From Halisarca cf. caerulea (Eukaryota; Porifera; Demospongiae; Chondrillida; Halisarcidae), in assembly GCA_963170055.1 (NCBI GenBank), contig CAUJGJ010000085.1:2682701-2746700 (forward strand): a DNA stretch of 64,000 nucleotides. The letters run 5' to 3'. The translations under genes and the position numbers were made by a program. The notes under the pieces were generated by a model that saw nothing but the letters and a program-made list of their open reading frames with translations, had not been told where the DNA came from and made no database searches. This document shows, piece after piece, positions 1 through 64,000 of this stretch. The stretch's first letter is position 1. Each line of letters opens with the position of its first letter.

Positions 1-283
1 ATTTACATGTAATATGTATCTGATAACACATAATACTGCATGTTAGGAAAATTTCAAAACTCAAAATAGTGTGTGTGGCGGTCAAAATTGTATACTTCTT
101 TAATTTGTATAACATGATACCAATCCTATGGTAGCAGTGTACACACATTCAATGAACAAAAGATAATTTAGAATATCTGACACCAAATACATACACATTA
201 GATGCAGGAAAAACATGAATATTTTTGCATATGTACGCACGTACACACACACATGTATGAGCACACACAAGCATACCTACATG

Positions 284-350
<67 letters not shown>

Positions 351-355
351 CTCAC
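1..355 (-). other. NDUFS7: NDUFS7 intron 2 (partial), with a CA/GT microsatellite
   Basis: This is the intron downstream of NDUFS7 exon 2, read on the minus strand, and it runs off the left edge. The donor GTGAGT occupies 350-355 and is followed at once by a pure GT tract (AC on the plus strand, 287-349, about 31 dinucleotides). The rest is AT-rich with TACGTAC-type repeats. I see no further NDUFS7 exon here. Confidence 0.75.
287..349. repeat. (AC)n microsatellite, about 31 units
   Basis: A pure AC dinucleotide tract on the plus strand. On the minus strand it is a GT tract starting one base after the NDUFS7 exon 2 splice donor. It opens spurious Cys-Val and His-Thr reading frames, which are not genes. 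Confidence 0.98.
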
Positions 356-648
356 AGGGCTTGCTCTGAACACGACACCGAATCTGTCCATGTCGTATCG
401 AGCAGCAGCTGTGTGCATCATCTCCACGGCACAGCAAGCAAGACCAAAAGTCATAGGCCACAATGAGCCTGTTCGTGCCCAGTTAATCAAATCATCGAGC
501 TTGGCGAAAACATAATCGGCTGTATTGTCAAAGCGATTCTGCTGTGGTACAGCTGATGAAGGTGAGGGAGCTGGTGTACTTTCCTGCTGCACCGAACCAC
601 TCGATATGCACCTAACTCTTGTAATCCTTCCACGGCTAAGCGCAGAAA
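356..648 (-). CDS. NDUFS7: NDUFS7 (complex I 20 kDa / PSST subunit), exon 2
   Basis: NDUFS7 is the nuclear-encoded mitochondrial complex I subunit that holds the terminal 4Fe-4S cluster N2 next to the quinone site. This 293-nt exon starts after a TTTTCTCGTAG acceptor and ends at a GTGAGT donor in phase 0. It encodes the end of a basic presequence, a Pro/Ser-rich linker, then a conserved block with [20 protein letters not shown] and the following MMH...[15 protein letters not shown]. The adjacent Cys pair in [10 protein letters not shown] is the tandem-cysteine part of the N2 ligand set. The remaining two cysteines and the quinone-pocket segment would be encoded off the left edge. The family match is by recognition of this conserved block. 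Confidence 0.93.
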
Positions 649-863
649 CTACGAGAAAACAAAATATGGTGATTAAAAGACAGTTCTGAGTAGAAAAAAC
701 TGGTTTAGTTACAATAAATTATAGTTAATTCGAAACGCGTATAGGAGGTGGAATTTTATACAAATTCCATATTTTCTGATCGTACACCTCATAATTGCAT
801 ATTTCACTAAAATTTACTACAAGGTATGACCACATCAGTGCAAGATCAAAACGGGAAACTTAC
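649..863 (-). other. NDUFS7: NDUFS7 intron 1
   Basis: A 215-bp phase-1 intron. Its donor is GTAAGT (plus-strand 858-863) and its acceptor TCGTAG follows a T-rich tract. AT-rich sequence with no other feature seen. Confidence 0.85.
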
Positions 864-900
864 TTCGCCAACTGAAAAACCCTTTTCTTACTGCAGCCAT
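864..900 (-). CDS. NDUFS7: NDUFS7 exon 1 (start codon and mitochondrial presequence)
   Basis: A 37-nt coding exon too short for an ORF search. On the minus strand it reads ATG at 900-898, encodes MAAVRKGFFSWR, then has one extra base and a GTAAGT donor. Joining that base to TT from exon 2 restores the exon 2 frame exactly. The product begins MAAVRKGFFSWRISALSRGR: basic, with hydroxylated residues and no acidic ones, as expected for a cleaved mitochondrial targeting sequence. The two exons give 330 nt, or 110 codons. Confidence 0.85.
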
Positions 901-976
901 TTTAACGATGACGCAACCGACTGGAAAGGGGCGCTTATCAGCAGTAGTGTCTGTTCCCATAGTAACAGTAGTAAAG
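901..976. promoter_or_regulatory. Compact bidirectional promoter between NDUFS7 and the CCDC146-like gene
   Basis: Only 76 bp separate the NDUFS7 start codon (minus, 898-900) from the preferred CCDC146-like start codon (plus, 977-979), so the genes are head to head and their 5' UTRs must be very short or overlap. The segment holds a TGACGCAA motif at 909-916 (CRE/ATF-like, weak evidence) and an X-box-like motif at 953-966. No TATA box is evident. A shared promoter is an inference from geometry. Confidence 0.65.
953..966 (+). promoter_or_regulatory. RFX X-box-like site
   Basis: GTTCCCATAGTAAC differs at one position (fourth base) from the X-box consensus GTNRCCATRGYAAC bound by RFX factors. 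X-boxes are established promoter elements of ciliary genes in animals. The site lies 10 bp upstream of the CCDC146-like ATG, matching a gene for a centriolar/ciliary protein. Its position also argues that translation starts at 977 rather than at the upstream in-frame ATG at 908, which would place the site inside coding sequence. Confidence 0.6.
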
Positions 977-1258
977 ATGTCTTCCGTATCGAGCTATTCT
1001 CCCAGTCCACCAACAACTCCCCGAGATTCGGAGGAATCCTCTCAAAGATTGAGTGGTGAAACCTCCCGTGATATTTCAGATATGAATAGTGTTATTGGAC
1101 AAGGAGATTCGGATGAAAAGGCCAGGCAAGAAGAATCGGATAGCAGAAATGCGGATGAGGATCAGCAAGAAGCGTTGCTTTTCGCCATTCCTCCAGTACA
1201 CCATCAATTGATGGGAGAGGGAGATTCTAATATTGTGGAATCTATGAGCGTCAGCATG
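977..1258 (+). CDS. CCDC146: CCDC146-like exon 1
   Basis: A 282-nt first coding exon (94 codons, ends in phase 0 at an ATG before donor GTATGA). It encodes a Ser/Pro/Thr-rich start (MSSVSSYSPSPP), an acidic stretch, then LLFAIPPVHHQL, which resembles the conserved N-terminal block of CCDC146. The start at 977 is preferred because the X-box lies just upstream. An in-frame ATG at 908 would add 23 residues but would leave only 7 bp to the NDUFS7 ATG. Confidence 0.82.
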
Positions 1259-4200
1259 GTATGAATGGGGTCTTGTGACTAGAATATTATTACTGTTTGT
1301 TATTTTCCGGATAGATGGATAGATAGATACGTACATAGATAATTTTCTTTTAAACAAGAATGCTGCATCTGCTAATACTGCAGGGTTCATGCAGGTCCTA
1401 TTCCGGAATGAGGTCTTTTGTTCGTTTAACTTATTTGGAGACTTATTTTGTGTTGATTTTAGCTGCTGTGTCAAGCCATGTTCTGGCTTTTCTTGCCAAT
1501 ATTCTCTGTTTACATATGTACGTAGTAACTTAACAGTGTTTATGTATGTGTTATTATGACTGGCACTCAAATTGGATGGCTGTACTGGGTCTCACTGTCG
1601 TTATTTAAAGACCTGTGGCTATGATGGTGGAGTGTGTGGTAGTCACAATAGTGTGTGGGTGAGTGGGTTGATTAGGTGTTTTGTCTGGAAACCAATAGCC
1701 AGTGGCTATGTTCATAGGCACTCGAAAAAGAAGAGGAAAAATAACATGGACACTAAATGTGTAGTGCAGAAGTTGTGAAAAGAATTTGAGATAGTTAGGA
1801 AAGGATGTTCAATAGTAATAAGCAATCATTTATACTGACATGCAGAAATTACATACAGTAGACTGCTGAAGTACGTAAATAATTCAAAATTATGTTGCTT
1901 GGAATTGGGATAGAAGTGGTGTTAGTATTGTATTGTTGTTGATATAATGTTTCAGTTTGTTCTGTTCATGTGTACATATGCTCATGCTCTTAATGTTATA
2001 ATTTTGTCAGTAAGATAATTGTAATATCAATGTCTTGCGGTAGCCACATTTACTTGCCCTGTGTGATTTTCCAAGTGCTGTACGTCTAAACTGTTTCATA
2101 TGTTTTTGCAGGCAAATGTTTGTACCTGTAGCTAAGGACTGTCTATATCCCTCCTACATATGTACATATGTAATGTTTTACATACATACGTATGTATGTG
2201 TTAATACAGTCCTGTCTCCCTACTGATATTACCTAGTAACCTTTCTGCAAGATATATTATGTACATACGTACATACATGTGCATATGTACGTACGTATGT
2301 ATGTACATACTGCACATGTATACATAATATGCATGTATACATACACATACATATAGTATAGTATGTATGTAGTGTGTATGTCACTTTGATGATTTGTGTG
2401 TTCTACGTATAGCTGTTACCTCACGAAAAAGTGAGTACAGAGATGGCATCTAAATTACAAAGGAAGTATTTGACACTAGTGGATGCTTTGCAAAAGTGAG
2501 ATAACACATGCGTTTGTACGTGGAGATAAGTAAATATGTATACGTATGTACGTATGTATGTATGTATGTACGTATGTACATACATATAATATGTCTTTAC
2601 TGTTAGTCGGAATAATCTTGAGCAAACACGTAGCAAAAAATCTTCAACAAAAATCTTCACAACAAAATCTGACGTTTCACCCATGCAGGCCTTCGTCAGC
2701 TACATACAAATCTGATGTTTGCTCAAAAAATTATTCCGACTAGCATTATAGAACGTAGCAATGAGCCTCTATGATATTATGTCTTTACTGCTTCCGGTGT
2801 GTAACACTTTTTGAATGGCAATTGTTTTCAAAACAATCGTCTAGTTACAGTTAGTCTCGTTCCCAGCCCCACTTCCGGCCGCCATGTTATTCTCGCCGGC
2901 TGGAAGTGGGGCTGGGAACGAGACTAAGTTACAGTATGTTCAGTGACTGTTCAGCTGTGTACTTACCCTTCAATGCTTTGCAAGTTACTCGAGCATGTGG
3001 GGCAGCAGCCCCTGCGAGTTTTTAACTCGAATTACTTGTTGAAATGTATGTACATATGTAACTCTATATTCCCAATACGGACTAATTATTATATATTTAG
3101 ACATTGGGATATACTGAACATGGGAGTAATAGTTACTGGGCTTGGCCCAGAGGGGCCTTCATTCTCCGTATGTATGTGTTAGAATTTTAGTCTCGCATAG
3201 CACAGACCCGTTCTCACCTAGGGTTGATGTCACATTTGAAAAATGGAGGTGAGAACAGGTCTGTGCTACACGAGACTACTGGAAGTTGGCTGCTCCTCAT
3301 ACCTGATGGCATATACGTATATTTGCCACATATGTACATACATACATATGTACGTATGTACGCACGTATATGGCAAATAGATATGTAATTTGAATATACG
3401 TACGTATGTACATAAAGACATGCGTCATGTGAATACATAATGCTGTACATTCATGTGTACGTATGTATTGCATACTAGATCACAGAGTGAAGAAAGGAAC
3501 CTTCTCATACAGGCCAGAGACTTGTCCAAGGTAAGTTCATTCTAATCACTTACTATAAATGCTTCCAGTCAGTTATGCATGTTTTTGTGTACCTCGCATT
3601 ATCGCAGTGCAGCATACGAACTGCGTACATAATTATATTATACTATACATGCGTACATCCATGTTGACTATCAACTGCATAGTGAGGTTGGTGTTGAACA
3701 CTGCCAGTCCAGAAGGACCACCAGTCTGTAGAGACCATAATCACTTAATTCTTATGTGTTCTTTACAGACAGCTTCATGTACTCGTGTGTGCTTTTAGGA
3801 GTTCACATAATTGTTAGTTCAAACAAGTTACGTACATATTTTCTTATTGTCCTTCTATTGACATGGTTCTCTCCTTTGCACTATTACACAGACCCTCAAT
3901 GAGCAGCGCAAGGTCCTTGACAAGGCTGCTGACTTTCCAGACAACACTAGAACAGAAGGTGGTAAACTACGTAAACAGATCTTGGAGGTGTGCTCATGTG
4001 TGTATACTTACATATACCAGCATGTACAGGTACATATGTACACATGTGTACATGTGTAATGTGTACATGCGTAGTACGTTATTGTGTCCCACCTTTACAC
4101 TGTAATGGTTGATGTATTACAATGTATTACTCAAGTATGCAACAGAGTGTGCAAGCTGAGGTTATTTTCCCATGTACGTACGTACATCCAGAGAAAAAAC

Positions 4201-7200
4201 TAGGATACAACGCTAGGGTATCCCATGGTTGAGGTTATAAATATAGGCTGTTGTTGGCCATTCAACTCAGACCAACAGTTAATTAATTATACTAATTATC
4301 ACTGTTAGTTGCCCTTAATGTACTAAAGTCATTATGCACCCAGTACATCTCAAATATACGCACTTCTGTCAGTGTTTTAAGCTACAGAAAATTAAAATGA
4401 CCATGCATTGAGAAACACATGTACATATGTAGGACTAATGGACATACAGTACGTACGTAGTATGTCCTGTACGTACGTATAAGAATACACATATGTACAT
4501 GTGTACAAATGTTTGTACATGCATGCATACATACACAATGATATTGTACGTACGTACGTAAATGCATGAGTAATGTTACGCATACCATCTAGTGCTAAAT
4601 TTTTGAGGAGCTTAACTTTTGCACTCTTTTTGAGGATGAGCACTGGAACGTGAAATTTACACACCGCAAGAAAATGAAACACTGTATGGTAAGTAGCAGC
4701 TGAAGGACAGACCATGAAATTTATTTTTGCGAATGTTTCAAAAGTGGCCAACCACAAAAATTTAGCTCCTTGAAAATTCAGTGCTAAATGGTATTACATG
4801 TACATATTGTATACATGTACATATTGTAATATAATGTACATACGTACGTATGTATGTAGATACGTATGTGAGTGTGGAGTTTATAACAACCACAGATATC
4901 GACCCGTCACAGACTTAGTGGTCACTTATTTAATGCTATTTTACCTGTGTATATGTATTACTTATGCAGTACTTATGTACGTACATGACAGAATGTTGAA
5001 CTCACTGTAACTGCAGTGTGAAAATGATTTAGCTCAAAGTACAGAGAGAATGGAACAGTTGGAATACGACATTAGACTGTAAGTGTGTGTAGGGAGTTGC
5101 TGCCCTTGTTTTGTGTGACATTGATGACTATCTGTCTAGATTGATGGAAGAGAAGAAAGAAGTTGAAAATGATCTACACAAGAAGCCCAAAAGAGAGGTA
5201 CGTACTATGAATTTGTTTGCTTGTGATGTCAATTGATATACACATATGTTTGTGTGTGTTTGTGTATGTACGTACTCGTACGTACATATATACAGTGAAA
5301 CTTGCTTAATACGTACCTCAAAGGGGACACAAAATCAGTACTTATTATCAGAGGTACATATGTACGTACTATCAGGGTAGGTTTATGTACATGAGGTATA
5401 CACAGGGACAGAATGAGGAGTAGTTACTGTCCAGGAGTATGTACTAAACCAGGTACTTACTAAGCAAGTTCCACTGTATGTACGTATGTAGAATATTAAG
5501 TACTGAGTTAAGCAGTGTTAGACTGGGGTAATTATTCTATGTTATTTGCCTATTTTATTATTTTACTTGCATACATACATACAGTGAAACTTGTTCAGTA
5601 TGTATGTACGTAAGTACCTGGTTTATTACAAACTCCTGGATAGTAAGTACTCCTCATATTGTCCCTGTGTATACAGACTGTCCAACATAGACACCACCCT
5701 GAATAGGGACACATATCAGGCTACAGGTTGTGGCATGTCAGTGTCTGTCAAAATCACATACATATTAAACTATTACCATAGATGGTATGCTATAACAGGC
5801 TTTAACTTTCTTCCTGTATATGCCTCAGTTGCAATAGTGACATATAAAAATGGCCACCTTTAGTGCAGTTAGCTTCAGGTCTTGAAAATATCTACTTTAC
5901 TGAACATTTTAAACTAATATTCAGTAATTTATCCCAAATAGAGACATTCAGACCTTTAATTGTGATTAAATCTGAATCAATGCTCACTCATCTGGACAAA
6001 CACCGTCCCAGTTAATACTCAGGACAGAGGCATGAAAATCAGGACACTCCCGCCTCAATCGGGATGGTTCAACAGTCTGTGTATACCTAATGTACACAAA
6101 CCAATCTTGATAGCAAGACTGAAGTAACTCTGATAATATGTCAGCATTGATTTCATGTCCTCCTTGCGGTACATACATACGTACCTACTGAGCAAGTTTT
6201 CACTGTAATCTACGTCCATTTCCTATATAATCTTGTGACCATACTAGTTTAGATCACCAAAAGTAAGCGATATCAGGCTGGACTGACTTTTTACTCCATT
6301 ACACACGATGATTTAAAATGAAGTTTGAATGTAGAGTTGTCAGCTTACGGCCATACTACACTGAATCCACCAGTTCTCATCTGATCACTGAAGTTAAGCA
6401 GTGTTAGGCTGGGTTAGTACTTGGATGGGTGACCGCCTGGAAATACCCAGTGCTGTAAGCTTTTGCCTTTTCTTTCACTGAAGTACACACATTGGTTTAA
6501 AATGACGTTTGAATGTAGAGTTGTCAGCTTACGGCCATACTACACTGAATCCACCAGTTCTCGTCTGATCACTGAAGTTAAGCAGTGTTAGGCTGGGTTA
6601 GTACTTGGATGGGTGACCGCCTGGGAATACCCAGTGCTGTAAGCTTTTGCCTTTTCTTTCACTGAAGTACACACATTGGTTTAAAATGACGTTTGAATGT
6701 AGAGTTGTCAGCTTACGCCCATACTACACTGAATCCACCAGTTCTCGTCTGATCACTGAAGTTAAGCAGTGTTAGGCTGGGTTAGTACTTGGATGGGTGA
6801 ACGCCTGGGAATACCCAGTGCTGTAAGCTTTTGCCTTTTCTTTCACTGAAGTACACACATTGGTTTAAAATGACGTTTGAATGTAGAGTTGTCAGCTTAC
6901 GGCCATACTACACTGAATCCACCAGTTCTCGTCTGATCACTGAAGTTAAGCAGTGTTAGGCTGGGTTAGTACTTGGATGGGTGACCGCCTGGGAATACCC
7001 AGTGCTGTAAGCTTTTGCCTTTTCTTTCACTGAAGTACACACATTGGTTTAAAATGACGTTTGAATGTAGAGTTGTCAGCTTACGGCCATACTACACTGA
7101 ATCCACCAGTTCTCGTCTGATCACTGAAGTTAAGCAGTGTTAGGCTGGGTTAGTACTTGGATGGGTGACCGCCTGGGAATACACAGTGCTGTAAGCTTTT

Positions 7201-10200
7201 GCCTTTTCTTTCACTGAAGTACACACATTGGTTTAAAATGACGTTTGAATGTAGAGTTGTCAGCTTACGGCCATACTACACTGAATCCACCAGTTCTCGT
7301 CTGATCACTGAAGTTAAGCAGTGTTAGGCTGGGTTAGTACTTGGATGGGTGACCGCCTGGGAATACCCAGTGCTGTAAGCTTTTGCCTTTTCTTTCACTG
7401 AAGTACACACATTGGTTTAAAATGACGTTTGAATGTAGAGTTGTCAGCTTACGGCCATACTACACTGAATCCACCAGTTCTCGTCTGATCACTGAAGTTA
7501 AGCAGTGTTAGGCTGGGTTAGTACTTGGATGGGTGAACGCCTGGGAATACCCAGTGCTGTAAGCTTTTGCCTTTTCTTTCACTGAAGTACACACATTGGT
7601 TTAAAATGACGTTTGAATGTAGAGTTGTCAGCTTACGGCCATACTACACTGAATCCACCAATTCTCGTCTGATCACTGAAGTTAAGCAGTGTTAGGCTGG
7701 GTTAGTACTTGGATGGGTGACCGCCTGGGAATACCCAGTGCTGTAAGCTTTTGAGTTTTTTTTCCTGAAGTGCACGCATTGGTTCAAAATGGAGTTTGAA
7801 TGTAGAGTTGTCAGCTTACGCCCATACTACACTGAATCCACCAGTTCTCGTCTGATCACTGAAGTTAAGCAGTGTTAGGCTGGGTTAGTACTTGGATGGG
7901 TGACCGCCTGGGAATACACAGTGCTGTAAGCTTTTGCCTTTTGTTTACTCAAGTACACGCATTGGTTTAAAATGACGTTTGAATGTAGAGTTGTCAGCTT
8001 ACGGCCATACTACACTGAATCCACCAATTCTCGTCTGATCACTGAAGTTAAGCAGTGTTAGGCTGGGTTAGTACTTGGATGGGTGACCGCCTGGGAATAC
8101 CCAGTGCTGTAAGCTTTTGCCTTTTCTTTCACTGAAGTACACACATTGGTTTAAAATGACGTTTGAATGTAGAGTTGTCAGCTTACGGCCATACTACACT
8201 GAATCCACCAGTTCTCGTCTGATCACTGAAGTTAAGCAGTGTTAGGCTAGGTTAGTACTTGGATGGGTGACCGCCTGGGAATACCCAGTGCTGTAAGCTT
8301 TTGAGTTTTTTCCTGAAGTGCACGCATTGGTTCAAAATGGAGTTTGAATGTAGAGTTGTCAGCTTACGGCCATACTACACTGAATCCACCAGTTCTCGTC
8401 TGATCACTGAAGTTAAGCAGTGTTAGGCTGGGTTAGTACTTGGATGGGTGACCGCCTGGGAATACCCAGTGCTGTAAGCTTTTGAGTTGTTTTTCCTCAA
8501 GTGCACGCATTGGTTCAAAATGGAGTTTGAATGTAGAGTTGTCAGCTTACGGCCATACTACACTGAATCCACCATTTCTCGTCTGATCACTGAAGTTAAG
8601 CAGTGTTAGGCTGGGTTAGTACTTGGATGGGTGACCGCCTGGGAATACCCAGTGCTGTAAGCTTTTGAGTTTTTTTTCCTGAAGTGCACGCATTGGTTCA
8701 AAATGGAGTTTGAATGTAGAGTTGTCAGCTTACGGCCATACTACACTGAATCCACCATTTCTCGTCTGATCACTGAAGTTAAGCAGTGTTAGGCTGGGTT
8801 AGTACTTGGATGGGTGACCGCCTGGGAATACCCAGTGCTGTAAGCTTTTGCCTTTTGTTTACTCAAGTACACGCATTGGTTTAAAATGACGTTTGAATGT
8901 AGAGTTGTCAGCTTACGGCCATACTACACTGAATCCACCAATTCTCGTCTGATCACTGAAGTTAAGCAGTGTTAGGCTGGGTTAGTACTTGGATGGGTGA
9001 CCGCCTGGGAATACCCAGTGCTGTAAGCTTTTGCCTTTTCTTTCACTGAAGTACACACATTGGTTTAAAATGACGTTTGAATGTAGAGTTGTCAGCTTAC
9101 GCCCATACTACACTGAATCCACCAGTTCTCGTCTGATCACTGAAGTTGAGCAGTGTTAGGCTGGGTTAGTACTTGGATGGGTGACCGCCTGGGAATACCC
9201 AGTGCTGTAAGCTTTTGAGTTTTTTTCCTCAAGTGCACGCATTGGTTCAAAATTGAGTTTGAATGTAGAGTTGTCATTTTACGGCCATACTACACTGAAT
9301 CCACCATTTCTCGTCTGATCACTGAAGTTAAGCAGTGTTAGGCTGGGTTAGTACTTGGATGGGTGACCGCCTGGGAATACACAGTGCTGTAAGCTTTTGC
9401 CTTTTGTTTACTCAAGTACACGCATTGGTTTAAAATGACGTTTGAATGTAGAGTTGTCAGCTTACGGCCATACTACACTGAATCCACCAGTTCTCGTCTG
9501 ATCACTGAAGTTAAGCAGTGTTAGGCTGGGTTAGTACTTGGATGGGTGACCGCCTGGGAATACCCAGTGCTGTAAGCTTTTGCCTTTTCTTTCACTGAAG
9601 TACACACATTGGTTCAAAATGACGTTTGAATGTAGAGTTGTCAGCTTACGCCCATACTACACTGAATCCACCATTTCTCGTCTGATCACTGAAGTTGAGC
9701 AGTGTTAGGCTGGGTTAGTACTTGGATGGGTGACCGCCTGGGAATACCCAGTGCTGTAAGCTTTTGAGTTTTTTTCCTCAAGTGCACGCATTGGTTCAAA
9801 ATGGAGTTTGAATGTAGAGTTGTCAGCTTACGGCCATACTACACTGAATCCACCATTTCTCGTCTGATCACTGAAGTTAAGCAGTGTTAGGCTGGGTTAG
9901 TACTTGGATGGGTGACCGCCTGGGAATACCCAGTGCTGTAAGCTTTTGCCTTTTCTTTCACTGAAGTACACGCATTGGTTTAAAATGACGTTTGAATGTA
10001 GAGTTGTCAGCTTACGGCCATACTACACTGAATCCACCAGTTCTCGTCTGATCACTGAAGTTAAGCAGTGTTAGGCTGGGTTAGTACTTGGATGGGTGAC
10101 CGCCTGGGAATACCCAGTGCTGTAAGCTTTTGCCTTTTCTTTCACTGAAGTACACACATTGGTTTAAAATGACGTTTGAATGTAGAGTTGTCAGCTTACG

Positions 10201-13200
10201 CCCATACTACACTGAATCCACCATTTCTCGTCTGATCACTGAAGTTGAGCAGTGTTAGGCTGGGTTAGTACTTGGATGGGTGACCGCCTGGGAATACCCA
10301 GTGCTGTAAGCTTTTGAGTTTTTTTCCTCAAGTGCACGCATTGGTTCAAAATGGAGTTTGAATGTAGAGTTGTCAGCTTACGGCCATACTACACTGAATC
10401 CACCATTTCTCGTCTGATCACTGAAGTTAAGCAGTGTTAGGCTGGGTTAGTACTTGGATGGGTGACCGCCTGGGAATACCCAGTGCTGTAAGCTTTTGCC
10501 TTTTCTTTCACTGAAGTACACACATTGGTTTAAAATGACGTTTGAATGTAGAGTTGTCAGCTTACGGCCATACTACACTGAATCCACCATTTCTCGTCTG
10601 ATCACTGAAGTTGAGCAGTGTTAGGCTGGGTTAGTACTTGGATGGGTGACCGCCTGGGAATACCCAGTGCTGTAAGCTTTTGAGTTTTTTTCCTGAAGTG
10701 CACGCATTGGTTCAAAATTGAGTTTGAATGTAGAGTTGTCAGCTTACGGCCATACTACACTGAATCCACCAGTTCTCGTCTGATCACTGAAGTTAAGCAG
10801 TGTTAGGCTGGGTTAGTACTTGGATGGGTGACCGCCTGGGAATACCCAGTGCTGTAAGCTTTTGCCTTTTCTTTCACTGAAGTACACACATTGGTTTAAA
10901 ATGACGTTTGAATGTAGAGTTGTCAGCTTACGCCCATACTACACTGAATCCACCATTTCTCGTCTGATCACTGAAGTTGAGCAGTGTTAGGCTGGGTTAG
11001 TACTTGGATGGGTGACCGCCTGGGAATACCCAGTGCTGTAAGCTTTTGAGTTTTTTTCCTGAAGTGCACGCATTGGTTCAAAATGGAGTTTGAATGTAGA
11101 GTTGTCAGCTTACGGCCATACTACACTGAATCCACCAGTTCTCGTCTGATCACTGAAGTTAAGCAGTGTTAGGCTGGGTTAGTACTTGGATGGGTGACCG
11201 CCTGGGAATACCCAGTGCTGTAAGCTTTTGCCTTTTCTTTCACTGAAGTACACACATTGGTTTAAAATGACGTTTGAATGTAGAGTTGTCAGCTTACGGC
11301 CATACTACACTGAATCCACCATTTCTCGTCTGATCACTGAAGTTGAGCAGTGTTAGGCTGGGTTAGTACTTGGATGGGTGACCGCCTGGGAATACCCAGT
11401 GCTGTAAGCTTTTGAGTTTTTTTCCTCAAGTGCACGCATTGGTTTAAAATGGAGTTTGAATGTAGAGTTGTCAGCTTACGCCCATACTACACTGAATCCA
11501 CCAGTTCTCGTCTGATCACTGAAGTTAAGCAGTGTTAGGCTGGGTTAGTACTTGGATGGGTGACCGCCTGGGAATACCCAGTGCTGTAAGCTTTTGCCTT
11601 TTCTTTCACTGAAGTACACACATTGGTTTAAAATGACGTTTGAATGTAGAGTTGTCAGCTTACGGCCATACTACACTGAATCCACCAGTTCTCGTCTGAT
11701 CACTGAAGTTAAGCAGTGTTAGGCTGGGTTAGTACTTGGATGGGTGACCGCCTGGGAATACCCAGTGCTGTAAGCTTTTGAGTTTTTTTCCTTAAGTGCA
11801 TGCATTGGTTCAAAATGGAGTTTGAATGTAGAGTTGTCAGCTTACGGCCATACTACACTGAATCCACCATTTCTCGTCTGATCACTGAAGTTAAGCAGTG
11901 TTAGGCTGGGTTAGTACTTGGATGGGTGACCGCCTGGGAATACCCAGTGCTGTAAGCTTTTGAGTTTTTTTTTCCTGAAGTGCACGCATTGGTTCAAAAT
12001 GGAGTTTGAATGTAGAGTTGTCAGCTTACGGCCATACTACACTGAATCCACCATTTCTCGTCTGATCACTGAAGTTAAGCAGTGTTAGGCTGGGTTAGTA
12101 CTTGGATGGGTGACCGCCTGGGAATACCCAGTGCTGTAAGCTTTTGCCTTTTGTTTACTCAAGTACACGCATTGGTTTAAAATGACGTCTGAATGTAGAG
12201 TTGTCAGCTTACGGCCATACTACACTGAATCCACCATTTCTCGTCTGATCACTGAAGTTAAGCAGTGTTAGGCTGGGTTAGTACTTGGATGGGTGACCGC
12301 CTAGGAATACCCAGTGCTGTAAGCTTTTGCCTTTTCTTTCACTGAAGTTAAACAGTGTTAGGCTGGGTTAGTACTTGGATGGGTGACCGCCTGGGAATAC
12401 CCAGTGCTGTAAGCTTTTGAGTTGTTTTTCCTCAAGTGCACGCATTGGTTCAAAATGGAGTTTGAATGTAGAGTTGTCAGCTTACGGCCATACTACACTG
12501 AATCCACCAGTTCTCGTCTGATCACTGAAGTTAAGCAGTGTTAGGCTGGGTTAGTACTTGGATGGGTGACCGCCTGGGAATACCCAGTGCTGTAAGCTTT
12601 TGCCTTTTGTTTACTCAAGTACACGCATTGGTTTAAAATGACGTCTGAATGTAGAGTTGTCAGCTTACGGCCATACTACACTGAATCCACCAGTTCTCGT
12701 CTGATCACTGAAGTTAAGCAGTGTTAGGCTGGGTTAGTACTTGGATGGGTGACCGCCTGGGAATACCCAGTGCTGTAAGCTTTTGCCTTTTCTTTCACTG
12801 AAGTACACACATTGGTTTAAAATGACGTTTGAATGTAGAGTTGTCAGCTTACGGCCATACTACACTGAATCCACCAGTTCTCGTCTGATCACTGAAGTTG
12901 AGCAGTGTTAGGCTGGGTTAGTACTTGGATGGGTGACCGCCTGGGAATACCCAGTGCTGTAAGCTTTTGAGTTTTTTTCCTTAAGTGCATGCATTTGTTC
13001 AAAATGGAGTTTGAATGTAGAGTTGTCAGCTTACGGCCATACTACACTGAATCCACCATTTCTCGTCTGATCACTGAAGTTAAGCAGTGTTAGGCTGGGT
13101 TAGTACTTGGATGGGTGACCGCCTGGGAATACCCAGTGCTGTAAGCTTTTGAGTTTTTTTTCCTGAAGTGCACGCATTGGTTCAAAATGGAGTTTGAATG

Positions 13201-16200
13201 TAGAGTTGTCAGCTTACGGCCATACTACACTGAATCCACCAGTTCTCGTCTGATCACTGAAGTTAAGCAGTGTTAGGCTGGGTTAGTACTTGGATGGGTG
13301 ACCGCCTGGGAATACCCAGTGCTGTAAGCTTTTGCCTTTTCTTTCACTGAAGTACACACATTGGTTTAAAATGACGTTTGAATGTAGAGTTGTCAGCTTA
13401 CGGCCATACTACACTGAATCCACCAGTTCTCGTCTGATCACTGAAGTTAAGCAGTGTTAGGCTGGGTTAGTACTTGGATGGGTGACCGCCTGGGAATACC
13501 CAGTGCTGTAAGCTTTTGAGTTTTTTTTCCTGAAGTGCACGCATTGGTTCAAAATGGAGTTTGAATGTAGAGTTGTCAGCTTACGGCCATACTACACTGA
13601 ATCCACCAGTTCTCGTCTGATCACTGAAGTTAAGCAGTGTTAGGCTGGGTTAGTACTTGGATGGGTGACCGCCTGGGAATACGCAGTGCTGTAAGCTTTT
13701 GCCTTTTGTTTACTCAAGTACACGCATTGGTTTAAAATGACGTCTGAATGTAGAGTTGTCAGCTTACGGCCATACTACACTGAATCCACCATTTCTCGTC
13801 TGATCACTGAAGTTAAGCAGTGTTAGGCTGGGTTAGTACTTGGATGGGTGACCGCCTGGGAATACCCAGTGCTGTAAGCTTTTGCCTTTTCTTTCACTGA
13901 AGTTAAGCAGTGTTAGGCTGGGTTAGTACTTGGATGGGTGACCGCCTGGGAATACCCAGTGCTGTAAGCTTTTGAGTTGTTTTTCCTCAAGTGCACGCAT
14001 TGGTTCAAAATGGAGTTTGAATGTAGAGTTGTCAGCTTACGGCCATACTACACTGAATCCACCATTTCTCGTCTGATCACTGAAGTTAAGCAGTGTTAGG
14101 CTGGGTTAGTACTTGGATGGGTGACCGCCTGGGAATACCCAGTGCTGTAAGCTTTTGCCTTTTGTTTACTCAAGTACACGCATTGGTTTAAAATGACGTC
14201 TGAATGTAGAGTTGTCAGCTTACGGCCATACTACACTGAATCCACCAGTTCTCGTCTGATCACTGAAGTTAAGCAGTGTTAGGCTGGGTTAGTACTTGGA
14301 TGGGTGACCGCCTGGGAATACCCAGTGCTGTAAGCTTTTGCCTTTTCTTTCACTGAAGTTAAGCAGTGTTAGGCTGGGTTAGTACTTGGATGGGTGACCG
14401 CCTGGGAATACCCAGTGCTGTAAGCTTTTGAGTTTTTTTCCTTAAGTGCAAGCATTGGTTCAAAATGGAGTTTGAATGTAGAGTTGTCAGCTTACGGCCA
14501 TACTACACTGAATCCACCAGTTCTCGTCTGATCACTGAAGTTAAGCAGTGTTAGGCTGGGTTAGTACTTGGATGGGTGACCGCCTGGGAATACCCAGTGC
14601 TGTAAGCTTTTGAGTTTTTTTTCCTGAAGTGCACGCATTGGTTCAAAATGGAGTTTGAATGTAGAGTTGTCAGCTTACGGCCATACTACACTGAATCCAC
14701 CAGTTCTCGTCTGATCACTGAAGTTAAGCAGTGTTAGGCTGGGTTAGTACTTGGATGGGTGACCGCCTGGGAATACCCAGTGCTGTAAGCTTTTGCCTTT
14801 TGTTTACTCAAGTACACGCATTGGTTTAAAATGACGTCTGAATGTAGAGTTGTCAGCTTACGGCCATACTACACTGAATCCACCAGTTCTCGTCTGATCA
14901 CTGAAGTTAAGCAGTGTTAGGCTGGGTTAGTACTTGGATGGGTGACCGCCTGGGAATACCCAGTGCTGTAAGCTTTTGCCTTTTCTTTCACTGAAGTTAA
15001 GCAGTGTTAGGCTGGGTTAGTACTTGGATGGGTGACCGCCTGGGAATACCCAGTGCTGTAAGCTTTTGAGTTGTTTTTCCTCAAGTGCACGCATTGGTTC
15101 AAAATGGAGTTTGAATGTAGAGTTGTCATTTTACGGCCATACTACACTGAATCCACCAGTTCTCGTCTGATCACTGAAGTTAAGCAGTGTTAGGCTGGGT
15201 TAGTACTTGGATGGGTGACCGCCTGGGAATACCCAGTGCTGTAAGCTTTTGCCTTTTGTTTACTCAAGTACACGCATTGGTTTAAAATGACGTCTGAATG
15301 TAGAGTTGTCAGCTTACGGCCATACTACACTGAATCCACCAGTTCTCGTCTGATCACTGAAGTTAAGCAGTGTTAGGCTGGGTTAGTACTTGGATGGGTG
15401 ACCGCCTGGGAATACCCAGTGCTGTAAGCTTTTGCCTTTTCTTTCACTGAAGTTAAGCAGTGTTAGGCTGGGTTAGTACTTGGATGGGTGACCGCCTGGG
15501 AATACCCAGTGCTGTAAGCTTTTGAGTTTTTTTCCTGAAGTGCACGCATTGGTTCAAAATGACGTTTGAATGTAGAGTTGTCAGCTTACGGCCATACTAC
15601 ACTGAATCCACCAGTTCTCGTCTGATCACTGAAGTTAAGCAGTGTTAGGCTGGGTTAGTACTTGGATGGGTGACCGCCTGGGAATACCCAGTGCTGTAAG
15701 CTTTTGAGTTGTTTTTCCTCAAGTGCACGCATTGGTTCAAAATGGAGTTTGAATGTAGAGTTGTCAGCTTACGGCCATACTACACTGAATCCACCAGTTC
15801 TCGTCTGATCACTGAAGTTAAGCAGTGTTAGGCTGGGTTAGTACTTGGATGGGTGACCGCCTGGGAATACCCAGTGCTGTAAGCTTTTGAGTTTTTTTTC
15901 CTGAAGTGCACGCATTGGTTCAAAATGGAGTTTGAATGTAGAGTTGTCAGCTTACGGCCATACTACACTGAATCCACCAGTTCTCGTCTGATCACTGAAG
16001 TTAAGCAGTGTTAGGCTGGGTTAGTACTTGGATGGGTGACCGCCTGGGAATACCCAGTGCTGTAAGCTTTTGCCTTTTGTTTACTCAAGTACACGCATTG
16101 GTTTAAAATGACGTCTGAATGTAGAGTTGTCAGCTTACGGCCATACTACACTGAATCCACCAGTTCTCGTCTGATCACTGAAGTTAAGCAGTGTTAGGCT

Positions 16201-19200
16201 GGGTTAGTACTTGGATGGGTGACCGCCTGGGAATACCCAGTGCTGTAAGCTTTTGCCTTTTCTTTCACTGAAGTTAAGCAGTGTTAGGCTGGGTTAGTAC
16301 TTGGATGGGTGACCGCCTGGGAATACCCAGTGCTGTAAGCTTTTGAGTTGTTTTTCCTCAAGTGCACGCATTGGTTCAAAATGGAGTTTGAATGTAGAGT
16401 TGTCATTTTACGGCCATACTACACTGAATCCACCAGTTCTCGTCTGATCACTGAAGTTAAGCAGTGTTAGGCTGGGTTAGTACTTGGATGGGTGACCGCC
16501 TGGGAATACCCAGTGCTGTAAGCTTTTGCCTTTTGTTTACTCAAGTACACGCATTGGTTTAAAATGACGTCTGAATGTAGAGTTGTCAGCTTACGGCCAT
16601 ACTACACTGAATCCACCAGTTCTCGTCTGATCACTGAAGTTAAGCAGTGTTAGGCTGGGTTAGTACTTGGATGGGTGACCGCCTGGGAATACCCAGTGCT
16701 GTAAGCTTTTGCCTTTTCTTTCACTGAAGTTAAGCAGTGTTAGGCTGGGTTAGTACTTGGATGGGTGACCACCTGGGAATACCCAGTGCTGTAAGCTTTT
16801 GAGTTTTTTTCCTGAAGTGCACGCATTGGTTCAAAATGACGTTTGAATGTAGAGTTGTCAGCTTACGGCCATACTACACTGAATCCACCAGTTCTCGTCT
16901 GATCACTGAAGTTAAGCAGTGTTAGGCTGGGTTAGTACTTGGATGGGTGACCGCCTGGGAATACCCAGTGCTGTAAGCTTTTGAGTTGTTTTTCCTCAAG
17001 TGCACGCATTGGTTCAAAATGGAGTTTGAATGTAGAGTTGTCAGCTTACGGCCATACTACACTGAATCCACCAGTTCTCGTCTGATCACTGAAGTTAAGC
17101 AGTGTTAGGCTGGGTTAGTACTTGGATGGGTGACCGCCTGGGAATACCCAGTGCTGTAAGCTTTTGAGTTTTTTTTCCTGAAGTGCACGCATTGGTTCAA
17201 AATGGAGTTTGAATGTAGAGTTGTCAGCTTACGGCCATACTACACTGAATCCACCATTTCTCGTCTGATCACTGAAGTTAAGCAGTGTTAGGCTGGGTTA
17301 GTACTTGGATGGGTGACCGCCTGGGAATACACAGTGCTGTAAGCTTTTGCCTTTTGTTTACTCAAGTACACGCATTGGTTTAAAATGACGTTTGAATGTA
17401 GAGTTGTCAGCTTACGGCCATACTACACTGAATCCACCAGTTCTCGTCTGATCACTGAAGTTAAGCAGTGTTAGGCTGGGTTAGTACTTGGATGGGTGAC
17501 CGCCTGGGAATACCCAGTGCTGTAAGCTTTTGCCTTTTCTTTCACTGAAGTACACACATTGGTTTAAAATGACGTTTGAATGTAGAGTTGTCAGCTTACG
17601 CCCATACTACACTGAATCCACCATTTCTCGTCTGATCACTGAAGTTGAGCAGTGTTAGGCTGGGTTAGTACTTGGATGGGTGACCGCCTGGGAATACCCA
17701 GTGCTGTAAGCTTTTGAGTTTTTTTCCTCAAGTGCACGCATTGGTTCAAAATGGAGTTTGAATGTAGAGTTGTCAGCTTACGGCCATACTACACTGAATC
17801 CACCAGTTCTCGTCTGATCACTGAAGTTAAGCAGTGTTAGGCTGGGTTAGTACTTGGATGGGTGACCGCCTGGGAATACCCAGTGCTGTAAGCTTTTGCC
17901 TTTTCTTTCACTGAAGTACACACATTGGTTTAAAATGACGTTTGAATGTAGAGTTGTCAGCTTACGGCCATACTACACTGAATCCACCAGTTCTCGTCTG
18001 ATCACTGAAGTTCAGCAGTGTTAGGCTGGGTTAGTACTTGGATGGGTGACCGCCTGGGAATACCCAGTGCTGTAAGCTTTTGAGTTTTTTTCCTTAAGTG
18101 CAGGCATTGGTTCAAAATGGAGTTTGAATGTAGAGTTGTCAGCTTACGGCCATACTACACTGAATCCACCATTTCTCGTCTGATCACTGAAGTTAAGCAG
18201 TGTTAGGCTGGGTTAGTACTTGGATGGGTGACCGCCTGGGAATACCCAGTGCTGTAAGCTTTTGAGTTTTTTTTCCTGAAGTGCACGCATTGGTTCAAAA
18301 TGGAGTTTGAATGTAGAGTTGTCAGCTTACGGCCATACTACACTGAATCCACCAGTTCTCGTCTGATCACTGAAGTTAAGCAGTGTTAGGCTGGGTTAGT
18401 ACTTGGATGGGTGACCGCCTGGGAATACCCAGTGCTGTAAGCTTTTGCCTTTTCTTTCACTGAAGTTAAGCAGTGTTAGGCTGGGTTAGTACTTGGATGG
18501 GTGACCGCCTGGGAATACCCAGTGCTGTAAGCTTTTGAGTTTTTTTTCCTGAAGTGCACGCATTCGTTCAAAATGGAGTTTGAATGTAGAGTTGTCAGCT
18601 TACGGCCATACTACACTGAATCCACCATTTCTCGTCTGATCACTGAAGTTAAGCAGTGTTAGGCTGGGTTAGTACTTGGATGGGTGACCGCCTGGGAATA
18701 CACAGTGCTGTAAGCTTTTGCCTTTTGTTTACTCAAGTACACGCATTGGTTTAAAATGACGTTTGAATGTAGAGTTGTCAGCTTACGGCCATACTACACT
18801 GAATCCACCAGTTCTCGTCTGATCACTGAAGTTAAGCAGTGTTAGGCTGGGTTAGTACTTGGATGGGTGACCGCCTGGGAATACCCAGTGCTGTAAGCTT
18901 TTGCCTTTTCTTTCACTGAAGTACACACATTGGTTTAAAATGACGTTTGAATGTAGAGTTGTCAGCTTACGCCCATACTACACTGAATCCACCATTTCTC
19001 GTCTGATCACTGAAGTTGAGCAGTGTTAGGCTGGGTTAGTACTTGGATGGGTGACCGCCTGGGAATACCCAGTGCTGTAAGCTTTTGAGTTTTTTTCCTC
19101 AAGTGCACGCATTGGTTCAAAATGGAGTTTGAATGTAGAGTTGTCAGCTTACGGCCATACTACACTGAATCCACCAGTTCTCGTCTGATCACTGAAGTTA

Positions 19201-22200
19201 AGCAGTGTTAGGCTGGGTTAGTACTTGGATGGTTGACCGCCTGGGAATACCCAGTGCTGTAAGCTTTTGCCTTTTCTTTCACTGAAGTACACACATTGGT
19301 TTAAAATGACGTTTGAATGTAGAGTTGTCAGCTTACGGCCATACTACACTGAATCCACCAGTTCTCGTCTGATCACTGAAGTTCAGCAGTGTTAGGCTGG
19401 GTTAGTACTTGGATGGGTGACCGCCTGGGAATACCCAGTGCTGTAAGCTTTTGAGTTTTTTTCCTTAAGTGCAGGCATTGGTTCAAAATGGAGTTTGAAT
19501 GTAGAGTTGTCAGCTTACGGCCATACTACACTGAATCCACCATTTCTCGTCTGATCACTGAAGTTAAGCAGTGTTAGGCTGGGTTAGTACTTGGATGGGT
19601 GACCGCCTGGGAATACCCAGTGCTGTAAGCTTTTGAGTTTTTTTTCCTGAAGTGCACGCATTGGTTCAAAATGGAGTTTGAATGTAGAGTTGTCAGCTTA
19701 CGGCCATACTACACTGAATCCACCAGTTCTCGTCTGATCACTGAAGTTAAGCAGTGTTAGGCTGGGTTAGTACTTGGATGGGTGACCGCCTGGGAATACC
19801 CAGTGCTGTAAGCCTTTGCCTTTTCTTTCACTGAAGTTAAGCAGTGTTAGGCTGGGTTAGTACTTGGATGGGTGACCGCCTGGGAATACCCAGTGCTGTA
19901 AGCTTTTGAGTTGTTTTTCCTCAAGTGCACGCATTGGTTCAAAATGGAGTTTGAATGTAGAGTTGTCAGCTTACGGCCATACTACACTGAATCCACCATT
20001 TCTCGTCTGATCACTGAAGTTAAGCAGTGTTAGGCTGGGTTAGTACTTGGATGGGTGACCGCCTGGGAATACCCAGTGCTGTAAGCTTTTGCCTTTTCTT
20101 TCACTGAAGTACACACATTGGTTTAAAATGACGTTTGAATGTAGAGTTGTCAGCTTACGGCCATACTACACTGAATCCACCAGTTCTCGTCTGATCACTG
20201 AAGTTAAGCAGTGTTAGGCTGGGTTAGTACTTGGATGGGTGACCGCCTGGGAATACCCAGTGCTGTAAGCTTTTGAGTTTTTTTCCTTAAGTGCATGCAT
20301 TGGTTCAAAATGGAGTTTGAATGTAGAGTTGTCAGCTTACGGCCATACTACACTGAATCCACCATTTCTCGTCTGATCACTGAAGTTAAGCAGTGTTAGG
20401 CTGGGTTAGTACTTGGATGGGTGACCGCCTGGGAATACCCAGTGCTGTAAGCTTTTGAGTTTTTTTTCCTGAAGTGCACGCATTGGTTCAAAATAGAGTT
20501 TGAATGTAGAGTTGTCAGCTTACGGCCATACTACACTGAATCCACCAGTTCTCGTCTGATCACTGAAGTTAAGCAGTGTTAGGCTGGGTTAGTACTTGGA
20601 TGGGTGACCGCCTGGGAATACCCAGTGCTGTAAGCTTTTGCCTTTTCTTTCACTGAAGTACACACATTGGTTTAAAATGACGTTTGAATGTAGAGTTGTC
20701 AGCTTACGGCCATACTACACTGAATCCACCAGTTCTCGTCTGATCACTGAAGTTGAGCAGTGTTAGGCTGGGTTAGTACTTGGATGGGTGACCGCCTGGG
20801 AATACCCAGTGCTGTAAGCTTTTGAGTTTTTTTCCTTAAGTGCATGCATTGGTTCAAAATGGAGTTTGAATGTAGAGTTGTCAGCTTACGGCCATACTAC
20901 ACTGAATCCACCAGTTCTCGTCTGATCACTGAAGTTAAGCAGTGTTAGGCTGGGTTAGTACTTGGATGGGTGACCGCCTGGGAATACCCAGTGCTGTAAG
21001 CTTTTGAGTTTTTTTTCCTGAAGTGCACGCATTGGTTCAAAATGGAGTTTGAATGTAGAGTTGTCAGCTTACGGCCATACTACACTGAATCCACCAGTTC
21101 TCGTCTGATCACTGAAGTTAAGCAGTGTTAGGCTGGGTTAGTACTTGGATGGGTGACCGCCTGGGAATACACAGTGCTGTAAGCTTTTGCCTTTTGTTTA
21201 CTCAAGTACACGCATTGGTTTAAAATGACGTCTGAATGTAGAGTTGTCAGCTTACGGCCATACTACACTGAATCCACCATTTCTCGTCTGATCACTGAAG
21301 TTAAGCAGTGTTAGGCTGGGTTAGTACTTGGATGGGTGACCGCCTGGGAATACCCAGTGCTGTAAGCTTTTGCCTTTTCTTTCACTGAAGTTAAGCAGTG
21401 TTAGGCTGGGTTAGTACTTGGATGGGTGACCGCCTGGGAATACCCAGTGCTGTAAGCTTTTGAGTTGTTTTTCCTCAAGTGCACGCATTGGTTCAAAATG
21501 GAGTTTGAATGTAGAGTTGTCATTTTACGGCCATACTACACTGAATCCACCAGTTCTCGTCTGATCACTGAAGTTAAGCAGTGTTAGGCTGGGTTAGTAC
21601 TTGGATGGGTGACCGCCTGGGAATACCCAGTGCTGTAAGCTTTTGCCTTTTGTTTACTCAAGTACATGCATTGGTTTAAAATGACGTCTGAATGTAGAGT
21701 TGTCAGCTTACGGCCATACTACACTGAATCCACCATTTCTCGTCTGATCACTGAAGTTGAGCAGTGTTAGGCTGGGTTAGTACTTGGATGGGTGACCGCC
21801 TGGGAATACCCAGTGCTGTAAGCTTTTGAGTTTTTTTCCTGAAGTGCACGCATTGGTTCAAAATGGAGTTTGAATGTAGAGTTGTCAGCTTACGGCCATA
21901 CTACACTGAATCCACCAGTTCTCGTCTGATCACTGAAGTTAAGCAGTGTTAGGCTGGGTTAGTACTTGGATGGGTGACCGCCTGGGAATACCCAGTGCTG
22001 TAAGCTTTTGAGTTTTTTTCCTCAGTGCACGCATTGGTTCAAAATGGAGTTTGAATGTAGAGTTGTCAGCTTACGGCCATACTACACTGAATCCACCATT
22101 TCTCGTCTGATCACTGAAGTTAAGCAGTGTTAGGCTGGGTTAGTACTTGGATGGGTGACCGCCTGGGAATACCCAGTGCTGTAAGCTTTTGAGTTTTTTT

Positions 22201-25200
22201 CCTCAAGTGCACGCATTGGTTCAAAATGGAGTTTGAATGTAGAGTTGTCAGCTTACGGCCATGCTACACTGAATCCACCAGTTCTCGTCTGATCACTGAA
22301 GTTAAGCAGTGTTAGGCTGGGTTAGTACTTGGATGGGTGACCGCCTGGGAATACCCAGTGCTGTAAGCTTTTGCCTTTTCTTTCACTGAAGTACACACAT
22401 TGGTTTAAAATGACGTTTGAATGTAGAGTTGTCAGCTTACGGCCATACTACACTGAATCCACCAGTTCTCGTCTGACCACTGAAGTTAAGCAGTGTTAGG
22501 CTGGGTTAGTACTTGGATGGGTGACCGCCTGGGAATACCCAGTGCTGTAAGCTTTTGAGTTTTTTTCCTGAAGTGCATGCATTGGTTCAAAATGGAGTTT
22601 GAATGTAGAGTTGTCAGCTTACGGCCATACTACACTGAATCCACCATTTCTCGTCTGATCACTGAAGTTAAGCAGTGTTAGGCTGGGTTAGTACTTGGAT
22701 GGGTGACCGCCTGGGAATACCCAGTGCTGTTAGCTTTTGAGTTTTTTTTCCTGAAGTGCACGCATTGGTTCAAAATGGAGTTTGAATGTAGAGTTGTCAG
22801 CTTACGGCCATACTACACTGAATCCACCATTTCTCATCTGATCACAGAAGTTAAGCAGTGTTAGGCTGGGTTAGTACTTGGATGGGTGACCGCCTGGGAA
22901 TACCCAGTGCTGTAAGCTTTTGCCTTTTGTTTACTCAAGTACACGCATTGGTTTAAAATGACGTCTGAATGTAGAGTTGTCAGCTTACGGCCATACTACA
23001 CTGAATCCACCAGTTCTCGTCTGATCACTGAAGTTAAGCAGTGTTAGGCTGGGTTAGTACTTGGATGGGTGACCGCCTAGGAATACCCAGTGCTGTAAGC
23101 TTTTGCCTTTTCTTTCACTGAAGTTAAGCAGTGTTAGGCTGGGTTAGTACTTGGATGGGTGACCACCTGGGAATACACAGTGCTGTAAGCTTTTGAGTTG
23201 TTTTTCCTCAAGTGCACGCATTGGTTCAAAATGGAGTTTGAATGTAGAGTTGTCAGCTTACGGCCATGCTACACTGAATCCACCAGTTCTCGTCTGATCA
23301 CTGAAGTTAAGCAGTGTTAGGCTGGGTTAGTACTTGGATGGGTGACCGCCTGGGAATACCCAGTGCTGTAAGCTTTTGCCTTTTCTTTCACTGAAGTACA
23401 CACATTGGTTTAAAATGACGTTTGAATGTAGAGTTGTCAGCTTACGGCCATACTACACTGAATCCACCAGTTCTCGTCTGACCACTGAAGTTAAGCAGTG
23501 TTAGGCTGGGTTAGTACTTGGATGGGTGACCGCCTGGGAATACCCAGTGCTGTAAGCTTTTGAGTTTTTTTCCTGAAGTGCATGCATTGGTTCAAAATGG
23601 AGTTTGAATGTAGAGTTGTCAGCTTACGGCCATACTACACTGAATCCACCATTTCTCGTCTGATCACTGAAGTTAAGCAGTGTTAGGCTGGGTTAGTACT
23701 TGGATGGGTGACCGCCTGGGAATACCCAGTGCTGTAAGCTTTTGAGTTTTTTTTCCTGAAGTGCACGCATTGGTTCAAAATGGAGTTTGAATGTAGAGTT
23801 GTCAGCTTACGGCCATACTACACTGAATCCACCATTTCTCATCTGATCACAGAAGTTAAGCAGTGTTAGGCTGGGTTAGTACTTGGATGGGTGACCGCCT
23901 GGGAATACCCAGTGCTGTAAGCTTTTGCCTTTTGTTTACTCAAGTACACGCATTGGTTTAAAATGACGTCTGAATGTAGAGTTGTCAGCTTACGGCCATA
24001 CTACACTGAATCCACCAGTTCTCGTCTGATCACTGAAGTTAAGCAGTGTTAGGCTGGGTTAGTACTTGGATGGGTGACCGCCTAGGAATACCCAGTGCTG
24101 TAAGCTTTTGCCTTTTCTTTCACTGAAGTTAAGCAGTGTTAGGCTGGGTTAGTACTTGGATGGGTGACCACCTGGGAATACACAGTGCTGTAAGCTTTTG
24201 AGTTGTTTTTCCTCAAGTGCACGCATTGGTTCAAAATGGAGTTTGAATGTAGAGTTGTCAGCTTACGGCCATACTACACTGAATCCACCATTTCTCGTCT
24301 GATCACTGAAGTTAAGCAGTGTTAGGCTGGGTTAGTACTTGGATGGGTGACCGCCTGGGAATACCCAGTGCTGTAAGCTTTTGCCTTTTGTTTACTCAAG
24401 TACATGCATTGGTTTAAAATGACGTCTGAATGTAGAGTTTTCAGCTTACGGCCATACTACACTGAATCCACCAGTTCTCGTCTGATCACTGAAGTTAAGC
24501 AGTGTTAGGCTGGGTTAGTACTTGGATGGGTGACCGCCTGGGAATACCCAGTGCTGTAAGCTTTTGCCTTTTCTTTCACTGAAGTTAAGCAGTGTTAGGC
24601 TGGGTTAGTACTTGGATGGGTGACCGCCTGGGAATACCCAGTGCTGTAAGCTTTTGAGTTTTTTTTCCTGAAGTGCACGCATTGGTTCAAAATGGAGTTT
24701 GAATGTAGAGTTGTCAGCTTATGGCCATACTACACTGAATCCACCAGTTCTCGTCTGATCACTGAAGTTAAGCAGTGTTAGGCTGGGTTAGTACTTGGAT
24801 GGGTGACCGCCTGGGAATACCCAGTGCTGTAAGCTTTTGCCTTTTGTTTACTCAAGTACACGCATTGGTTTAAAATGACGTCTGAATGTAGAGTTGTCAG
24901 CTTACGGCCATACTACACTGAATCCACCAGTTCTCGTCTGATCACTGAAGTTAAGCAGTGTTAGGCTGGGTTAGTACTTGGATGGGTGACCGCCTGGGAA
25001 TACCCAGTGCTGTAAGCTTTTGCCTTTTCTTTCACTGAAGTTAAGCAGTGTTAGGCTGGGTTAGTACTTGGATGGGTGACCGCCTGGGAATACCCAGTGC
25101 TGTAAGCTTTTGAGTTGTTTTTCCTCAAGTGCACGCATTGGTTCAAAATGGAGTTTGAATGTAGAGTTGTCAGCTTACGGCCATACTACACTGAATCCAC

Positions 25201-28200
25201 CAGTTCTCGTCTGATCACTGAAGTTAAGCAGTGTTAGGCTGGGTTAGTACTTGGATGGGTGACTGCCTGGGAATACCCAGTGCTGTAAGCTTTTGCCTTT
25301 TGTTTACTCAAGTACACGCATTGGTTTAAAATGACGTCTGAATGTAGAGTTGTCAGCTTACGGCCATACTACACTGAATCCACCAGTTCTCGTCTGATCA
25401 CTGAAGTTAAGCAGTGTTAGGCTGGGTTAGTACTTGGATGGGTGACCGCCTAGGAATACCCAGTGCTGTAAGCTTTTGCCTTTTCTTTCACTGAAGTTAA
25501 GCAGTGTTAGGCTGGGTTAGTACTTGGATGGGTGACCGCCTGGGAATACCCAGTGCTGTAAGCTTTTGAGTTGTTTTTCCTGAAGTGCACGCATTGGTTC
25601 AAAATGGAGTTTGAATGTAGAGTTGTCAGCTTACGGCCATACTACACTGAATCCACCATTTCTCGTCTGATCACTGAAGTTAAGCAGTGTTAGGCTGGGT
25701 TAGTACTTGGATGGGTGACCGCCTGGGAATACCCAGTGCTGTAAGCTTTTGCCTTTTCTTTCACTGAAGTACACACATTGGTTTAAAATGACGTTTGAAT
25801 GTAGAGTTGTCAGCTTACGGCCATACTACACTGAATCCACCAGTTCTCGTCTGATCACTGAAGTTAAGCAGTGTTAGGCTGGGTTAGTACTTGGATGGGT
25901 GACCGCCTGGGAATACCCAGTGCTGTAAGCTTTTGAGTTTTTTTCCTTAAGTGCATGCATTGGTTCAAAATGGAGTTTGAATGTAGAGTTGTCAGCTTAC
26001 GGCCATACTACACTGAATCCACCATTTCTCGTCTGATCACTGAAGTTAAGCAGTGTTAGGCTGGGTTAGTACTTGGATGGGTGACCGCCTGGGAATACTC
26101 AGTGCTGTAAGCTTTTGCCTTTTCTTTCACTGAAGTACACACATTGGTTTAAAATGACGTTTGAATGTAGAGTTGTCAGCTTACGGCCATACTACACTGA
26201 ATCCACCAGTTCTCGTCTGATCACTGAAGTTAAGCAGTGTTAGGCTGGGTTAGTACTTGGATGGGTGACCGCCTGGGAATACCCAGTGCTGTAAGCTTTT
26301 GAGTTTTTTTCCTTAAGTGCATGCATTGGTTCAAAATGGAGTTTGAATGTAGAGTTGTCAGCTTACGGCCATACTACACTGAATCCACCAGTTCTCGTCT
26401 GATCACTGAAGTTAAGCAGTGTTAGGCTGGGTTAGTACTTGGATGGGTGACCGCCTGGGAATACCCAGTGCTGTAAGCTTTTGAGTTTTTTTTCCTGAAG
26501 TGCACGCATTGGTTCAAAATGGAGTTTGAATGTAGAGTTGTCAGCTTACGGCCATACTACACTGAATCCACCAGTTCTCGTCTGATCACTGAAGTTAAGC
26601 AGTGTTAGGCTGGGTTAGTACTTGGATGGGTGACCGCCTGGGAATACCCAGTGCTGTAAGCTTTTGCCTTTTGTTTACTCAAGTACACGCATTGGTTTAA
26701 AATGACGTCTGAATGTAGAGTTGTCAGCTTACGGCCATACTACACTGAATCCACCATTTCTCGTCTGATCACTGAAGTTAAGCAGTGTTAGGCTGGGTTA
26801 GTACTTGGATGGGTGACCGCCTGGGAATACCCAGTGCTGTAAGCTTTTGCCTTTTCTTTCACTGAAGTTAAGCAGTGTTAGGCTGGGTTAGTACTTGGAT
26901 GGGTGACCGCCTGGGAATACCCAGTGCTGTAAGCTTTTGAGTTGTTTTTCCTCAAGTGCACGCATTGGTTCAAAATGGAGTTTGAATGTAGAGTTGTCAG
27001 CTTACGGCCATACTACACTGAATCCACCAGTTCTCGTCTGATCACTGAAGTTAAGCAGTGTTAGGCTGGGTTAGTACTTGGATGGGTGACCGCCTGGGAA
27101 TACCCAGTGCTGTAAGCTTTTGCCTTTTGTTTACTCAAGTACACGCATTGGTTTAAAATGACGTTTGAATGTAGAGTTGTCAGCTTACGGCCATACTACA
27201 CTGAATCCACCAGTTCTCGTCTGATCACTGAAGTTAAGCAGTGTTAGGCTGGGTTAGTACTTGGATGGGTGACCGCCTGGGAATACCCAGTGCTGTAAGC
27301 TTTTGCCTTTTCTTTCACAGAAGTACACACATTGGTTTAAAATGACGTTTGAATGTAGAGTTGTCAGCTTACGCCCATACTACACTGAATCCACCATTTC
27401 TCGTCTGATCACTGAAGTTGAGCAGTGTTAGGCTGGGTTAGTACTTGGATGGGTGACCGCCTGGGAATACCCAGTGCTGTAAGCTTTTGAGTTTTTTTTC
27501 CTGAAGTGCACGCATTGGTTCAAAATTGAGTTTGAATGTAGAGTTGTCATTTTACGGCCATACTACACTGAATCCACCATTTCTCGTCTGATCACTGAAG
27601 TTAAGCAGTGTTAGGCTGGGTTAGTACTTGGATGGGTGACCGCCTGGGAATACCCAGTGCTGTAAGCTTTTGAGTTTTTTTCCTCAAGTGCACGCATTGG
27701 TTCAAAATGACGTTTGAATGTAGAGTTTTCAGTATACGGCCATACTACACTGAATCCACCATTTCTCGTCTGATCACTGAAGTTAAGCAGTGTTAGGCTG
27801 GGTTAGTACTTGGATGGGTGACCGCCTAGGAATACCCAGTGCTGTAAGCTTTTGCCTTTTCTTTCACTGAAGTTAAGCAGTGTTAGGCTGGGTTAGTACT
27901 TGGATGGGTGACCGCCTGGGAATACCCAGTGCTGTAAGCTTTTGCCTTTTGTTTACTCAAGTACACGCATTGGTTTAAAATGACGTCTAAATGTAGAGTT
28001 GTCAGCTTACGGCCATACTACACTGAATCCACCATTTCTCGTCTGATCACTGAAGTTAAGCAGTGTTAGGCTGGGTTAGTACTTGGATGGGTGACCGCCT
28101 GGGAATACCCAGTGCTGTAAGCTTTTGAGTTTTTTTCCTCAAGTGCACGCATTGGTTCAAAATGGAGTTTGAATGTAGAGTTGTCAGCTTAAGGCCATGC

Positions 28201-31200
28201 TACACTGAATCCACCAGTTCTCGTCTGATCACTGAAGTTAAGCAGTGTTAGGCTGGGTTAGTACTTGGATGGGTGACCGCCTGGGAATACCCAGTGCTGT
28301 AAGCTTTTGCCTTTTCTTTCACTGAAGTACACACATTGGTTTAAAATGACGTTTGAATGTAGAGTTGTCAGCTTACGGCCATACTACACTGAATCCACCA
28401 GTTCTCGTCTGATCACTGAAGTTAAGCAGTGTTAGGCTGGGTTAGTACTTGGATGGTTGACCTCCTGGGAATACCCAGTGCTGTAAGCTTTTGAGTTTTT
28501 TTCCTTAAGTGCATGTATTGGTTCAAAATGGAGTTTGAATGTAGAGTTGTCAGCTTACGGCCATACTACACTGAATCCACCATTTCTCGTCTGATCACTG
28601 AAGTTAAGCAGTGTTAGGCTGGGTTAGTACTTGGATGGGTGACCGCCTGGGAATACCCAGTGCTGTAAGCTTTTGAGTTTTTTTTCCTGAAGTGCACGCA
28701 TTGGTTCAAAATGGAGTTTGAATGTAGAGTTGTCAGCTTACGCCCATACTACACTGAATCCACCATTTCTCCTCTGATCACTGAAGTTAAGCAGTGTTAG
28801 GCTGGGTTAGTACTTGGATGGGTGACCGCCTGGGAATACCCAGTGCTGTAAGCTTTTGCCTTTTGTTTACTCAAGTACACGCATTGGTTTAAAATGACGT
28901 CTGAATGTAGAGTTGTCAGCTTACGGCCATACTACACTGAATCCACCAGTTCTTGTCTGATCACTGAAGTTAAGCAGTGTTAGGCTGGGTTAGTACTTGG
29001 ATGGGTGACCGCCTAGGAATACCCAGTGCTGTAAGCTTTTGCCTTTTCTTTCACTGAAGTTAAGCAGTGTTAGGCTGGGTTAGTACTTGGATGGGTGACC
29101 GCCTGGGAATACCATGTGCTGTAAGCTTTTGAGTTGTTTTTCCTCAAGTGCACGCATTGGTTAAAAATGGAGTTTGAATGTAGAGTTGTCAGCTTACGGC
29201 CATACTACACTGAATCCACCAGTTCTCGTCTGATCACTGAAGTTAAGCAGTGTTAGGCTGGGTTAGTACTTGGATGGGTGACCGCCTGGGAATACCCAGT
29301 GCTGTAAGCTTTTGCCTTTTGTTTACTCAAGTACACGCATTGGTTTAAAATGACGTCTGAATGTAGAGTTGTCAGCTTACGGCCATACTACACTGAATCC
29401 ACCAGTTCTCGTCTGATCACTGAAGTTAAGCAGTGTTAGGCTGGGTTAGTACTTGGATGGGTGACCGCCTGGGAATACCCAGTGCTGTAAGCTTTTGCCT
29501 TTTCTTTCACTGAAGTTAAGCAGTGTTAGGCTGGGTTAGTACTTAGATGGGTGACCGCCTGGGAATACCCAGTGCTGTAAGCTTTTGAGTTGTTTTTCCT
29601 CAAGTGCACGCATTGGTTCAAAATGGAGTTTGAATGTAGAGTTGTCAGCTTACGGCCATACTACACTGAATCCACCAGTTCTCGTCTGATCACTGAAGTT
29701 AAGCAGTGTTAGGCTGGGTTAGTACTTGGATGGGTGACCGCCTGGGAATACCCAGTGCTGTAAGCTTTTGCCTTTTGTTTACTCAAGTACACGCATTGGT
29801 TTAAAATGACGTCTGAATGTAGAGTTGTCAGCTTACGGCCATACTACACTGAATCCACCAGTTCTCGTCTGATCACTGAAGTTAAGCAGTGTTAGGCTGG
29901 GTTAGTACTTGGATGGGTGACCGCCTGGGAATACCCAGTGCTGTAAGCTTTTGCCTTTTCTTTCACTGAAGTTAAGCAGTGTTAGGCTGGGTTAGTACTT
30001 GGATGGGTGACCGCCTTGGAATACCCAGTGCTGTAAGCTTTTGAGTTTTTTTTCCTGAAGTGCACGCATTGGTTCAAAATGACGTTTGAATGTAGAGTTG
30101 TCAGCTTACGGCCATACTACACTGAATCCACCAGTTCTCGTCTGATCACTGAAGTTAAGCAGTGTTAGGCTGGGTTAGTACTTGGATGGGTGACCACCTG
30201 GGAATACCCAGTGCTGTAAGCTTTTTAGTTTTTTTTCCTGAAGTGCACGCATTGGTTCAAAATGGAGTTTGAATGTAGAGTTGTCAGCTTACGGCCATAC
30301 TACACTGAATCCACCAGTTCTCGTCTGATCACTGAAGTTAAGCAGTGTTAGGCTGGGTTAGTACTTGGATGGGTGACCGCCTGGGAATACACAGTGCTGT
30401 AAGCTTTTGCCTTTTGTTTACTCAAGTACACGCATTGGTTTAAAATGACGTTTGAATGTAGAGTTGTCAGCTTACGGCCATACTACACTGAATCCACCAG
30501 TTCTCGTCTGATCACTGAAGTTAAGCAGTGTTAGGCTGGGTTAGTACTTGGATGGGTGACCGCCTGGGAATACCCAGTGCTGTAAGCTTTTGCCTTTTCT
30601 TTCACAGAAGTACACACATTGGTTTAAAATGACGTTTGAATGTAGAGTTGTCAGCTTACGCCCATACTACACTGAATCCACCATTTCTCGTCTGATCACT
30701 GAAGTTGAGCAGTGTTAGGCTGGGTTAGTACTTGGATGGGTGACCGCCTGGGAATACCCAGTGCTGTAAGCTTTTGAGTTTTTTTCCTCAAGTGCACGCA
30801 TTGGTTCAAAATGGAGTTTGAATGTAGAGTTGTCAGCTTACGGCCATACTACACTGAATCCACCATTTCTCGTCTGATCACTGAAGTTAAGCAGTGTTAG
30901 GCTGGGTTAGTACTTGGATGGGTGACCGCCTGGGAATACCCAGTGCTGTAAGCTTTTGAGTTTTTTTCCTCAAGTGCACGCATTGGTTCAAAATGACGTT
31001 TGAATGTAGAGTTTTCAGTATACGGCCATACTACACTGAATCCACCAGTTCTCGTCTGATCACTGAAGTTAAGCAGTGTTAGGCTGGGTTAGTACTTGGA
31101 TGGGTGACCGCCTGGGAATACCCAGTGCTGTAAGCTTTTGCCTTTTCTTTCACTGAAGTTAAGCAGTGTTAGGCTGGGTTAGTACTTGGATGGGTGACCG

Positions 31201-34200
31201 CCTGGGAATACCCAGTGCTGTAAGCTTTTGAGTTGTTTTTCCTCAAGTGCACGCATTGGTTCAAAATGGAGTTTGAATGTAGAGTTTTCAGCTTACGGCC
31301 ATACTACACTGAATCCACCAGTTCTCGTCTGATCACTGAAGTTAAGCAGTGTTAGGCTGGGTTAGTACTTGGATGGGTGACCGCCTGGGAATACCCAGTG
31401 CTGTAAGCTTTTGCCTTTTGTTTACTCAAGTACACGCATTGGTTTAAAATGACGTCTGAATGTAGAGTTGTCAGCTTACGGCCATGCTACACTGAATCCA
31501 CCAGTTCTCGTCTGATCACTGAAGTTAAGCAGTGTTAGGCTGGGTTAGTACTTGGATGGGTGACCGCCTGGGAATACCCAGTGCTGTAAGCTTTTGCCTT
31601 TTCTTTCACTGAAGTTTAGCAGTGTTAGGCTGGGTTAGTACTTGGATGGGTGACCGCCTGGGAATACCCAGTGCTGTAAGCTTTTGAGTTTTTTTCCTTA
31701 AGTGCATGCATTGGTTCAAAATGGAGTTTGAATGTAGAGTTGTCAGCTTACGGCCATACTACACTGAATCCACCAGTTCTCGTCTGATCACTGAAGTTAA
31801 GCAGTGTTAGGCTGGGTTAGTACTTGGATGGGTGACCGCCTGGGAATACCCAGTGCTGTAAGCTTTTGAGTTTTTTTTCCTGAAGTGCACGCATTGGTTC
31901 AAAATGGAGTTTGAATGTAGAGTTGTCAGCTTACGGCCATACTACACTGAATCCACCAGTTCTCGTCTGATCACTGAAGTTAAGCAGTGTTAGGCTGGGT
32001 TAGTACTTGGATGGGTGACCGCCTGGGAATACCCAGTGCTGTAAGCTTTTGCCTTTTGTTTACTCAAGTACACGCATTGGTTTAAAATGACGTCTGAATG
32101 TAGAGTTGTCAGCTTACGGCCATACTACACTGAATCCACCAGTTCTCGTCTGATCACTGAAGTTAAGCAGTGTTAGGCTGGGTTAGTACTTGGATGGGTG
32201 ACCGCCTGGGAATACCCAGTGCTGTAAGCTTTTGCCTTTTCTTTCACTGAAGTTAAGCAGTGTTAGGCTGGGTTAGTACTTGGATGGGTGACCGCCTGGG
32301 AATACCCAGTGCTGTAAGCTTTTGAGTTGTTTTTCCTGAAGTGCACGCATTGGTTCAAAATGGAGTTTGAATGTAGAGTTGTCAGCTTACGGCCATACTA
32401 CACTGAATCCACCAGTTCTCGTCTGATCACTGAAGTTAAGCAGTGTTAGGCTGGGTTAGTACTTGGATGGGTGACCGCCTGGGAATACCCAGTGCTGTAA
32501 GCTTTTGCCTTTTGTTTACTCAAGTACACGCATTGGTTTAAAATGACGTTTGAATGTAGAGTTGTCAGCTTACGGCCATACTACACTGAATCCACCATTT
32601 CTCGTCTGATCACTGAAGTTGAGCAGTGTTAGGCTGGGTTAGTACTTGGATGGGTGACCGCCTGGGAATACCCAGTGCTGTAAGCTTTTGAGTTTTTTTC
32701 CTCATGTGCACGCATTGGTTCAAAATGGAGTTTGAATGTAGAGTTGTCAGCTTACGGCCATACTACACTGAATCCACCAGTTCTCGTCTGATCACTGAAG
32801 TTAAGCAGTGTTAGGCTGGGTTAGTACTTGGATGGGTGACCGCCTGGGAATACCCAGTGCTGTAAGCTTTTGCCTTTTCTTTCACTGAAGTACACACATT
32901 GGTTTAAAATGACGTTTGAATGTAGAGTTGTCAGCTTACGGCCATACTACACTGAATCCACCATTTCTCGTCTGATCACTGAAGTTGAGCAGTGTTAGGC
33001 TGGGTTAGTACTTGGATGGGTGACCGCCTGGGAATACCCAGTGCTGTAAGCTTTTGAGTTTTTTTCCTGAAGTGCACGTATTGGTTCAAAATGGAGTTTG
33101 AATGTAGAGTTGTCAGCTTACGGCCATACTACACTGAATCCACCAGTTCTCGTCTGATCACTGAAGTTAAGCAGTGTTAGGCTGGGTTAGTACTTGGATG
33201 GGTGACCGCCTGGGAATACCCAGTGCTGTACGCTTTTGCCTTTTCTTTCACTGAAGTACACACATTGGTTTAAAATGACGTTTGAATGTAGAGTTGTCAG
33301 CTTACGGCCATACTACACTGAATCCACCATTTCTCGTCTGATCACTGAAGTTGAGCAGTGTTAGGCTGGGTTAGTACTTGGATGGGTGACCGCCTGGGAA
33401 TACCCAGTGCTGTAAGCTTTTGAGTTTTTTTCCTCAAGTGCACGCATTGGTTCAAAATGGAGTTTGAATGTAGAGTTGTCAGCTTACGGCCATACTACAC
33501 TGAATCCACCAGTTCTCGTCTGATCACTGAAGTTAAGCAGTGTTAGGCTGGGTTAGTACTTGGATGGGTGACCGCCTGGGAATACCCAGTGCTGTAAGCT
33601 TTTGCCTTTTCTTTCACTGAAGTACACACATTGGTTTAAAATGACGTTTGAATGTAGAGTTGTCAGCTTACGGCCATACTACACTGAATCCACCATTTCT
33701 CGTCTGATCACTGAAGTTAAGCAGTGTTAGGCTGGGTTAGTACTTGGATGGGTGACCGCCTGGGAATACCCAGTGCTGTAAGCTTTTGCCTTTTCTTTCA
33801 CTGAAGTACACACATTGGTTTAAAATGACGTTTGAATGTAGAGTTGTCAGCTTACGGCCATACTACACTGAATCCACCAGTTCTCGTCTGATCACTGAAG
33901 TTAAGCAGTGTTAGGCTGGGTTAGTACTTGGATGGGTGACCGCCTGGGAATACCCAGTGCTGTAAGCTTTTGAGTATTTTTCCTCAAGTGCACGCATTGG
34001 TTCAAAATGGAGTTTGAATGTAGAGTTGTCAGCTTACGGCCATACTACACTGAATCCACCAGTTCTCGTCTGATCACTGAAGTTAAGCAGTGTTAGGCTG
34101 GGTTAGTACTTGGATGGGTGACCGCTTGGGAATACCCAGTGCTGTAAGCTTTTGCCTTTTGTTTACTCAAGTACACGCATTGGTTTAAAATGACGTCTGA

Positions 34201-37200
34201 ATGTAGAGTTGTCAGCTTACGGCCATACTACACTGAATCCACCAGTTCTCGTCTGATCACTGAAGTTAAGCAGTGTTAGGCTGGGTTAGTACTTGGATGG
34301 GTGACCGCCTGGGAATACCCAGTGCTGTAAGCTTTTGCCTTTTGTTTACTCAAGTACACGCATTGGTTTAAAATGACGTCTGAATGTAGAGTTGTCAGCT
34401 TACGGCCATACTACACTGAATCCACCAGTTCTCGTCTGATCACTGAAGTTAAGCAGTGTTAGGCTGGGTTAGTACTTGGATGGGTGACCGCCTGGGAATA
34501 CCCAGTGCTGTAAGCTTTTGCCTTTTCTTTCACTGAAGTTAAGCAGTGTTAGGCTGGGTTAGTACTTGGATGGGTGACCGCCTGGGAATACCCAGTGCTG
34601 TAAGCTTTTGCCTTTTCTTTCACTGAAGTTAAGCAGTGTTAGGCTGGGTTAGTACTTGGATGGGTGACCGCCTGGGAATACCCAGTGCTGTAAGCTTTTG
34701 AGTTGTTTTTCCTCAAGTGCACGCATTGGTTCAAAATGGAGTTTGAATGTAGAGTTGTCAGCTTACGGCCATACTACACTGAATCCACCATTTCTCGTCT
34801 GATCACTGAAGTTAAGCAGTGTTAGGCTGGGTTAGTACTTGGATGGGTGACCGCCTGGGAATACCCAGTGCTGTAAGCTTTTGCCTTTTGTTTACTCAAG
34901 TACACGCATTGGTTTAAAATGACGTCTGAATGTAGAGTTGTCAGCTTACGGCCATACTACACTGAATCCACCAGTTCTCGTCTGATCACTGAAGTTAAGC
35001 AGTGTTAGGCTGGGTTAGTACTTGGATGGGTGACCGCCTGGGAATACCCAGTGCTGTAAGCTTTTGCCTTTTCTTTCACTGAAGTTAAGCAGTGTTAGGC
35101 TGGGTTAGTACTTGGATGGGTGACCGCCTGGGAATACCCAGTGCTGTAAGCTTTTGCCTTTTCTTTCACTGAAGTACACACATTGGTTTAAAATGACGTT
35201 TGAATGTAGAGTTGTCAGCTTACGGCCATACTACACTGAATCCACCAGTTCTCGTCTGATCACTGAAGTTAAGCAGTGTTAGGCTGGGTTAGTACTTGGA
35301 TGGGTGACCGCCTGGGAATACCCAGTGCTGTAAGCTTTTGAGTATTTTTCCTCAAGTGCACGCATTGGTTCAAAATGGAGTTTGAATGTAGAGTTGTCAG
35401 CTTACGGCCATACTACACTGAATCCACCAGTTCTCGTCTGATCACTGAAGTTAAGCAGTGTTAGGCTGGGTTAGTACTTGGATGGGTGACCGCTTGGGAA
35501 TACCCAGTGCTGTAAGCTTTTGCCTTTTGTTTACTCAAGTACACGCATTGGTTTAAAATGACGTCTGAATGTAGAGTTGTCAGCTTACGGCCATACTACA
35601 CTGAATCCACCAGTTCTCGTCTGATCACTGAAGTTAAGCAGTGTTAGGCTGGGTTAGTACTTGGATGGGTGACCGCCTGGGAATACCCAGTGCTGTAAGC
35701 TTTTGCCTTTTGTTTACTCAAGTACACGCATTGGTTTAAAATGACGTCTGAATGTAGAGTTGTCAGCTTACGGCCATACTACACTGAATCCACCAGTTCT
35801 CGTCTGATCACTGAAGTTAAGCAGTGTTAGGCTGGGTTAGTACTTGGATGGGTGACCGCCTGGGAATACCCAGTGCTGTAAGCTTTTGCCTTTTCTTTCA
35901 CTGAAGTTAAGCAGTGTTAGGCTGGGTTAGTACTTGGATGGGTGACCGCCTGGGAATACCCAGTGCTGTAAGCTTTTGCCTTTTCTTGCACTGAAGTTAA
36001 GCAGTGTTAGGCTGGGTTAGTACTTGGATGGGTGACCGCCTGGGAATACCCAGTGCTGTAAGCTTTTGAGTTGTTTTTCCTCAAGTGCACGCATTGGTTC
36101 AAAATGGAGTTTGAATGTAGAGTTGTCAGCTTACGGCCATACTACACTGAATCCACCATTTCTCGTCTGATCACTGAAGTTAAGCAGTGTTAGGCTGGGT
36201 TAGTACTTGGATGGGTGACCGCCTGGGAATACCCAGTGCTGTAAGCTTTTGCCTTTTGTTTACTCAAGTACACGCATTGGTTTAAAATGACGTCTGAATG
36301 TAGAGTTGTCAGCTTACGGCCATACTACACTGAATCCACCAGTTCTCGTCTGATCACTGAAGTTAAGCAGTGTTAGGCTGGGTTAGTACTTGGATGGGTG
36401 ACCGCCTGGGAATACCCAGTGCTGTAAGCTTTTGCCTTTTCTTTCACTGAAGTTAAGCAGTGTTAGGCTGGGTTAGTACTTGGATGGGTGACCGCCTGGG
36501 AATACCCAGTGCTGTAAGCTTTTGCCTTTTCTTTCACTGAAGTACACACATTGGTTTAAAATGACGTTTGAATGTAGAGTTGTCAGCTTACGGCCATACT
36601 ACACTGAATCCACCAGTTCTCGTCTGATCACTGAAGTTAAGCAGTGTTAGGCTGGGTTAGTACTTGGATGGGTGACCGCCTGGGAATACCCAGTGCTGTA
36701 AGCTTTTGAGTTTTTTTCCTTAAGTGCATGCATTGGTTCAAAATGGAGTTTGAATGTAGAGTTGTCAGCTTACGGCCATACTACACTGAATCCACCAGTT
36801 CTCGTCTGATCACTGAAGTTAAGCAGTGTTAGGCTGGGTTAGTACTTGGATGGGTGACCGCCTGGGAATACCCAGTGCTGTAAGCTTTTGCCTTTTGTTT
36901 ACTCAAGTACACGCATTGGTTTAAAATGACGTCTGAATGTAGAGTTGTCAGCTTACGGCCATACTACACTGAATCCACCAGTTCTCGTCTGATCACTGAA
37001 GTTAAGCAGTGTTAGGCTGGGTTAGTACTTGGATGGGTGACCGCCTGGGAATACCCAGTGCTGTAAGCTTTTGAGTTTTTTTCCTGAAGTGCACGCATTG
37101 GTTCAAAATGGAGTTTGAATGTAGAGTTGTCAGCTTACGGCCATACTACACTGAATCCACCAGTTCTCGTCTGATCACTGAAGTTAAGCAGTGTTAGGCT

Positions 37201-40200
37201 GGGTTAGTACTTGGATGGGTGACCGCCTGGGAATACACAGTGCTGTAAGCTTTTGCCTTTTCTTTCACTGAAGTTAAGCAGTGTTAAGCTGGGTTAGTAC
37301 TTGGATGGGTGACCGCCTGGGAATACACAGTGCTGTAAGCTTTTGAGTTTTTTTTCCTGAAGTGCACGCATTGGTTCAAAATGGAGTTTGAATGTAGAGT
37401 TGTCAGCTTACGGCCATACTACACTGAATCCACCAGTTCTCGTCTGATCACTGAAGTTAAGCAGTGTTAGGCTGGGTTAGTACTTGGATGGGTGACCGCC
37501 TGGGAATACCCAGTGCTGTAAGCTATTGAGTTTTTTTTCCTGAAGTGCACGCATTGGTTCAAAATGGAGTTTGAATGTAGAGTTGTCAGCTTACGGCCAT
37601 ACTACACTGAATCCACCAGATCTCGTCTGATCACTGAAGTTAAGCAGTGTTAGGTTGGGTTAGTACTTGGATGGGTGACCGCCTGGGAATACACAGTGCT
37701 GTAAGCTTTTGCCTTTTGTTTACTCAAGTACACGCATTGGTTTAAAATGACGTCTGAATGTAGAGTTGTCAGCTTACGGCCATACTACACTGAATCCACC
37801 AGTTCTCGTCTGATCACTGAAGTTAAGCAGTGTTAGGCTGGGTTAGTACTTGGATGGGTGACCGCCTGGGAATACCCAGTGCTGTAAGCTTTTGCCTTTT
37901 CTTTCACTGATGTACACACATTGGTTTAAAATGACGTTTGAATGTAGAGTTGTCAGCTTACGGCCATACAACACTGAATCCACCAGTTCTCGTCTGATCA
38001 CTGAAGTTAAGCAGTGTTAGGCTGGGTTAGTACTTGGATGGGTGACCGCCTGGGAATACCCAGTGCTGTAAGCTTTTGCCTTTTCTTTCACTGAAGTACA
38101 CACATTGGTTTAAAATGACGTTTGAATGTAGAGTTGTCAGCTTACGGCCATACTACACTGAATCCACCAGTTCTCGTCTGATCACTGAAGTTAAGCAGTG
38201 TTAGGCTGGGTTAGTACTTGGATGGGTGACCGCCTGGGAATACCCAGTGCTGTAAGCTTTTGAGTTTTTTTTCCTGAAGTGCACGCATTGGTTCAAAATG
38301 ACGTTTGAATGTAGAGTTGTCAGCTTACGGCCATACTACACTGAATCCACCAGTTCTCGTCTGATCACTGAAGTTAAGCAGTGTTAGGCTGGGTTAGTAC
38401 TTGGATGGGTGACCGCCTGGGAATACGCAGTGCTGTAAGCTTTTGCCTTTTGTTTACTCAAGTAAACGCATTGGTTTAAAATGACGTTTGAATGTAGAGT
38501 TGTCAGCTTACGGCCATACTACACTGAATCCACCATTTCTCGTCTGATCACTGAAGTTAAGCAGTGTTAGGCTGGGTTAGTACTTGGATGGGTGACCGCC
38601 TGGGAATACCCAGTGCTGTAAGCTTTTGAGTTTTTTTTCCTGAAGTGCACGCATTGGTTCAAAATGGAGTTTGAATGTAGAGTTGTCAGCTTACGGCCAT
38701 ACTACACTGAATCCACCAGTTCTCGTCTGATCACTGAAGTTAAGCAGTGTTAGGCTGGGTTAGTACTTGGATGGGTGACCGCCTGGGAATACCCAGTGCT
38801 GTAAGCTTTTGCCTTTTGTTTACTCAAGTACACGCATTGGTTTAAAATGACGTTTGAATGTAGAGTTGTCAGCTTACGGCCATACTACACTGAATCCACC
38901 AGTTCTCGTCTGATCACTGAAGTTAAGCAGTGTTAGGCTGGGTTAGTACTTGGATGGGTGACCGCCTGGGAATACCCAGTGCTGTAAGCTTTTGCCTTTT
39001 CTTTCACTGAAGTACACACATTGGTTTAAAATGACGTTTGAATGTAGAGTTGTCAGCTTACGGCCATACTACACTGAATCCACCATTTCTCGTCTGATCA
39101 CTGAAGTTAAGCAGTGTTAGGCTGGGTTAGTACTTGGATGGGTGACCGCCTGGGAATACCCAGTGCTGTAAGCTTTTGAGTTTTTTTCCTGAAGTGCACG
39201 CATTGGTTCAAAATTGAGTTTGAATGTAGAGTTGTCAGCTTACGGCCATACTACACTGAATCCACCATTTCTCGTCTGATCACTGAAGTTAAGCAGTGTT
39301 AGGCTGGGTTAGTACTTGGATGGGTGACCGCCTGGGAATACCCAGTGCTGTAAGCTTTTGCCTTTTCTTTCACTGAAGTACACACATTGGTTTAAAATGA
39401 CGTTTGAATGTAGAGTTGTCAGCTTACGGCCATACTACACTGAATCCACCAGTTCTCGTCTGATCACTGAAGTTAAGCAGTGTTAGGCTGGGTTAGTACT
39501 TGGATGGGTGACCGCCTGGGAATACACAGTGCTGTAAGCTTTTGCCTTTTGTTTACTCAAGTACACGCATTGGTTTAAAATGACGTCTTAATGTAGAGTT
39601 GTCAGCTTACGGCCATACTACACTGAATCCACCATTTCTCGTCTGATCACTGAAGTTAAGCAGTGTTAGGCTGGGTTAGTACTTGGATGGGTGACCGCCT
39701 GGGAATACACAGTGCTGTAAGCTTTTGCCTTTTTTTTACTCAAGTACACGCATTGGTTTAAAATGACGTCTGAATGTAGAGTTGTCAGCTTACGGCCATA
39801 CTACACTGAATCCACCAGTTCTCGTCTGATCACTGAAGTTAAGCAGTGTTAGGCTGGGTTAGTACTTGGATGGGTGACCGCCTGGGAATACCCAGTGCTG
39901 TAAGCTTTTGCCTTTTCTTTCACTGAAGTACACACATTGGTTTAAAATGATGTTTGAATGTAGAGTTGTCAGCTTACGGCCATACTACACTGAATCCACC
40001 ATTTCTCGTCTGATCACTGAAGTTGAGCAGTGTTAGGCTGGGTTAGTACTTGGATGGGTGACCGCCTGGGAATACCCAGTGCTGTAAGCTTTTGAGTTTT
40101 TTTCCTGAAGTGCACGCATTGGTTCAAAATTGAGTTTGAATGTAGAGTTTTCAGCTTACGGCCATACTACACTGAATCCACCAGTTCTCGTCTGATCACT

Positions 40201-43200
40201 GAAGTTAAGCAGTGTTAGGCTGGGTTAGTACTTGGATGGGTGACCGCCTGGGAATACCCAGTGCTGTAAGCTTTTGAGTTTTTTTCCTTAAGTGCATGCA
40301 TTGGTTCAAAATGGAGTTTGAATGTAGAGTTGTCAGCTTACGGCCATACTACACTGAATCCACCAGTTCTCGTCTGATCACTGAAGTTAAGCAGTGTTAG
40401 GCTGGGTTAGTACTTGGATGGGTGACCGCCTGGGAATACCCAGTGCTGTAAGCTTTTGAGTTTTTTTTCCTGAAGTGCACGCATTGGTTCAAAATGGAGT
40501 TTGAATGTAGAGTTGTCAGCTTACGGCCATACTACACTGAATCCACCAGTTCTCGTCTGATCACTGAAGTTAAGCAGTGTTAGGCTGGGTTAGTACTTGG
40601 ATGGGTGACCGCCTGGGAATACCCAGTGCTGTAAGCTTTTGCCTTTTCTTTCACTGAAGTACACACATTGGTTTAAAATGACGTTTGAATGTAGAGTTGT
40701 CAGCTTACGGCCATACTACACTGAATCCACCATTTCTCGTCTGATCACTGAAGTTAAGCAGTGTTAGGCTGGGTTAGTACTTGGATGGGTGACCGCCTGG
40801 GAATACCCAGTGCTGTAAGCTTTTGCCTTTTCTTTCACTGAAGTACACACATTGGTTTAAAATGACGTTTGAATGTAGAGTTGTCAGCTTACGGCCATAC
40901 TACACTGAATCCACCAGTTCTCGTCTGATCACTGAAGTTAAGCAGTGTTAGGCTGGGTTAGTACTTGGATGGGTGACCGCCTGGGAATACCCAGTGCTGT
41001 AAGCTTTTGCCTTTTCTTTCACTGAAGTACACACATTGGTTTAAAATGACGTTTGAATGTAGAGTTGTCAGCTTACGGCCATACTACACTGAATCCACCA
41101 GTTCTCGTCTGATCACTGAAGTTAAGCAGTGTTAGGCTGGGTTAGTACTTGGATGGGTGACCGCCTGGGAATACCCAGTGCTGTAAGCTTTTGCCTTTTC
41201 TTTCACTGAAGTACACACATTGGTTTAAAATGACGTTTGAATGTAGAGTTGTCAGCTTACGGCCATACTACACTGAATCCACCATTTCTCGTCTGATCAC
41301 TGAAGTTAAGCAGTGTTAGGCTGGGTTAGTACTTGGATGGGTGACCGCCTGGGAATACCCAGTGCTGTAAGCTTTTGAGTTTTTTTTCCTGAAGTGCACG
41401 CATTGCTTCAAAATGACGTTTGAATGTAGAGTTGTCAGCTTACGGCCATACTACACTGAATCCACCAGTTCTCGTCTGATCACTGAAGTTAAGCAGTGTT
41501 AGGCTGGGTTAGTACTCGGATGGGTGACCGCCTGGGAATACCCAGTGCTGTAAGCTTTTGCCTTTTCTTTCACTGAAGTACACACATTGGTTTAAAATGA
41601 CGTTTGAATGTAGAGTTGTCAGCTTACGGCCATACTACACTGAATCCACCAGTTCTCGTCTGATCACTGAAGTTAAGCAGTGTTAGGCTGGGTTAGTACT
41701 TGGATGGGTGACCGCCTGGGAATACCCAGTGCTGTAAGCTTTTGCCTTTTCTTTCACTGAAGTACACACATTGGTTTAAAATGACGTTTGAATGTAGAGT
41801 TGTCAGCTTACGGCCATACTACACTGAATCCACCATTTCTCGTCTGATCACTGTAGTTAAGCAGTGTTAGGCTGGGTTAGTACTTGGATGGGTGACCGCC
41901 TGGGAATACCCAGTGCTGTAAGCTTTTGAGTTTTTTTTCCTGAAGTGCACGCATTGCTTCAAAATGACGTTTGAATGTAGAGTTGTCAGCTTACGGCCAT
42001 ACTACACTGAATCCACCAGTTCTCGTCTGATCACTGAAGTTAAGCAGTGTTAGGCTGGGTTAGTACTTGGATGGGTGACCGCCTGGGAATACGCAGTGCT
42101 GTAAGCTTTTGCCTTTTGTTTACTCAAGTACACGCATTGGTTTAAAATGACGTTTGAATGTAGAGTTGTCAGCTTACGGCCATACTACACTGAATCCACC
42201 AGTTCTCGTCTGATCACTGAAGTTAAGCAGTGTTAGGCTGGGTTAGTACTTGGATGGGTGACCGCCTGGGAATACCCAGTGCTGTAAGCTTTTGAGTTTT
42301 TTTTCCTGAAGTGCACGCATTGGTTCAAAATGGAGTTTGAATGTAGAGTTGTCAGCTTACGGCCATACTACACTGAATCCACCAGTTCTCGTCTGATCAC
42401 TGAAGTTAAGCAGTGTTAGGCTGGGTTAGTACTTGGATGGGTGACCGCCTGGGAATACACAGTGCTGTAAGCTTTTGCCTTTTGTTTACTCAAGTACACG
42501 CATTGGTTTAAAATGACGTTTGAATGTAGAGTTGTCAGCTTACGGCCATACTACACTGAATCCACCATTTCTCGTCTGATCACTGAAGTTAAGCAGTGTT
42601 AGGCTGGGTTAGTACTTGGATGGGTGACCGCCTGGGAATACCCAGTGCTGTAAGCTTTTGCCTTTTCTTTCACTGAAGTACACACATTGGTTTACAATGA
42701 CGTTTGAATGTAGAGTTGTCAGCTTACGGCCATACTACACTGAATCCACCATTTCTCGTCTGATCACTGAAGTTAAGCAGTGTTAGGCTGGGTTAGTACT
42801 TGGATGGGTGACCGCCTGGGAATACCCAGTGCTGTAAGCTTTTGAGTTTTTTTCCTGAAGTGCACGCATTGGTTCAAAATTGAGTTTGAATGTAGAGTTG
42901 TCAGCTTACGGCCATACTACACTGAATCCACCATTTCTCGTCTGATCACTGAAGTTAAGCAGTGTTAGGCTGGGTTAGTACTTGGATGGGTGACCGCCTG
43001 GGAATACCCAGTGCTGTAAGCTTTTGCCTTTTCTTTCACTGAAGTACACACATTGGTTTAAAATGACGTTTGAATGTAGAGTTGTCAGCTTACGGCCATA
43101 CTACACTGAATCCACCAGTTCTCGTCTGATCACTGAAGTTAAGCAGTGTTAGGCTGGGTTAGTACTTGGATGGGTGACCGCCTGGGAATACCCAGTGCTG

Positions 43201-46200
43201 TAAGCTTTTGCCTTTTCTTTCACTGAAGTACACACATTGGTTTAAAATGACGTTTGAATGTAGAGTTGTCAGCTTACGGCCATACTACACTGAATCCACC
43301 AGTTCTCGTCTGATCACTGAAGTTAAGCAGTGTTAGGCTGGGTTAGTACTTGGATGGGTGACCGCCTGGGAATACGCAGTGCTGTAAGCTTTTGCCTTTT
43401 CTTTCACTGAAGTACACACATTGGTTTAAAATGACGTTTGAATGTAGAGTTGTCAGCTTACGGCCATACTACACTGAATCCACCAGTTCTCGTCTGATCA
43501 CTGAAGTTAAGCAGTGTTAGGCTGGGTTAGTACTTGGATGGGTGACCGCCTGGGAATACCCAGTGCTGTAAGCTTTTGAGTTTTTTTTCCTGAAGTGCAC
43601 GCATTGGTTCAAAATGGAGTTTGAATGTAGAGTTGTCAGCTTACGGCCATACTACACTGAATCCACCAGTTCTCGTCTGATCACTGAAGTTAAGCAGTGT
43701 TAGGCTGGGTTAGTACTTGGATGGGTGACCGCCTGGGAATACACAGTGCTGTAAGCTTTTGCCTTTTGTTTACTCAAGTACACGCATTGGTTTAAAATGA
43801 CGTTTGAATGTAGAGTTGTCAGCTTACGGCCATACTACACTGAATCCACCATTTCTCGTCTGATCACTGAAGTTAAGCAGTGTTAGGCTGGGTTAGTACT
43901 TGGATGGGTGACCGCCTGGGAATACCCAGTGCTGTAAGCTTTTGAGTTTTTTTTCCTGAGTGCACGCATTGGTTCAAAATGGCGTTTGAATGTAGAGTTG
44001 TCAGCTTACGGCCATACTACACTGAATCCACCATTTCTCGTCTGATCACTGAAGTTAAGCAGTGTTAGGCTGGGTTAGTACTTGGATGGGTGACCGCCTG
44101 GGAATACCCAGTGCTGTAAGCTTTTGCCTTTTCTTTCACTGAAGTACACACATTGGTTTAAAATGACGTTTGAATGTAGAGTTGTCAGCTTACGGCCATA
44201 CTACACTGAATCCACCAGTTCTCGTCTGATCACTGAAGTTAAGCAGTGTTAGGCTGGGTTAGTACTTGGATGGGTGACCGCCTGGGAATACCCAGTGCTG
44301 TAAGCTTTTGCCTTTTGTTTACTCAAGTACACGCATTGGTTTAAAATGACGTTTGAATGTAGAGTTGTCAGCTTACGGCCATACTACACTGAATCCACCA
44401 GTTCTCGTCTGATCACTGAAGTTAAGCAGTGTTAGGCTGGGTTAGTACTTGGATGGGTGACCGCCTGGGAATACACAGTGCTGTAAGCTTTTGCCTTTTG
44501 TTTACTCAAGTACACGCATTGGTTTAAAATGACGTTTGAATGTAGAGTTGTCAGCTTACGGCCATACTACACTGAATCCACCAGTTCTCGTCTGATCACT
44601 GAAGTTAAGCAGTGTTAGGCTGGGTTAGTACTTGGATGGGTGACCGCCTGGGAATACCCAGTGCTGTAAGCTTTTGCCTTTTCTTTCACTGAAGTACACA
44701 CATTGGTTTAAAATGACGTTTGAATGTAGAGTTGTCAGCTTACGGCCATACTACACTGAATCCACCAGTTCTCGTCTGATCACTGAAGTTAAGCAGTGTT
44801 AGGCTGGGTTAGTACTTGGATGGGTGACCGCCTGGGAATACCCAGTGCTGTAAGCTTTTGAGTTTTTTTTCCTGAAGTGCACGCATTGGTTCAAAATGAC
44901 GTTTGAATGTAGAGTTGTCAGCTTACGGCCATACTACACTGAATCCACCAGTTCTCGTCTGATCACTGAAGTTAAGCAGTGTTAGGCTGGGTTAGTACTT
45001 GGATGGGTGACCGCCTGGGAATACACAGTGCTGTAAGCTTTTGCCTTTTGTTTACTCAAGTACACGCATTGGTTTAAAATGACGTTTGAATGTAGAGTTG
45101 TCAGCTTACGGCCATACTACACTGAATCCACCAGTTCTCGTCTGATCACTGAAGTTAAGCAGTGTTAGGCTGGGTTAGTACTTGGATGGGTGACCGCCTG
45201 GGAATACCCAGTGCTGTAAGCGTTTGAGTTTTTTTTCCTGAGTGCACGCATTGGTTCAAAATGGCGTTTGAATGTAGAGTTGTCAGCTTACGGCCATACT
45301 ACACTGAATCCACCATTTCTCGTCTGATCACTGAAGTTAAGCAGTGTTAGGCTGGGTTAGTACTTGGATGGGTGACCGCCTGGGAATACCCAGTGCTGTA
45401 AGCTTTTGCCTTTTCTTTCACTGAAGTACACACATTGGTTTAAAATGACGTTTGAATGTAGAGTTGTCAGCTTACGGCCATACTACACTGAATCCACCAG
45501 TTCTCGTCTGATCACTGAAGTTAAGCAGTGTTAGGCTGGGTTAGTACTTGGATGGGTGACCGCCTGGGAATACCCAGTGCTGTAAGCTTTTGCCTTTTGT
45601 TTACTCAAGTACACGCATTGGTTTAAAATGACGTTTGAATGTAGAGTTGTCAGCTTACGGCCATACTACACTGAATCCACCAGTTCTCGTCTGATCACTG
45701 AAGTTAAGCAGTGTTAGGCTGGGTTAGTACTTGGATGGGTGACCGCCTGGGAATACACAGTGCTGTAAGCTTTTGCCTTTTGTTTACTCAAGTACACGCA
45801 TTGGTTTAAAATGACGTTTGAATGTAGAGTTGTCAGCTTACGGCCATACTACACTGAATCCACCAGTTCTCGTCTGATCACTGAAGTTAAGCAGTGTTAG
45901 GCTGGGTTAGTACTTGGATGGGTGACCGCCTGGGAATACCCAGTGCTGTAAGCTTTTGCCTTTTCTTTCACTGAAGTACACACATTGGTTTAAAATGACG
46001 TTTGAATGTAGAGTTGTCAGCTTACGGCCATACTACACTGAATCCACCAGTTCTCGTCTGATCACTGAAGTTAAGCAGTGTTAGGCTGGGTTAGTACTTG
46101 GATGGGTGACCGCCTGGGAATACCCAGTGCTGTAAGCTTTTGAGTTTTTTTTCCTGAAGTGCACGCATTGGTTCAAAATGACGTTTGAATGTAGAGTTGT

Positions 46201-49200
46201 CAGCTTACGGCCATACTACACTGAATCCACCAGTTCTCGTCTGATCACTGAAGTTAAGCAGTGTTAGGCTGGGTTAGTACTTGGATGGGTGACCGCCTGG
46301 GAATACACAGTGCTGTAAGCTTTTGCCTTTTGTTTACTCAAGTACACGCATTGGTTTAAAATGACGTTTGAATGTAGAGTTGTCAGCTTACGGCCATACT
46401 ACACTGAATCCACCAGTTCTCGTCTGATCACTGAAGTTAAGCAGTGTTAGGCTGGGTTAGTACTTGGATGGGTGACCGCCTGGGAATACCCAGTGCTGTA
46501 AGCTTTTGCCTTTTCTTTCACTGAAGTACACACATTGGTTTAAAATGACGTTTGAATGTAGAGTTGTCAGCTTACGGCCATACTACACTGAATCCACCAG
46601 TTCTCGTCTGATCACTGAAGTTAAGCAGTGTTAGGCTGGGTTAGTACTTGGATGGGTGACCGCCTGGGAATACCCAGTGCTTTAAGCTTTTGCCTTTTCT
46701 TTCACTGAAGTACACACATTGGTTTAAAATGACGTTTGAATGTAGAGTTGTCAGCTTACGGCCATACTACACTGAATCCACCAGTTCTCGTCTGATCACT
46801 GAAGTTAAGCAGTGTTAGGCTGGGTTAGTACTTGGATGGGTGACCGCCTGGGAATACCCAGTGCTGTAAGCTTTTGAGTTTTTTTTCCTGAAGTGCACGC
46901 ATTGGTTCAAAATGACGTTTGAATGTAGAGTTGTCAGCTTACGGCCATACTACACTGAATCCACCAGTTCTCGTCTGATCACTGAAGTTAAGCAGTGTTA
47001 GGCTGGGTTAGTACTTGGATGGGTGACCGCCTGGGAATACCCAGTGCTGTAAGCTTTTGCCTTTTCTTTCACTGAAGTACACACATTGGTTTAAAATGAC
47101 GTTTGAATGTAGAGTTGTCAGCTTACGGCCATACTACACTGAATCCACCAGTTCTCGTCTGATCACTGAAGTTAAGCAGTGTTAGGCTGGGTTAGTACTT
47201 GGATGGGTGACCGCCTGGGAATACCCAGTGCTGTAAGCTTTTGAGTTTTTTTTCCTGAAGTGCACGCATTGGTTCAAAATGACGTTTGAATGTAGAGTTG
47301 TCAGCTTACGGCCATACTACACTGAATCCACCAGTTCTCGTCTGATCACTGAAGTTAAGCAGTGTTAGGCTGGGTTAGTACTTGGATGGGTGACCGCCTG
47401 GGAATACCCAGTGCTGTAAGCTTTTGAGTTTTTTTTCCTGAAGTGCACGCATTGCTTCAAAATGACGTTTGAATGTAGAGTTGTCAGCTTACGGCCATAC
47501 TACACTGAATCCACCAGTTCTCGTCTGATCACTGAAGTTAAGCAGTGTTAGGCTGGGTTAGTACTTGGATGGGTGACCGCCTGGGAATACACAGTGCTGT
47601 AAGCTTTTGCCTTTTGTTTACTCAAGTACACGCATTGGTTTAAAATGACGTTTGAATGTAGAGTTGTCAGCTTACGGCCATACTACACTGAATCCACCAG
47701 TTCTCGTCTGATCACTGAAGTTAAGCAGTGTTAGGCTGGGTTAGTACTTGGATGGGTGACCGCCTGGGAATACCCAGTGCTGTAAGCTTTTGCCTTTTCT
47801 TTCACTGAAGTACACACATTGGTTTAAAATGACGTTTGAATGTAGAGTTGTCAGCTTACGGCCATACTACACTGAATCCACCAGTTCTCGTCTGATCACT
47901 GAAGTTAAGCAGTGTTAGGCTGGGTTAGTACTTGGATGGGTGACCGCCTGGGAATACCCAGTGCTGTAAGCTTTTGCCTTTTCTTTCACTGAAGTACACA
48001 CATTGGTTTAAAATGACGTTTGAATGTAGAGTTGTCAGCTTACGGCCATACTACACTGAATCCACCAGTTCTCGTCTGATCACTGAAGTTAAGCAGTGTT
48101 AGGCTGGGTTAGTACTTGGATGGGTGACCGCCTGGGAATACCCAGTGCTGTAAGCTTTTGAGTTTTTTTTCCTGAAGTGCACGCATTGGTTCAAAATGAC
48201 GTTTGAATGTAGAGTTGTCAGCTTACGGCCATACTACACTGAATCCACCAGTTCTCGTCTGATCACTGAAGTTAAGCAGTGTTAGGCTGGGTTAGTACTT
48301 GGATGGGTGACCGCCTGGGAATACCCAGTGCTGTAAGCTTTTGCCTTTTGTTTACTCAAGTACACGCATTGGTTTAAAATGACGTTTGAATGTAGAGTTG
48401 TCAGCTTACGGCCATACTACACTGAATCCACCAGTTCTCGTCTGATCACTGAAGTTAAGCAGTGTTAGGCTGGGTTAGTACTTGGATGGGTGACCGCCTG
48501 GGAATACCCAGTGCTGTAAGCTTTTGAGTTTTTTTTCCTGAGTGCACGCATTGGTTCAAAATGGCGTTTGAATGTAGAGTTGTCAGCTTACGGCCATACT
48601 ACACTGAATCCACCAGTTCTCGTCTGATCACTGAAGTTAAGCAGTGTTAGGCTGGGTTAGTACTTGGATGGGTGACCGCCTGGGAATACCCAGTGCTGTA
48701 AGCTTTTGCCTTTTCTTTCACTGAAGTACACACATTGGTTTAAAATGACGTTTGAATGTAGAGTTGTCAGCTTACGGCCATACTACACTGAATCCACCAG
48801 TTCTCGTCTGATCACTGAAGTTAAGCAGTGTTAGGCTGGGTTAGTACTTGGATGGGTGACCGCCTGGGAATACCCAGTGCTGTAAGCTTTTGCCTTTTCT
48901 TTCACTGAAGTACACACATTGGTTTAAAATGACGTTTGAATGTAGAGTTGTCAGCTTACGGCCATACTACACTGAATCCACCATTTCTCGTCTGATCACT
49001 GAAGTTAAGCAGTGTTAGGCTGGGTTAGTACTTGGATGGGTGACCGCCTGGGAATACCCAGTGCTGTAAGCTTTTGAGTTTTTTTTCCTGAAGTGCACGC
49101 ATTGCTTCAAAATGACGTTTGAATGTAGAGTTGTCAGCTTACGGCCATACTACACTGAATCCACCAGTTCTCGTCTGATCACTGAAGTTAAGCAGTGTTA

Positions 49201-52200
49201 GGCTGGGTTAGTACTTGGATGGGTGACCGCCTGGGAATACCCAGTGCTGTAAGCTTTTGCCTTTTGTTTACTCAAGTACACGCATTGGTTTAAAATGACG
49301 TTTGAATGTAGAGTTGTCAGCTTACGGCCATACTACACTGAATCCACCAGTTCTCGTCTGATCACTGAAGTTAAGCAGTGTTAGGCTGGGTTAGTACTTG
49401 GATGGGTGACCGCCTGGGAATACCCAGTGCTGTAAGCTTTTGAGTTTTTTTTCCTGAAGTGCACGCATTGGTTCAAAATGACGTTTGAATGTAGAGTTGT
49501 CAGCTTACGGCCATACTACACTGAATCCACCAGTTCTCGTCTGATCACTGAAGTTAAGCAGTGTTAGGCTGGGTTAGTACTTGGATGGGTGACCGCCTGG
49601 GAATACACAGTGCTGTAAGCTTTTGCCTTTTGTTTACTCAAGTACACGCATTGGTTTAAAATGACGTTTGAATGTAGAGTTGTCAGCTTACGGCCATACT
49701 ACACTGAATCCACCATTTCTCGTCTGATCACTGAAGTTAAGCAGTGTTAGGCTGGGTTAGTACTTGGATGGGTGACCGCCTGGGAATACCCAGTGCTGTA
49801 AGCTTTTGCCTTTTCTTTCACTGAAGTACACACATTGGTTTAAAATGACGTTTGAATGTAGAGTTGTCAGCTTACGGCCATACTACACTGAATCCACCAT
49901 TTCTCGTCTGATCACTGAAGTTAAGCAGTGTTAGGCTGGGTTAGTACTTGGATGGGTGACCGCCTGGGAATACCCAGTGCTGTAAGCTTTTGAGTTTTTT
50001 TCCTGAAGTGCACGCATTGGTTCAAAATTGAGTTTGAATGTAGAGTTGTCAGCTTACGGCCATACTACACTGAATCCACCATTTCTCGTCTGATCACTGA
50101 AGTTAAGCAGTGTTAGGCTGGGTTAGTACTTGGATGGGTGACCGCCTGGGAATACCCAGTGCTGTAAGCTTTTGCCTTTTCTTTCACTGAAGTACACACA
50201 TTGGTTTAAAATGACGTTTGAATGTAGAGTTGTCAGCTTACGGTCATACTACACTGAATCCACCAGTTCTCGTCTGATCACTGAAGTTAAGCAGTGTTAG
50301 GCTGGGTTAGTACTTGGATGGGTGACCGCCTGGGAATACCCAGTGCTGTAAGCTTTTGCCTTTTCTTTCACTGAAGTACACACATTGGTTTAAAATGACG
50401 TTTGAATGTAGAGTTGTCAGCTTACGGCCATACTACACTGAATCCACCAGTTCTCGTCTGATCACTGAAGTTAAGCAGTGTTAGGCTGGGTTAGTACTTG
50501 GATGGGTGACCGCCTGGGAATACCCAGTGCTGTAAGCTTTTGCCTTTTCTTTCACTGAAGTACACACATTGGTTTAAAATGACGTTTGAATGTAGAGTTG
50601 TCAGCTTACGGCCATACTACACTGAATCCACCAGTTCTCGTCTGATCACTGAAGTTAAGCAGTGTTAGGCTGGGTTAGTACTTGGATGGGTGACCGCCTG
50701 GGAATACCCAGTGCTGTAAGCTTTTGAGTTTTTTTTCCTGAAGTGCACGCATTGGTTCAAAATGACGTTTGAATGTAGAGTTGTCAGCTTACGGCCATAC
50801 TACACTGAATCCACCAGTTCTCGTCTGATCACTGAAGTTAAGCAGTGTTAGGCTGGGTTAGTACTTGGATGGGTGACCGCCTGGGAATACACAGTGCTGT
50901 AAGCTTTTGCCTTTTGTTTACTCAAGTACACGCATTGGTTTAAAATGACGTTTGAATGTAGAGTTGTCAGCTTACGGCCATACTACACTGAATCCACCAG
51001 TTCTCGTCTGATCACTGAAGTTAAGCAGTGTTAGGCTGGGTTAGTACTTGGATGGGTGACCGCCTGGGAATACCCAGTGCTGTAAGCTTTTGAGTTTTTT
51101 TTCCTGAGTGCACGCATTGGTTCAAAATGGAGTTTGAATGTAGAGTTGTCAGCTTACGGCCATACTACACTGAATCCACCAGTTCTCGTCTGATCACTGA
51201 AGTTAAGCAGTGTTAGGCTGGGTTAGTACTTGGATGGGTGACCGCCTGGGAATACCCAGTGCTGTAAGCTTTTGCCTTTTCTTTCACTGAAGTACACACA
51301 TTGGTTTAAAATGACGTTTGAATGTAGAGTTGTCAGCTTACGGCCATACTACACTGAATCCACCAGTTCTCGTCTGATCACTGAAGTTAAGCAGTGTTAG
51401 GCTGGGTTAGTACTGGGATGGGTTACCGCCTGGGAATACCCAGTGCTGTAAGCTTTTGAGTTTTTTTTCCTGAAGTGCACGCATTGGTTCAAAATTGAGT
51501 TTGAATGTAGAGTTGTCAGCTTACGGCCATACTACACTGAATCCACCAGTTCTCGTCTGATCACTGAAGTTAAGCAGTGTTAGGCTGGGTTAGTACTTGG
51601 ATGGGTGACCGCCTGGGAATACCCAGTGCTGTAAGCTTTTGAGTTGTTTTTCCTCAAGTGCACGCATTGGTTCAAAATGGAGTTTGAATGTAGAGTTGTC
51701 AGCTTACGGCCATACTACACTGAATTCACCAGTTCTCGTCTGATCACTGAAGTTAAGCAGTGTTAGGCTGGGTTAGTACTTGGATGGGTGACCGCCTGGG
51801 AATACCCAGTGCTGTAAGCTTTTGAGTTTTTTTTCCTGAGTGCACGCATTGGTTCAAAATGGAGTTTGAATGTAGAGTTGTCAGCTTACGGCCATACTAC
51901 ACTGAATCCACCAGTTCTCGTCTGATCACTGAAGTTAAGCAGTGTTAGGCTGGGTTAGTACTTGGATGGGTGACCGCCTGGGAATACCCAGTGCTGTAAG
52001 CTTTTGCCTTTTCTTTCACTGAAGTACACACATTGGTTTAAAATGACGTTTGAATGTAGAGTTGTCAGCTTACGGCCATACTACACTGAATCCACCAGTT
52101 CTCGTCTGATCACTGAAGTTAAGCAGTGTTAGGCTGGGTTAGTACTGGGATGGGTGACCGCCTGGGAATACCCAGTGCTGTAAGCTTTTGAGTTTTTTTT

Positions 52201-55200
52201 CCTGAAGTGCACGCATTGGTTCAAAATTGAGTTTGAATGTAGAGTTGTCAGCTTACGGCCATACTACACTGAATCCACCAGTTCTCGTCTGATCACTGAA
52301 GTTAAGCAGTGTTAGGCTGGGTTAGTACTTGGATGGGTGACCGCCTGGGAATACCCAGTGCTGTAAGCTTTTGAGTTGTTTTTCCTCAAGTGCACGCATT
52401 GGTTCAAAATGGAGTTTGAATGTAGAGTTGTCAGCTTACAGCCATACTACACTGAATTCACCAGTTCTCGTCTGATCACTGAAGTTAAGCAGTGTTAGGC
52501 TGGGTTAGTACTTGGATGGGTGACCGCCTGGGAATACCCAGTGCTGTAAGCTTTTGCCTTTTCTTTCACTGAAGTACACACATTGGTTTAAAATGACGTT
52601 TGAATGTAGAGTTGTCAGCTTATGGCCATACTACACTGAATCCAGCAGTTCTCATCTGATCACTGAAGTTAAGCAGTGTTAGGCTGGGTTAGTACTTGGA
52701 TGGATGACCGCCTGGAAATACCCAGTGCTGTAAGCTTTTGCCTTTTCTTTCACTGAAGTACACACATTGGTTTAAAATGACGTTTGAATGTAGAGTTGTC
52801 AGCTTACGGCCATACTACACTGAATCCACCAGTTCTCGTCTGATCACTGAAGTTAAGCAGTGTTAGGCTGGGTTAGTACTTGGATGGGTGACCGCCTGGG
52901 AATACCCAGTGCTGTAAGCTTTTGCCTTTTCTTTCACTGAAGTACACACATTGGTTTAAAATGACGTTTGAATGTAGAGTTGTCAGCTTACGGCCATACT
53001 ACACTGAATCCACCAGTTCTCGTCTGATCACTGAAGTTAAGCAGTGTTAGGCTGGGTTAGTACTTGGATGGGTGACCGCCTGGGAATACCCAGTGCTGTA
53101 AGCTTTTGCCTTTTCTTTCACTGAAGTACACACATTGGTTTAAAATGACGTTTGAATGTAGAGTTGTCAGCTTACGGCCATACTACACTGAATCCACCAG
53201 TTCTCGTCTGATCACTGAAGTTAAGCAGTGTTAGGCTGGGTTAGTACTTGGATGGGTGACCGCCTGGGAATACCCAGTGCTGTAAGCTTTTGCCTTTTCT
53301 TTCACTGAAGTACACACATTGGTTTAAAATGACGTTTGAATGTAGAGTTGTCAGCTTACGGCCATACTACACTGAATCCACCAGTTCTCGTCTGATCACT
53401 GAAGTTAAGCAGTGTTAGGCTGGGTTAGTACTTGGATGGGTGACCGCCTGGGAATACACAGTGCTGTAAGCTTTTGCCTTTTGTTTACTCAAGTACACGC
53501 ATTGGTTTAAAATGACGTTTGAATGTAGAGTTGTCAGCTTACGGCCATACTACACTGAATCCACCAGTTCTCGTCTGATCACTGAAGTTAAGCAGTGTTA
53601 GGATGAGTTTGTACTTGGATGGGTGACCGCCTGGGAATACCCAGTGCTGTAAGCTTTTGAGTTTTTTTTCCTCAAGTGCACGCATTGGTTCAAAATGGAG
53701 TTTGAATGTAGAGTTGTCAGCTTACGGCCATACTACACTGAATCCACCAGTTCTCGTCTGATCACTGAAGTTAAGCAGTGTTAGGCTGGGTTAGTACTTG
53801 GATGGGTGACCGCCTGGGAATACCCAGTGCTGTAAGCTTTTGCCTTTTCTTTCACTGAAGTACACACATTGGTTTAAAATGACGTTTGAATGTAGAGTTG
53901 TCAGCTTACGGCCATACTACACTGAATCCACCAGTTCTCGTCTGATCACTGAAGTTAAGCAGTGTTAGGCTGGGTTAGTACTTGGATGGGTGACCGCCTG
54001 GGAATACCCAGTGCTGTAAGCTTTTGAGTTTTTTTTCCTGAAGTGCACGCATTGGTTCAAAATGACGTTTGAATGTAGAGTTGTCAGCTTACGGCCATAC
54101 TACACTGAATCCACCAGTTCTCGTCTGATCACTGAAGTTAAGCAGTGTTAGGCTGGGTTAGTACTTGGATGGGTGACCGCCTGGGAATACCCAGTGCTGT
54201 AAGCTTTTGCCTTTTGTTTACTCAAGTACACGCATTGGTTTAAAATGACGTTTGAATGTGGAGTTCTCAACTTACGGCCATACTACACTGAATCCACCAG
54301 TTCTCGTCTGATCACTGAAGTTAAGCAGTGTTAGGCTGGGTTAGTACTTGGATGGGTGACCGCCTGGGAATACCCAGTGCTGTAAGCTTTTTAGTTGTTT
54401 TTCCTCAAGTGCACGCATTGGTTCAAAATGGAGTTTGAATGTAGAGTTGTCAGCTTACGGCCATACTACACTGAATCCACCAGTTCTCGTCTGATCACTG
54501 AAGTTAAGCAGTGTTAGGCTGGGTTAGTACTTTGATGGGTGACCGCCTGGGAATACACAGTGCTGTAAGCTTTTGCCTTTTCTTTCACTGAAGTACACAC
54601 ATTGGTTTAAAATGACGTTTGAATGTAGAGTTGTCAGCTTACGGCCATACTACACTGAATCCACCAGTTCTCGTCTGATCACTGAAGTTAAGCAGTGTTA
54701 GGCTGGGTTAGTACTTGGATGGGTGACCGCCTGGGAATACCCAGTGCTGTAAGCTTTTGAGTTTTTTTTTCCTGAAGTGCACGCATTGGTTCAAAATGGA
54801 GTTTGAATGTAGAGTTGTCAGCTTACGGCCATACTACACTGAATCCACCAGTTCTCGTCTGATCACTGAAGTTAAGCAGTGTTAGGCTGGGTTAGTACTT
54901 GGATGGGTGACCGCCTGGGAATACCCAGTGCTGTAAGCTTTTTGTTTTTGTTTCAGTGAAGTACACATTGGTTTAAAATGACGTTTGAATGTAGAGTTGT
55001 CAGCTTACGGCCATACTACACTGAATCCACCAGTTCTCGTCTGATCATTGAAGTTAATAGTACTTGGATGGGTAACCGCCTGGGAATACCCAGTGCTGTA
55101 AGCTTTTGCCTTTTCTTTCACTGAAGTACACACATTGGTTTAAAATGACGTTTGAATGTAGAGTTGTCAGTTACGGCCATACTACACTGAATCCACCAGT

Positions 55201-58115
55201 TCTCATCTGATCACTAAAGTTAAGCAGTGTTAGGCTGGGTTAGTACTTGGATGGGTGACCGCCTGGGAATACCCAGTGCTGTAAGCTTTTGCCTTTTCTT
55301 TCACTGAAGTACACACATTGGTTTAAAATGAAGTTTGAATGTAGAGTTGTCAGCTTACGGCCATACTACACTGAATCCACCAGTTCTCGTCTGATCACTG
55401 AAGTTAAGCAGTGTTAGGCTGGGTTAGTACTTGGATGGGTGACCGCCTGGGAATACCCAGTGCTGTAAGCTTTTGTTTTTTCTTTCACTGAAGTACACAC
55501 ATTGGTTTAAAATGAAGTTTGAATGTAGAGTTGTCAGCTTACGGCCATACTACACTGAATCCACCAGTTCTCATCTGATCACTAAAGTTAAGCAGTGTTA
55601 GGCTGGGTTAGTACTTGGATGGGTGACCGCCTGGGAATACCCAGTGCTGTAAGCTTTTGCTTTTTCTTTCACTGAAGTACACACATTGGTTTAAAATGAC
55701 GTTTGAATGTAGAGTTGTCAGCTTACAGCCATACTACACTGAATCCACTAGTTCTCGTATTACTATCTTTTTGAGTCAATATTTCATGATTTCTTTCAAT
55801 CATAAAGACCATGAATAGACATAAATATAAGAAAACTAGACTGTACCATGCGTCATATAACCCTGGTATACATACCTCAGTATGTCTATACCAGGCATGT
55901 CCTAACTGCTTATGCATAATTCTATACATTTTGTGCAACATACGTAAGCTGTAATGTATATACACTAGCCATTTTGTTCTTGCATCATCTCTACATAACC
56001 ATGACCTGTTATCCTAGTCTCGTACCCAACCGCTTCTGCTGGCCGCCAATTTTTGTTGGGTAGAATAAAATGGCAGCCGATTGAAGGGCTGGGTACAAGA
56101 CCAGGCCTGTACACAGGGGGTTGGGGTTCAAGGGGTTCGGACGAACCCCCCTAAATGGAGCCCCATAGTTTTACACACAGCACTCTATTAGTACATTACC
56201 TAGCCAAGCCTAGGCATATCACTAATAATGAAACAAAAATCACCCAAATCTGGGATATCAGCTATAAAATCTTAGTATAACCTTAAGCTTAGTTAAAATG
56301 TGAAGTTTCTATATAGTTTCGACCATGTACCTTGTTTTCCAGCAGCGGATTTGAGGTGATGACGAGCGGCCATGATTATAGATGACATCTCTTCACACCT
56401 TGTTTTCCAGCAGCAGATTTTAGGTGATGACGAGTGGCCATGATTATAGATGACATCTTTTCACACCTCAATTGCATCATTGTTTAGCGATCCAAATGCC
56501 AATAACATGTACATAGCTGAAGTGCTGTTTTAGACACATTATACAATTACAGACTTTGTTACAAGTTGAGGAATACTATGCTGCAACAAAAGTCATCCTT
56601 AAACTGTTGCTGAAGGTATGAAAAAGCCGTAAATAATTGACTTTGTTTTGAAAATTCGCTCATGTAACCCCCTTTTGGGATTCCTGCGTACAGGCCTGAA
56701 GACTACTGTTATCCCTACTTATAGAGTACTACCGTACCCCATAATGATATATGTGTACAGTATGTGTGTAGATGTATTAATGTCAAGCATCTATGTAGGT
56801 ATGTAATTTGTCATGTTTATGTTAATACTGATGTACGTAGTACAATACGTATGTATGAACATGATTTGCAGGACATTGAACGGAAAATTCATGAGATAAC
56901 GTCTGAGATAGAAGATTTACAATATTCTCTGAAGAAAGTAAGTTACCAGTACCAACTGTATGTCTTGGCATAGCTGTCGTGTGAAGTCTGGTGACATGCT
57001 GCTTGTGTGTACATATGTCTATCACATGCACATACGTACGTACATTTGCATTTGTACATATACGTATATGAATTTCAGTGTGCCAGGGGCAATGTGCTCA
57101 TGAACATACGGACATACATACGTACTTAAGGATACATTCTTTCACACATGCCCCTCTTGTTTATCACATGGTTATACGTACATACATACAGTACCTTTAT
57201 ATAGCCTACATTGGGGCTATTGCAATATTAGAGCCTGTATATACGTACGTAGTCTGGCATAGCCAACTCATTCCTGCTCGGCCATTTTTGGAGACTGATG
57301 TCACCGAAAATGGCCAAGCGGGAATGGGTTGGCTACGCCAGACTAGTATATATGTACGTATGCTTGTGTGCTCCTATCCAGACCACAGAAGAAGCTACTC
57401 AGCTGAAATCTGATGTGAAAGCTCAACAGGAAAGGATTGACAATGTCAGGACAGAGCTGGTTGATCTGGCCAGGGCTGAGGACAAGCTTAAGGTGTTTAT
57501 GTGCATTTATATACAGTATAGTATTTGATAATGATACATACTGTAGCTTGTACATACTGAAGTATTTACATACATACATATGAACATGTGAATATGAGTG
57601 TTACAAAGACAAACATCCGTATCTATAGCAAGTGACATGTACGTATTAGTTACCTACAGTACAGTATGCAATTACATACATGTGTGTGCATATGACAGTG
57701 CATAAGGAATCGTTTGTGCAAGATTTTGGTAGTTGTGTCTGTAATAACAAGTGCATAGTATGCACATACGTACGTAAGTAGTCTAGTGTAGTGCTGTTAA
57801 TCTGCTTTCAATGTGCACATGTACGTACATATGTATGTGTACTGTGCATGCATAGGATGATCTGGTGAAAGCTAGAACTGGGCCCCAGGTTATAGCCAAG
57901 GAGATTGATACACTGAGGAAAGACATCATGTGAGTTATGTCAGTACTCACCTCTGCCTCATGCTGCGTCATTGCTGGTCTATAAACGTAACATGAAGCTA
58001 CGTACATGTCTATATACAGTATGTATGTATGTACAGTACATATTTTCACTTCTGCACAGTGGGGCTGAGAATGAAAAATTAGAGCAGGAAGAGCAGATGA
58101 GAATAGCGGACCAGA

Positions 58116-58187
<72 letters not shown>

Positions 58188-58734
58188 TAATGCTGTATTC
58201 CAAGAACAATGAAAGAATGACAGAATGGTATCGTACTGTTTATACACAAGGAATCTTAGATCACTGTTTTTGCTAGCTTTTCATAGGAAGTGCCCTTGTG
58301 TGTACCTACTATGTGTGTATGTCGTATACATATAGTACATGCATACTCTGTATATCCAGTATGTACCTGCATATGTATACATGCGTATATACATGCATAT
58401 GGTTTGTGTATGCTGTAGAATGTGTGTATTGCATGCTAACACCACTAATGTGTGTAGGTATCTGAGAGTGAAGAAGCAGTTGATAGACTGACTGAAGCCT
58501 CTGCGAGAATTGATGCCGAGATTAAGGGTTTTGGTACAAACTCTGAGAAAATTGTAAGGAAATACCTCTTTTTACTACTTCCTTTTGTGACTGTAACGCT
58601 ATCTATTTTGTCTGTAATCTGCAGCAATATGAACTGGAGAGAATGAAGAAAGATAGTGACACAGAAAAGGACAGAGAAGCTACTCTACTAGAAGATAGGT
58701 GTGTGTGTGTGGTGTGTGTATGTGTGTGTGATGT

Positions 58735-58783
<49 letters not shown>

Positions 58784-61700
58784 GTGTGTGTGTGTGTGTG
58801 TACATGTGTGTGTATGTGTGTATGTGTGTCTGTGTCTAATCTCGCATGTAAAGTTGACATGTGTTCATGTACTGCACGTGCTCTCTGATCATATTGCAGT
58901 GAAGTACGTACGTATGTACGTACCAAGCACACTTAATAAATTACAGCAATGTACAAAATGATGCATTTATCATTCCAAAAAGAAATGGGCATGTTATCTG
59001 GTGATGTTTGTTTGGCCATACACTTTCCCATCCTACTAATGCTTACGTTGGACTCATTGCGTTTGTATACTTGAATCTTTGTTGCTCAGGGCAACACAGG
59101 AGCTACAGCTGCGTCATCGCAGTAGTGAATTGAGAAGCCTCCATGAGACAGTAGCCAGCAGACTGAAAGAGAAAAGCAAGACCATGAAGTGAGTCCTTGG
59201 ACTCATAGCTTCCCTTCTCTCCTCCTTCACGAGTTCCAATGTGTGTTGAGTATGTACCTAACTCTGCTGCCATGACTGCCTTGAACCAGCCATTATCAGT
59301 GGGCATTTGGCTGTGTTAGGTAGTACAGCATACGTACGTATTTGTTGGATCACATACAATAATAAAAATCATAAGTAGCATTTTGAGCTGATTGTCAAAT
59401 ATTACATTTTTACATGCATATGTACTGTGTGTGTGTATTTGTATATATGTACATACATACTCATGTACATGCATATGCATGTACTGTGTGTGTTTTTCCT
59501 GTGTGTACACAGAGTAGTGAAAGCCGGTGAGCTCCAGCTGAAGGTGCTGCAGGAAGCTGTGGAGCAGCAGCTTGCCATCATTGGTAACCTGGATGAAAAG
59601 GTACGTACGTACATAAGTATGCAGTCCACATCGACTTGTATTCGGTATGTTCACTGTAGTTACCTAACATATGTACATATGTACTTACGTATTTATGTAC
59701 ATACAGTATAATATATATATATACAAGTATATGTACAGACATACATTCTTTTTACTGTATACAGAGGCAAGTGTCTGTTATGATTGTAGCAGAAAACAAG
59801 AGCAGACTGGAGGATGTGAGAGCTGATTTAGATCAGATGAGGCACTGGGTAGCTACTCAGGTCAGTACAGGCCCCTTTCTCCATGTGTACATGTAGCCAC
59901 TCTGCTCCACACCTCGAACACACACCCATCACAATTCTAGTACACACTGCACCCAACCCTCCAGCACACACTGCACCCAACACACCTCCAGCACACACTG
60001 CACCCAACAGACCTCAAGCACACACTGCACCCAACAGACCTCAAGCACACACTGCACCCAACAGACCTCCAGCACACACTGCACCCAACACACCTCCAGC
60101 ACACACTGCACCCAACACACCTCCAGCACACACTGCACCCAACACACCTCCAGCACACACTGTATCCAACATACCTCCAGCACACACTGCACCCAACACA
60201 CCTCCAGCACACACTGCACCCAACACACCTCCAGCACACACTGCACCCAACACACCTCCAGCACACACTGCACCCAACACACCTCCAGCACACACTGCAC
60301 CCAGCACACCTCCAGCACACACTGCACCCAACATACCTCCAGCACACACTGCACCCAACACACCTCCAGCACACACTGCACCCAGCACACCTCCAGCACA
60401 CACTGCACCCAACACATCTCCAGCACACACTGCACCCAGCACATCTCCAGCACACTCTGCACTCCTGTAACACATCTCCAGCACACACCGCACCCAACAC
60501 ACCTCCAGCACACACTGCACCCAACACACCTCCAGCACACATTGGACCCATGATAGCTAAACTGGAAACCTACCTACCAACCCTATTGATTTGACGCACT
60601 GTATTGAACAGAGCTCTCTGAGGCGAGATCATCTTCCACCAGTGAAATTAAATCATGGTTATTTTACTTTGCACTGTCCACTGTATACAGGCTGGGGTGG
60701 AAGAGGCTGAACGCAGTAAGGTGGAAAGACAGATGGACTTAGAGCAAAGAATGAAGGCTCAGGTCAAGGCCTGGCAGGAGAAGCTACATGACATCAAGAA
60801 GGATGTTGTGGCTCACACAAAAGCCAGAGATAGGGAGGCCAAAGAAGTCCAGAAAGCAGAGGTACATACGAATGTGTATACGTACAAATGTATACATGTG
60901 TGCAGGGTTTTATCTGGGGGGGATCTGGGTATGGTCCCCCCCTAAGCAGAAAGGTTCCCCCCAAAATATGCAGGCTTAATTTTTGTGAAGGAACACTGTA
61001 GGCCTGAGCCAATTATGTGCACATAATTTCACAAATAATAGATACCTCTGTGAATCAGGAATAATTCGCAAATAATAGGGAGCTTCATAAAGATTGTAGC
61101 ACAAAATGGCAGATCAGCACGACATAGAATGTGTTTCCTACCCCTTTAAATGACTTTTTCTGTCACAACAGGAAGTAATGCATATAAGATCACATCATTT
61201 GTGCTGCAATGTATAAAGTATGAGTACACATATTGTGTCGTCTGCTGTCTGAGGTCTTATAAAACTTCATAGCAACAAAGTTACGCGGTGCCTAAACCAT
61301 CATTGATCTAAGGAGGGTGTGCATATCAGCTGAAAAACAGGGTGTGTATTCAAGAAGAATAGGTGGAGTTTGGAGGAATAATTGAATAAAATAATAGGTG
61401 ATGCTTGGTGAATAATCGGCTCAGGCCTAGAACACTGTCATGAATTGATCATGAATCCATTCATAAAGGGTAGACTTTGCCAAAAATGCTTATATCATTA
61501 ATAGCTTGTATTAATCAATCTTGAATCTATTGGTAAGTATGTTTCTTTAACAGTTACATTGTCAATGAATACATGTGTCAAAATTTAGGAGTTCTTATGT
61601 AAATTGCACGTGGTTTAGCTTTGTTCCAAACATCATGGCATAAGCATTCGTGCAAGGATTTATTCATGTATAGGTACGTACTTACGCATGCTTGCACATG

Positions 61701-64000
61701 TTCAGGGTTTCTTTTAAAGGAAAGGGGGCACAGGGGGTATCTCTCCCTTGAAATCTTATCCTAGCTATAACACACATGCACAGTTGCAACAGACTAGTCT
61801 GTGGACTGTATTCAGAAACAGCTTGAGTGGCGTAAAACAGCCTCATTTATTACCTTCTGAGGCATGAAAACTAAAAATTTTCCTGGGGGAGCATACCCCC
61901 AGACCCCCCTAGCTTAGACCACTATCATTCCACAAGCATGTAGTGCAGTGTGCCACCTAGCTGTACAGTGTAGTGCAGCATGCCACCTAGCTCTACAGTG
62001 TAGTGCAGTGTGCCACCTAGCTCTACAGTGTAGTGCAGTGTGCCACCTAGCTCTACAGTGTAGTGCAGTGTGCCACCTAGCTCTACAGTGTAGTGCAGTG
62101 TGCCACCTAGCTCTAAGAAAGTGTGTGACATGTGTGAATAACGAAGTAGATTATTAGCTGAGCAATCATGTAGCATAGATAAATCTTCAATCAATTAGTT
62201 GGATGTTTCAACCACTTGTCTGAAATGTTCAACTTATTGGTTGAACATTCATGTAATACAATATGCTACATGATTGTTAAGATAATAATCTTCTTTGTTA
62301 TAGTTGAGTGTAGCGATGAGTCTCGGTGACATTGTATGTGTGAATGTTTGCTTGTTGCTTTTTCAATGAGCTTCTTGGCTATGAACAGTATTAAAGCTGG
62401 TTAATTACTCTAGGCATAGATACTTAAAGTGGAACCTGTAGGAAACACTGTTTACATGTACGTACATGCAGCATTGGTGTGTAATGTACAGTATTTGTAT
62501 TGTAATGTGACCAGTTCTTTCTTCTGTGCAGCACACCAAATGGCGAGTGAATGACAGTTTGAAGTCAAAGAAGAGTGTCATTGAAGAAAGCACAAAGAGT
62601 CTCAGCCATCTTGAGCAACAGTATGTTTTCTCATCGTTCTCTGTCATCACACATACTCTCACTAATGTCACCATGTGTAGTCTCACTAATGTCACCATGT
62701 GTACTCTCACTAGTGTCACCATATGTAGTCTCACTAATGTCACCATGTGTAGTCTCACTAATGTCACCATATGTAGTCTCACTATATGTGTCATTCATGT
62801 ACATAGACCTCACACTTCCCTGGTATACATGTAATTCTCTACTGATATGTACATACATACGTACGTATGCTGTACAGTCGAATCTCATCTAACATGAAAT
62901 TGCTTGACTTGAGATATCTTTCACATGCCAAGTCCAAGTGTACGTAGGTATAGTACGTATAAATGTATTACTGTTCACATGAATTGCGTACTTCATATAT
63001 AAAATTTCAGCACAGTCCCTTTTCGTGTTAGAGAGGTTCAATTTAGTATACATATGTATGTGTACAGGATGTTCATATGCATGTATTATATGTACGTATG
63101 TACACTGTATGTATGTTTAGATTAAAGGAATACTCCTCTGCCTATGAAATGGTCAAGACTGAGAGGAACAAGACAATGTCATTGATACAGCACGCCTCAC
63201 AGGTACATACGTATGCACAGTATGTCGAAGTGTGACTATGAGTAGTACAGTGAATTGTCATTCATCTGCCACCATTTTATCCACCGAACCCTTTTATCTG
63301 CTATCAATGTTGGTCATGAATTGATTGAAAAGGCTGCATATTGATTTGAATGGTCCACCAAACTCAATAATGTGCCCAAATTTTTTAAAAATGAATTGTG
63401 GCGATTACAACGATAATTCACTATAGTAGTGACCACTAGTGGTTTACTGTCTGTTAGGTTAGGTTAGGTAACCTTGTTAAAACAGGGAACTTTCCGTCTT
63501 CCATGTGGTGTTTAATGCACAAACAGTTAAGTGGTTTCTTGGATTGTGTCACAACACCAAGCCTGAGTCATGTCATACACCTAGCCTTCCTATGCATATC
63601 TATGAATGTACATACATACGTACATATGTTCGTATATTAAATAGACTTTTATATCAGTGTGTGTAATTGCACAGATCATACCGTCTACGTGTACATAGCC
63701 TAACATGTAAGATGTATTAGTACTGTGTATGGAGTGTCTTGCTAAGTAGCTACTTAAGTATGTGGTTGTATTACTGCTAGCTCAATGTTCACCATAGATC
63801 CAGACAGAACTCCGAGAGAAGGTTCATGTGCTGGAGAATGAGAAGGAAATTCTCAGAACTGCAGTTGATAATAAAGAGAAACTGCTTCAAAAGTGTGCTT
63901 TAGTGCACAGCCACAAGGTCATGGAGAGAGACACTCTACGTCAAGAAATGAGTAGAAAGGTCAACTTACAATCAGATCTATCTGGAGAAATGGAACAACA
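977..64000 (+). CDS. CCDC146: CCDC146-like coiled-coil ciliary protein gene, 19 exons seen, 3' end off window
   Basis: Gene span. I assembled 19 exons (977-1258, 2413-2495, 3488-3530, 3892-3987, 5017-5078, 5140-5197, 56872-56937, 57382-57492, 57856-57929, 58060-58117, 58458-58553, 58625-58698, 59090-59188, 59513-59600, 59765-59860, 60691-60861, 62532-62620, 63121-63202, 63798-64000+). Every junction is GT-AG, and codon phase is kept at all 18 introns, giving 1931 coding nt (about 643 residues). The product is almost wholly Glu/Lys/Gln/Leu-rich coiled coil after a low-complexity acidic/Ser N-terminus. The order of short blocks (AIPP near the N-terminus, ADFPD, HKKPKRE, GPQVIAKEI, TERNK, then a long helix) parallels vertebrate CCDC146 and Chlamydomonas MBO2, which act at centrioles, manchette and flagella. 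Vertebrate CCDC146 is about 955 residues, so roughly one third is missing to the right. Intron 6 contains the whole 5S rDNA array. Confidence 0.85.
1259..2412. other. CCDC146-like intron 1, AT-rich with ATAG and ACGT repeats
   Basis: An intron of 1154 bp. It holds a short GATA/ATAG run (about 1312-1342) and a dense block of TACGTA/GTATGT/CATACA repeats at about 2146-2370. Short open frames at 1572-1778 (plus) and 1076-1570 (minus) show no family resemblance. The acceptor is TACGTATAG. Confidence 0.75.
2146..2370. repeat. Dense TACGTA/GTATGTAC tetranucleotide-type microsatellite
   Basis: Interrupted repeats of GTAC, TACGTA, CATA and GTATGT, largely self-complementary. Similar patches recur in nearly every intron here (for example 3325-3470, 4430-4560, 4795-4870, 57005-57070) but not in exons or in the 5S array. 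Confidence 0.85.
2413..2495 (+). CDS. CCDC146: CCDC146-like exon 2
   Basis: An 83-nt exon, phase 0 in and phase 2 out, donor GTGAGA. It encodes LLPHEKVSTEMASKLQRKYL and onward, aligning with the CCDC146 segment in which a GK.....MAALK.KY-type motif begins the coiled coil. Confidence 0.8.
2604..2742. mobile_element. Short TIR element (TAGTCGGAATAAT ends)
   Basis: A 139-bp non-coding element. Its left end TAGTCGGAATAATCTTGAGC and right end (reverse complement TAGTCGGAATAATTTTTTGA) form inverted repeats that continue into AGCAAACA on both sides. The centre contains TTCGTCAGC, a phrase I associate with invertebrate MITEs. A 13-bp direct repeat TATGTCTTTACTG lies at 2590-2602 and 2778-2790, so the true right border may be further out. 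Superfamily unassigned. Confidence 0.7.
2852..2926. mobile_element. Foldback element A with 9-bp target duplication
   Basis: A 75-bp near-perfect hairpin: TAGTCTCGTTCCCAGCCCC at the left and its reverse complement at the right, continuing through ACTTCC and GGCC toward the loop. It is flanked by the 9-bp direct repeat AGTTACAGT (2843-2851 and 2927-2935). A 9-bp duplication suggests a Mutator-like origin. It has no coding capacity. Confidence 0.85.
3188..3278. mobile_element. Foldback element B
   Basis: A 91-bp element with the same terminal TAGTCTCG/CGAGACTA as element A. Its arms pair through AGCACAGACC and TTCTCACCT. The 9-bp flanks TTAGAATTT and CTGGAAGTT agree at 6 of 9 positions, consistent with a decayed 9-bp duplication but not proof of it. 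Confidence 0.75.
3488..3530 (+). CDS. CCDC146: CCDC146-like exon 3
   Basis: A 43-nt micro-exon, donor GTAAGT. I use the AG at 3486-3487 because the AG two bases earlier would break the frame. The result is NEERNLLIQARDLSK joined to exon 2. Coiled-coil character. Confidence 0.75.
3892..3987 (+). CDS. CCDC146: CCDC146-like exon 4
   Basis: A 96-nt exon, phase 0 to 0, acceptor ATTACACAG and weak donor GTGTGC. It encodes KVLDKAADFPDNTRTEGGKL and flanks. The ADFPD...T(E)..KLR segment is the clearest signature matching CCDC146 in this part of the gene. Confidence 0.88.
4582..4794. mobile_element. MITE-like element with 30-bp inverted repeats
   Basis: A 213-bp non-coding element in intron 4. The left end reads ATACCATCTAGTGCTAAATT. 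The right end, reverse-complemented, reads ATACCATTTAGCACTGAATT, and pairing continues through AAGGAGCT. A target duplication was not resolved. Confidence 0.7.
5017..5078 (+). CDS. CCDC146: CCDC146-like exon 5
   Basis: A 62-nt exon with acceptor CTGCAG and donor GTAAGT, phase 0 in and 2 out. It encodes CENDLAQSTERMEQLEYDIR, coiled coil. Confidence 0.85.
5140..5197 (+). CDS. CCDC146: CCDC146-like exon 6 (last exon before the 5S array)
   Basis: A 58-nt exon after a 61-bp intron. It encodes LLMEEKKEVENDLHKKPKRE and ends in phase 0 at donor GTACGT. The KKP motif followed by ..ME/IE in exon 7 matches the CCDC146 order KP...EKK, so exons 6 and 7 are neighbours in the protein although 51.7 kb apart in DNA. 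Confidence 0.88.
5293..5476. mobile_element. pogo/mariner-type MITE 1 (TA duplication)
   Basis: A 184-bp element flanked by TA (5291-5292, 5477-5478). The ends are CAGTGAAACTTGCTTAATAC and, reverse-complemented, CAGTGGAACTTGCTTAGTAA. CAGTG..AC.T termini with TA duplications are typical of pogo/Tigger-type MITEs. Non-coding. Confidence 0.8.
5501..5531 (+). pseudogene. Isolated 5S rRNA fragment (about nt 44-73)
   Basis: TACTGAGTTAAGCAGTGTTA followed by GACTGGGGTAA matches 5S nt 44-73 with one base missing and few changes. AGTTAAGCAGTGTTAG is identical over 16 nt. It lies about 0.8 kb before the array, between two MITEs, as a relic of former array extent or a stray insertion. Confidence 0.65.
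5582..6205. mobile_element. pogo/mariner-type element 2, longer relative of MITE 1
   Basis: A 624-bp element flanked by TA (5580-5581, 6206-6207). Its ends are CAGTGAAACTTGTTCAGTA and, reverse-complemented, CAGTGAAAACTTGCTCAGTA. The first ~90 bp are the reverse complement of the right part of MITE 1, including the CTCCTGGA and TGTCCCTGTGTATAC blocks, so both derive from one family. No intact transposase frame; a 64-codon minus frame at 5984-6178 is unassigned. Confidence 0.75.
6252..6342 (+). pseudogene. Degenerate 5S remnant at the left edge of the array
   Basis: GATCACCAAAAGTAAGCGAT and the following ATCAGGCTGG resemble 5S nt 41-70 with many changes. After unrelated bases, the intact spacer (TTTAAAATGAAGTTTGAATG onward) leads into the first complete gene at 6343. 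Confidence 0.6.
6343..6462 (+). rRNA. 5S rRNA, first complete copy
   Basis: The first full 120-nt copy. It differs from the array consensus at CTCATC (for CTCGTC) and CTGGAAATACC (for CTGGGAATACC). The same changes reappear in copies near the right edge and at 52617. Confidence 0.93.
6496..6502 (+). promoter_or_regulatory. TATA-like box 31 bp upstream of 5S (representative unit)
   Basis: TTTAAAA at -31 to -25 relative to the second 5S copy. A TATA-like box near -30 helps place TFIIIB at 5S genes of several eukaryotes. In other units it is TTCAAAA, so the array contains two promoter classes. Confidence 0.6.
6527..6646 (+). rRNA. 5S rRNA, consensus-type copy
   Basis: A representative 120-nt gene transcribed by Pol III into the 5S RNA of the large ribosomal subunit. 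The 5' end GCTTACGGC pairs with the 3' GCTGTAAGC to close helix I (nine pairs, one G-U). The internal control region is present: A box around nt 50-61 (AGTTAAGCAGTG), intermediate element near nt 67-72, and C box around nt 77-93 (TACTTGGATGGGTGACC). GATGGGTGACCGCCTGGGAA is the usual animal 5S sequence. Confidence 0.97.
6645..6648 (+). terminator. Pol III T-run terminator (representative unit)
   Basis: TTTT spanning the last two transcribed positions and the next two bases. Every unit has it. A second run follows 3-4 bases later: TTTT in the GCC-type spacers, 5-9 Ts in the GAG-type spacers, as a possible back-up. Confidence 0.85.
6711..6830 (+). rRNA. 5S rRNA variant with G8C in helix I
   Basis: It begins GCTTACGCCC, replacing G8 and breaking one helix I pair. 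It also has GAACGCC for GACCGCC. The G8C variant recurs across the array (for example near 7817, 9101, 10198, 17598, 18969, 30658). Confidence 0.88.
12339..12416 (+). pseudogene. 5'-truncated 5S gene (first of about 30)
   Basis: The spacer TTGCCTTTTCTTTCACTGAAG runs directly into 5S nt 52-120, so the first 42 nt and the upstream TATA-like box are missing and the unit is 90 bp. The junction lies in TCACTGAAGT, which occurs both in the spacer and at 5S nt 43-52. The internal control region is intact. Confidence 0.9.
13894..37342 (+). pseudogene. Further 5'-truncated 5S copies dispersed in the central array
   Basis: Identical 78-nt truncated genes start at 13894, 14350, 14988, 15444, 16265, 16721, 18457, 19828, 21382, 23115, 24120, 24576, 25032, 25488, 26859, 27864, 29051, 29507, 29963, 31150, 31606, 32244, 34530, 34620, 35076, 35898, 35988, 36444 and 37265. 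Each ends 77 bases later. Pairs sit back to back at 34530/34620 and 35898/35988. I found none after 37342 or before 12339. The entry spans intact copies too. Confidence 0.85.
22251..24260 (+). repeat. 1005-bp segmental duplication inside the array
   Basis: Private variants recur at a spacing of exactly 1005 bp: CCATGCTACAC (genes at 22251 and 23256), GACCACTGAAG (about 22476 and 23481), and ATCACAGAAG (22841 and 23846). The block is five full units plus one truncated unit. One visible difference is CTGTTAGC in the first copy against CTGTAAGC in the second. Confidence 0.88.
52617..52736 (+). rRNA. Divergent internal 5S copy with edge-type variants
   Basis: It carries GCTTATGGCC, CCAGCAGTTCTCATC, GGATGGATGACC and CTGGAAATACC. 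CTCATC and CTGGAAATACC are otherwise typical of array-edge copies, so this may mark an old array boundary. Confidence 0.8.
55003..55105 (+). pseudogene. 5S copy with 17-nt internal deletion
   Basis: A 103-nt copy in which GAAGTTAA is joined to TAGTACTTGG, removing 17 nt that include most of the A box and the intermediate element. It is unlikely to be transcribed by the normal TFIIIA route. It is one of the decayed copies near the right edge. Confidence 0.88.
55170..55288 (+). rRNA. 5S copy lacking one base of helix I
   Basis: 119 nt: it begins GTTACGG instead of GCTTACGG and has CTCATC and CACTAAAG. The internal control region is intact. Confidence 0.75.
55353..55472 (+). rRNA. 5S rRNA, penultimate complete copy
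   Basis: A complete 120-nt consensus-type gene. Its upstream spacer reads AAAATGAAGTTTG, as at the first unit of the array and the next unit here. Confidence 0.92.
55537..55656 (+). rRNA. 5S rRNA, last complete copy
   Basis: A complete 120-nt copy with edge-type CTCATC and CACTAAAG changes and spacer AAAATGAAGTTTG. Confidence 0.92.
55721..55758 (+). pseudogene. Terminal 5S fragment (nt 1-38) ending the array
   Basis: The array stops abruptly inside a 5S gene after GTTCTCGT; unique intron sequence follows at 55759. The fragment has GCTTACAGCC and CCACTAG changes. It marks the right breakpoint. Confidence 0.9.
55759..56014. other. Unique intron sequence right of the array
   Basis: AT-rich intron sequence without recognisable genes. 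An 80-codon minus-strand open frame (55723-55965) begins inside the 5S fragment's complement and resembles nothing known. Confidence 0.7.
56102..56698. mobile_element. 597-bp TIR element nested in foldback C (5-bp target duplication)
   Basis: The terminal inverted repeats are CAGGCCTGTACACAGG and, at the right, the complement of CAGGCCTGTACGCAGG. It is flanked by AAGAC on both sides (56097-56101, 56699-56703). It has no transposase frame. It contains a 68-bp direct duplication (56329-56396 and 56397-56464). Superfamily not assigned. Confidence 0.78.
56329..56468. repeat. 68-bp tandem duplication
   Basis: Two copies of a block beginning ACCTTGTTTTCCAGCAGC, about 90 percent alike, inside the nested element. 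Confidence 0.85.
56872..56937 (+). CDS. CCDC146: CCDC146-like exon 7 (first exon after the 5S array)
   Basis: A 66-nt exon, phase 0 to 0, acceptor TTTGCAG and donor GTAAGT. It encodes DIERKIHEITSEIEDLQYSL plus KK, continuing the CCDC146-like coiled coil directly from exon 6. Confidence 0.86.
57250..57345. mobile_element. Foldback element D
   Basis: A 96-bp hairpin in intron 7 with arms of about 42 bp that match at about 38 positions (TAGTCTGGCATAGCCAACTC against TAGTCTGGCGTAGCCAACCC). Related ends to elements A-C (TAGTCT.G). No clear target duplication; the flanks are TACGTA-type repeat. Confidence 0.8.
57382..57492 (+). CDS. CCDC146: CCDC146-like exon 8
   Basis: A 111-nt exon, phase 0 to 0, acceptor TATCCAG and weak donor GTGTTT. 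It encodes 37 coiled-coil residues starting TTEEATQLKSDVKAQQERID. Confidence 0.86.
57493..57855. other. CCDC146-like intron 8
   Basis: A 363-bp AT-rich intron with TACGTA/GTACAT repeats. No gene seen. Confidence 0.75.
57856..57929 (+). CDS. CCDC146: CCDC146-like exon 9
   Basis: A 74-nt exon, acceptor GCATAG, donor GTGAGT, phase 2 out. It encodes DDLVKARTGPQVIAKEIDTL and RKDI. The [TG]P.QI.KEIE block is a recognisable CCDC146 signature. Confidence 0.88.
58060..58117 (+). CDS. CCDC146: CCDC146-like exon 10, donor inside a GT repeat
   Basis: A 58-nt exon, acceptor CTGCACAG. It encodes GAENEKLEQEEQMRIADQK and ends in phase 0 at the first GT of a long GT tract, so the donor is GTGTGT. The frame of exon 11 requires this cut or one shifted by multiples of 6 bases. 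Confidence 0.78.
58118..58184. repeat. (GT)n microsatellite starting at a splice donor
   Basis: About 33 GT dinucleotides that begin with the donor dinucleotide of intron 10. Confidence 0.97.
58458..58553 (+). CDS. CCDC146: CCDC146-like exon 11
   Basis: A 96-nt exon, phase 0 to 0, acceptor GTGTGTAG and donor GTAAGG. It encodes VSESEEAVDRLTEASARIDA and 12 further residues. Confidence 0.84.
58625..58698 (+). CDS. CCDC146: CCDC146-like exon 12, donor inside a GT repeat
   Basis: A 74-nt exon after a 71-bp intron, acceptor CTGCAG. It encodes QYELERMKKDSDTEKDREAT and LLED, phase 2 out. The donor GTGTGT is the start of an interrupted GT tract. Confidence 0.82.
58699..58836. repeat. Interrupted GT-rich microsatellite starting at a splice donor
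   Basis: GTGTGTGTGTGG-type repeats with scattered A and C interruptions, beginning exactly at the intron 12 donor. Confidence 0.95.
59090..59188 (+). CDS. CCDC146: CCDC146-like exon 13
   Basis: A 99-nt exon, acceptor TTGCTCAG and donor GTGAGT. With the flanking split codons it encodes ATQELQLRHRSSELRSLHET and a basic tail ending KEKSKTM. Confidence 0.86.
59513..59600 (+). CDS. CCDC146: CCDC146-like exon 14
   Basis: An 88-nt exon, acceptor TACACAG and donor GTACGT. It encodes KVVKAGELQLKVLQEAVEQQ, then LAIIGNLDEK. Confidence 0.86.
59765..59860 (+). CDS. CCDC146: CCDC146-like exon 15
   Basis: A 96-nt exon, phase 0 to 0, acceptor TATACAG and donor GTCAGT. It encodes RQVSVMIVAENKSRLEDVRA and DLDQMRHWVATQ. 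Confidence 0.84.
59942..60543. repeat. 27-bp minisatellite, about 22 copies
   Basis: The unit is about AGCACACACTGCACCCAACA plus CACCTCC, in intron 15. Since 27 is divisible by 3, several frames on both strands stay open (PPAHTAPNT-type and Cys-rich repeats). Reading on from exon 15 meets a stop (TAG at about 59894) before the repeat, so these frames are not part of the gene. Confidence 0.96.
60691..60861 (+). CDS. CCDC146: CCDC146-like exon 16
   Basis: A 171-nt exon, phase 0 to 0, acceptor TATACAG and donor GTACAT. It encodes 57 residues of charged coiled coil, including QAGVEEAERSKVERQMDLEQ across the junction with exon 15. Confidence 0.88.
60999..61429. mobile_element. hAT-like MITE with 8-bp target duplication
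   Basis: A 431-bp non-coding element with 18-bp inverted repeats TAGGCCTGAGCCRATTAT and a perfect 8-bp flanking duplication GAACACTG (60991-60998 and 61430-61437). An 8-bp duplication and TAGG-type ends fit the hAT superfamily. The interior has ATAATTTCACAAATAATAG-like short repeats and no transposase. Confidence 0.85.
61703..61918. mobile_element. Possible transposon relic with G-rich and C-rich ends
   Basis: It begins CAGGGTTTCTTTTAAAGG with a GGGGGCACAGGGGGT block and ends CATACCCCCAGACCCCCCTAG. This arrangement resembles decayed DNA-transposon ends, but I could not define repeats or a target duplication. A similar G/C-run block lies at 60904-60963. Confidence 0.35.
61939..62115. repeat. 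30-bp minisatellite, about 6 copies
   Basis: The unit is about TGTAGTGCAGTGTGCCACCT plus AGCTCTACAG, in intron 16. Open in several frames only because the period is divisible by 3. Confidence 0.95.
62164..62275. repeat. Imperfect 112-bp palindrome
   Basis: AATCATGTAGCATA at the left is complementary to TATGCTACATGATT at the right. An inner inverted repeat ATGTTCAACTTATTGGTTGA(ACAT) lies between. It is possibly a small foldback element; no target duplication seen. Confidence 0.7.
62532..62620 (+). CDS. CCDC146: CCDC146-like exon 17
   Basis: An 89-nt exon, acceptor CTGTGCAG and donor GTATGT, phase 2 out. It encodes HTKWRVNDSLKSKKSVIEES and TKSLSHLEQ. Confidence 0.86.
62657..62785. repeat. 24-bp minisatellite, about 5 copies
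   Basis: The unit is about TCTCACTAATGTCACCATGT plus GTAG, in intron 17. Retention of this intron would leave exon 17's frame open through the repeat for about 70 codons. Confidence 0.93.
62875..63046. mobile_element. pogo-type MITE (TA duplication)
   Basis: About 172 bp flanked by TA. The left end CAGTCGAATCTCATCTAACA and the right end GTGTTAGAGAGGTTCAATTT (reverse-complemented AAATTGAACCTCTCTAACAC) form imperfect inverted repeats. GAACCTCT.TAAC.CGAA-like ends are typical of Tigger/pogo MITEs. The exact right border is uncertain by a few bases. Confidence 0.65.
63121..63202 (+). CDS. CCDC146: CCDC146-like exon 18
   Basis: An 82-nt exon, acceptor ATGTTTAG and donor GTACAT. It encodes QLKEYSSAYEMVKTERNKTM then SLIQHASQ. 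The Y..VK.ERNK motif matches a conserved CCDC146 block (Y..I..ERNK). Confidence 0.9.
63248..63423. mobile_element. mariner/pogo-type MITE (TA duplication)
   Basis: 176 bp flanked by TA (63246-63247, 63424-63425). The left end is CAGTGAATTGTCATTCATCT. The right end, reverse-complemented, is TAGTGAATTATCGTTGTAAT. GCCAC is shared further in. Non-coding. Confidence 0.75.
63798..64000 (+). CDS. CCDC146: CCDC146-like exon 19 (continues past the window)
   Basis: At least 203 nt after acceptor CACCATAG, open to the right edge. It encodes a long continuous helix with IQTELREKVHVLENEKEILR and, later, HSHKVMERDTLRQEMSRKVN. It corresponds to the mid to C-terminal coiled coil of CCDC146. Confidence 0.88.
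   Translation, partial: MQTELREKVHVLENEKEILRTAVDNKEKLLQKCALVHSHKVMERDTLRQEMSRKVNLQSDLSGEMEQ

Follow-up and report, generated by a model that had tools for sequence, protein, structure and literature searches.

Can an array of hundreds of Pol III genes lie inside a protein-coding gene that still reads intact, and how could both be used? Large rDNA arrays are usually regarded as separate, gene-poor territory. The rDNA loci of two nematodes, for instance, were stated to be gene-poor (PMC8961926). In the window (the whole 64,000-nucleotide stretch of Halisarca cf. caerulea DNA analysed here), a tandem 5S rDNA array was predicted to occupy one intron of a ciliary gene.

Host gene structure

The host gene was modelled from splice sites and the open reading frame, which gave 28 exons, 27 introns and 996 codons free of stops. 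Exons 3, 21 and 24 were placed at neighbouring AG/GT sites, keeping the frame open. Eighteen exons lie fully within the window, exon 19 ends one base past it, and nine more are in locus L030. The features below follow this model.

977..1258, + strand, host exon 1, carrying the start ATG at 977 (modelled from splice sites and the open frame)
2413..2495, + strand, host exon 2
3479..3530, + strand, host exon 3
3892..3987, + strand, host exon 4
5017..5078, + strand, host exon 5
5140..5197, + strand, host exon 6, ending in phase 0, donor GTACGT
5198..56871, + strand, host intron 6, 51,674 bp, containing the 5S array
56872..56937, + strand, host exon 7, starting in phase 0
57382..63202, + strand, overall span of host exons 8-18 (57382-57492, 57856-57929, 58060-58117, 58458-58553, 58625-58698, 59090-59188, 59513-59600, 59765-59860, 60691-60861, 62532-62620 and 63121-63202)
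63798..64000, + strand, host exon 19, whose end is one base outside the window; exons 20-28 are in L030

Exon 6 ends at 5197 with the donor GTACGTAC, and exon 7 begins at 56872 after the acceptor TTTGCAG. Both borders are in phase 0 and join in frame, as the original prediction had proposed, and the 996 codons stay open across them. The predicted range of 61-1670 bp for the other introns also holds for the remaining 26, and intron 6 is 31 times as long as the longest of these.

This disproportion would suit a split host, in which the array has divided the gene and each half is a gene of its own or a relic. We consider this quite improbable: donor, acceptor and phase are intact, the frame runs without a stop across both sides, and an alignment with CFAP58, although uncertain right at the exon 6/7 junction (after residue 211), covers query residues 101-890 and includes it.

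The 996-aa host protein is a relative of CFAP58 (Pfam CFAP58_CC, 47.4 bits). A separate CFAP58-like gene was detected on contig C258, and a 117-aa piece of it matched CFAP58 in PDB at 2.3e-31, whereas a 122-aa stretch of the host that roughly corresponds to it reached only 9e-4. Because CFAP58 is thus a separate gene, we assign the host as a CCDC146/MBO2-type paralogue, and the proposed CCDC146-like name stands. Judged by these comparisons, it is a CCDC146/MBO2-type member of the CFAP58-family coiled coils, distinct from CFAP58 itself. Its C-terminal tail presumably resembles that of human CCDC146. The CCDC146/MBO2 and CFAP58 coiled-coil pair of motile cilia is the closest known counterpart; FAP58/CCDC147 and MBO2/CCDC146 have been described as a heterodimer (PMC11151096).

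Organization of the 5S array

Four features describe the array.

6289..55758, + strand, tandem 5S rDNA array, with the first 5S at 6343 and the last a 38-nt fragment ending at 55758
6895..7013, + strand, 119-nt 5S gene identical to the array consensus, scoring 114.5 bits against Rfam RF00001
7014..7078, + strand, example spacer between two 5S genes, with T runs followed by TTTAAAA (-31 to -25 relative to the downstream 5S)
12339..37342, + strand, stretch of the array in which all 30 detected half copies lie (5S positions 43/44-120, 90-bp step)

A census by blastn, with E of at most 1e-5, detected 286 5S copies or fragments at 6343-55758, all inside intron 6 of the complete 28-exon frame and none on the minus strand, which confirms the predicted nesting and shared orientation. 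They comprised 253 full copies (one with a 17-base gap), two over positions 4-120, 30 over positions 43/44-120 and one 38-nt 3'-end fragment; the first two classes account for the roughly 255 copies first noted. Rfam gave 257 matches above the gathering score, and the 150 of these that were listed were all RF00001 on the + strand. Start-to-start steps were 183 (124 cases), 184 (81), 182 (47), 90 (30), 181 (2) and 166 (1). Array homology begins near 6289 and ends at 55758, with ~1.1 kb of non-array intron on either side, and intron 6 minus the array is ~2.2 kb long. According to the gene model, whole 5S genes thus appear nested in an intron of a host gene that reads intact.

Tandem arrays are classic assembly traps, and their proneness to error would favour a misjoin of unrelated flanks through a collapsed or foreign array. 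Several observations make this the least probable of the readings considered. The flanks hold halves of one gene that match in order, orientation and frame; all 20 genome matches of host residues 194-996 fall within this gene, and a genome search found no second copy of it. Moreover, the ~1.1 kb of intron at each side is free of array sequence, and the longest exact repeat within the array measures 1,281 bp, short enough for its units to be ordered with long reads. The copy number of the array itself may be off in the assembly.

Sequence evidence for a probably active array

Gene and spacer differed strongly in variation. Among 226 aligned units, mean heterozygosity was 0.0122 over 119 gene columns and 0.106 over 64 spacer columns, i.e., 8.7-fold lower in the gene. 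Minor variants exceeded 5% in 4/119 columns of the gene versus 15/64 of the spacer (Fisher p = 5e-5, a value that is too small because units and spacer types share descent and neither columns nor copies are independent). The three internal promoter blocks (A, IE and C, with boundaries that we take to apply to 5S copies) were all exact in 213 of 255 array copies, TTTT followed the gene in 254, and TTTAAAA or TTCAAAA was present at -31 in 252. The consensus forms 33 of the 34 pairs of the 5S model. The CpG ratio of the array (0.448) lies between those of the two flanks (0.605 and 0.335) and thus gives no sign of unusual methylation decay. Taken on sequence features, the array looks active, not dead. 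Part of it may nevertheless be inactive, since two variants, G31T (62/226 units) and C105A (21/226), each break a pair.

Two further properties concern the transcript of the host. AATAAA and ATTAAA are both absent from 49,416 bp of array and occur six and eight times, respectively, in the other 14.6 kb of the window, a difference that counts as one event and not as hundreds. The array-type 5S genes end in CTGTAAGC, which could plausibly act as a decoy 5' splice site; the array contains GTAAGC 282 times.

A second, scattered 5S type

An exact 5S-core pattern matched the genome 266 times, 259 times in the array and seven times at scattered sites. No other intact 5S array was found with this pattern, which would miss arrays with a changed core or masked ones; an Rfam scan of the genome scored 47 of 4559 candidates, and the matches listed by a DNA search came from the last part of the present array, so that this search does not serve as a census. 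Six full scattered genes represent a second 5S type and are accompanied by damaged copies. The scattered-type sequence C2a differs from the array consensus at 11 of 119 positions, 10 of them paired, and has five CpGs versus three in the array type. Among the distinguishing positions, the array type carries T3, T15, A18, T60 and A116 where the scattered type has C3, C15, G18, C60 and G116. Four two-sided compensatory pairs were observed, located in helices I and II. When the 11 changes were placed at random, four such pairs never arose in 200,000 trials and three arose in 33; the observed number was reached in 1/500 shuffles, and six slid structures gave none. Further pair types, one of five covariation measures, were no better than shuffles (433/500). 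At position 25, the change in the array type disrupts a pair that the scattered type retains. TTTAAAA (at most one mismatch) is also found at -31 in five of the six scattered genes, so that the -31 box is common to both types. These comparisons identify the scattered genes as a second, separately evolved 5S type and show that both types conserve structure. This second type lies outside the window and did not figure in the original prediction; because of it, the array locus may not be the cell's sole source of 5S rRNA.

The scattered genes could also be the real 5S genes and the array a satellite of 5S origin from which no 5S rRNA is made. Scattered genes equal the array in Rfam score (best 116 bits versus 114.5-114.9), their T runs are longer as judged by eye, and 140/255 array copies deviate from the consensus. 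We regard this as very improbable, given that most array copies retain the -31 box and the terminator as well as the internal blocks; in addition, decayed 5S relatives on contig C350 (102, 92.7, 60.5 and 44.3 bits) illustrate how weakly selected copies look. The satellite reading was disfavoured on the lower variation of gene columns than of spacer and on the compensatory nature of the differences between the types.

Proposed use of the nested array

The explanation that we favour, with a probability of roughly two thirds, is that the only intact 5S array found grew inside a ~2-kb intron of a ciliary gene and that Pol II read-through is tolerated. An array of ~255 sense Pol III genes would have expanded within this originally ~2-kb intron of a CCDC146/MBO2-type gene. 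Pol III would start on each 5S through its internal A/IE/C blocks, aided by the TATA-like box at -31, and stop at the T run past the gene. Since the array sits in a protein gene that reads intact, Pol II would have to cross ~255 Pol III genes for each mRNA; with the ciliary gene on, it would traverse the whole array in sense, and splicing would remove the array with the intron.

Three reasons may explain such tolerance. First, sense Pol III units need not disturb a host: an intronic Pol III unit was reported to lower host expression by 20-30% in antisense and to have no measurable effect in sense (PMC5358760). This test in an EGFP intron concerned one MIR element and not hundreds of 5S genes; the result nonetheless means that strong interference should not be assumed by default when the array is in sense. 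Second, the 5S unit lacks AATAAA and ATTAAA. Third, unequal exchange within the intron would alter 5S copy number and leave the exons untouched.

The original prediction also speculated on a regulatory coupling. In such a coupling, how strongly or when the ciliary gene is expressed would depend on Pol III occupancy or on the length of the array, and copy number would act as a rheostat; this appears unlikely. In its favour, intron 6 is 3.1 times the span of the remaining gene, interference with the host has been reported for a Pol III unit placed antisense in an intron (PMC5358760), and Caenorhabditis rDNA-cluster reporters, of which one was tested, were described as active in soma and not in germline or early embryo (PMC8961926). 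However, the array copies are sense, the orientation for which the single test cited measured no effect (PMC5358760).

Under tolerated read-through, the burden on the host is perhaps eased, by analogy with other animals, by a division of labour between the 5S types. The scattered type could provide 5S rRNA from other loci, so that not every cell would need an active array. Zebrafish was reported to have 2330 maternal 5S genes, on chromosome 4, against 12 somatic ones on chromosome 18, and Xenopus 20,000 and 400 genes of the two types (PMC5513064). The sponge resembles the systems described there in having one large set and fewer genes of the other type elsewhere, with two types at separate loci and one of them amplified (255 array copies versus six full scattered genes). 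In contrast to these maternal and somatic types, the large set here lies in an intron of a protein gene, and the two types are defined by sequence. A closer parallel, in which the intronic array supplies the germline or egg stage with the ciliary gene off and the scattered genes serve ciliated and other somatic cells, is rather unlikely. If true, use of the array by Pol III and its crossing by Pol II would exclude each other in time, and the nesting would build a developmental switch.

Other known systems share parts of this arrangement. The MIR SINE in intron 1 of Polr3e likewise places a Pol III unit within a gene transcribed by Pol II, but it is described as one antisense unit (PMC5358760), whereas here an essential rRNA gene is present in ~255 sense units. 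The Caenorhabditis 5S cluster is a tandem of similar size with varied units, up to 167 of which were assembled consecutively in N2; the rDNA loci are reported to consist of rDNA and other repeats and to be depleted of protein-coding sequence, whereas here a protein gene spans the array (PMC8961926). Among the titles and abstract starts listed in searches of the open-access literature, none reported a 5S array in an intron. Array-length variation, if present, would constitute an allelic series of intron length, and such natural variants would allow Pol II/Pol III interference to be tested without engineered constructs. Ribosome heterogeneity could be tested through the second 5S type, given its compensatory changes in helices I and II.

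Additional genome and contig searches

An exact 27-base pattern of the array type had no match in genome_contigs or viral_contigs, as expected for a eukaryotic sequence. A silicatein query gave 26 matches; the three active-site pieces examined (one in L046 and two in L050) carried the cathepsin L cysteine motif and not the silicatein serine, which does not indicate a silicatein-bearing sponge. The 45S rDNA was located on contigs C21 and C175 by an 18S motif.

Sole intact 5S array found lies within an intron of a ciliary gene

We searched the 194.5-Mb genome (454 contigs) with an exact 27-base 5S core and obtained 266 matches, 259 of which fell within the window (C81:2682701-2746700). It holds the sole intact 5S array found by this search in unmasked sequence (masked stretches read as N). 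Copy numbers below are those in the assembly. In the window, 257 Rfam matches were above the gathering score, and the 150 listed were all 5S on the + strand. By blastn, 286 whole or partial copies were counted, with no minus-strand match: 253 are of full length (one with a 17-base gap), 2 align over positions 4-120, 30 are half copies (43/44-120) and one is a 38-nt fragment at the 3' end. Start-to-start steps were 183 (n = 124), 184 (81), 182 (47), 90 (30), 181 (2) and 166 (1). All 30 half copies found (90-bp step) fall within 12339-37342.

Features of the host gene (window coordinates, extended through the following stretch, L030)
977-69186: host open frame, 28 exons, 996 codons
2850-2930, 3182-3285, 57246-57345: MITE-like inverted repeats, palindromic, seen by eye within host introns
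5198-56871: intron 6, 51,674 bp
near 6289 to 55758, + strand: 5S array, ending mid-5S gene
59930-60540: minisatellite in intron 15, units like CACACCTCCAGCACACACTGCACCCAA (by eye)

The gene model is manual, its exons picked by hand from splice sites. The remaining 26 introns measure only 61-1670 bp, and intron 6 minus the array would be ~2.2 kb. The host protein matched Pfam CFAP58_CC and, over residues 101-890, CFAP58 chains in PDB (E = 6.5e-26); this alignment spans the exon 6/7 junction (residue 211) but is uncertain right at the junction. C258 carries a distinct CFAP58-like gene, matched at three exons (top score 125.7 bits) in a search in which the host exons fell below threshold. Because a 117-aa piece of this gene matched PDB CFAP58 far better (2.3e-31) than a roughly corresponding 122-aa host piece (9e-4), the host is the paralogue, consistent with CCDC146/MBO2. 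MBO2/CCDC146 and FAP58/CCDC147 are described as partners (PMC11151096). A genome search with host residues 194-996 gave 20 matches, all in the host gene on C81, and revealed no array-free copy.

Conservation of the array genes

Several features suggest that the array is functional. Among 226 aligned complete units, mean heterozygosity was 0.0122 in 119 gene columns versus 0.106 in 64 spacer columns. Minor variants above 5% occurred in 4/119 gene and 15/64 spacer columns (p = 5e-5) and any variant in 36/119 and 32/64 (p = 0.01), although both p values assume independent columns and are too generous because spacer types are shared. The 119-nt consensus was matched exactly by 115 of 255 copies, and 213 kept all of the A, IE and C promoter blocks. 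TTTT lay a short way downstream of 254 copies, and 252 had a box at -31 (TTTAAAA in 137, TTCAAAA in 115). Counting against function, G31T was present in 62/226 units and C105A in 21/226, both at paired positions.

A second 5S type

Outside the window, the core matched three sites on C2 and one each on C37, C308, C172 and C409. Six are full 5S genes, all different from the array type.

Scattered second-type 5S genes (positions in the stretches around them)
Full genes, n = 6: C2 (three), C37, C308, C172
L032 3773-7808: the C2 genes
L033 4878-4996: 5S gene
L034 4869-4987: 5S gene
L036 4896-5014: 5S gene

The three C2 genes lie ~2 kb apart in mixed orientation, and long T runs were seen by eye downstream of the scattered genes. 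One of them, C2a, differs from the array type at 11/119 positions, of which 10 lie in paired columns (chance of at least 10/11, 0.02, given 68/119 positions paired). Two-sided changes affected pairs 3-116, 15-64, 18-60 and 19-59; the array type lacks pairing at 25-52. When 11 changes were placed randomly in 200,000 trials, the maximum was three two-sided pairs (33 trials). In an alignment of seven 5S sequences, pairing holds in 98.7% of cells and two-sided changes occur at four pairs, either value being reached by 1/500 shuffles; six slid structures had no two-sided changes, and the count of further pair types was no better than shuffles (433/500). TTTAAAA, within one mismatch, was present exactly at -31 in 5/6 scattered genes, whose flanks otherwise differ from the array spacer (by eye). 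Each type has the look of a 5S gene under selection, and the two seem to have evolved apart. The arrangement alone, with no stage-specific use implied, resembles that of zebrafish, for which 2330 maternal and 12 somatic 5S genes are reported (PMC5513064), in having one amplified type and few genes of another.

Damaged copies were detected on C409 (59.0 bits) and C402 (57.1 bits), and C350 has a small decayed array-type cluster (L035 4465-5211; 102, 92.7, 60.5 and 44.3 bits), taken as either a relic of the array or its daughter. This cluster is tandem, with steps of ~182 bp in part and diverged spacer. C21 and C175 carry 45S rDNA repeats (18S motifs spaced ~7.04 kb); outside masked stretches, none of the 266 core matches lay there.

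Origin of the array

No clear target-site duplication was seen by eye at the array junctions. Three main spacer types, A (76), B (88) and C (55), alternate along the array; 36 spacers fitted none of the three motifs used, and 30 short spacers precede half copies. The longest exact repeats (1,281, 1,042 and 912 bp) recur at steps of 1,282, 1,277 and 1,368 bp, which suggests block duplication through unequal exchange. With exact repeats all at most 1.3 kb, the units could be placed in order with long reads.

Proposed transcription through the array

Pol III units in introns are already known (PMC3509611; PMC5358760); targeted searches of open-access titles and abstract openings gave no report of an entire 5S array within an intron. 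Pol III would transcribe every 5S gene from its internal promoter, and Pol II would pass the array in the same direction, the intron then being spliced out. In one reported test, an intronic Pol III unit lowered host expression by 20-30% if antisense and had no measurable effect if sense (PMC5358760). In Caenorhabditis, a single reporter in rDNA is described as active in soma and silent in germline and early embryo (PMC8961926). Neither AATAAA nor ATTAAA occurs in the array (6343-55758, 49.4 kb); the other 14.6 kb has 6 and 8. The 3' end of the array-type 5S, CTGTAAGC, is a possible decoy splice donor: GTAAGC occurs 282 times in the array and, in the copies inspected, sits at the 3' end of the 5S. 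The scattered type has GTAGGT at this place.
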